A stretch of 33,468 bases of DNA from Ruminococcus sp. Lineage in GTDB: Bacteria > Bacillota > Clostridia > Oscillospirales > Acutalibacteraceae. Below are positions 1 to 33,468 of this stretch, in pieces. Made by a program: the position numbers and the translations under genes. The stretch is taken from positions 1-33,468 of the forward strand of contig JAFRDE010000046.1 in assembly GCA_017403985.1 (NCBI GenBank). Direction: 5' to 3'. The notes under the pieces are model-generated. The model did not search any database. It was given only the letters and a program-made list of their open reading frames with translations, and had not been told where the DNA came from. Position 1 is the stretch's first letter. Every line of letters begins with the position of its first letter.

Positions 1-140
1 ATAAACCCCTTTAGGGGTAGCCAAAGAGGCAAAGACAATAAGGCTTGAACAAAGTTAAAGCCCGCGCCTTGAGACGCGGGTCAGTAACAGGGGCTTATAG
101 CCCCAGAGCAAACCACCCGTTTGACGGGTGGTCATGATTT
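1..140 (+). ncRNA. Probable omega RNA / right end of an IS200/IS605-type element
   Basis: Four hairpins follow one another: ACCCC-TTTA-GGGGT (5-17), CCCGCG...CGCGGG (61-80), GGGGCT-TAT-AGCCCC (90-104) and ACCACCCGT-TTG-ACGGGTGGT (112-132), the last followed by CATGATTT. A series of GC-rich stem-loops ending in a perfect hairpin at the element boundary is what the omega (guide) RNA region at the right end of TnpB-type IS200/IS605 elements looks like. If so, tnpB lies just left of the window on the plus strand, and bases after about 140 would be the flank-derived guide. The tnpB gene itself is not visible, so this is inference. It could also be a terminator cluster or another structured repeat. 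The element end lies directly downstream of glgB, an insertion that would do little harm. Confidence 0.5.
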
Positions 141-161
141 AAGTTGATCGGTAAATCTGTA

Positions 162-2054
162 CTACATCATCCGTAAAATGATCGCTTCAAAGGGTCTTAA
201 GCCGTAGCTCAGGCGATACGGCTTGCCGTCGCAGACGGCTCTTTCGGCTTCCAGCACGGGAAAGCCGCCCAGCTCCTCGGGGCCTCCGCCGCCGGGGACC
301 GTATCGTAGGTGCTGAATATCCTTTCGTACCTGCCCTCTTTCGGAACGCCGCAGGCGTAGCCGTGATGATGCCACGGCGAGAAGTTGCAGACGACAACCA
401 GCGCGCCGTCATAGTTATACGGATTTTTACGGATGTAGCTGATGATATTGGAATCGGGCCAGTCGCGGTTGATCCACTCGAAGATCCTGCTGTCCTTGGA
501 ATCGGCGTACAGCGCGGGATATTTCTTGTAGATCTCCAGCAGCCGGCGCATCGTCTTCATCACGTCCTGATGCGCGTCGTCCTCCGTCAGATACCAGTCG
601 AGGCTTTTGCTGAAGTCCCATTCCTCGATCTGGGCGAAGTCCTGTCCCATGAACAGGAGCTTCTTGCCCGGATGGGTGAACTGGAAGGTGTACAGCGCCT
701 TGACGCCGCCGAAACGGTCAAAGGAATTGCCGGGCTGTTTGGTCAGGATCGAGCCCTTGCCGGGGCATACGTCGTCGTGCGACAGCACGAGGATGAAGTT
801 CTCCGTAAAGGCGTAGTCGGGGATATGCGTCAGCACATGGTGATGGTTGCGCCTCTCATGAAAATCATAAGAGAGGTATTTTAAGGTATCGTACATCCAG
901 CCCATATTCCACTTGAAGGTGAAGCCTAAGCCGCCCTTGTGGATATCCTCGGTGATACCCTGTTCGATCGAAGAATCCTCGGCGATGATATAGCCGGTGG
1001 TCCTGTCCGTGACTTCGCTGCAGAGCTGCTTGAGGAAGTCGGTGCTCTCATAGTTGATATGACCGCCGTGGATATTCGGGGTGAATGTCGGACGGCTGAA
1101 ATCCGCGTACAGCATGGCGGCGACCGCGTCGACGCGCAGGGCGTCGATATGGAACTCGTTGATCCAGTAGAACGCCGAAGAGATCAAAAAGGAGCGCACC
1201 TCGGGCTTGCCGTGGTCATATGCCTTGGTGCCCCAGATCGGATACTCCGCGCGCAGGGGATCCGCCGACTCGTACAGAGGCGTGCCGTCAAATCTGCTCA
1301 TGGCGTAATCATCCTGCGGGAAATGGGCGGGTACCCAGTCGAGGATGACCGCGATCCCGTTCTGATGGAGCACATCGATCATGTATCTGAAATCATCCGG
1401 CGTTCCGTAGCGCGCGGTGGGCGCGTACTGACCGGTCACCTGGTAGCCCCACGAGGGATCATAGGGGTATTCGCAGATGCCCATGAGCTCGATATGGGTA
1501 TAGCCCATGTCGGCGACGTATGCGGCGAGCTGTTCGCCGAGCTCGCGATAGTTAAGGAACCCGTCCTCATCCTCCTCGCTCTTGTATTCCTTCTTCCACG
1601 AGCCGAGGTGGACCTCATAGATCGCCATCGGACTTTCTACGATCTTGGTATTGTCGCGGCGGCTCTGGTATTCTCCGTCCTTCCAGCGATATCCGTCAAG
1701 CCTGCCTACCACCGAGGCGTTATACGGCCGCAGCTGTGAACGAAAGGCGTAGGGATCGCTCTTTTGGCGCTTCATGCCGTCGGGACCGGTGATGACGTAG
1801 CGATAGGCAGCGCCCTCTTTCACGCCGGGGATAAAGACCTCCCAGACGCTGTCGCCGCGCTCCATCGGATACTCGCGCTCCCAGTCGTCGGCGTCGGTGA
1901 TGACCGCGACCTCGCGCGCGTTGGGAGCCCAGACGACAAAGCGCGTGCCGTTTTTGCCGTTCTCCTTACCGGGATGCGCCCCCATCTTTTGATAGACTTC
2001 ATAGTTCGTTCCCTGATGAAAATAGTAGCTGTCCGTGCCGGTGAATACGCCCAT
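162..2054 (-). CDS. glgB: 1,4-alpha-glucan branching enzyme
   Basis: Makes alpha-1,6 branches in glycogen in the cytoplasm by cutting and transferring alpha-1,4 chains. The 630-aa protein has the normal order: an N-terminal CBM48-like beta domain (about 10-110), a GH13 barrel and a C-terminal beta domain. The GH13 motifs are visible: region I DWVPAHF (239-245), region II DALRVDAV with nucleophile D309, region III IIAEDS with acid E359, and region IV LSHDDV with D427. Regions III and IV differ slightly from the usual AEEST and SHDEV, but the catalytic residues remain. The ATG at 2052-2054 is preceded by GGAGGG at good spacing. No other glycogen gene is in the window, so it appears as a single-gene unit with its own promoter. 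The call is firm; a role in building another branched storage glucan cannot be excluded. Confidence 0.95.
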   Translation of the reverse strand: MGVFTGTDSYYFHQGTNYEVYQKMGAHPGKENGKNGTRFVVWAPNAREVAVITDADDWEREYPMERGDSVWEVFIPGVKEGAAYRYVITGPDGMKRQKSDPYAFRSQLRPYNASVVGRLDGYRWKDGEYQSRRDNTKIVESPMAIYEVHLGSWKKEYKSEEDEDGFLNYRELGEQLAAYVADMGYTHIELMGICEYPYDPSWGYQVTGQYAPTARYGTPDDFRYMIDVLHQNGIAVILDWVPAHFPQDDYAMSRFDGTPLYESADPLRAEYPIWGTKAYDHGKPEVRSFLISSAFYWINEFHIDALRVDAVAAMLYADFSRPTFTPNIHGGHINYESTDFLKQLCSEVTDRTTGYIIAEDSSIEQGITEDIHKGGLGFTFKWNMGWMYDTLKYLSYDFHERRNHHHVLTHIPDYAFTENFILVLSHDDVCPGKGSILTKQPGNSFDRFGGVKALYTFQFTHPGKKLLFMGQDFAQIEEWDFSKSLDWYLTEDDAHQDVMKTMRRLLEIYKKYPALYADSKDSRIFEWINRDWPDSNIISYIRKNPYNYDGALVVVCNFSPWHHHGYACGVPKEGRYERIFSTYDTVPGGGGPEELGGFPVLEAERAVCDGKPYRLSYGLRPFEAIILRMM

Positions 2055-2096
2055 AGTAAACCCTCCAAAACATCTGTTATCCGGAAATATGTCTGC

Positions 2097-2125
2097 ATAA
2101 TAACATAAAACAGGGTATAAATCAA
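2097..2125 (-). promoter_or_regulatory. Predicted sigma-A promoter of glgB
   Basis: On the minus strand TTGATT (plus 2120-2125) and TATTAT (plus 2097-2102) are separated by 17 bases, about 45 bases before the glgB start. It is a near-consensus housekeeping promoter found by pattern only. Confidence 0.5.
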
Positions 2126-2255
2126 GACCGTATTCGTATATTTTCTACAAAAACCGACGTCAAATCGTTCCAACACGAACGATCGGGAGCTTGACCCGAT
2201 CGCAAAATATATATCCGTCCGCAGCAGGAAGCAATATATCTGTTATCATCACGCA

Positions 2256-2292
2256 AAACACGCAGGATATCGGCTGAATATCCTGCGTGTTT
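2256..2292 (-). terminator. Intrinsic terminator after the Cna-B surface protein gene
   Basis: A perfect 15-bp inverted repeat (2256-2270 with 2278-2292; core ACGCAGGATAT) ends in TTTT when read on the minus strand. It starts 10 bases past the stop codon of the surface protein gene. It separates that gene from glgB, which has its own promoter. Confidence 0.8.
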
Positions 2293-2302
2293 CATTATTA
2301 TG

Positions 2303-3851
2303 TTATTGATAATTCCGATGCGAACAGCCGTTCAGCCATTCTAACAGGTCTAAGGTGTGATCAAAGTCCGCGTCGGCGGTCGCGCCCACGGTAACGGTCG
2401 CTGTTTGTGAGGCGCCATCGCTGTAGCGCCAGCTCCACGCGCGCTCCTCGGTCACGGTGTAGTCGCCTGCCGGGAGCCTGGCAACGGTAACGGAGCCGTT
2501 GGTTTCACCCGCCTTGAGTACGATCGCGACCGTCAAGCCGATGTTATCCGGTCCCGATACTGCGTAGACATAGGACTGCTCTTTCGCTTTTGCGGAAGCC
2601 GGGCGGGCAGCCGTGATCTGCAGCTTGCCAGTGTCGCCCGCCGGTTCGGTAGGAGTCGGACCGGGATGCTCTGTCGGCGCGGAAGTCGGCGATTCTGTGG
2701 GAGCCTCGGTCGGCGCCTGCGTGGGTTCGGTAGGATCGGTACCGCCTGACTTCGTATTGACGACGTCCCAGTTATTCTTGCCGCAATACTCAGCCGTATA
2801 GCCGGCAGGGACTTCCTCGCGGATGTAATAATCCTTGCCGTAATCCTCACTGTCCTTCGGTATCTCGAGCGCCCATACCCAGCCGTTTTCGCCGTTGCTG
2901 TCGCCCTTCTTCACTTCGACGGGAGAGCCGCGCACCTCCTTCTCACTGCCATCGTCCTTATAATAAACGTGTATCTTCACGCTTTCGGGACGGTCCTCTT
3001 CTTTATCGTCCTTCCAGTACTTGGTAGCGCCGACAACTTCTCCGTGGTCGCTTCCGTGGAACTTGACGTTGATGACGTTGCTGGTCAGCTCATAATCGCG
3101 GAAGAGATTGAGCGAATAGCCCGTAATGCTCCAGTAGCCGTCAAACGGCTGATACATCACCGGGATATGGATGTTGCTCTCGGGATAGTAATACTTGATG
3201 ATCGCGTCGATCACCATCTCCATCAAGCCGGTCACAAGCTCGGTGCCCTCGAAGTCCATCGGGAGCTTCAGATCGCCCATACCGTATTTCTTCACGGTGA
3301 ACTCGGTCGACCATTTCAAAAACGGATTGGTATGCTTCTCTTTCACCTTTTTCAGGCAGAGTCCGGTGCTCAGGTATTTTTTGATCTGCAGCTCGATGAA
3401 TTCGTCGGTAGCTATTTCGCTGACTGCGTTGTCTCCCATCGTGGAGGAGATGCCGTCCTTGACGTTTTGGGTCGCATCTTCAAGACCCGGCAGATCGGTG
3501 ATTTTATAATCTCCGAGTATGCCGCTCATGCACGGCGTGTAGATATTGATCGTGTCTCCACCCATACGATCGGCATAATCCTTCTGCACCTTGCTCATCA
3601 GCATCAGGAAGACGTACTCGGGAACCTCGCCGTCTTCAAAATTCAGCCATCGCTTGTAGATACTGACGTCCCACGCGGCGGTGTTGGTGACCGTCGTCTT
3701 TATAGTTCTCCCGGACGATCTCGCCGTGCGCCGGCTGATTGATCGCAAGAGAACACCCCGCGGCGCTCACGGTAAAGGGAGCGGCGGTTAACACGGCAGC
3801 CAGTATGGTCAGTATCAACAGTAAGCTGATCGGTTTTCGGAGTTTTTTCAT
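2303..3851 (-). pseudogene. Secreted Cna-B repeat surface protein, frameshifted near its N-terminus
   Basis: Two overlapping frames make one protein. The first, from ATG at 3851 (ribosome site GGAGG), encodes a Sec signal peptide: MKKLRKP, a hydrophobic core, and cleavage near VSAA. It goes out of frame within about 3685-3712, where the sequence reads GACGACGGTC. Dropping one G there would join it to the second frame, which continues TNTAAWDVSIYKRW and runs to 2303. The mature part has an unassigned domain of about 250 aa and a Cna-B/SpaA-like domain (PESVKIHVYYKDDG through YIREEVPAGYTAEY). A Thr/Pro linker of TEPTxAPTE units and a second beta-sandwich follow. No LPXTG motif or C-terminal membrane helix is seen; the end WLNGCSHRNYQ lacks an anchor. 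The body of the gene shows no other damage, so the shift is either a recent mutation, phase variation or a sequencing error. Its function is probably surface adhesion. Confidence 0.7.
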
Positions 3852-4100
3852 GATGTGCCTCCGTAAAAAGCAGGTCGACCGGGTTCAAATTGTTTCCGGA
3901 TAGAAGCGTTTTTCTGATCATATAATTATTCAGTTTATATTTTATCATATGCTTTCGCAAAAGTCATCCTCTTTTTCACTTTTTTATTCGGTTTCTCTGT
4001 TGTTTTTTCTGATGTATCTTATCGCGGAGGGCAACAATTGAATCATTTTGCGGCAAGGCGTTTCTTTGTGTAAAATAGGCAAAAAAGATTCCTCATACGA

Positions 4101-4128
4101 TTGACATTACAGCATTTTGTGATAAAAT
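4101..4128 (+). promoter_or_regulatory. Predicted promoter of the molybdenum hydroxylase locus
   Basis: TTGACA (4101-4106) and TAAAAT (4123-4128) are 16 bases apart and lie about 58 bases upstream of the preferred start at 4186. The rest of the gap 3852-4185 is AT-rich and shows nothing else I can name. Confidence 0.55.
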
Positions 4129-4185
4129 ATAAATAACTATATCAACATTTGATTTACGATGATTTTTGTGACAGGAGACAGCGAA

Positions 4186-4794
4186 ATGGTGGACAAATCG
4201 CGCCTTGCCGCGGTGATACCGGCGGCGGGACTGAGCTCCCGAATGGGGGCTTTCAAGCCGCTGCTGCCCGTCGGCGATAAAACGATGATCGAAGCCTCTG
4301 TCTGCAGCGCGCTGTCGTGTGCGGACCGTGCCGTCGTTGTTCTCGGTTGGCGCGGCGAAGAGATCAGAGAAAAGCTGTCGGAGCGCTTCGCCGGTCGGCT
4401 GATCTTCACCGAGAATCCCGATTACGCATCGACAGACATGTTCCGCTCTGTCAGGATCGCGCTGGAAGCGATCGGCAGCTGTGACGCTTTCTTTATCGCC
4501 CCTGCCGATATGCCGATGATCTCCCCTGCCGTTTATCGGCTTCTGGCGGCGTCATTTACCGAAGATGACGGGATTTTGATCCCTGTTACGGACGATAAGA
4601 GAGGTCATCCTCCGCTGATCTCCTCGCGGCTGATCCCGGATATCCTCGCATATGACGGAACGGAAGGCTTGAGAGGGTTTTATCGCACGCGAAAGGTCAG
4701 ACAGTTCGCCGTCGATGACACGGGGATCCTGAAAGACGCCGACACGCCCGAGGATTATCGGAATTTAATAAGCAACAAAGCAACAAAGAGATAG
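4186..4794 (+). CDS. MocA/YgfJ-like molybdenum cofactor cytidylyltransferase
   Basis: A nucleotidyltransferase of the MobA-like NTP_transf_3 family. Relatives load CMP onto molybdopterin to make the MCD form of the cofactor used by xanthine dehydrogenase-type enzymes. The N-terminal NTP-binding signature reads IPAAGLSSRMGAFKPLL, and the metal-binding aspartate lies in APADMP. The second half has the RGHPP segment seen in the family. I place the start at ATG 4186 (MVDKSRLAAVIP), which has AGGAG 8 bases upstream; the in-frame ATG at 4159 lacks a good site. That gives 202 aa, a normal length. The gene precedes two molybdenum hydroxylases on the same strand, which supports this role over guanylyl transfer (MobA). 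YgfJ-type proteins are recognised markers of selenium-dependent molybdenum hydroxylase loci. Confidence 0.85.
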   Translation: MVDKSRLAAVIPAAGLSSRMGAFKPLLPVGDKTMIEASVCSALSCADRAVVVLGWRGEEIREKLSERFAGRLIFTENPDYASTDMFRSVRIALEAIGSCDAFFIAPADMPMISPAVYRLLAASFTEDDGILIPVTDDKRGHPPLISSRLIPDILAYDGTEGLRGFYRTRKVRQFAVDDTGILKDADTPEDYRNLISNKATKR

Positions 4795-4806
4795 GTTGAC
4801 AGTCTC

Positions 4807-4844
4807 AGATAACGGGAATCGAACCCCAACCGCCGACTCCCGTT
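4807..4844. repeat. Imperfect hairpin containing a tRNA T-arm-like remnant
   Basis: AACGGGAATCG (4811-4821) pairs with CGACTCCCGTT (4834-4844) with one mismatch. Bases 4807-4827 match 17107-17127, the T-arm plus acceptor strand of the tRNA-Ala-like sequence, at 20 of 21 positions. Read on the minus strand it is GGTTCGATTCCCGTTATCT, a tRNA 3'-end-like stretch, but no tRNA body can be built around it. It lies between the cytidylyltransferase and xanthine dehydrogenase genes and could act as a partial terminator, although no T-run follows. Confidence 0.45.
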
Positions 4845-4898
4845 ACCTTACCCGATCCATATATCAATAATCCTTTATAATAAGGAAGGTGTTCCATA

Positions 4899-7043
4899 TT
4901 GAGAGAAATATGCAAATCCGTGAAAAAGAAAGACCACGATCCCAAGATCGAAGGTCGGTCGGTATATGTCGCCGACTACAACACAACTGCCGACGGCAGA
5001 GAGATCCTCTGCGGCAAGCTGCTGCATTCTACGCTTGCCAAGGCTGAGGTGAAAGCCATCAGGCTTCCCGAGATGCCCGAGGGCTATCTGTATGTCGACG
5101 CGTCCGATATCCCCGGCGACAACAACGTCAACATCGTGCTGGACGATACGCCCGTATTCTGCCGCGGCGTTGTGGAATACATCGGCGAGCCGATCGGCAT
5201 GATCGTCGGTCCCGATGAAAAGGTCGTTGATCGTCTGCTCAAAGAAACCGTCGTCGAATATAATGAGCTCGAGCCGGTTCTCGACATACGCAAGGGTACC
5301 GAATTCTTCTTCAGCTATGAGTTCGGTCACGGCGATATGGAAAAGGCGTTTGCCGAGGCAGACAAGGTCTATGAGGAAGAGTTCGAAACAGGCTATCAGG
5401 ATCAGGCGTATCTGGAACCTCAGGGCATGATGGCTGAACCCGAAGCGAACGGCAGGATGTTTGTACACGGTTCGCTGCAGTGCGCCTACTATGTTCACGG
5501 AGCAGTCGCCAGAGCATTGGGCGTCGGTCCCGACGGCGTGCATGTTCTGCAGGATGTGACAGGCGGCGGCTTCGGCGGAAAAGAAGATTTCCCGTCCAAT
5601 ATCGGCTGTCAGGTCGCCGTCGCGGCAAAAAAAGCCGGCAAGCCCGTGCGCTGTGTATTCGGCAGGAGAGAAGATCTGGAATTCACGCCCAAGCGCCATC
5701 CCGCGCTGTGCAAATACAAGGTCGCCGTCAAGGACGGCAGAGTGACGGCGGTCGACGCCGACGTCCTCTTCAACGCAGGCGGCTATTCCACGCTGAGCGC
5801 CGTCGTGCTCCAGCGCGGCATCATCGCCGCCACCGGCGTATATGATATCCCCAACGTCCATGTCACGGGCAAGGCTGTCAAAACCAATACCAACCCGTGC
5901 GGCGCCTACCGCGGATTCGGCGCGCCGCAGACCTTCTTCGCGATGGAGATGATGATGTCCCACATCGCGCAGGATCTGGGCGAGGATACCATCGCCTTCA
6001 AAGAAAGGCATTTCGTCAAGAAAGGCGATACGACCTCCACCAACGGAAAATATCACTTCCCGGTCCCGCTGCCGGCGATGGTCGATGAGATCGACGCGCT
6101 GAGTGAAATGAAAAAGAAGCATCGGGAATACGCGAAGCCGCAGACCGGCAGATACCGCAGAGGAATGGGCTTCTCGGCGATCTTCCACGGCGCGGGCTTC
6201 ACCGGATCGGGAGAGCGTGATCTCATCAAGGCGACCGCCAAGCTCCGCAAGTATCCCGACGGCACTGTCGAGGTGCTCGCCTCTAACGGCGACATCGGTC
6301 AGGGCGTTCGCACGACCTTCCCGAAGATCGTTGCCCATGAGCTGAACATCCCTCTCGAAAAGGTATACTACTCCCATCCCGACACCGCCCGGGTGCCCGA
6401 CTCGGGACCCACGGTCGCGTCGCGTTCGCTGATGGTCGTCGGCGAGCTGCTGCGAAAAGCGGCGATCAAGCTCCGCGATATCTGGGTCGAGGGCGAAGAG
6501 CAGGAGGTCGAGGAGCATTACAAGGAACCCGACTTTATGATCCCGTTCTATCTCGACCGCTTTGAGGGCGACGCATATCCCACCTACGCGTGGGCGACGA
6601 ACGCCGTAGAGGTCGAGGTCGACACCTACACAGGCATGACGAAGATCGTCGGCGCTTACGGCTCGTTTGACGTCGGTACCCCCGTCGATTACAACATCGT
6701 CGTCGGTCAGATGGAGGGCGGCTTCCTGCAAGGATTAGGTTACGCTTCGATCGAGAAGATGAACTACGACGGCAAGGGACGTATCCGCAACAACAGCTAC
6801 ACCGATTATCTGATCCCCACCGCGATGGATGTACCGAACCTGAAAGCGGTCATGCATGTGGAGGAATATCCCGACGGCCCCTACGGAGCCAAGGGAGCGG
6901 GCGAGCTGCCGCTGGTCGGCGCGGCTCCCGCGTATATCGAAGCGGTAGAACAGGCGCTCGGCGGAGCGGCGGCGCATAAGCTGAATTTTGCGCCCTTCAA
7001 CGCCGAAGACGTGATCGCGGAGTTAAGTAAGGAGGTTCAGTGA
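4899..7043 (+). CDS. xdhA: Xanthine dehydrogenase-family molybdenum-binding subunit
   Basis: The catalytic, molybdopterin-binding subunit of a three-protein hydroxylase that oxidises purines or related N-heterocycles, passing electrons to the 2Fe-2S and FAD subunits encoded next. At 714 aa it is slightly shorter than many homologues. The first 130 residues form the Ald_Xan_dh a/b hammerhead-type domain. Cofactor-binding motifs follow: QDQAYLEPQG (167-176), GGGFGGKED (222-230) and GAYRGFGAPQ (335-344). Near the C-terminus GAKGAGEL (663-670) carries the expected catalytic Glu (E669). The start is TTG at 4899 with AAGGAAGG in front. The stop overlaps the ATG of the next gene by one base, so the two are translationally coupled. 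Substrate (xanthine, hypoxanthine or another) cannot be fixed from the sequence. Confidence 0.9.
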   Translation: MREICKSVKKKDHDPKIEGRSVYVADYNTTADGREILCGKLLHSTLAKAEVKAIRLPEMPEGYLYVDASDIPGDNNVNIVLDDTPVFCRGVVEYIGEPIGMIVGPDEKVVDRLLKETVVEYNELEPVLDIRKGTEFFFSYEFGHGDMEKAFAEADKVYEEEFETGYQDQAYLEPQGMMAEPEANGRMFVHGSLQCAYYVHGAVARALGVGPDGVHVLQDVTGGGFGGKEDFPSNIGCQVAVAAKKAGKPVRCVFGRREDLEFTPKRHPALCKYKVAVKDGRVTAVDADVLFNAGGYSTLSAVVLQRGIIAATGVYDIPNVHVTGKAVKTNTNPCGAYRGFGAPQTFFAMEMMMSHIAQDLGEDTIAFKERHFVKKGDTTSTNGKYHFPVPLPAMVDEIDALSEMKKKHREYAKPQTGRYRRGMGFSAIFHGAGFTGSGERDLIKATAKLRKYPDGTVEVLASNGDIGQGVRTTFPKIVAHELNIPLEKVYYSHPDTARVPDSGPTVASRSLMVVGELLRKAAIKLRDIWVEGEEQEVEEHYKEPDFMIPFYLDRFEGDAYPTYAWATNAVEVEVDTYTGMTKIVGAYGSFDVGTPVDYNIVVGQMEGGFLQGLGYASIEKMNYDGKGRIRNNSYTDYLIPTAMDVPNLKAVMHVEEYPDGPYGAKGAGELPLVGAAPAYIEAVEQALGGAAAHKLNFAPFNAEDVIAELSKEVQ

Positions 7044-7516
7044 TGAATGAGATTCGCTTTACCTTGAACAGAAAAGAAACGACCTACGCAGGCTCGGCTG
7101 CCGACAGACTGCTGGAAGTCCTGCGTGATAGCTATGATATGAAAAGCGTGAAATGCGGCTGTAAAGAGGGCGAATGCGGCGCGTGCGCGGTGCTGATCGA
7201 CGGCGTGCTGATCAACTCCTGCTGTGTCGCGATGGGCGCTGTGGACGGTCATGAGATCATGACGGTGGAAGGGTTTCGTGAAACCGAACAGTTTGCGGCG
7301 CTGTCAAAAGCGTTTGCCGAACTCAGCGCGGTACAGTGCGGCTTCTGCATCCCCGGCATGATTCTCGCGGCACAGAGCGTGCTCAGCAAAAACGCCCATC
7401 CCACCGAGGATGAGGTGCGGGAAGGACTCTCGGGCAACATCTGCCGCTGCACAGGCTACAACGCCATCGTCAACGCTGTATTGAACGCCGCAAAGGAGGG
7501 TGACGGATTATGGTAA
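7043..7516 (+). CDS. xdhC: Xanthine dehydrogenase-family 2Fe-2S subunit
   Basis: Small electron-transfer subunit with two [2Fe-2S] clusters, linking the Mo centre to FAD. In the 157-aa product the N-terminal plant-ferredoxin-like cluster uses C40, C45, C48 and C60 (CGCKEGECGACAV). The C-terminal helical domain uses C99, C102, C134 and C136 (QCGFCIPGM; GNICRCTGY). All eight ligands are present. ATG 7043 is preferred because GGAGG lies 7 bases before it; an in-frame GTG three bases upstream is less well placed. The gene overlaps its neighbours at both ends (TGATG at the start, 7 bases at the end), typical of subunits made in fixed ratio. Confidence 0.93.
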   Translation: MNEIRFTLNRKETTYAGSAADRLLEVLRDSYDMKSVKCGCKEGECGACAVLIDGVLINSCCVAMGAVDGHEIMTVEGFRETEQFAALSKAFAELSAVQCGFCIPGMILAAQSVLSKNAHPTEDEVREGLSGNICRCTGYNAIVNAVLNAAKEGDGLW

Positions 7517-8322
7517 ACGGATATAAGCCGGCTACGTTACGGGAAGCTGTCGATATCAGATCCCGTGAAAGCGTGATCCCTTATGCGGGCGGCACCGACC
7601 TGATGGTGCAGAACAAAGCGAACGCCGTCTATCTCTTTCTCAACGATATCGACGAGATCAGACAGATCGCCGACGACAGCGAATACATCCGCATCGGCGC
7701 GGCGGTGACCTTTACCGAGGCGCTCGCGAGCGATCTGGTGCCGCAATTAATGAAAGAAGCCGTTTCCAAAATCGCCGCTCCCGCGATCCGCAACGCCGGC
7801 ACCTTCGGCGGCAACATCGGCAACGGCTCCGATAAGGCGGACTCCGTTTTAGCAGGCTTCGCGATGGACGGGCGCGTCCGTTTGGTATCGGCAGGCGGCG
7901 AGCGCGTGATCCCTTTTGACGATTTCTGCGTGCGCCGCGGCGTGACCAATATCAAAGACGACGAGCTGATCGCTGAGATCCTGCTCCCGAAGGACAAATG
8001 CGCTATGCCGTACTATTATCATAAGGTAGGCGGCAGAAACGCGTTGGCGATCTCGCGCGTTGCGCTGGCAGGCGTATACGACGTACAGGACGGCGTGATC
8101 AGCTACATTTCCCTGACCGTGATCGGCGAGGGCAAGTTCACCCGTTACCGCGACGTTGAAGCAGAATTGATCGGCAAGACGGTCGAAGAAGTACAGGCAC
8201 ATATCGATGATTATGTGCGCCTGTTCATCGATCGGATGACCTTTACACGAGGCAGAGTCTCGGCTGAATACCGCAAGACGGTTATCGGCAACCTGATCAG
8301 GGATTATCTGATGACGCTGTAG
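7510..8322 (+). CDS. xdhB: Xanthine dehydrogenase-family FAD-binding subunit
   Basis: FAD subunit that takes electrons from the 2Fe-2S clusters and delivers them to NAD+ or another acceptor. The 270-aa protein has the PCMH-type FAD-binding fold: PYAGGTDLMV near residue 25 and RNAGTFGGNIGNGS near residue 97 contact the flavin. A CO dehydrogenase flavoprotein C-terminal-like domain follows from about residue 165. The start ATG 7510 has GGAGGG just upstream and overlaps the previous gene by 7 bases. This is the only FAD subunit in the locus, yet a second hydroxylase without a FAD domain follows at 8637. It may therefore serve both enzymes; that is inference. Confidence 0.92.
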   Translation: MVNGYKPATLREAVDIRSRESVIPYAGGTDLMVQNKANAVYLFLNDIDEIRQIADDSEYIRIGAAVTFTEALASDLVPQLMKEAVSKIAAPAIRNAGTFGGNIGNGSDKADSVLAGFAMDGRVRLVSAGGERVIPFDDFCVRRGVTNIKDDELIAEILLPKDKCAMPYYYHKVGGRNALAISRVALAGVYDVQDGVISYISLTVIGEGKFTRYRDVEAELIGKTVEEVQAHIDDYVRLFIDRMTFTRGRVSAEYRKTVIGNLIRDYLMTL

Positions 8323-8367
8323 TTGAATACGCATCGGAGAGATAAAGGCGTTTTCTCATCTACAAAA

Positions 8368-8392
8368 AGGCTCCCTTTGGGAAAGGGAGCCT
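8368..8392. repeat. Perfect 11-bp hairpin AGGCTCCCTTT / AAAGGGAGCCT
   Basis: The arms 8368-8378 and 8382-8392 pair perfectly around GGG, with five A before the stem on the plus strand. On the minus strand it would resemble a terminator, but no minus-strand gene precedes it. It begins the repeat-rich stretch in the 314-base gap 8323-8636 after the FAD subunit gene. It may stop or weaken transcription from the upstream operon. Confidence 0.5.
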
Positions 8393-8422
8393 GCGACCGC
8401 GGCAATCCCGCAAACCTCTTGC

Positions 8423-8573
8423 TGTCATTGCGAGGGAGCTTGCGACCGTGGCAATCCCACAAAGAGGAGCAGGGTATTTCTCTCACATCAAACAGTATTA
8501 ACGCCAAGGGGATTGCCACAGCCTGCCCCTTCGGGGCACCTCCCGCAGGGAGGCTATGGGCTTCGCAATGACA
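8423..8573. mobile_element. MITE/REP-like palindromic repeat element
   Basis: Nested inverted repeats lie between two enzyme genes. The outer arms are TGTCATTGCGA (8423-8433) and TCGCAATGACA (8563-8573); the inner arms are GTGGCAATCCC (8448-8458) and GGGATTGCCAC (8509-8519). The stretch TGCGACCGTGGCAATCCC also occurs about 50 bases earlier (from 8392) as TGCGACCGCGGCAATCCC, a partial second copy outside the outer arms. TCATTGCGAG...GCAATCCC palindromes of this kind are dispersed non-coding repeats in many bacterial genomes. No transposase and no credible gene is present, although an open frame crosses it. It probably forms large hairpins in RNA and may uncouple expression of the flanking genes. 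Confidence 0.65.
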
Positions 8574-8636
8574 CACTTAATGTTGCTGCGAATGGATAGG
8601 GTAACTGACGGAGAAAGCTGAAAGGAATTGATTTGA

Positions 8637-11201
8637 TTGTATACCGTAAATATCAACGGAAAAGATTATGAGTCCGCGCACGATAAAAAGCTCCTGCGCT
8701 TTCTGCGCGACGACCTGCATCTGACCGCCGCCAAGGACGGCTGCAGCGAGGGCGTATGCGGTACCTGCACCGTCCTCGTGGACGGTAAAAAGACCAAGGC
8801 CTGCGTCGTATCGCTGTCAAAGTTAGAGGGCAAAAAGGTGTTGACTGTCGAGGGTATCGCGCCTGAGGAAATGCGCGTATATGAACACTGCTTTGCCGAA
8901 GCGGGCGCGGTACAGTGCGGCTTTTGCATCCCGGGCATGATCATCAGCGCAAAATCGCTGTTGGATGTGAATCTCAACCCGACGCGCGCAGACGTCAAGA
9001 AAGCGATCAAGGGCAACCTCTGCCGCTGTACCGGTTATAAAAAGATCGAGGACGCGATCCTGATGGCAGCGGATTTCTTCCGCGAGGGCAAAGCCATCCC
9101 CGCGCCGCCCAAAACGCTCCGTATGGATGAGCACGCGCAGCGTATCGACGCAAAAGAGAAGGTCAACGGCTCCGGGCTCTTTGCCGACGATCTGTACTTT
9201 GACGGGATGCTGTACGCGAAGGGCCTGTACTCCAAATATCCCCGCGCGCGCATCAACAAAATCGATTTCAGCCGCGCTCTCGAGCACCCCGACTGTGTGG
9301 AGATCCTGACGAAAAAAGACGTCGTCAATAACAAGATCGGTCATATCAAGCAGGATTGGGACGTGATGCTCGGCGAGGGAGATATCACCAAGTACGTCGG
9401 CAACGTGCTGGCGGTCGTCGCGTCGACCAAGTCTGAAAGCCTGCAGGAGATCATCGACCTGATCGAGGTCGATTATACGGAGCTGACGCCGCTGACCTCG
9501 CCGTATGAGGCGCTCAAAGGCGACGCGCCGCTGATCCACGAGGACGGCAACGTCATGAGCCGCGCCAACCTCGTCCGCGGCAACGCCGACGAGGCGATCC
9601 GCAACTCAAAGTATGTGGTGACGCGCAAGTATAAGACCTCATGGCAGGAACACGGCTTTATGGAGCCCGAGTGCTGCGTCGCGCTTCCCGAGGGCGACGA
9701 CGGGCTGTTGATCTATACCTCTTCTCAGAGCATCTATGATGTGCAGAGAGAGTGTGCCAAGTCGCTGGGACTGGCTCCCGAAAAGGTGCATGTCCGCGCT
9801 CCGCTGGTAGGCGGCGGATTCGGCGGCAAGGAGGACATGAGCGTCCAGCCCTACGCCGCGCTGATGGCGTGGTACACCAAGCGCCCCGTCAAGGTGAAGT
9901 ACAGCCGGCAGGAGAGCTTGAACTATCATGTCAAACGACATCCGATGGAGATGGAGTTTACCACCGCCTGTGACGAGAACGGCATCCTGACCGGCATGAA
10001 GGGCATTATCATCGCGGATACCGGCGCGTATGCGTCGCTCGGCGGTCCCGTGCTCCACCGCGCCTGCACCCATGCGGCGGGTCCCTATAACTATCAGAAC
10101 ATCGACATCTTCGGCATGTCTGTCTATACCAACAACACCCCCTCCGGCGCTTACCGCGGCTTCGGCGTGACGCAAAGCTGCTTCGCGACCGAGAGCAACA
10201 TCAATCTGCTCGCCGAGATGGTCGGCATCGACCCGTGGGAGTTCCGCAGACGCAACGCTATCAAGCCCGGCGATATCCTCCCGAACGGTCAGACCGCTGA
10301 TCCCAACACCAATATGGCTGCATGCCTTGACGCGGTCAAGGATATCTACTACGCCAACAAATATGTCGGCTTAGCCTGCGGCTTCAAGAATTCCGGCACC
10401 GGCATGGGTAAGAAGGATATCGGACGCGTCCTGCTCAGCGTAGAAAACGGCAGGGTGCACATCCGCACCTCCGCCGCGTGTATGGGTCAGGGCATCGGAC
10501 AGATGGTGCTGACCGAGATATGCCATGTCACGGGACTCGATCCCGCGCTCTTCCTGTTTGAAGCCTCCGACACCGTCCGTACTCCCGACGCGGGCACTTC
10601 GACCGCCTCGCGCCAGACGGTGATGACCGGCGAAGCGGCGCGCAGAGTCGGCGAAAAGCTGAAAGCCGCCTTAGCTGACGGCAAGACGCTGTCCGACCTC
10701 GAGGGTCAGGAATTCTTCGGCGAATACAGCGCGAAGACCGATCCGCTCGGCGCGATCAAGGAGAATCCCGTCAGCCATATCTCCTACTCCTACGGCGTAC
10801 AGCTGATCATCTTAAACGACGAGGGTAAGATCACCAAAGCCGTTTCCGCATTCGACGTCGGCACGCCCGTCAACATCCAGTCCGTCGAAGGACAGATCGA
10901 GGGCGGTATGGTCATGGGTATCGGCTACGGCGTCACGGAGAAATTCGAGTGCAAGGACGGTTATCCGATCTCGAGATTCGGAAAGATCGGCTTTATGCGC
11001 GCCGATGAAGCGCCCGAGCTGGAGGTCATCCTCTGCCGCCCGAAGGACGAGGATAAGCTGCCGTTTTCGCTCGGCGCGAAAGGCTGCGGCGAGCTGTGCA
11101 TGATTCCCACCGCGCCCGCCTGTGCTTTGGCTTACTACAAGTATGACGGCAAGTTCAGACAGAGTCTTCCACTCAGCGATACGCCATACCGCAAAGACTG
11201 A
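8637..11201 (+). CDS. Fused 2Fe-2S / molybdenum-binding dehydrogenase, putative selenium-dependent xanthine dehydrogenase
   Basis: An 854-aa molybdenum hydroxylase in which the 2Fe-2S subunit (1-155) is fused to the Mo subunit (about 165-850). The eight cluster ligands are C36, C41, C44, C56, C94, C97, C129 and C131. The Mo-domain motifs QEHGFMEPE (about 337), GGGFGGKEDM (about 392), GAYRGFGVTQ (about 505) and GAKGCGELC (about 814) are intact. Fusion order and length match the family known as putative selenium-dependent xanthine dehydrogenase. The selenium there is a labile cofactor atom, not selenocysteine, so it cannot be seen in the sequence. No FAD domain is encoded; the FAD subunit at 7510 or another protein must complete the chain. 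The start is TTG 8637 with AAAGGA about 10 bases upstream. Hypoxanthine, nicotinate or purine-like substrates are all possible. Confidence 0.85.
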   Translation: MYTVNINGKDYESAHDKKLLRFLRDDLHLTAAKDGCSEGVCGTCTVLVDGKKTKACVVSLSKLEGKKVLTVEGIAPEEMRVYEHCFAEAGAVQCGFCIPGMIISAKSLLDVNLNPTRADVKKAIKGNLCRCTGYKKIEDAILMAADFFREGKAIPAPPKTLRMDEHAQRIDAKEKVNGSGLFADDLYFDGMLYAKGLYSKYPRARINKIDFSRALEHPDCVEILTKKDVVNNKIGHIKQDWDVMLGEGDITKYVGNVLAVVASTKSESLQEIIDLIEVDYTELTPLTSPYEALKGDAPLIHEDGNVMSRANLVRGNADEAIRNSKYVVTRKYKTSWQEHGFMEPECCVALPEGDDGLLIYTSSQSIYDVQRECAKSLGLAPEKVHVRAPLVGGGFGGKEDMSVQPYAALMAWYTKRPVKVKYSRQESLNYHVKRHPMEMEFTTACDENGILTGMKGIIIADTGAYASLGGPVLHRACTHAAGPYNYQNIDIFGMSVYTNNTPSGAYRGFGVTQSCFATESNINLLAEMVGIDPWEFRRRNAIKPGDILPNGQTADPNTNMAACLDAVKDIYYANKYVGLACGFKNSGTGMGKKDIGRVLLSVENGRVHIRTSAACMGQGIGQMVLTEICHVTGLDPALFLFEASDTVRTPDAGTSTASRQTVMTGEAARRVGEKLKAALADGKTLSDLEGQEFFGEYSAKTDPLGAIKENPVSHISYSYGVQLIILNDEGKITKAVSAFDVGTPVNIQSVEGQIEGGMVMGIGYGVTEKFECKDGYPISRFGKIGFMRADEAPELEVILCRPKDEDKLPFSLGAKGCGELCMIPTAPACALAYYKYDGKFRQSLPLSDTPYRKD

Positions 11202-11240
11202 ACGGTTTTCCAAGAAACCGCTTTACCGTTATAAAAATAA

Positions 11241-11288
11241 AACCATCAGAATGTGTACCCATAATAATCTGTACCTATTCTGATGGTT
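11241..11288 (+). terminator. Stem-loop after the fused dehydrogenase gene
   Basis: AACCATCAGAAT (11241-11252) and ATTCTGATGGTT (11277-11288) form a perfect 12-bp stem with a 24-base loop, 40 bases past the stop codon. No long T-run follows on the plus strand, so termination may rely on the adjacent second hairpin. Confidence 0.5.
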
Positions 11289-11295
11289 CAGCAAA

Positions 11296-11323
11296 AAAAG
11301 CTCCGATCAAATTCGGAGCTTTT
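11296..11323 (-). terminator. Bidirectional intrinsic terminator between convergent units
   Basis: AAAAGCTCCGA (11296-11306) pairs with TCGGAGCTTTT (11313-11323). On the minus strand the stem is followed by seven T, and it starts 10 bases past the flavodoxin stop at 11333. On the plus strand TTTTCTTT follows. It can end both the redox operon and the dehydrogenase transcript. Confidence 0.8.
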
Positions 11324-11332
11324 CTTTGTCGA

Positions 11333-11806
11333 TCAATATTTGTCTGCAAAAGCTTTGAGCTTTTTCTCGTTGGGATTGCCGTTGAGGATCACGCCCGCGA
11401 TGATCTCGGCGTTCGGTGCAGAGGGCTGTAACGATGCGACAGCCTTGCCGAAGCCGGAGCCGCCGGAGGTGGCAAACAGTACGATCTTTTTGCCGCTGAA
11501 ATCGTAGGCTTCGAGGAAGGTGTTGATGATGGTCGGCGCGATATACCACCAGATCGGGAAGCCGATGAAGATCGTATCATAAGCGGCGATATCCGCGTCT
11601 GTATCGGCGAGCGCGGGACGCGAGCTTTTGTCGCGCATCTCAACCGAGCTTCTTGACTGTTTATCCATCCAGTTCAGGTCTGCCCTGCTGTACGGCACGG
11701 CAGGCTTTATTTCATAGATGTCCGCGCCTGCGGCTGCCGCCAGATTTTCGGCGACTCTCGCGGTGGTACCGCTCGCGGAAAAGTAGGCTACTAACTTTTT
11801 ACTCAT
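11333..11806 (-). CDS. Cytosolic flavodoxin (Flavodoxin_4 type)
   Basis: Small FMN protein for low-potential electron transfer or quinone/aldehyde redox chemistry. The 157-aa product has no signal peptide. The N-terminal phosphate-binding loop [10 protein letters not shown] sits at about 10-19, and the family segments IFIGFPIWW and [11 protein letters not shown] contact the flavin. I place the start at ATG 11806 (MSKKLVAYF), which has AAGGAG 8 bases upstream; the in-frame GTG at 11815 overlaps that ribosome site. It is the last gene of the first TetR-led operon, 12 bases after the hydrolase gene. The protein differs from the flavodoxin at 17546-18019 at only six of 157 positions, while the DNA differs at many silent sites. 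Confidence 0.9.
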
Positions 11807-11818
11807 ATGATTCACTCC

Positions 11819-12748
11819 TTAAGTGTTTTTGTAAAGATATTCCAATCCATAGTTGACGGCGGTCTCAAAGTCCTCGCCGCCGAAGCCGTGTCCCGAACCC
11901 TCGATCACATAGTATTCGCAGTTCGGGAATAATGTTGACGCCTCCTCGGAATAATACGCGGGGACCAGAGTATCCTCGGAGCCCTGAATAATGATCACAT
12001 TTCCGGGAAAGTCGCCGAGCCTGCTGACGACGTCGACGTCGTACAGATCACGGGCGAACTGTCCGCTGAGTTCATAGTCCTCTCCGAAGGAGATCGTATC
12101 GGGGATGCTGTCAGGATCGTCATACCAGCTCGTGATGATCTGCGGCATATAGAGCGCCGGGTAATGCAGGATCATCCCCTTGACCTTATCGGTGTTGTCG
12201 AGACCGACCATAGCGGCTTCCAAACCGCCCTGACTGCCGCCCTCGAGGAATACGCGATCGGTATCGACAAAGTCCCATGTCAGCGCCGTATCGAGGACAG
12301 CCTGCAGATCCGCCGCCTCGGTGACGGGCGTCATCTTCATCTGATCGCCGTCGCTCTTGTTCTCAGTCGTCGGGCGGCTTCCTCCCGGAAAGTCAAAGCT
12401 GTATCCGGCAAAGCCTTTTTCGGCATAACGCTTGCAATACGCCTCCCCCGCCTCGTGATTGGAACCCATGCCGTGGGCGTGGATCACCAAGGGAAACTTT
12501 TCAACGCCCTCAACGACGGGGATATACGCTTCGCCGTAGATACGGTTGCCGTTGTTCTCGCACCAAATCTCACGTGTCTCATATTCATACACCGCGTTTT
12601 TATCGGGTGTAAAACGAGCGGACGTGCTCTCTTCGGCTGCGGCAGTTGCGCTGTCAGTCGCTGCGCTTTCGGGGGCGTTCTGTACAGAGGAACACCCGGT
12701 TATCGCAAACAGCGATACGATCAATAATATGCACCATAGTTTTTTCAT
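11819..12748 (-). CDS. Alpha/beta-hydrolase lipoprotein
   Basis: A 309-aa serine hydrolase anchored outside the membrane. The signal peptide MKKLWCILLIVSLFAITGC carries a lipobox with lipidated C19, followed by a Ser/Ala/Thr-rich linker to about residue 45. The fold shows an oxyanion segment HAHGMGSNH (90-98) and the nucleophile elbow GGSQGG with S172. The likely acid is D259 in GSEDTLVP and the base H287 in GSGHGFG. It resembles dienelactone hydrolase/acyl-peptidase-like esterases; the substrate is unknown. It lies 36 bases after the alcohol dehydrogenase gene in the same operon. A surface esterase releasing alcohols, acids or aldehydes would fit the dehydrogenase beside it, but that link is inference. 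Confidence 0.85.
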   Translation of the reverse strand: MKKLWCILLIVSLFAITGCSSVQNAPESAATDSATAAAEESTSARFTPDKNAVYEYETREIWCENNGNRIYGEAYIPVVEGVEKFPLVIHAHGMGSNHEAGEAYCKRYAEKGFAGYSFDFPGGSRPTTENKSDGDQMKMTPVTEAADLQAVLDTALTWDFVDTDRVFLEGGSQGGLEAAMVGLDNTDKVKGMILHYPALYMPQIITSWYDDPDSIPDTISFGEDYELSGQFARDLYDVDVVSRLGDFPGNVIIIQGSEDTLVPAYYSEEASTLFPNCEYYVIEGSGHGFGGEDFETAVNYGLEYLYKNT

Positions 12749-12784
12749 ATATGATCTCCCTGTAGATGAGTAATTCGAATAGTA

Positions 12785-13951
12785 TTACAGGCTCTTTTTC
12801 AATACGGCGACGACGTCGTCGCGGGTGAATACCTTATAGCCGCCGTCGAGGATGATAGTCGCGTCGGCGATGGCTTCGATCATATCCTCGGTCACGCCGA
12901 GCTCGCTCAGATTCATGGCGACGCCGATCTTTCTCATCCAGCTCTCGAGAGCTTTTAAGCCTTCGCTGGCGATTGTTTCCTCGGTCTTGCCTGCGGGATC
13001 AACGCCCCAGACATTGACGGCAAAGCGGACAAACTTTTTCAGCCCGTAAGGCATGATAGTTCTGTAATACGGCAGAGATACCGCCGCCAGCGTCATGCCG
13101 TGGGTCGCGTCGGTGATCGCGCCGACCGCCTGACCGAGCATATGCACCATCCAGTCGGTGGTCTTGCCGCGCGAGATCAGGGTGTTCAGCGCCCATGTAG
13201 CAGACCACATGATGTTGGAGCGGGCTTCATAATCCTCGGGATCCTCCACCGCGATCAGCGAGCTGTGGATGACGGATTTCATCAGCGCCTCGGCGATATA
13301 GTCGGAGGTGTTGTCGTCCTCGCCGGAGAAGTACTGCTCGCAGATATGGTTGAAGATATCGTAGATGCCCGATACCATCTGGCGCTTGGGCAGGGACATG
13401 GTGAACTTCGGATTGAGGATAGAGAACTTCGGCATGACCTCTTCACCGAAGACATGGCCGATCTTCAGCTTCTGCTCATGGTTGGTGATGACGGAGCCCG
13501 CGTTCATCTCGGAGCCGGTACCTGCCATGGTCAGGATACAGCCAACGGGGATGATGGCGCAGTCGGGCTCCTCAAAACGGATGTAGTACTTCTCCCACGG
13601 ATCGTCGTCACAGTTGACGGATACGGATACCGCCTTGGCGTAGTCACAGCAGGAGCCGCCGCCTACCGCAAGGAGGAAGTCGACATGGTTTTCGCGTGCG
13701 AGCTTTACGCCCTCGCGCAGCTTGTCGGCGGTCGGGTTGGGCATCACGCCCGCGTCCTCGACGATGGTCTTGCCGTTCGCCTTGAGGATATCTACAACAG
13801 CGTCATAGATACCGTTTTTCTTGATCGAACCGCCGCCGTAGATGAGCTGTACGGTCTTGCCGTACTTCGGCAGTTCGTCGTTCAGATACTTCAGAGAATC
13901 GTCTCCGAAATAGAGTTTTGTCGCGTTTTTGTAGCTGAAATTACCTAACAT
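12785..13951 (-). CDS. YqhD/BDH-like iron-containing alcohol dehydrogenase
   Basis: A 388-aa group III alcohol dehydrogenase, predicted to reduce aldehydes to alcohols with NAD(P)H in the cytoplasm. The cofactor-binding GGGS motifs are at 39-42 and 97-100 (AVGGGSCCDYAKAV). The four metal ligands align with those of E. coli YqhD: D198 and H202 (IYDIFNHICEQYF), H270 (DWMVHMLGQ) and H284 (DATHG). The fold is complete and of family length. The start ATG 13951 has AAAGGAG 8 bases upstream and follows the lipoprotein flavodoxin by 13 bases. In E. coli, YqhD works with the aldo-keto reductase DkgA in aldehyde detoxification. A DkgA-like protein is encoded at 22994 here, supporting an aldehyde-stress reading. 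Butanol dehydrogenase activity is the main alternative. Confidence 0.92.
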   Translation of the reverse strand: MLGNFSYKNATKLYFGDDSLKYLNDELPKYGKTVQLIYGGGSIKKNGIYDAVVDILKANGKTIVEDAGVMPNPTADKLREGVKLARENHVDFLLAVGGGSCCDYAKAVSVSVNCDDDPWEKYYIRFEEPDCAIIPVGCILTMAGTGSEMNAGSVITNHEQKLKIGHVFGEEVMPKFSILNPKFTMSLPKRQMVSGIYDIFNHICEQYFSGEDDNTSDYIAEALMKSVIHSSLIAVEDPEDYEARSNIMWSATWALNTLISRGKTTDWMVHMLGQAVGAITDATHGMTLAAVSLPYYRTIMPYGLKKFVRFAVNVWGVDPAGKTEETIASEGLKALESWMRKIGVAMNLSELGVTEDMIEAIADATIILDGGYKVFTRDDVVAVLKKSL

Positions 13952-13964
13952 TGTTATCTCTCCT

Positions 13965-14609
13965 TTAGTTTAATGTATCGATCCAGTTTGTGATCTCTTC
14001 TTTTGATGAGTCGGCGGCAAAGCGTTTGCCTTCCTTCCAGTTTGCATCGGGCGCGAGAGCCTTTAGATCGGCTGCGCTGACGTCGATGTCCGAGCTGCCC
14101 GAGGTGCAGAACGGGATCACCGTCTTGTCGGTGAAGTCATAGCTTTCGACAAAGGTATCCATGATGCGCGGCTCCTGACCCCACCAGATGGGATAGCCGA
14201 TGAAGACGGTATCATAGCCGTCAAGGTTTATTGTTTCACTGCCGATCACGGGGCGGACGGACTTATCGTTCTGTTCGACCGTAGCGCGGCCGCTGTCGTC
14301 GTGCCAGTTCAAGTCATCTTCGGAATACGGCTGTGCCGGAACGATCTCATAGAGATCCGCGTCTGCGGCAGCGGCGATCTGTTCCGCAACACCTTTGGTA
14401 TTGCCGGTCGCGGAGAAATAGACAACAAGGGGCTTTTCGCTGAGGGAATCGTCGCCTGCGGGTACATCCGCGGCTGTTTCATCGGACTGTGTTTCGGGTT
14501 GTGCGGCCGTTTCTTTTTCGGCAGCCGTTTCAATGTTGTTGTTTGACGAACACCCAACGAATGCCAAGGTCAACGCGATAACGGTCAGCAGTATAATCAG
14601 TTTTTTCAT
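13965..14609 (-). CDS. Flavodoxin lipoprotein
   Basis: A flavodoxin-fold FMN protein predicted to sit on the outer face of the membrane. The 214-aa precursor has a lipoprotein signal (LTLAFVGC, lipidated C20). A Glu/Thr/Ala-rich spacer follows to about residue 58, then a flavodoxin domain with phosphate loop SATGNTKGVA and the segments VFIGYPIWWG and IPFCTSGSSDI. The domain closely resembles that of the lipoprotein at 18726 and, less closely, the cytosolic flavodoxin at 11333. It is the first structural gene after the TetR gene, 25 bases downstream. Extracytoplasmic flavodoxins need an electron donor; none is encoded in this operon, so the membrane protein at 18012 is a candidate partner. That is inference. 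Confidence 0.9.
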   Translation of the reverse strand: MKKLIILLTVIALTLAFVGCSSNNNIETAAEKETAAQPETQSDETAADVPAGDDSLSEKPLVVYFSATGNTKGVAEQIAAAADADLYEIVPAQPYSEDDLNWHDDSGRATVEQNDKSVRPVIGSETINLDGYDTVFIGYPIWWGQEPRIMDTFVESYDFTDKTVIPFCTSGSSDIDVSAADLKALAPDANWKEGKRFAADSSKEEITNWIDTLN

Positions 14610-14634
14610 CTTGTTATTCTCCTATAGGATGGTT

Positions 14635-15255
14635 TTACGGCAAGACTTTTATCAGACAATGATACGCCATATCGAATATGGTGGTCTCGGCGTGCGGCAC
14701 ATCGGCGAGCTTCATCGCTTCAATCTGTTTTTCGGTGTGATAGACAAAGGGATACACGCCGAACAGAAATGCATTGAAATTCATACAGAAGCGTTCGATC
14801 TCTTCCGCTGTGCTTTGCGGGCTGTATGCTCCGGCGATCCGCGTCAGCGTTTCCACCACGGTGCGGTACAGCACCTTGAACTCCGCGAGCCGCTCCACAC
14901 GGCAATTGAGCTCCATCTCGAATAGGTTCATATTCTGGATGCGCAGGAGGATCTCTCTGTTGTCCAGCGTATGCGCGATCAAAGCGGCAGTATTCTCCCT
15001 GTCGCCCTGTTCGATCTGCTTTTCTGCTTCTTGTAAAGACGCGATCCATTTCATATATTCACGGTTCAACAGAGCGAGCAGGATCTCGTCCTTTGTCTCA
15101 AAGTAGGAGTAGATCGCGGGGCGGGTAAAACTGGTGGCTGTGCTGATCTCTTTGATGTTGACGGCGGTAAAGCCTTTTTCTCTGTATATCTTCTCGCAGG
15201 CGTCGATGATCTCCTGCTTTCGATTCTCTTTATGTTCTTCGGTAACTTTCGGCAT
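14635..15255 (-). CDS. TetR-family transcriptional regulator, first copy
   Basis: A 206-aa repressor-type protein. The helix-turn-helix spans about 25-50, with the recognition region TSFTRPAIYSYFETK; the rest is an all-helical ligand-binding domain. I prefer ATG 15255 (MPKVTEEHKENRKQ), which has AGAAGG 8 bases upstream; a GTG nine bases earlier lies beside the ribosome site. With this start it has the same length as the second TetR (21399-22019), and their recognition helices are nearly the same. It heads the operon running to 11333. The promoter just upstream carries a 13-bp inverted repeat, so autoregulation and control of the operon are likely. The ligand is unknown; aldehydes or other electrophiles are plausible from the gene set. 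Confidence 0.9.
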   Translation of the reverse strand: MPKVTEEHKENRKQEIIDACEKIYREKGFTAVNIKEISTATSFTRPAIYSYFETKDEILLALLNREYMKWIASLQEAEKQIEQGDRENTAALIAHTLDNREILLRIQNMNLFEMELNCRVERLAEFKVLYRTVVETLTRIAGAYSPQSTAEEIERFCMNFNAFLFGVYPFVYHTEKQIEAMKLADVPHAETTIFDMAYHCLIKVLP

Positions 15256-15307
15256 ATGATACACCTTCTTTTGCTTCTTAATGACGGCGGTAACGATATT
15301 TATAATT

Positions 15308-15351
15308 ACACCGTGTAAATATTATATATCATATAATTTACACGGTGTCAA
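15308..15351 (-). promoter_or_regulatory. TetR operator overlapping the promoter of the first redox operon
   Basis: ACACCGTGTAAAT (15308-15320) and ATTTACACGGTGT (15336-15348) form a perfect 13-bp inverted repeat with a 15-base spacer. On the minus strand TTGACA (plus 15346-15351) overlaps the distal arm. TATATA (15323-15328, spacing 17) or TATAAT (15321-15326, spacing 19) provides the -10. Repressor binding would block both. The core ACACSGTGT also makes up the operator at 22040-22094. Confidence 0.8.
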
Positions 15352-15378
15352 TATATTTTTATGTTTTTTCTTCAATTT

Positions 15379-16446
15379 TTATCGAAAGACCTTTGACAGG
15401 AAGTTATAGTAGCACTGTCCCCAGAATTCGGTGTTGTGACCGTAGCCTTCGACATAATCCGTCTGATTCTTCACGCCCATATTATTCAGCGTGTCGCGGT
15501 ACAGCAGGGTACAGTCGATACACCACGGATCCTCGCTGCCGACTGCCATATACAGATAATACGGCGTTTTGCTTTCGTTCGGCTGAGGGAATTCCTGCAT
15601 ATAGGGGTCCGTCCAGTAGCTTTCCCATTCGCCGCTGCCGGTGGGGATCACGTTCGCGTCGGGAGCGAAGCCGCCGATCCAGCCGAATTCATCGAGCCAT
15701 TTGAAACCGATGCACAGCGACTTTGCGCCTCCCTCGGATACGCCCGCGACCGCGGTATCCTTTCTCTCGGTGCTGACGGGATAGTGCTGCTCCATAAACG
15801 GCATCAGGTCGATCTTGATCTCGTCGATGCATTTATCATAGATATAACGAAGCTCCTCATAGCTTTTGCTGTCCTTATCGGCGAGCTTGTCGGTATACAT
15901 ATCGATCCCGACGAGGATCATCGGCACGGTAAGCCCCTGATCGAGCATATTGCCGTAGAGCAGGGTCAGATAGGTATCGCTGCCGACGTGCGCGTTGTGA
16001 TCGGCGTCGAAACCGTGTACCACATACATCACCGGATAGGTTTGATTCTCGTCATAGCCTGCGGGCAGCAGGACATTGACCTGTTTATTGTCGCCCGCGA
16101 CCGTAGAGTAATAGGTGACGTCCTTGTCGAGCCTGCCGTAATCGACGTTGCTGTATCTCTCGAACATAGAGGCAGGGACGTCGTACCGGTTCTCTGTCGC
16201 GTAGGGATCAAAAGACATGCTTTCGGTCGCCGGTTCACTTTTATTCCCGCCTTCGGATACGGTTGGTGAAGCTGTTTCAACTGCTGTTGTTTGTGATACT
16301 GCGTTTTCCGTTGAGGGCAGTCTGCTTTCGGCAACGGCTGTATCACCGGTCGCTGTTTCGGCGGGTTCCTTATCCGTGCATGCGCTCAATGTAAGGATAC
16401 AGAATATCTGGATGATGTATAAGAGAATAATTATCCCTTTTTTCAT
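15379..16446 (-). CDS. Esterase lipoprotein (esterase D / CE1-like)
   Basis: A 355-aa surface-anchored serine esterase. The lipoprotein signal ends LTLSAC (C23). A long Thr/Ser/Glu-rich linker to about residue 85 precedes an alpha/beta-hydrolase domain of the Esterase family that includes feruloyl and acetyl-xylan esterases. The likely triad is S237 in AGVSEGG, D306 in GSEDPW and H337 in GYGHNTEFW; VVHGFDADHN (142-151) gives the oxyanion region. AAAGGAGG precedes ATG 16446. It stands between the tRNA-like repeats and the TetR gene and is probably transcribed separately, since the TetR promoter follows its stop. It may release acyl or aromatic groups from plant polymers, but the substrate is unproven. 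Confidence 0.85.
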   Translation of the reverse strand: MKKGIIILLYIIQIFCILTLSACTDKEPAETATGDTAVAESRLPSTENAVSQTTAVETASPTVSEGGNKSEPATESMSFDPYATENRYDVPASMFERYSNVDYGRLDKDVTYYSTVAGDNKQVNVLLPAGYDENQTYPVMYVVHGFDADHNAHVGSDTYLTLLYGNMLDQGLTVPMILVGIDMYTDKLADKDSKSYEELRYIYDKCIDEIKIDLMPFMEQHYPVSTERKDTAVAGVSEGGAKSLCIGFKWLDEFGWIGGFAPDANVIPTGSGEWESYWTDPYMQEFPQPNESKTPYYLYMAVGSEDPWCIDCTLLYRDTLNNMGVKNQTDYVEGYGHNTEFWGQCYYNFLSKVFR

Positions 16447-16461
16447 ATGAAAGAGCCTCCT

Positions 16462-16644
16462 TTAAGGCGCCTGAGTAATAGTCCGGGTTGTCTGCCGTTT
16501 TCCGGAGTAGTGCATTTCATCTATCCCTCCGCATCGACACATTCGCAGATGCTTTTGCGGATCGTCGTTTCTGCCGGCACGACAGAGCTGCTCGGCGAGC
16601 GCGATCTCATCCTGTGATAATCCGCGCTTCCGCCAAAGATACAT
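16462..16644 (-). pseudogene. Small degraded open frame upstream of the esterase
   Basis: A 60-codon frame encodes a charged, partly helical peptide (LAEQLCRAGRNDDPQKHLR). Its C-terminal part, CGGIDEMHYSGKR, resembles as I recall it a small helical protein of Clostridia with an LxxHRxxLxDELH...DRLDYLI pattern. If the frame is shifted in the last 30 codons it would read on as TADNPDYYSG, closer to that pattern, so a frameshifted remnant is possible. ATG 16644 has no clear ribosome site; another ATG four bases earlier, in a different frame, has GAGGG. No function is proposed. Confidence 0.3.
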
Positions 16645-16802
16645 TCATACAAACCGCCCTCTTTTTCTTTCGCAATTCTATCATAACATACTTTTTTAGA
16701 TTTTGCTAATAGTTATAACGAATATCAGGATATAACGGTTCGGAATATCAAAGGCTCTCGGGAAACGTGTTCAAACTGAACAGGAAATCAAACACTTTCA
16801 CA

Positions 16803-16882
16803 CCCCTTTTCTCCGCTGTACAGTATAAAAATGATAGAGCCATCATAAAGATAACTCTATCTTTTTCTTGGTGGAGATAAGG
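16803..16882. repeat. Inverted-repeat unit A with tRNA-3'-end-like arm
   Basis: The left part CCCCTTTTCTCCGCTG matches 17035-17050 of unit B with one change. The right part TGGTGGAGATAAGG (16869-16882) is identical to 17101-17114. Between them is a short stem-loop (16833-16861). The right part, read on the minus strand, is a tRNA 3' end (CCTTATCTCCACCA) including CCA. The downstream stretch to about 16960 also shares AGTCACGC..TACGC with unit B. Confidence 0.55.
16833..16861 (-). terminator. Weak stem-loop terminator within unit A
   Basis: GATAGAG (16833-16839) pairs with CTCTATC (16855-16861). On the minus strand the stem is followed by ATTTTTATAC. It sits in the same place within unit A as the long hairpin does in unit B. 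Confidence 0.45.
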
Positions 16883-16961
16883 TATGTTTTACCTGTAGGA
16901 AGTAAATTACCCCGTCTTGGGAGCGACACCTCCTGACAAAAGTCACGCCTACGCTCTCGCT

Positions 16962-16986
16962 AAATCTGCCATACTATGGCAGATTT
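16962..16986. repeat. Perfect 12-bp palindrome AAATCTGCCATA / TATGGCAGATTT
   Basis: The two arms 16962-16973 and 16975-16986 are separated by a single C. The structure stands alone in the non-coding stretch 16645-17205, between the two tRNA-like units. It could be a protein-binding dyad or an RNA hairpin; there is no T-run, so it is a poor terminator. Confidence 0.6.
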
Positions 16987-17027
16987 GTCAGCGCCGTGCG
17001 CGCGGCTTACGGCTTGACACGCTCGCC

Positions 17028-17123
17028 TTCGATTCCCCTTTTCTCCACTGTTCGGTATAAATGACATTAGGGAGTACCGTTTGGTACTCCCTAATGTCAC
17101 TGGTGGAGATAAGGGGAATCGAA
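17028..17123. repeat. Inverted-repeat unit B flanking a long hairpin
   Basis: The arms 17028-17048 and 17103-17123 are inverted copies matching at 20 of 21 bases (right arm GTGGAGATAAGGGGAATCGA...). They surround the perfect hairpin 17062-17099. Both arms look like tRNA 3' halves: T-loop TTCGATT, CCCCT, then an acceptor strand. The right arm belongs to the tRNA-Ala-like sequence on the minus strand; the left is an isolated piece on the plus strand. It is related to unit A. Confidence 0.65.
17062..17099 (-). terminator. Strong hairpin, likely terminator of the second TetR operon
   Basis: A perfect 17-bp stem (17062-17078 with 17083-17099; GGTACTCCCTAATGTCA) with loop GTTT. On the minus strand it follows the last gene of the operon (17206-17532) and the tRNA-like sequence, and is followed by TTTATACC. 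The long perfect stem makes termination or RNA 3'-end protection likely. Confidence 0.65.
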
Positions 17124-17181
17124 CCCCTGACCTCTTGAATGCGAACCACGCGCTCTCCCGAGTCACGCGCTTACGCACCCC
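17101..17181 (-). pseudogene. Degenerate tRNA-Ala(CGC)-like sequence
   Basis: The 3' two-thirds is a good tRNA. The anticodon loop TTCGCAT gives anticodon CGC (alanine), the anticodon stem closes, and the T-arm is AGGGG-TTCGATT-CCCCT. The 3' acceptor strand TATCTCC is followed by ACCA, and U70 would fit the alanine G3:U70 identity pair. The 5' part is wrong: GGGGTGC pairs with the acceptor 3' strand only at the first four positions, and no normal D-arm can be drawn. The 5' part instead shares AGTCACGC..TACGC with unit A. A pseudo-tRNA left by rearrangement or integration at a tRNA 3' end is the best reading; a working tRNA is unlikely. Confidence 0.6.
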
Positions 17182-17205
17182 ATTAAAATCATGTTGTTTC
17201 GTCTC

Positions 17206-17532
17206 TTAATCTGTCCAAATGTCTTTTGCCAATCGGAATACTGCCCATCCTTTAGGCCAGCCGACGTACATCGTGGCATGGGTAATGATCGCGGCTATCT
17301 CTTTCTTCGTGACGCCGTGGTTCTTCGCATTTAACAAATGATAGCTGAGGGAGGAATCTGTGATTCCCGAAGCCATAAGCGAAACGACTGTGATGATGCA
17401 CTTGGTCTTGACGTCGATTGCCTCCTCATTCCACACCTCGCCGAACAATATATCGTCGTTGAGGTGGGCAAACATCGGCGCAAATTCGCCAAGCTGATCT
17501 CTGCCTGCTGTTTGCTTGATTTTTTCTGCCAT
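17206..17532 (-). CDS. Carboxymuconolactone decarboxylase-like protein
   Basis: A 108-aa all-helical protein of the CMD/AhpD-like fold, single domain and of full family length. The typical core is KTKCIITVVSLM (42-53), LSYHLLNAKNHGVTKKEI (62-79) and ITHATMYVGWPKGW (83-96). It has a single conserved Cys (C45) and His residues 65, 72 and 85, but not the CxxC pair of AhpD peroxidases, so a peroxidase role is doubtful. Small CMD proteins often accompany flavodoxin and aldo-keto reductase genes in Clostridia; their reaction is usually unknown. It is the last gene of the second TetR operon, with GGAGG before the ATG, 13 bases after the flavodoxin stop. Confidence 0.85.
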   Translation of the reverse strand: MAEKIKQTAGRDQLGEFAPMFAHLNDDILFGEVWNEEAIDVKTKCIITVVSLMASGITDSSLSYHLLNAKNHGVTKKEIAAIITHATMYVGWPKGWAVFRLAKDIWTD

Positions 17533-17545
17533 AATGATCCTCCAA

Positions 17546-18019
17546 TCAATACTTGTCTGCGAATGCCTTTAATTTCTTCTCGTTCGGATTGCCGTTGAGA
17601 ATTTCGCCTGCGATGATCTGCGCGTTTGGTGCGGATGGCTGTAAGCTCTGCACGGCTTTGCCGAAGCCCGAACCGCCGGAGGTAGCGAACAGAACGATCT
17701 TTTTGCCGCTGAAATCATACGCCTCTAAGAACGTATTGATGATCGTCGGTGCGATGTACCACCAGATCGGGAAACCGATGAAAATCGTATCATAGGCGGC
17801 AATATTTGCGTCGGTATCGGCTAATGCAGGGCGGGAGTTTTTATCTCTCATTTCAACCGAACTTCTCGACTGCTTATCCATCCAGTTGAGATCGGCTCTG
17901 CTGTATGGTACTGCCGGCTTGATCTCATATATATCCGCACCTGCGGCAGCTGCAAGATTCTTCGCAACTCTCGCGGTCGTACCGCTTGCTGAAAAATAGG
18001 CGACTAATTTTTTACTCAT
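17546..18019 (-). CDS. Cytosolic flavodoxin, near-identical paralogue
   Basis: A 157-aa FMN protein without a signal peptide, phosphate loop [10 protein letters not shown]. It matches the flavodoxin at 11333-11806 at 151 of 157 residues. The substitutions are all outside the FMN loop, for example AENL to AKNL and AEIIAGVIL to AQIIAGEIL. At DNA level many third positions differ, and this copy is more AT-rich, so it is not a fresh duplication. Its first 8 bases overlap the end of the DUF4405 membrane protein gene, with AAAGGAG inside that gene. The coupling suggests the two proteins work together, for example as a cytosolic electron donor for the membrane protein; that is inference. Confidence 0.92.
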   Translation of the reverse strand: MSKKLVAYFSASGTTARVAKNLAAAAGADIYEIKPAVPYSRADLNWMDKQSRSSVEMRDKNSRPALADTDANIAAYDTIFIGFPIWWYIAPTIINTFLEAYDFSGKKIVLFATSGGSGFGKAVQSLQPSAPNAQIIAGEILNGNPNEKKLKAFADKY

Positions 18020-18692
18020 GATGATCTTCTCCTTTATGCTTTTTCTTTGCCCCTGCTTTCAGCATCATAGACAGAAGGTACGAGAGAAACGCCCATGCGA
18101 GCAACATAGAAAGGTTTTCTGCTAAGACGACCCAAGCAGGTCTGGAGTAATCCAAGAATGCAAAGTGTGTTTTCATCAACAGGTAATCTGCGATATTCAA
18201 TTTCATTAAAAGCCAAAATCCGTAGAGGGATATCCCGCTCATAAGGATATGAACGATGATTCGCACTGCTTTGTTTCTGAACTTTGATAACATCAGGTTG
18301 AGGTGTAGTCCGATGTGCAATCCCATCAGGACAAACGACCAATATGACAGCATCAAATGCAGCTTGCGAGGCCAGACTACTCCGACAACACCGCTGAGGA
18401 ACGGGGTCGCGTACCGGCTCATCAGCATTCCGGTGATTGGCGTTGCGACAAAGCTGAGCAGCAGCGCGGTATTCACGATCAGCATAAATACCCTGACCGG
18501 CGTATACTTGCCCTTGAAGATGGAAATATAGTATTTTCGGTTGAGAATATGGTGCGCGATGACGAGGACGAACATCCCGATACCGATATATTCGTGCAGC
18601 TGTTGCTGTGTGACCTGCATCGCCATGAGCAGCAGCAAAGCCGCTGTCATCAGGATGTCGATCGAACGCATTATTATCTTCTTCGTTTTCAT
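18012..18692 (-). CDS. DUF4405-type integral membrane protein, possible b-type cytochrome
   Basis: A 226-aa protein with about six predicted transmembrane helices (roughly 8-26, 33-50, 66-90, 112-132, 145-163, 188-210). Histidines H33, H47 and H48 lie at helices 1-2, H112, H126 and H130 on helix 4, and H148 on helix 5. The spacing (HEYIGIGMFVLVIAHH; LHLMLSYWSFVLMGLHIGLH) is what a bis-heme four-helix core would need. The C-terminus is Lys/His-rich and probably cytosolic. DUF4405 proteins have no proven function. Its position between a lipoprotein flavodoxin and a cytosolic flavodoxin suggests electron transfer across the membrane. Heme binding is inferred from histidine placement only. Confidence 0.8.
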   Translation of the reverse strand: MKTKKIIMRSIDILMTAALLLLMAMQVTQQQLHEYIGIGMFVLVIAHHILNRKYYISIFKGKYTPVRVFMLIVNTALLLSFVATPITGMLMSRYATPFLSGVVGVVWPRKLHLMLSYWSFVLMGLHIGLHLNLMLSKFRNKAVRIIVHILMSGISLYGFWLLMKLNIADYLLMKTHFAFLDYSRPAWVVLAENLSMLLAWAFLSYLLSMMLKAGAKKKHKGEDHHE

Positions 18693-18725
18693 GCTTCGCC
18701 GCCTTTGTGTTTTATAAGATACCCT

Positions 18726-19382
18726 TTACTTACTATCGAGCCAGCTTTGAAGCTCTGTATCGGAGATTCCGGCATCAAGGCGGTCGCCGCTTTTCCAATT
18801 ACCTGAACCCGCGTTGATTTTCAGGTTATCCCCACTGCTGCCGATTCCGGAACCTCCGGAGGTACAGAACGGGATGACCGTCTTGCCGGTGAAGTCATAG
18901 CTCTCGACAAAGGTATCCATAATGCGCGGTTCCTCTCCCCACCAAATCGGGAAGCCGAGATAGATCGTGCTGTAACCGTCAAGAGATATCTTCTCGCTTC
19001 CGATCTCCGGACGTATGGTTTTATCATTCTGCTCTATGGTACTGCGGCTGTTGCTGTCGTTCCAATTCAGATCGTCAGAGGAATACGGCTGTGCAGGGAC
19101 GATCTCGTATAAATCTGCATTTTCGAGTGAGGCGATTTTTTCGGCAACGCCTTTCGTCGTTCCTGTCGCAGAGAAATACGCTACCAACACCTTTGAAGTA
19201 CCGCTTGTGGTTTCTCCGGTTCCGGAACCGGCGGCTTGCTTGTCCGTTTCCTGAACAGCTGATTTTTCATTGGTATTCGCTGCTGTTGTCTCAGCTGTTT
19301 TTGTGTTACCGCCGCAAGCCGCAAGGCTCAAAATGAGAAGCAAAGCAAGAGTCAATGCAAAAATTGATTTGATTCTTTTCAT
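18726..19382 (-). CDS. Flavodoxin lipoprotein
   Basis: A 218-aa precursor with lipoprotein signal ILSLAAC (C23), a Thr/Glu/Ser-rich spacer to about residue 63 and a flavodoxin domain. The phosphate loop is SATGTTKGVA, and IYLGFPIWWG and IPFCTSGGSGIG mark the flavin site. The central part, from DLYEIVPAQPYS to RIMDTFVESYDFTGKTVIPF, is largely shared with the lipoprotein at 13965, so the two operons each carry one such protein. It follows the aldo-keto reductase gene by 12 bases and precedes the DUF4405 gene by 33. An extracytoplasmic electron carrier or quinone/ferric reductase component is likely; the partner is not proven. Confidence 0.9.
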   Translation of the reverse strand: MKRIKSIFALTLALLLILSLAACGGNTKTAETTAANTNEKSAVQETDKQAAGSGTGETTSGTSKVLVAYFSATGTTKGVAEKIASLENADLYEIVPAQPYSSDDLNWNDSNSRSTIEQNDKTIRPEIGSEKISLDGYSTIYLGFPIWWGEEPRIMDTFVESYDFTGKTVIPFCTSGGSGIGSSGDNLKINAGSGNWKSGDRLDAGISDTELQSWLDSK

Positions 19383-19394
19383 CGTTATCCTCCA

Positions 19395-20444
19395 TTATAC
19401 ATTCTTGATCTTCTGATCGCCGGTTGACCAAACGTGCTTCTTCCCGGCGTCGGAAGGCTTATTCTGCGCCATAACGCCCGCGAGAAGATGAGGAACATAA
19501 GGCTCTTCCAGATATGACAGTTCTTCATCCGTCAGCTCTAAATCAACTGACTTTGCCGCACCCTCGATATGGTGCAGCTTTGTAGCGCCGACTACGGGTG
19601 AAGTTACCTTTGTTAAAAGCCACGCAAGGGAAATCTCCGTCATGGTCACGCCGTGTTTTTCGGCAAGCTCGGCAACACGGGCAATAATGATGTTGTCCTG
19701 TTCTGCGGTCGCGTCATATTTGAACTTTGCGTAGGCGTCCTCTGACGCTCTTTTTGTATTGTCCACACCCGGCTTTCGTGAAAGTCTGCCGCTTGCAAGA
19801 GCGCTATATGGCGTGAGAGCAATGTTTTCCTCCTCACAGAAAGGAACCATTTCACGCTCTTCCTCGCGGAAGATCAGGTTATAGTGTCCCTGAACGGATA
19901 CAAATTTGGCAAAGCCTTCTTTTTCGGCAAATGCGTTTGCTTTGGCGAGCTGCCATGCAAAGCAGTTAGAGATGCCGATGTATCGTGCTTTTCCTGCTTT
20001 GACCACACGATTCAGACCGTCCATAATATCCTCAATAGGCGTTTGCCAATCCCACATATGATAGATATACAGATCCACATAGTCCATACCGAGATTGCTT
20101 AGACTTGTGTTGAGCATATTCTCAATATGCTGCTGACCGCTGATACCTTTTTCAATTTCATCAGGTGTGCGCGGCAGGAACTTCGTTGCAACAACCACCT
20201 CGTCACGCTTTGCAAAATCACGCAAAGCGCGGCCGAGATACTGCTCGCTGGTGCCGCTCTGGTAGGCGATGGCGGTATCGTAGAAGCTCACGCCGAGATC
20301 GAGTCCTCTTTTGATGATCTCACGCGTATGTTCCTCGTCGATCGTCCAGCTATGCTGACCGCGCGCTGAATCTCCAAAACCCATACATCCCATACAAATT
20401 CGGGAAACATTCAAATCTGAATTGCCGAGTTTCGTATATTTCAT
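19395..20444 (-). CDS. Aldo-keto reductase, YghZ/IolS-like
   Basis: A 349-aa NAD(P)H-dependent oxidoreductase of the AKR superfamily, (beta/alpha)8 barrel, cytosolic. The catalytic tetrad is complete: D56 (YDTAIAY), Y61, K88 (VATKF) and H129 (YIYHMWDW). The GISN segment and the VQGHYNLI strand are typical. The C-terminal cofactor region (SPVVGATKLHHIEGAAKS) is present. It reduces aldehydes or ketones; the natural substrate is unknown. It follows the other AKR gene with a one-base gap, so the two are co-translated in the TetR operon. Having two different AKRs plus flavodoxins suggests several electrophilic substrates are handled at once. Confidence 0.9.
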   Translation of the reverse strand: MKYTKLGNSDLNVSRICMGCMGFGDSARGQHSWTIDEEHTREIIKRGLDLGVSFYDTAIAYQSGTSEQYLGRALRDFAKRDEVVVATKFLPRTPDEIEKGISGQQHIENMLNTSLSNLGMDYVDLYIYHMWDWQTPIEDIMDGLNRVVKAGKARYIGISNCFAWQLAKANAFAEKEGFAKFVSVQGHYNLIFREEEREMVPFCEEENIALTPYSALASGRLSRKPGVDNTKRASEDAYAKFKYDATAEQDNIIIARVAELAEKHGVTMTEISLAWLLTKVTSPVVGATKLHHIEGAAKSVDLELTDEELSYLEEPYVPHLLAGVMAQNKPSDAGKKHVWSTGDQKIKNV

Positions 20445-20445
20445 A

Positions 20446-21384
20446 TTATTTCATTTCCTTTTCCCAGAACCGGATGACGTTGAGTTCAAGGCTGTCCGCA
20501 ACCTTCTCCAGTTCTGCAACTTCTTCTGCCGTTAGAGCGATATTTGCAGCCTTGACCGCGTCCTCGACCTGATTTTCCTTTGTCACGCCGATGATCGGCA
20601 GGGTTCCTTTTGCGATAGCCCAAGCAACAGGGATCTGAGCAGTGCCGACACTGTATTTGTCCGCGAGCTTTTTCAGTTCGGCGTTCATTACTTCGAGCTT
20701 ATCGAGTACAGGGTTATAGGTTTCTGCTCTTGCCGAGCCTGCGGGCATCGGGTGAGCGGTATCGTATTTGCCGGAGAGAGCGCCCTGCTCCAATACCATA
20801 TAGGCGAAGAAATGAATGTCATTCTCTTTGCAATAGTCAAGGATTCCGGAATCCTCTGATGAACGGTTGATCAGGCTGTAGTGGTTCTGTACCGCGCCGA
20901 GCTTCAGACCGTGCGCTTTCAGGATTTCATCCGCCTGCTTGATTTCGGCAAGGTTGTGGTTGGACACGCCGATGATCGGCACATTTTCCTTGCCCTCAAA
21001 GTACTTCGCAAGTTCCTCTGTCCACTTCGGAGCGCCCCAAACGTTATGGATCCAATAGACATCGAAACGGTCAAGCTCCATTAACCCGAGCTGCATTTCA
21101 ATCATATCTTTCATAGCGGTCGGCGATGACGCGTCCGCACACTGCGGCGTGAATTTGTCGGATATGAGATAGCTTTCTCTCGGCAGGTCTTTAATGAATC
21201 CCGCGAGCACCTTCTCCGAAGTGCCCATACCGTAGGCAAAGGCAGTGTCCCAAAGGTTCAAGCCGTTCTTCATAGCAGTATCAAATATCGGGCGAAGCTG
21301 CTCAGCTGTAAAGTTGTTTCCGAATGTTCCGTCGTTGCCCCAAGCCCACGCGCCAAGAGCGATTTTAGGTAAGTTTTTCATCAT
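20446..21384 (-). CDS. Aldo-keto reductase, second type
   Basis: A 312-aa AKR with catalytic residues D46 (WDTAFAY), Y51, K77 (SDKF) and H113 (YWIHNVWG), and a C-terminal cofactor loop TLPIIGVTKENQVEDA. It differs clearly from the neighbouring AKR. The frame extends upstream to 21423 into the TetR gene, but GGAG followed 6 bases later by ATG ATG at 21384/21381 marks the real start (MMKNLPKIAL), 14 bases after the TetR stop. It is the first structural gene after the TetR regulator, so it is the one most directly controlled. Its likely role is NAD(P)H-dependent carbonyl reduction in the cytoplasm. Confidence 0.9.
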   Translation of the reverse strand: MMKNLPKIALGAWAWGNDGTFGNNFTAEQLRPIFDTAMKNGLNLWDTAFAYGMGTSEKVLAGFIKDLPRESYLISDKFTPQCADASSPTAMKDMIEMQLGLMELDRFDVYWIHNVWGAPKWTEELAKYFEGKENVPIIGVSNHNLAEIKQADEILKAHGLKLGAVQNHYSLINRSSEDSGILDYCKENDIHFFAYMVLEQGALSGKYDTAHPMPAGSARAETYNPVLDKLEVMNAELKKLADKYSVGTAQIPVAWAIAKGTLPIIGVTKENQVEDAVKAANIALTAEEVAELEKVADSLELNVIRFWEKEMK

Positions 21385-21398
21385 TAATTTCTCCATTC

Positions 21399-22019
21399 TT
21401 ATTTGAGTAATTTTAATATACAATTATATGTCAGTTCATAGACCGAATAATAAGTGTAGCCGATACCCGCTTCTTTCATTGCATTCTTTTGTTTGTCTGT
21501 CACCATTGCGTATGGATAGATCCCGAACATGAACGGGAAGAATGTGTATATAAAGCTCTTGATCGCTTCATCATCCATCTGCGGACAGTATTTGTTCAGT
21601 AGCTCGGCAACAAGCTCCATTGATCTGCCGTAAGCCTTTTTAAAGGATATAAGCAGTTCCGGGCGGCTGTTAGCTTCCATATCAAAGTTATTCATCGAAA
21701 GCAGCTTGAGAAGCTGAACGCGATCAGCTAACGATCGTGCCAGCTTTCCGGAGAGCTCTGCTCTTGACAAGCTGTCGTTATCATTCAAGATGATTTCAAG
21801 CGCTTCGTTCCAGCGGCGGTATTCGCGCTCATATAACGCAAGAAAAATTTCTTCCTTCGTTTCAAAATAGTTGTAGATCGTCGGACGCGAGAAAGAGGTG
21901 ATGTTTCCGATCTCCTTGATCGTGACGTCCTTGAAGCTCATTTTTTGATAGAGCGTTTCACAAGCGTTGATGATCTCCTCGCGCCTCTGCGAGATCAACT
22001 CAGGCGTTCCTTTTATCAT
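21399..22019 (-). CDS. TetR-family transcriptional regulator, second copy
   Basis: A 206-aa regulator with helix-turn-helix at about 24-50; the recognition segment TSFSRPTIYNYFETK nearly equals that of the TetR at 14635 (TSFTRPAIYSYFETK). The downstream helical domain is divergent in sequence but the same in length and layout, with EREYRRW matching NREYMKW, and a shared YP(Y/F)..VTDKQ/HTEKQ-type end. ATG 22019 has AGAAGGG upstream. It leads the operon 21399-17206. Its own promoter lies inside two 19-bp palindromic arms. The two regulators are paralogues and may bind each other's operators, so the operons may be cross-regulated. The inducer is unknown. Confidence 0.92.
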   Translation of the reverse strand: MIKGTPELISQRREEIINACETLYQKMSFKDVTIKEIGNITSFSRPTIYNYFETKEEIFLALYEREYRRWNEALEIILNDNDSLSRAELSGKLARSLADRVQLLKLLSMNNFDMEANSRPELLISFKKAYGRSMELVAELLNKYCPQMDDEAIKSFIYTFFPFMFGIYPYAMVTDKQKNAMKEAGIGYTYYSVYELTYNCILKLLK

Positions 22020-22039
22020 AAATATCCCTTCTAAATATG

Positions 22040-22094
22040 TATTGACACGGTGTCAGTATAACCATTATACATCATTACTGACACCGTGTCAATA
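22040..22094 (-). promoter_or_regulatory. Perfect 19-bp inverted-repeat operator over a consensus promoter
   Basis: TATTGACACGGTGTCAGTA (22040-22058) and TACTGACACCGTGTCAATA (22076-22094) are exact inverted copies, each containing the palindrome TGACAC-S-GTGTCA. On the minus strand TTGACA (plus 22087-22092) and TATAAT (plus 22064-22069) are exactly 17 bases apart, a perfect sigma-A promoter for the TetR operon. The distal arm covers the -35 and the proximal arm the transcription start, an arrangement for tight repression. The plus strand also has TTGACA (22042-22047) with TTATAC 17 bases on. Confidence 0.88.
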
Positions 22095-22194
22095 TCCTTT
22101 TTGAAAAAATTTTCTATAGATATCACAAAACGAATGATAAGAAAAAAGGGAGTATGGAGGAAAGAGAGAATATTCCTATTACAGCATAAAATTT

Positions 22195-22235
22195 ACCCGC
22201 CTGTTCACCAAGTGTGAGCAGGCGGGTGTTTTTTT
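22195..22235 (+). terminator. Intrinsic terminator with no obvious plus-strand gene
   Basis: ACCCGCCTG (22195-22203) pairs with CAGGCGGGT (22219-22227), extended by TTCAC/GTGAG-type inner pairing, and is followed on the plus strand by seven T. On the minus strand it could also end the operon finishing at 22304, but there the T-run is weak (AAATTTT). No plus-strand gene lies upstream, which suggests a short plus-strand transcript or a bidirectional terminator. Confidence 0.75.
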
Positions 22236-22303
22236 GCTTTGAGCCATTATTATAGGTTTCCTTGCGTTAGCTAATCATAACGCTCGCCAAAATGCCTATC
22301 GCT

Positions 22304-22981
22304 TCACGAATGAGAATTAAGCCATTCGGTGACTATTGATTTGACACTTTCAGGATCGTTCTGCGCGTCGGTTCCGGCGATGGCGAGAACCTCTTTGACG
22401 GTTGCGTTTGGTGCGGCGGACTGGATTTTGCTCTGTGTTCCGGCGTTGCCTGAGCCTGCGTGTGTGCAGAACGGGATGATTGTCTTTCCGCTGAAATCGT
22501 AGCTTTCAAGGAAGGTGTAGCAGATCATCGGCAGATCTCCCCACCAAATCGGATAGCCAAGGTAGATGGTATCATATTGGTCGAAGTTCGCAATAGTGTC
22601 CTTGATTTCGGGACGGGCATTATTGTTTTGCTCTTCCTTTGCAACGTCGGTCAGCTCCTTATAAGTCGTCGGATAGTTGTCCTCCTTGGGCAGTATCTCA
22701 AAACTGTCAGCGCCTGTTTGCTCAGCGATCATATCCGCAACGATAGCAGTGTTGCCCTTCTCTATCACACCGACTTCATATTGTTCCCCTGTGCGTGAAA
22801 AGAAAACAACAAGCGATTTGTTGTCAGTCGTAGTTTTACTGCTATCCGCTTTTGTCTCATTCGTTTGGAGTGTAGATTTTTCGGCAGAAGTCGTACTCTC
22901 TGTCGTGTTATTATTTGTAGAACAACCCGCAAAAGCTAAAATGATCGACAAGACCATCAGTATAGAAATTACTCTTTTCAA
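22304..22981 (-). CDS. Flavodoxin lipoprotein, inserted-loop subtype
   Basis: A 225-aa precursor with signal peptide and lipobox LAFAGC (C20), then a Thr/Ser/Lys-rich spacer to about residue 55. The flavodoxin domain (about 57-225) has its FMN loop interrupted: FFSRTGEQYEVGVIEKGNTA replaces the compact SATGNTKGVA form. YLGYPIWWGDLP and IPFCTHAGSGNAGT are the other flavin segments. The same inserted-loop form occurs in the cytosolic flavodoxin at 24229, so each subtype exists in both a membrane-anchored and a cytosolic form. It is the last gene of the LysR-divergent operon, 12 bases after the aldo-keto reductase. Function as an extracytoplasmic electron carrier is inferred. Confidence 0.9.
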   Translation of the reverse strand: MKRVISILMVLSIILAFAGCSTNNNTTESTTSAEKSTLQTNETKADSSKTTTDNKSLVVFFSRTGEQYEVGVIEKGNTAIVADMIAEQTGADSFEILPKEDNYPTTYKELTDVAKEEQNNNARPEIKDTIANFDQYDTIYLGYPIWWGDLPMICYTFLESYDFSGKTIIPFCTHAGSGNAGTQSKIQSAAPNATVKEVLAIAGTDAQNDPESVKSIVTEWLNSHS

Positions 22982-22993
22982 AACAATCCTCCG

Positions 22994-23836
22994 TTACGCT
23001 TTTTCATATGCAGGACTCCAAACGGCAAATTGCTCCAGCTGTTCATCTGTGCGGTAATAGTATCGCTTGCCCTTGTCGAGCTTCGCAATTTTAGCCATCT
23101 CCTCGTCTGTCAGAGAGAAGTCTAAGATATCGAGATTATCCCTGATGTGATTTACATTTTTACTGCCGGGGATTACGGCAAAGCCCATTTGTGTATGCCA
23201 GCGCAGAATCACCTGAGCCGGTGATTTGCGGTACTTTTTGCCGAGTGCAGTAAAAACAGGCTCTTCCATAAGGCTCTTGTCGCCGTGTCCCAACGGATAC
23301 CAGCTCATCAAACGGATACCGTATTGATCAAGCGTGTTCCTAAGTTCCTTTTGAGTGAAATACGGATGCGCTTCCATCTGAACAAACTGCGGTATGATCT
23401 CCCACTTGTTCTGCAATTCATCAATGTATTTACCCTCGAAGTTTGAAATGCCTATCGCTTTAGCCTTGCCTTCTTTATACGCCTTTTCAAGCTGACGGTA
23501 GCCTGCAAGCCAGTTGCCTGCCGGCTGATGGATATAAAGCAGGTCGACATATTCAACGCCTAAACGCGCTAAGGTTTCATTGACCGCATCCGGATTTTCG
23601 TACTCCGTCGGCCAGAGCTTTGTTGAAAGAAAAATATCCTCGCGTTTTACACCGCTGTCTTTCATACCGCGTCCGACAGCGCGCTCGTTCACATAAACAT
23701 TAGCCGTGTCAATCAGCCGACAACCCATTTTCAGAGCTTCTCTGACGATGTTTTCCGCATCGGAAGGAGCGAGCAAATAGGTTCCGATTCCCGTGACCGG
23801 GCATTTTTGTCCGTTGTTTAATGTTAAATAATCCAT
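22994..23836 (-). CDS. Aldo-keto reductase, DkgA-like (2,5-diketogluconate reductase family)
   Basis: A 280-aa single-domain AKR of the AKR5 type. The tetrad is D43 (LIDTANVY), Y48, K73 (STKLWP) and H103 (YIHQP). GISNFEGKYIDEL, QMEAHPYF and VIPGSKNVNHIRDN are family signatures; the last binds the NADPH phosphate. E. coli relatives reduce methylglyoxal and diketo sugars. The gene begins 2 bases after the NTF2-like gene ends. It may act with the YqhD-like dehydrogenase at 12785, as DkgA and YqhD do in E. coli, although here the two are in separate operons. Confidence 0.92.
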   Translation of the reverse strand: MDYLTLNNGQKCPVTGIGTYLLAPSDAENIVREALKMGCRLIDTANVYVNERAVGRGMKDSGVKREDIFLSTKLWPTEYENPDAVNETLARLGVEYVDLLYIHQPAGNWLAGYRQLEKAYKEGKAKAIGISNFEGKYIDELQNKWEIIPQFVQMEAHPYFTQKELRNTLDQYGIRLMSWYPLGHGDKSLMEEPVFTALGKKYRKSPAQVILRWHTQMGFAVIPGSKNVNHIRDNLDILDFSLTDEEMAKIAKLDKGKRYYYRTDEQLEQFAVWSPAYEKA

Positions 23837-23838
23837 TA

Positions 23839-24216
23839 TTATCCTCCTTGGTATGTTGAAGCCTTAGAGCTTGTCAATTCCCAATTTCCGTTTTCTTTTC
23901 GCAGTGTAAAATCTCCCTGCAAATGCCATAAATGCTTTGAGCCGCCGTATACAGCCGCCGTTACACGGCTTCTCCCGGTCATCACTGCCGTATCTCCGTT
24001 TATCAGGACATCTATCGCGTCGTGTTCGGCAGAATAATAGTTGAAGGTTCCGTCAAGCAAACCTTTGATAAAGGTTTCTTTTGACTGCCTAACGCCTGTC
24101 ATATGCAACAAATAATAATCATCAGCCAAAAGACCTTTCAAACCTTTTTTATCTTTGTTGATCATATATGTCCAATAGCGGCGGTAAAGCTCTTTGATTT
24201 GGTATGATTCATCCAT
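23839..24216 (-). CDS. NTF2-like / SnoaL-fold protein
   Basis: A protein of 125 aa from the preferred start, with the cone-shaped NTF2-like fold seen in DUF4440/SnoaL proteins. An N-terminal helix (IKELYRRYWTYMINKDKKGLKGLLADDYYL) leads into a beta-sheet with HLWHLQGDFTLRKENGNWEL near the end. Such proteins bind small hydrophobic ligands or act as isomerases or dehydratases; no catalytic residues can be assigned. I chose ATG 24216 (MDESYQIKEL) with GAGGTG 6 bases upstream; a GTG at 24225 overlaps the ribosome site. It lies between a flavodoxin gene and an aldo-keto reductase gene with gaps of 12 and 2 bases. Confidence 0.82.
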   Translation of the reverse strand: MDESYQIKELYRRYWTYMINKDKKGLKGLLADDYYLLHMTGVRQSKETFIKGLLDGTFNYYSAEHDAIDVLINGDTAVMTGRSRVTAAVYGGSKHLWHLQGDFTLRKENGNWELTSSKASTYQGG

Positions 24217-24228
24217 CTCACTCACCTC

Positions 24229-24750
24229 TTACATCAGACCGTTGGCAGCCAGCCAACGATATACGCTATTTTTACAACCGTTGGCATTGCTTCCGGTTAT
24301 CGGAAGTCCCTTCTTCACGGTTGCGCCCTTCGCCAGCTTTTCGATGTCACGCTCGCTTTTGCCCATTCCGCTGCCTTCGTTGGTGCAAAGCGGAAGAATC
24401 GTTTTGCCGCTGAAATCATAGCGCTCCAAAAAGGTAAAAACAGCCATCGGCATCGTACCCCAGAAATTGGGATAAGCGAGAATGATCGTATCATAACTGT
24501 CAAGGCTGTCGGGATAAGCCTTCAACTCCGGACGCGCGTTATTGCGCAGATCCTTCTTTGCCTCATCAATGCAGGTCATATAGACGGGTGAGTACGGCTC
24601 ATTCATCTCGATTTTGAAGCTGTCGGCAACAATCATTTCTTTGATGATATCGCATACGATCTCGGTGTTGCCGACCTTCACATAACGCATTGCTCCGCCA
24701 AAGTAGTTTTCATCCGCTCTCGAAAAGAAAGCGATCAATGTTTTTGCCAT
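24229..24750 (-). CDS. Cytosolic flavodoxin, inserted-loop subtype
   Basis: A 173-aa flavodoxin with no signal peptide. The FMN loop is enlarged (FFSRADENYFGGAMRYVKVG then NTEIV), like that of the lipoprotein at 22304. Other family segments are ILAYPNFWGTMPMAVFTF and LPLCTNEGSGMGKS. It is the first gene of the operon running to 22304 and is divergent from the LysR gene at 24866, which is its probable regulator. Flavodoxin-like oxidoreductases under LysR control are often part of oxidative or quinone stress responses, but the inducer here is unknown. Confidence 0.9.
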   Translation of the reverse strand: MAKTLIAFFSRADENYFGGAMRYVKVGNTEIVCDIIKEMIVADSFKIEMNEPYSPVYMTCIDEAKKDLRNNARPELKAYPDSLDSYDTIILAYPNFWGTMPMAVFTFLERYDFSGKTILPLCTNEGSGMGKSERDIEKLAKGATVKKGLPITGSNANGCKNSVYRWLAANGLM

Positions 24751-24782
24751 AATAATGTCCTCCGTTCATTTTTTCTGTTTAA

Positions 24783-24829
24783 ATTATAGCACCAGACTAT
24801 TGCAAAGTCCAATCGAAATAGTGTATAAT
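24783..24829. promoter_or_regulatory. Divergent promoters with a LysR-type T-N11-A site
   Basis: Plus-strand promoter for the LysR gene: TTGCAA (24800-24805), 18 bases, TATAAT (24824-24829). Minus-strand promoter for the flavodoxin operon: TTGGAC (plus 24807-24812), 18 bases, TATAAT (plus 24783-24788). The two -35 boxes overlap within ATTGCAAAGTCCAAT (24799-24813), a T-N11-A dyad of the kind LysR proteins bind, with outer CTATT/AATAG arms. Binding there would affect both promoters. Confidence 0.65.
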
Positions 24830-24865
24830 TGATTTAATTATTAAATAGCAGAGCGAGATGGATTT

Positions 24866-25753
24866 ATGACAACAAAGCAAGTTGATTATTGTATTGAATT
24901 GGCGCGGACGCTTAATTTCAGCCGCGCAGCCGAGAACCTGTTTGTCAGCCAACCGACCTTTTCATATCAAATCAGGCTGTTGGAGGAAGAGGTAGGCTTC
25001 ACGATCTTTGAGCGCAGCGGCAAAGGAGCTGTGCTTACACCTGCCGGGACACAATTTGTCGGGTTCCTTGCCAATATGCGTGAAGAATTGAAGCGATCGA
25101 TCGAGCAGGGACAGAATTTCAGCGCTCAATATAAAGATGATATTTCCATCTGTATGATGGTCAGACAGGCGGTTTATTTTCTGCCGGAAGCAATGCGTCA
25201 GTTTGCCCGGATTCATCCCGATGTGCTGATCACACCTCAATTCCGTTATGAAAACGGAATGGAAGGCTTTTTAGAAAACGAGTCGGATATTGTATTTGCC
25301 CTCAAAGAACAGACTAAACAGATACCGAGTATCAAAATACACGAACTGTTTAAAAGCGGGATCTATCTGATAGCCCGACGGGATGATCCGCTCGCCCAAA
25401 AGAATCTGATCACCGAGAGCGACCTTTACGAAAGAACGCTGATGGTAGGCGGCGGTTCGCCTCCGGCGCTTAAGGCTGTTCAGCACAGACTAATCGGCTC
25501 AGGAAAAATCACGTATTTCAACAGCGCCGACCACGATACAACGCTTACCAATGTTGCGGCAGGCAGAGGGATTTGCCTTGCGCCCGGATTTCTTAACGAT
25601 CACAGCGGTCAGTTTGCGTGGATTCCGTTTGACTGCAAAGAAAGTTTTTCCTGCGTTCTTTGCACCCATAAGAATGATAACAGAGCTACGTTAACAGATT
25701 TTATCGACATACTAAAAAAGCTCTACCTTGAAGCCGTCGCGTTTCCGCTGTAA
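24866..25753 (+). CDS. LysR-family transcriptional regulator
   Basis: A 295-aa LTTR. The N-terminal winged helix-turn-helix (1-60) has the usual NFSRAAENLFVSQPTFSYQIRLLEEEVG-type pattern; a linker helix and a periplasmic-binding-like effector domain (about 90-290) follow. The effector domain includes ARRDDPLAQKN and NVAAGRGICLAPGF, typical of LTTRs of the CynR/GltC-like group. It is transcribed away from the flavodoxin operon 24750-22304, from which it is separated by 115 bases containing the T-N11-A site, so it most likely controls that operon and itself. It is the last gene with the composition of the chromosome before the transposon genes. The co-inducer is unknown. Confidence 0.92.
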   Translation: MTTKQVDYCIELARTLNFSRAAENLFVSQPTFSYQIRLLEEEVGFTIFERSGKGAVLTPAGTQFVGFLANMREELKRSIEQGQNFSAQYKDDISICMMVRQAVYFLPEAMRQFARIHPDVLITPQFRYENGMEGFLENESDIVFALKEQTKQIPSIKIHELFKSGIYLIARRDDPLAQKNLITESDLYERTLMVGGGSPPALKAVQHRLIGSGKITYFNSADHDTTLTNVAAGRGICLAPGFLNDHSGQFAWIPFDCKESFSCVLCTHKNDNRATLTDFIDILKKLYLEAVAFPL

Positions 25754-25774
25754 AAAGCAGTGCTATCCTGCTTT
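25754..25774 (+). terminator. Short stem-loop after the LysR gene
   Basis: AAAGCAG (25754-25760) pairs with CTGCTTT (25768-25774) right after the stop codon at 25753. The following bases (ACTACAAAA) give a weak T-run at best. The gap 25754-25856 is a likely place for the chromosome-element junction, but no target duplication could be identified. Confidence 0.4.
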
Positions 25775-25796
25775 ACTACAAAACACAATCCGCACA

Positions 25797-25848
25797 TTCG
25801 ATTTATAGTTAATCTCCGTTTATAATGAAATCATCAAATGAAACGGAG
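25797..25848 (+). promoter_or_regulatory. Promoter and dyad in front of the tnpV gene pair
   Basis: TATAAT (25821-25826) lies 18 bases after a weak TTCGAT (25797-25802). CTCCGTTT (25814-25821) and AAACGGAG (25841-25848) form an inverted repeat whose right arm contains the ribosome site of the gene starting at 25857. Since the left arm abuts the -10 box, the dyad can act on DNA as an operator. It would sequester the ribosome site only in read-through RNA from upstream. Confidence 0.45.
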
Positions 25849-25856
25849 GTAATGCA

Positions 25857-26036
25857 ATGAAAAATCCAAAATACCATCTATACCTAACATCTGATGAACG
25901 GCGTACGGTTATTAACAGCCTGATTGATTTGAGGAATGACCTCATTTCAAGGGGCAAATACACCGACATCATTGACGAGTTACTGATCAAACTCACGAAA
26001 GCAAAAATCAAGAAAATCAAGATTAAGGAGGTTTGA
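25857..26036 (+). CDS. Small hypothetical protein linked to tnpV
   Basis: Encodes 59 aa beginning MKNPKYHLYLTSDERRTVIN. The first part (YHLYLTSDERRTVINSLI) has the beta-then-helix look of small DNA-associated proteins. The C-terminus is a lysine-rich tail (KLTKAKIKKIKIKEV). GGAGG lies 8 bases before the ATG, and the stop is three bases from the start of tnpV, whose ribosome site lies in the last codons here, so the pair is co-translated. I believe near-identical small proteins accompany TnpV-type genes in Clostridia, but I cannot name a function. A role in element maintenance or DNA binding is a guess. Confidence 0.75.
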   Translation: MKNPKYHLYLTSDERRTVINSLIDLRNDLISRGKYTDIIDELLIKLTKAKIKKIKIKEV

Positions 26037-26039
26037 ATT

Positions 26040-26399
26040 ATGGCGACAAAGATTACATACACACAGCAGGGAGATTACTTGCTGCCCGATTTGAAATTGC
26101 CCGAGCAGACAACTGTTAAGATTGGTGTATGGGGCAAGCGGCATTTGAGATACCTCAAAAACCATCATCCTATCATTTATACTAACCTTCTAACAAGCTG
26201 TAGGCTCACTGCATATCTTGCTGATATTGACCAAGAAGCGACAGAAATGTTTGACAGGCTTGTGAAACAACTTGCTGAGCACGAAGGTGTTACTGAACAG
26301 CTTAAAGCAAAGAATCCAATGTTATGGGTTAGGAAAATGAATAATATCCGCAACAGAGTGGAAGAAATAATCAATCAAGATATAATCTTCATAATCTAA
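26040..26399 (+). CDS. tnpV: TnpV-family transposon-encoded protein
   Basis: A 119-aa protein of the TnpV family named after Tn4451 of Clostridium perfringens. The recognisable pattern is YTQQGDYLLPDLKLPEQ at the N-terminus, then GKRHLRYLKNHHPIIYTNLL, and a helical remainder ending with LWVRKMNNIRNRVEEII. Its biochemical role is not established; in Tn4451 it is an accessory gene of the mobilisable element. AAGGAGG is 8 bases before the ATG. It lies on the strand opposite to the serine recombinase and closes with a strong terminator at 26404. It indicates that the mobile DNA reaches at least this far left. Confidence 0.85.
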   Translation: MATKITYTQQGDYLLPDLKLPEQTTVKIGVWGKRHLRYLKNHHPIIYTNLLTSCRLTAYLADIDQEATEMFDRLVKQLAEHEGVTEQLKAKNPMLWVRKMNNIRNRVEEIINQDIIFII

Positions 26400-26403
26400 A
26401 GCC

Positions 26404-26447
26404 AAAAGACATCTCACTTCTATTCAGAAAATGAGATGTCTTTTTTT
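26404..26447 (+). terminator. Strong intrinsic terminator after tnpV
   Basis: AAAAGACATCTCA (26404-26416) pairs perfectly with TGAGATGTCTTTT (26432-26444), followed by more T (26445-26447). It begins 5 bases after the tnpV stop and separates it from the convergent DUF5131 gene, which ends at 26454. Confidence 0.85.
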
Positions 26448-26453
26448 ATATTA

Positions 26454-27332
26454 TCATTCTTTGTTACACTTACCGCAACGAGTGCAGCCGTTGCATATTA
26501 TTTTCATACCACAGGTTTGGCATTTCTCGCCAAAGTATGGTTTATAGTAATCTGTCTCGGCTATACTGAAACCGAGCTGACGGGTCAACTTGAAATCAAT
26601 CGGTTTTCCCTTATAGCTCAATCCTGATTTATACGCCTGATTTGCCTGTAACTCACTGCTCTCGATCCGATACATTCTGCCGTCCTTTACGAAGCGCCTG
26701 CCTGTTCCGATAAAGGCGAAGGTGACGCCATACTCCTCGCACTCGTCACGGAGCCGCTTTACCCATTCGTAACGGCAGGGACGTGCTCCCGCGTAATTCT
26801 CGCCGTCGCAGATGACCTGTTCAAGCTGTCCGCTTGAAAGATATTTTTTAATGCTGACAGCACCTATGAACGGAGCGCACATAATGCCCTTGTGCTTGAA
26901 CGGCAGGGAGAGCAGGATCGGGATGCGTTCGTCGGCTCTCCTTTGATTTTCACAGCTGACGTTGAAAAAAACATTCTCCCAGCCGTCGCCCCAATCACTT
27001 GGCAGACAATTATGCACTCTCTGAGGACGTTTCGTCAGCAAGAAGAAAACGACGTCAGAGCGTTGACGAATGATATTCCAAGCCTCATCACGCCACGCAT
27101 CCGCTTCTTCAAGAAAAAAGTCGGAGGTCATACACACACGGAGCTGCTCGCCGCTCTGCACCTTATAACGACCGTGCCTGTCCTTTGAAAGCGGATAGTT
27201 GAAGCCGGATTTGGTACGGTAGATATCCGAGCCGTTCTTGCCGCGCTGCGCATCAAGAAAGTACATATAACAATTCTCGCAGCCCTCACTGCACTTTTTG
27301 CAGCCGTGCCACGGATTCCAGATGTCGTGCAT
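26454..27332 (-). CDS. DUF5131 (phage Gp37/Gp68-like) family protein
   Basis: From the preferred start the protein has 292 aa. The N-terminus has the family signature DIWNPWHGCKKCSEGCENCY with C11, C14, C18 and C21; C14-x3-C18-x2-C21 has the spacing of a radical-SAM iron-sulfur motif. RVCMTSDFFLEEADAWR, FFLLTKRPQRV and GIMCAPFIGAVSI are conserved blocks. The C-terminus holds a second cysteine group (CQTCGMKIICNGCTRCGKC), probably a metal ribbon. ATG 27332 has GGGAGG in front; the frame upstream to 27359 lacks such a site. Function of the family is unknown; DNA- or RNA-modifying radical chemistry is a guess from the cysteines. It is common as cargo in Clostridial elements and also occurs in phages. 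Confidence 0.85.
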   Translation of the reverse strand: MHDIWNPWHGCKKCSEGCENCYMYFLDAQRGKNGSDIYRTKSGFNYPLSKDRHGRYKVQSGEQLRVCMTSDFFLEEADAWRDEAWNIIRQRSDVVFFLLTKRPQRVHNCLPSDWGDGWENVFFNVSCENQRRADERIPILLSLPFKHKGIMCAPFIGAVSIKKYLSSGQLEQVICDGENYAGARPCRYEWVKRLRDECEEYGVTFAFIGTGRRFVKDGRMYRIESSELQANQAYKSGLSYKGKPIDFKLTRQLGFSIAETDYYKPYFGEKCQTCGMKIICNGCTRCGKCNKE

Positions 27333-27362
27333 AACCTCACCTCCCTTTTCGGAATACAACTA

Positions 27363-27545
27363 TTAGGTCAAATCTTCAATAACCTTGCCGATGTCGGCGT
27401 TGATACAAACGGATTGGCCTGCGATCTCATCGGGGCAGAAGCTCTCACCAAGATTGATACAAGCATAAACGGCATTTTTGTTCTGCGCCGCGAGCTGCCA
27501 AAACGGATATTTGATAATACCGGGGGTGTTATACTCATTGAACAC
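27363..27545 (-). CDS. Hypothetical protein between recombinase and DUF5131 genes
   Basis: A 60-codon frame starting at GTG 27545. The text (NTPGIIKYPFWQLAAQNKNA; INLGESFCPDEIAGQSVCIN; ADIGKVIEDL) reads like a real protein with moderate complexity. No ribosome site is clear before the GTG, and the same frame is open further upstream into the 3' end of the recombinase gene ([19 protein letters not shown]). It could therefore be a longer protein whose 5' end was cut by the recombinase gene, or one translated from an unusual start. I do not recognise a family. It ends 30 bases before the DUF5131 start. Confidence 0.5.
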   Translation of the reverse strand: MFNEYNTPGIIKYPFWQLAAQNKNAVYACINLGESFCPDEIAGQSVCINADIGKVIEDLT

Positions 27546-27559
27546 CGCTTTGCTTGTTT

Positions 27560-29236
<1,677 letters not shown>

Positions 29237-29315
29237 CTATCCTTTCCAAACAACAGAGACAGAGATTTTGCTCACGCTTATTATAACACAATAATTTCGA
29301 TTTGACAGCGGTTTT

Positions 29316-29492
29316 TTAATTATTTTCTGTTGCTTTACCATTTTTCTGAACAATATTTTGCTCCAACATTTGTATAATTAATTGTTGTGCTGTGACGGAG
29401 CTTTGTTTATTCCCGAACGAAGAGATTTGAAATGTGACTTTGCCGACTTTATTTCGGTATGGTTCTGACAGCTTAACAGCTGTACACGACAT
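29316..29492 (-). CDS. Small hypothetical transposon protein upstream of the recombinase
   Basis: Encodes 58 aa beginning MSCTAVKLSEPYRNKVGKVT. The core, YRNKVGKVTFQISSFGNK then a helix (SVTAQQLIIQMLEQNI), suggests a small beta-hairpin-helix protein. AAAGGAGG lies 8 bases before ATG 29492, a very good ribosome site, so it is probably real. The layout recalls the TnpW-like or excision-factor-sized proteins beside Tn4451-type recombinases, but the sequence is not close enough for me to name it. It precedes the recombinase start at 29233 by 82 bases and may share its transcript. Confidence 0.65.
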   Translation of the reverse strand: MSCTAVKLSEPYRNKVGKVTFQISSFGNKQSSVTAQQLIIQMLEQNIVQKNGKATENN

Positions 29493-29527
29493 AAGAACAG
29501 CCTCCTTTAGTATCTGTTTTGATAAGG

Positions 29528-29553
29528 AAGCTGTGATGTATTTCTCACAGCTT
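29528..29553. repeat. Hairpin in the leader of the small gene / recombinase unit
   Basis: AAGCTGTGA (29528-29536) pairs with TCACAGCTT (29545-29553). On the plus strand TTATTG follows, giving a weak terminator shape. On the minus strand it stands about 36 bases before the small gene's start and could be a leader hairpin or attenuator. Apart from this and the terminator at 29656, the gap 29493-29690 shows nothing else I can name. Confidence 0.4.
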
Positions 29554-29655
29554 TTATTGTTGTGAGTTTATTCTATCTTAAATATCTCAAAAACGCATTG
29601 ACCAAGAATTGAGTCGAAATTGACTAATCGGAGAAGAATGAGAATAAGTCAAAAA

Positions 29656-29685
29656 ATAACACCCTGATTGCTTTCAGGGTGTTAT
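29656..29685 (-). terminator. Intrinsic terminator after the DUF1016 nuclease gene
   Basis: ATAACACCCTGA (29656-29667) and TCAGGGTGTTAT (29674-29685) form a perfect 12-bp stem. On the minus strand it is followed by TTTTT (plus 29651-29655). It begins 5 bases past the nuclease gene stop at 29691. Confidence 0.85.
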
Positions 29686-29690
29686 GAAGA

Positions 29691-30698
29691 TTACTCTCCG
29701 TCTACTAAATCTGTTAATTCGATGTATTCTTTTAGTTTTTCTTGCAGCAGTTTTTTATCAATCAGTTTTAGGGTGTATTCAGATACCATCGTCGGCGACA
29801 AAGATCGGCTTAAAGCGTATTCGACCACTTCGTCGTCCTTTGAAGCACACAGAATTACACCGACGCTCGGATTCTCATTTTCTTTCTTCACTTCACGGTC
29901 AAGCGCTTCCAAATAGAAATTGACTTTACCGATATACTCAGGCTTGAATTCACCGATCTTTAATTCAAACGCTACCAGGCAGGACAAGCCTCTATGGTAG
30001 AACAGCAGATCGATATAATAATCGTGGTTGCCGACCTGTACTCTGTATTCTTCACCGATAAAGGTGAAATCTTTACCGATCTCCAAAATGAAATTCTTTA
30101 GATTGTTTAGAATCGACTTTTGCAAATCCCGTTCGGAAACCTTCTCCGGCAAATCGAGAAAATCAAGCACATAGTTATCAAGGAAGATGTTGCCGGTATC
30201 GCTGTGAGCTTGAGAGATGGCGGACGAAAGATTCGTCTTCGACAGCATATATCTTTCGTAATAGCCGCTGTCGATTTGACGAGCCAATTCTCTTTTACTG
30301 TAGTTTTCTCTGATGCATAATTGCATATAGAAAAGCCGTTCTTCATTAGACTTACAGGCTGATAACAGTTTCAAATGATTTGTCCAGCTCAATTGTGTCA
30401 CCAGTGGTGACACTTTTTCGTCGTCCTTATAGGTTTCATAAAATTGCTTCATGCGATAGAGCCCGCGACGGTTGAAGCCTTTGATCTGAGGATAGTTCTG
30501 TGAAAAGAAGTCTGCAAGCGATTGAATGTAAGAATCACCGTAAGAAGCCTTTTCAGACTCTCGACTGATATACTCGCCTACGCGCCAGTACATCATAATC
30601 AACTCTTCATTGACCTTTCTCAGAGCGTTTTCGCGCGATTGCTCTATAATATGGATGATCTCATCAAATTGATTGTTCTCAAATTTTTGGATTGCCAT
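29691..30698 (-). CDS. DUF1016 / YhcG-type PD-(D/E)XK nuclease
   Basis: A 335-aa protein with the two-part YhcG layout. The N-terminal DUF1016 helical domain (about 10-165) contains YWRVGEYISRE, GFNRRGLYRMKQFY and LSWTNHLKLL. The C-terminal endonuclease-like domain (about 170-330) has the catalytic set D230 (DYYIDLLFYH), E245 and K247 (VAFELKIGEFKPEYIGK). All three active-site residues are present, so it is probably an active nuclease. Its biological role is not settled; members travel with mobile elements and restriction or defence loci. A moderate ribosome site (CGAGGTG) precedes ATG 30698. It is divergent from the STAND ATPase gene, with 163 bases between, so a shared control region is possible. 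Confidence 0.9.
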   Translation of the reverse strand: MAIQKFENNQFDEIIHIIEQSRENALRKVNEELIMMYWRVGEYISRESEKASYGDSYIQSLADFFSQNYPQIKGFNRRGLYRMKQFYETYKDDEKVSPLVTQLSWTNHLKLLSACKSNEERLFYMQLCIRENYSKRELARQIDSGYYERYMLSKTNLSSAISQAHSDTGNIFLDNYVLDFLDLPEKVSERDLQKSILNNLKNFILEIGKDFTFIGEEYRVQVGNHDYYIDLLFYHRGLSCLVAFELKIGEFKPEYIGKVNFYLEALDREVKKENENPSVGVILCASKDDEVVEYALSRSLSPTMVSEYTLKLIDKKLLQEKLKEYIELTDLVDGE

Positions 30699-30861
30699 TG
30701 TCGGTTCACCTCGTTTTGATTATATCATAGCAGTTCTAACTTTTCAATCCGTAGAGATTTTCAAAATGTTCTTTCTGTGTAAATAAAATCGCCGTTTTCG
30801 ACAAATAGGGTGTGATACAATGAAAATACAGACATTATCAGTCTAATGGAGGACTATCTTA

Positions 30862-33162
30862 ATGGAACGCTGCGATTTCTGCTCAGTTATGGCGATCATC
30901 AGAAAATATATCAGCGAAAGATATGAGATCAATCAGGTGGATTTGGTATACAAGCTATTTGAAAGCTTTATGGATGACGATGATAATGTATTCTTCTGCT
31001 TTGACAACGGATTGGTTTGCCGATGGTTCAAAGGACTTGCCAAGATCAGCCCTCATATCACAAGATATTATTTGGAAAATAGACATTTGTTATCAGGTGA
31101 CATAGAGTTTAATATTCTTCCGATGTTGTATGACAGCGCAATGGCGACCAATGAGATCCATGATTTGTTGGTACAGGATCCAACTATATCTGATGAAATC
31201 AAAGGAATATTTGCGAAAGGCTATCCATGTAAAGACGACTGTGAAAAAGCAAACTATATCAGCGTGATCCTTATCTTTGCGATGGAACGGAACTTTGTTA
31301 AACGCGACGCCAACACAAAAAGACTTCTCACATCCGGCTCGTTGTCTCCGATCGTCAGGGAGTATGTGTTTAACAGCGAAGTCCCGGAACCCTGTAGCCA
31401 TTTTTGCGGAAGAAAAACTGAAATAAAGGAAATCCGCCGATCTCTCAATAAACACGGCAAGCTGTTTGTACAAGGAATTCCCGGTATCGGTAAAAGCGAG
31501 GTCGCGAAAGCATACGCTAAACAATACCGAAAGGATTATACCAACGCTATGTATATCTCATACTCCGGTAGCTTGAAGAATGATATCGCTGATCTGGATT
31601 TTGCAGATGACTTTGATGATACCGCAACGATTGATGATCGTTTTCGAAAGCACAATCGTTTTTTGCGCAGTTTGAAGGAGGACACACTGATTATCATTGA
31701 CAACTTCAATATCGTTGCTATTGACGAAGACGTTCTGAGCGTCGTTCTTCAATATCGCTGTCATGTTTTATTCACTACACGAAGCCGCTTCGACGAGTAT
31801 CATTCATACACCATGGAGGAATTGCCCGATGAATCCTTACTCGGTTTGATGGGTGAATACTACTCAAAGTCAGCGGAATATCAAAGCATTCTAATTGAGA
31901 TCATTCAGACGGTACACCGTCATACCTTTGCAGTTGAACTATCTGCACGATTACTGGAGACCGGAATCTTAGAGCCTCAGGACTTATTAGATAAGTTCCG
32001 CAAGGAAAAGGTCGGCATTGATGATGATAATACCATCGGCGTGATGAAGGATGGGAAGAACGCAAAAGCCACCTATTACGATCATATCCATACCCTGTTT
32101 GCATTGTATAAGCTTTCGATAAGCGAAACGTATGTAATGAGAAATCTCTCATTAGCACCTCTATCGGGAATGCCCTCAAAATTATTTGCAACTTGGCTGA
32201 ATCTGAAAAACATGAATGATATCAACGCCTTGATTGAAAAGGGCTTTGTGCAGTTGCATACCGGTCGTATCATTGCGCTCCATCCCATGATCCAAGAAGT
32301 CGCCTTGAAAGAAACAGAGCCATCCTTTACAAATTGCACACCTCTGGTACGCAGCTTAGAATTTATTTGCTTGTGTGAAGGCTATGATTTTCCTTTCAAT
32401 CATCAGCTGATCGGCATGATCATGTCCGTTATCAAATTGATACAGAAGGACGATAAAGAAAACTATATGGTTTTCTTGCAGAGTGTGTTTTCACATTTGC
32501 AAAGATATGTATATATTGAAGAGATGAGGATAGTGCTTTCAGAAATGTCAAATTCACTCAATGACAAAGCATTAGCTACAGAACGAAATCGTGCAATACT
32601 GTTAGATTGTCAAACCGCTTTAGAAACGGATCCTCAAAGGATGATCGAACTCGGAGAAAAAGCTGTCTCTATAATATCGGAGATAACAAGCGATAATGCA
32701 CAGCTGGCCGCTAATCTTTACGGAAATCTCAGTACCCATTATAAATACAGTGGAAATTTGGAAAAGGCAAAAAGCAATATGGAGAAATCGATTCAAATCA
32801 TTCAAGAATACAACTGCACTTGGAATCATAGTATTATCGCACAGTTCATTAATTTTGCTACTCTCCTATCTGATACAGGAGAAAATCAACGAGCATATTC
32901 CATGCTGTTGACATTAAGCAAAGAACTACAGCAACGATCAATGAACAATACAATGGATCAGGCTTTGATTCATATGAAGCTGGGAGCTATCTCCTTAGCG
33001 CTCGGAGATGTTTTGCAAGCACATACGCATTATAAAAACGCAGTAACCATTTACGAAGCAATCTATGAAGATGACCCGGTGAAAATGGAAGCTATATATC
33101 TAGAGATCAAAGAAGATTTTAATAAAATCGGCTTCTCATTCCAAAGACAAATGATCAGCTGA
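30862..33162 (+). CDS. NB-ARC/STAND ATPase with helical-repeat C-terminus
   Basis: A 766-aa signal-transduction ATPase. Residues 1-175 form an uncharacterised helical domain with conserved-looking stretches (LVCRWFKGLAKISPHITRYY; GSLSPIVREYVF). The NB-ARC NTPase core has Walker A GIPGIGKS (205-212), Walker B TLIIIDNF (275-282) and a sensor-like LFTTRSRF (303-310). Helical regions and an HPMIQEVAL segment (winged-helix part) follow. From about 580 to the end there are TPR-like repeats (AANLYGNLSTHYKYSGNLEKAKSNM; HMKLGAISLALGDVLQAHTHY). STAND proteins oligomerise on sensing a ligand through the repeats. Phage defence (Avs-like) or control of element transfer and replication are both possible, as it precedes a RepA gene. 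GGAGG lies 9 bases before the ATG. No known toxic effector domain is recognised at the N-terminus. Confidence 0.88.
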   Translation: MERCDFCSVMAIIRKYISERYEINQVDLVYKLFESFMDDDDNVFFCFDNGLVCRWFKGLAKISPHITRYYLENRHLLSGDIEFNILPMLYDSAMATNEIHDLLVQDPTISDEIKGIFAKGYPCKDDCEKANYISVILIFAMERNFVKRDANTKRLLTSGSLSPIVREYVFNSEVPEPCSHFCGRKTEIKEIRRSLNKHGKLFVQGIPGIGKSEVAKAYAKQYRKDYTNAMYISYSGSLKNDIADLDFADDFDDTATIDDRFRKHNRFLRSLKEDTLIIIDNFNIVAIDEDVLSVVLQYRCHVLFTTRSRFDEYHSYTMEELPDESLLGLMGEYYSKSAEYQSILIEIIQTVHRHTFAVELSARLLETGILEPQDLLDKFRKEKVGIDDDNTIGVMKDGKNAKATYYDHIHTLFALYKLSISETYVMRNLSLAPLSGMPSKLFATWLNLKNMNDINALIEKGFVQLHTGRIIALHPMIQEVALKETEPSFTNCTPLVRSLEFICLCEGYDFPFNHQLIGMIMSVIKLIQKDDKENYMVFLQSVFSHLQRYVYIEEMRIVLSEMSNSLNDKALATERNRAILLDCQTALETDPQRMIELGEKAVSIISEITSDNAQLAANLYGNLSTHYKYSGNLEKAKSNMEKSIQIIQEYNCTWNHSIIAQFINFATLLSDTGENQRAYSMLLTLSKELQQRSMNNTMDQALIHMKLGAISLALGDVLQAHTHYKNAVTIYEAIYEDDPVKMEAIYLEIKEDFNKIGFSFQRQMIS

Positions 33163-33175
33163 TTAAGGAATTTGC

Positions 33176-33198
33176 AGTCAAGCTTTTACCGCTTGACT
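33176..33198 (+). terminator. Stem-loop after the STAND ATPase gene
   Basis: AGTCAAGC (33176-33183) pairs with GCTTGACT (33191-33198), followed by ATTTTCCTGTTT. It lies 13 bases past the stop codon, so the downstream repA gene probably has its own promoter. Confidence 0.65.
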
Positions 33199-33210
33199 AT
33201 TTTCCTGTTT

Positions 33211-33230
33211 AGTCAATTTTCAGTCAATTT
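33211..33230. repeat. Two tandem AGTCAATTT repeats upstream of repA
   Basis: AGTCAATTT occurs at 33211-33219 and 33222-33230, an 11-base period, followed by a looser GCTCAATG. One helical turn spacing is what a repeated protein site would show. They may be operator or iteron-like sites for the RepA protein encoded just after. Confidence 0.4.
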
Positions 33231-33286
33231 GTGCTCAATGACCTTTTCTCACAATTGCGGTAGAATTATCGCAGGTGGTGAAAGCA

Positions 33287-33468
33287 TTGACGCATTATCT
33301 TCTTTCGGACAGCAGGATCCCTGAGTGTATGGCTTTTCCTAAATTTCTCTTAGAGAGGACAAGCCTGAGTGAAACGGCGAAAATCGTCTACATGATTCTG
33401 CTGAACCGTGCCAAACTCTCACAAAAGAATGATGGTTGGACTGATGAACGCGGTCACATCTTCATCTA
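33287..33468 (+). CDS. repA: RepA-type replication initiator, N-terminal part (cut by window end)
   Basis: The visible 60 codons, starting at TTG 33287 with AGGTGG 8 bases upstream, encode a RepA_N-type start. Signature parts are FPKFLLERTSLSETAKIVYM, LLNRAKLSQKN and GWTDERGHIFI, the winged-helix region that binds the origin in RepA_N initiators of plasmids and integrative elements of low-GC Gram-positives. An in-frame GTG at 33278 is an alternative start but lacks a ribosome site. The gene runs off the window. Its presence shows that this part of the mobile region belongs to an element able to replicate, such as an ICE or an integrated plasmid. Confidence 0.8.
   Translation, partial: MTHYLLSDSRIPECMAFPKFLLERTSLSETAKIVYMILLNRAKLSQKNDGWTDERGHIFI

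Follow-up and report, generated by a model that had tools for sequence, protein, structure and literature searches.

Gene Content of the Island

The window comprised 33,468 nucleotides of a Ruminococcus sp. contig, and the features located in it are given in Table 1. Six Flavodoxin_4 genes lay within 13.4 kb (11333..24750) and were spread over three minus-strand operons. Three of the proteins carried lipoprotein signals and three did not. An earlier note on this DNA had described six flavodoxin-fold proteins at this place, and all six exceeded the Pfam cut-off for PF12682 (67 to 236 bits vs 24); they accounted for six of the 10 matches in the 2.68-Mb genome. The other families named in that note were also confirmed, namely three aldo-keto reductases (AKRs), a YqhD-type iron-containing alcohol dehydrogenase (ADH), the DUF4405, CMD and NTF2-like (DUF4440) proteins, two TetR_C_34 regulators and one LysR regulator. 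Its list had omitted the two lipoprotein alpha/beta-hydrolases, of which one is the esterase.

The YqhD-like ADH scored 262.7 bits against PRK15138 (the cut-off of 645 was not reached), and its PDB matches were 7w9x, 1vlj and 1oj7 (YqhD). AKR3 scored 219.2 bits against PRK11565, where the cut-off of 425 was not reached. The link to YqhD and DkgA drawn previously was thus correct for the types of enzyme, but with both scores below the equivalog cut-offs the two proteins are relatives only. The CMD protein scored 52.7 bits against TIGR02425, below the cut-off of 155.7. A selenium-dependent xanthine dehydrogenase was a conserved neighbour of the island; among the scanned loci it was present in no more than three further genomes, and for this reason it was left out of the explanation.

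Table 1. Features of the island and its flanking regulator, with predicted control sites
Feature	Position	Strand	Basis or remark
FldA, Flavodoxin_4 without export signal, last gene of TetR1 operon	11333..11815	-	PF12682, 234.6 bits
Lipoprotein alpha/beta hydrolase	11819..12748	-	Pfam Abhydrolase_1; lipobox ITGC
YqhD-like iron-containing ADH	12785..13951	-	NCBIfam PRK15138; PDB matches
lpFldA, lipoprotein Flavodoxin_4	13965..14609	-	Pfam; lipobox FVGC; short phosphate loop SATGNTKG
TetR1 (TetR_C_34), first gene of operon 1	14635..15264	-	Pfam; invariant Cys pair
Predicted TetR operator, proximal, upstream of TetR1	15306..15318	.	Motif TGACACNGTGTCA
Predicted TetR operator, distal, TetR1	15338..15350	.	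32 bp from proximal copy
Lipoprotein esterase (PF00756)	15379..16446	-	Pfam
CMD-family protein, last gene of TetR2 operon	17206..17532	-	Pfam; TIGR02425
FldB, Flavodoxin_4 without export signal	17546..18019	-	Pfam; 8-bp overlap with DUF4405 gene
DUF4405, predicted multi-TM b-type cytochrome	18012..18692	-	Pfam; five invariant His
lpFldB, lipoprotein Flavodoxin_4	18726..19382	-	Pfam; lipobox LAAC; adjoins DUF4405
AKR1, aldo-keto reductase	19395..20444	-	Family match; closest solved structure IolS
AKR2, aldo-keto reductase	20446..21423	-	Family and structure matches
TetR2 (TetR_C_34), first gene of operon 2	21399..22019	-	Pfam; invariant Cys pair
Predicted TetR operator, proximal, TetR2	22043..22055	.	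8 bp downstream of -10
Promoter TTGACA-17-TATAAT, 12/12	22064..22092	-	Consensus match only
Predicted TetR operator, distal, TetR2	22079..22091	.	Overlaps -35; 36 bp from proximal copy
lpFldC, lipoprotein Flavodoxin_4, beta1-alpha1 insertion	22304..22981	-	Pfam; without flavinylation motif
AKR3, DkgA-like	22994..23836	-	PRK11565; PDB match
NTF2-like (DUF4440) protein	23839..24225	-	Pfam
FldC, Flavodoxin_4 without export signal, beta1-alpha1 insertion	24229..24750	-	Pfam
LysR-type box ATTGCAAAGTCCAAT, between FldC and LysR	24799..24813	.	Identical in window, L042 and L014
LysR regulator, divergent from third operon	24866..25753	+	Family match

Flavodoxins and the Predicted DUF4405 Cytochrome

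The three flavodoxin pairs proposed in the earlier note were recovered. FldA and FldB agreed in 96% of amino acids but in no more than 81% of nucleotides, with a dS of about 2.3 and a dN of 0.038. A recent duplication was excluded by this dS, and the two are therefore, judged by these rates, old paralogues under strong purifying selection. The lipoprotein pair lpFldA and lpFldB was 54-57% identical, and lpFldC and FldC, both with the insertion between beta1 and alpha1, were 45% identical. The solved proteins 3KLB, 4ICI and 4J8P belong to the same domain family by sequence. The parallel inside and outside pools suggested previously were also consistent with the predicted signals in relatives, where Flavodoxin_4 proteins with and without export signals occurred together in 19/40 genus loci and 27/80 named loci. 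A Tat-exported flavodoxin was sought as well; the candidate in L111 was an FMN_red family protein, and the Tat expression matched two Flavodoxin_4 rows (L034 and L123).

A relaxed scan for the flavinylation motif, which belongs to a beta1-alpha1 insertion, found none in the six window flavodoxins and found the motif in 8 of 221 scanned domains. The first scan ([ST]G[AS][ST]) was too narrow and had given no sites in the collected loci. One of the ten Flavodoxin_4 proteins of the genome was of the flavinylation type, and it was encoded on contig C21, unlinked to the island. ApbE was not found in the window or in loci L009-L128; the best match of the genome was on contig C45, and one relative (L137) had ApbE about 6 kb from DUF4405.

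Histidines 33, 47, 112, 126 and 130 of DUF4405 were invariant in 17/17 rows, which include two duplicate contigs and a Treponema row (L055) that was apparently frame-broken in the ORF caller. The heme-ligand positions (H33, H47, H112, H126, also H130) were thus conserved, heme binding was predicted, and an exported Flavodoxin_4, lpFldB, was encoded by the adjoining gene. DUF4405 was present in 18 of 37 Flavodoxin_4-positive genomes vs 0 of 23 others, and 15 of the 20 genus copies had a Flavodoxin_4 match at a distance of about 3 kb or less. Moreover, a DUF4405-FGE-Flavodoxin_4 fusion occurred in three genomes (L079, on the same contig as L012; L092; L100), and its flavodoxin domain was predicted to be outside by the charge pattern in L092 and L079. 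MqnA and MenD had no match in the genome, and a cytosolic flavoprotein donor is therefore favoured over quinol.

Recurrence in Relatives

The gene kit recurred in relatives in reshuffled form; the neighbourhood is conserved, which supports the earlier note. In other genus genomes (39 loci), kit genes accounted for 67/197 ORFs within 2 kb of Flavodoxin_4 vs 3/94 at a distance of 4-7 kb; in 80 named loci the values were 101/372 vs 4/175. The greedy ORF caller behind these counts was a simple one that overlooked some genes (as in L013), and duplicate loci were kept. The two collections overlap, and their 120 loci fell into 102 groups by shared 60-mers; the counts are of ungrouped loci except where the 102 or the 31 TetR rows are named. 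The DUF4405 and lipoprotein flavodoxin genes recurred together in other families of the class, and the named loci with the regulon included ones of Lachnospiraceae, Oscillospiraceae, Monoglobus, Anaerostipes and Selenomonas. AKR1 was fused to a flavodoxin in L023 and L078; these fusions were disregarded. Their AKR was cut near residue 236-251, in L023 running into a complete lipoprotein signal, and deletion or assembly joints are therefore likely.

TetR Regulators, Predicted Twin Operators and the LysR Operon

The TetR genes headed the reductase operons with palindromic predicted operators, which lay over the promoter match of TetR2 and before TetR1. The predicted twin operator TGACACNGTGTCA, new here, was common to both operons. 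At up to two mismatches the window held six matches vs 0.89 expected, four at the TetR genes and two elsewhere. The genome contained 8 strict sites vs 0 in the reversed control; six formed pairs at three TetR/flavodoxin operons and two were inside other genes. The matches on contigs C15 and C62, inside genes, were taken as chance. Among the exact sites in 60 genus genomes, 22/24 preceded kit genes, and the reversed-control pattern gave 8 sites in the same genomes, so that the exact pattern also arises by chance. One genus site (G044:C206) headed no kit gene. Furthermore, 23/35 TetR upstreams were within one mismatch of the operator vs 0.06% of simulated sequences, and in the 102 non-redundant loci (1.46 Mb) there were 66 relaxed sites vs 1 in the reversed control, with sites in 25/28 TetR loci vs 9/74 others; these counts are descriptive, as the motif was derived from the same regions. 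The spacing was 36 bp in 19 pairs of the 102 loci. In 8 distinct loci, a flavin reductase gene also came immediately after operators.

C20 and C200 of TetR were invariant in 31/31 rows, which hold these TetRs alone and from which duplicate or grouped loci (L025, L049, L050, L065, L079) had been dropped. This pair is suggestive, and it would fit an electrophile or redox sensor.

The third operon had the order FldC-NTF2-AKR3-lpFldC, and L014 and L042 had LysR homologues of 76% identity at the equivalent position. The only TetR operator match for this operon had two mismatches and was inside a gene. Judged from these sites, the third operon is regulated apart from the TetR operons. Hence, the multi-operon response claimed in the earlier note was supported for the two operons sharing the twin operator, but not for the third, which had its own LysR-type box. 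A recombinase gene adjoined LysR, and tRNA-like remnants were present in a gap. These two features, together with the old paralogues side by side, could indicate that duplication and horizontal transfer had brought together paralogues that serve no common function. Such an origin is highly improbable, as two operons share twin operators and the kits are conserved across families.

Proposed Mechanism

We consider the island to be an inducible reductive regulon, in which thiol-TetR control and carbonyl reductases are combined with a relay from cytosolic flavodoxin through a heme b cytochrome to lipoprotein flavodoxins (probability of about one half). What is read from sequence is the set of genes, the operator common to two operons, the conserved His and Cys, the absence of a flavinylation motif and the cytochrome-flavodoxin fusions in relatives; from these we infer repressor binding, heme and FMN binding in the window proteins, electron direction, inducer and substrates. 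The two thiol-bearing repressors would sit on the twin operators at their own operon promoters, and an electrophile or redox signal, read by the two invariant cysteines, would release them. The AKRs and the YqhD-like dehydrogenase would then reduce reactive carbonyls in the cytosol by using NAD(P)H. At the same time, cytosolic FldB in its reduced form may pass electrons to DUF4405, which may hand them to lipoprotein flavodoxins with non-covalent FMN on the outer side of the membrane, where they would serve extracellular reductions. The LysR-linked operon would add a related flavodoxin pair.

Several observations count against this reading. The separate regulation of the third operon is one of them. 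Ferrochelatase had no match in the genome, and heme would therefore have to come from uptake or from another route of synthesis. The island genes included no flavin reductase, and the predicted exported AKRs of relatives have no known NADPH supply. The operator was absent or degenerate at four DUF4405/Flavodoxin_4 loci outside the genus (L137-L140), and 3 of 20 genus DUF4405 copies lacked both an operator and a Flavodoxin_4 in the vicinity (G022:C55; G057:C118 and G046:C17, the latter two on contigs of less than 5 kb). According to the available part of Huang et al. (PMC11334425), exported flavodoxins are flavinylated to retain flavin; the window flavodoxins are not of this type, which also counts against the relay.

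Purely cytosolic detoxification of electrophiles or carbonyls, with the AKRs and YqhD acting, the flavodoxins as soluble quinone/nitro reductase partners, and DUF4405 and the lipoproteins as passengers, is rather unlikely. The enzyme set resembles YqhD/DkgA, and 52/80 named loci had only copies without export signal, in a search that was anchored on that copy and covered many short contigs. However, the DUF4405 and lipoprotein flavodoxin genes lie within the same operons and recur together across families of the class, and DUF4405-flavodoxin fusions exist. Moreover, operators stood directly before DUF4405-Est (L145, where the esterase homologue is 3' of DUF4405 under the same operator) and AKR2-DUF4405 (L147), with no Flavodoxin_4 nearby.

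A catabolic or respiratory use is quite unlikely. In such a use the esterases would free plant phenolics or similar compounds, AKR, CMD, cupin and amidohydrolase proteins would transform them, and the DUF4405/lipoflavodoxin chain would export the electrons. The weak feruloyl-esterase similarity of the lipoprotein esterase (44 bits vs a cut-off of 1200), the amidohydrolase_2, CMD-cupin and flavin reductase genes in the clusters of relatives, and the rumen or gut samples from which many named relatives came are in its favour. However, the island held no dedicated terminal reductase, the CMD and esterase scores were far below the NCBIfam cut-offs, and stress sensing would account for the two invariant TetR cysteines more readily than binding of a nutrient would.

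Comparison with Known Systems

Clusters of DUF4405 with Flavodoxin_4, ApbE and covalent flavin were described in 2024 (Huang et al., mSystems, PMC11334425). In the available part of that article, the DUF4405 of an Oscillospiraceae bacterium bound heme b in vitro, and DUF4405 cytochromes were associated with flavinylation by ApbE and described as related to ferrosome proteins. The inducible regulon proposed here resembles the systems in that part of the article in having DUF4405 beside exported Flavodoxin_4 in Firmicutes. It differs from them in its six flavodoxins without flavinylation motif and with no ApbE found nearby, and it adds flavodoxins without export signal, AKRs, a YqhD-like ADH and a TetR operator. 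The island is best read, against this part of the source, as an unflavinylated variant of those systems. MsrQ/PepSY-type cytochromes are likewise multi-helix and b-type and are proposed there to serve exported redox partners (PMC11334425), whereas the partner in the window is a flavodoxin and no MsrP-type enzyme was among the annotated island genes.

As given in the accessible part of another source (PMC5297802), E. coli NemR belongs to the TetR family and senses electrophiles via cysteine oxidation. The electrophile responses YqhC-YqhD/DkgA and NemR-NemA-GloA of E. coli share with the window YqhD-type and DkgA-type reductases in one response; the window is set apart by its membrane cytochrome, its six flavodoxins and regulators of the TetR_C_34 and LysR types. 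The regulators at the island were TetR_C_34 twice and LysR, and not an adjacent AraC-type YqhC. A literature search, which returned a Rhodococcus genome paper and a nitroaromatics review, found no description of the gene set or regulon. The earlier statement that no such description was known therefore stands, within this search, for the set, but not for clusters of DUF4405 and Flavodoxin_4, which are known with ApbE from the part of PMC11334425 cited above.

These results suggest that this island of a gut-type Clostridia genome is an inducible system sending reducing power out of the cell. DUF4405 is accompanied here by carbonyl reductases and by two kinds of flavodoxin, one exported and unflavinylated and the other without export signal, together with a predictable shared TetR operator, which is a genome-wide handle on the regulon. 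The island may even represent a new class of envelope defence, though this is unlikely. An electrophile-sensing TetR would control a heme-wired transmembrane flavodoxin relay feeding exported reductases, and toxic carbonyls or quinones would be reduced before entry. If true, one carrier fold, with FMN bound non-covalently, would operate both inside and outside the membrane in an organism with no MqnA or MenD detected, and the reductases fed would include the exported AKRs of relatives. If the exported-AKR fusions are real, it has to be explained how such enzymes are powered outside the cell. Moreover, electron export across the membrane by a fermenter without a detected menaquinone pathway becomes a directly testable question.

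Gene organization of the flavodoxin island

The six flavodoxin-fold genes reported in the earlier note were a real observation and more than a chance grouping. Each scored above the Pfam cut-off for Flavodoxin_4 (PF12682). A lipoprotein signal was found in three of the six (lpFldA, lpFldB and lpFldC). Three operons were inferred from gene spacing, and the genes and associated features are listed in the table. The genes named previously were correct; two lipoprotein alpha/beta-hydrolases had been missing from that list. The genes for FldB and for DUF4405, a predicted membrane b-type cytochrome, overlapped by 8 bp. FldA and FldB shared 96% protein identity, whereas their DNA identity was 81%, and synonymous change was near-saturated (dS ~2.3, dN 0.038). 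These values indicate that FldA and FldB are two old copies whose likeness was maintained by selection.

FeADH was closest to YqhD-type models and structures, and AKR3 was closest to DkgA. The closest solved structure for both AKR1 and AKR2 was IolS. The scores were below the equivalog cut-offs wherever models exist. The predicted reductase set supports carbonyl reduction generally, with no particular substrate. In other collected loci, one unfused aldo-keto reductase had its own lipoprotein signal, and two were fused behind a lipoprotein flavodoxin. We know of no NADPH source outside the cell for exported enzymes of this kind.

The molybdenum-enzyme genes ended ~130 bp from FldA. The selenium-dependent xanthine dehydrogenase among them, for which the closest solved structure was an aldehyde oxidoreductase, was also encoded near Flavodoxin_4 genes in three collected loci (L013, L016 and L023). 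A mobile element borders the island beside the LysR gene, and the genes beyond it are possibly defence cargo. The tRNA-like remnants between the CMD and esterase genes, where ARAGORN found no intact tRNA, are possibly a recombination site.

Features of the island and of related loci
Feature	Position	Strand	Basis or content
Six Flavodoxin_4 genes	11333-24750	minus	above Pfam cut-off
Operon 1: TetR1-lpFldA-FeADH-hydrolase-FldA		minus	spacing
Operon 2: TetR2-AKR2-AKR1-lpFldB-DUF4405-FldB-CMD		minus	spacing
Operon 3: FldC-NTF2-AKR3-lpFldC		minus	spacing; divergent from LysR gene
Predicted operator pair, TetR1	15306 and 15338		sequence match; spacing 32 bp
Predicted operator pair, TetR2	22043 and 22079		sequence match; spacing 36 bp
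Molybdenum-enzyme genes	4159-11201		MobA-like protein, three-subunit molybdenum hydroxylase, selenium-dependent xanthine dehydrogenase (TIGR03311, above cut-off)
tRNA 3'-half-like remnants	16860-17180		T-arm and acceptor, by eye; shorter partial copy adjoining
Mobile element	26040-29233		TnpV, DUF5131 protein, large serine recombinase
Possible defence genes	29691-33162		YhcG-type PDDEXK nuclease, STAND-NTPase/TPR protein
Second island, same genome	L026 (contig C16:18000-35000)		TetR, two flavodoxins (one with clear lipobox), FeADH, DUF4405, cupin, esterase
Flavinylation-type Flavodoxin_4, same genome	L134:928-1638 (contig C21)		motif-like DAVSTAT
FMN_red family protein, Selenomonas ruminis	L111:7912-8601		Tat-like, lipobox-bearing N-terminus
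Amidohydrolase_2 genes	L152:8483-9145; L098:2-535		adjoin operator sites
Lipoprotein aldo-keto reductase	L044:7274-8290		unfused
Flavodoxin-aldo-keto reductase fusions	L029:4285-5775; L095:14991-16457

Conservation of the gene kit in relatives

Flavodoxin_4 was present in 37 of 60 genus genomes, with the window's own genome included. A recurring kit of TetR, AKR1, AKR2, FeADH, CMD, cupin, DUF4405 and esterase genes, together with both kinds of flavodoxin, was found around the Flavodoxin_4 genes, and its order and completeness varied between loci. In 39 loci of the other genus genomes, kit genes made up 67 of 197 ORFs within 2 kb of Flavodoxin_4, compared with 3 of 94 at 4-7 kb; the values for the named loci (n = 80) were 101 of 372 and 4 of 175, respectively. 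A second, smaller island lay in the same genome behind the same twin operator.

DUF4405 occurred in 18 of the 37 Flavodoxin_4-positive genus genomes and in 0 of the 23 negative ones. Fifteen of the 20 genus copies were ~3 kb or less from a Flavodoxin_4 match, two (L145 and L147) belonged to operons immediately preceded by an operator pair, and three had neither a nearby Flavodoxin_4 nor an operator. Class-wide, DUF4405 was rare (6 of 118 sampled genomes, own included). Seven further copies came from outside the genus: four (L137-L140) were located with a lipoprotein Flavodoxin_4, and L143 lay beside TetR-AKR1-CMD and an operator pair; no such neighbours were found for L141, a 3.5-kb contig, or for L142, whose frame was not recovered by the profile. 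L140 held six flavodoxin-fold genes within 14.5 kb, one of which was read as another flavodoxin type. Hence, multi-flavodoxin islands recur.

Predicted TetR operator

A palindrome, TGACACNGTGTCA or close variants, was present in two copies upstream of each TetR gene. The TetR2 pair overlay the -35 element and the stretch just beyond the -10 element of a TTGACA-17-TATAAT match. The strict pattern (TKACACNGTGTMA) gave eight sites in the 2.68-Mb genome and none for the reversed control; four were in the window, two before the contig C16 TetR gene and two inside other genes. Across the 60 genus genomes, 24 exact sites were found in 15 genomes, all Flavodoxin_4-positive, and the reversed control gave eight. 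Of these 24, 22 were upstream of kit genes and two elsewhere; the downstream genes were TetR, AKR1, AKR2, CMD-cupin, flavin reductase, DUF4405-esterase, and an amidohydrolase with DUF4405 and flavodoxin.

The following counts are descriptive, as the motif was discovered in these same regions: a match differing by no more than one base was present in 23 of 35 TetR upstream regions versus 0.06% of Markov-simulated sequences, and 102 non-redundant loci (1.46 Mb) held 66 relaxed sites versus one in the control, distributed over 25 of 28 TetR loci versus 9 of 74 others. In these 102 loci, 19 of 25 close site pairs had a 36-bp spacing. A flavin reductase gene was directly behind the operator in eight distinct loci. 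In relatives, Amidohydrolase_2 genes adjoined operator sites, a hint of decarboxylation or chemistry on aromatics.

The operator was absent from the third operon, so the earlier idea of a shared multi-operon response was right in outline for two of the three operons. The window and two relatives shared an identical ATTGCAAAGTCCAAT box between FldC and LysR. Moreover, L138, L139 and L140 gave no operator-like site and L137 gave a single degenerate one; thus, the operator does not reach those loci.

TetR1 and TetR2 were 40% identical. C20 and C200 of TetR2 were kept in 31 of 31 rows, which were picked by similarity to TetR1 and TetR2. Within this comparison of similar regulators, the invariant cysteines would fit a regulator that senses electrophiles or the redox state through thiols. 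NemR is described as a thiol-type electrophile sensor in PMC5297802.

Flavin attachment and the predicted relay

DUF4405 matched cytochrome b561 weakly, and a link to that family is noted in PMC5898192. Five histidines of DUF4405 were kept in 17 of 17 rows, and H33/H47 and H112/H126 each had a 14-residue spacing. According to Huang et al. (2024; PMC11334425), heme b was seen in a purified DUF4405 from an Oscillospiraceae bacterium, and DUF4405 clusters with apbE and flavinylated Flavodoxin_4 were reported. In three genomes (L079, on the same contig as L012; L092; L100), a single protein combined DUF4405 with an FGE-like domain and a Flavodoxin_4 domain. In the L092 and L079 fusions, seven hydrophobic segments with an alternating charge pattern placed the flavodoxin outside by prediction; for L100 and standalone DUF4405, the simple predictor over-split the helices and the topology was less clear. 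Other flavodoxins carried a copper amine oxidase N-terminal domain or a cyclophilin-like domain as fusion partner, and some were preceded by a bacterial Ig-like stretch scoring below the Pfam cut-off. In Selenomonas ruminis, an FMN_red family protein was encoded close to a Flavodoxin_4 gene.

No flavinylation motif was found in the beta1-alpha1 region of the six window flavodoxins; the phosphate loop was of the ordinary short type in four, and the insertion carried by the other two lacked the motif. A motif-like insertion was present in 8 of 221 domains scanned (window, L009-L128, L134, L135 and L137-L152; duplicates kept). These eight included neighbours of DUF4405 in L137-L139 and a protein on contig C21 of the same genome, unlinked to the island. 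Neither the window nor L009-L128 yielded an ApbE, and the genome's ApbE was on contig C45. The island thus differs from the systems of Huang et al. as a variant in which, because the motif and a nearby ApbE were not found, the FMN of the exported flavodoxins is probably bound non-covalently. Flavinylation is proposed to retain flavin outside in that study (PMC11334425), so retention of FMN by unflavinylated exported flavodoxins has no easy answer.

MqnA and MenD had no match in the genome; hence, a cytosolic flavoprotein is the likelier donor and a quinol the less likely one. Ferrochelatase also had no match in the genome, so heme would come from outside or by another route, and this supply is the weakest link of the relay. 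Related literature concerns flavinylation (PMC8238504, PMC9973259) and nitroaromatic reduction (PMC8395237), and no account of the TetR operator or this gene combination was found within the literature searched.

In the proposed mechanism, a chain of flavodoxins would run from inside to outside under TetR control, coupled to carbonyl reductases, and the island is best recast as such a relay. The predicted relay would be a variant of a recently described type of electron transfer, with putative operator binding, heme and electron flow.
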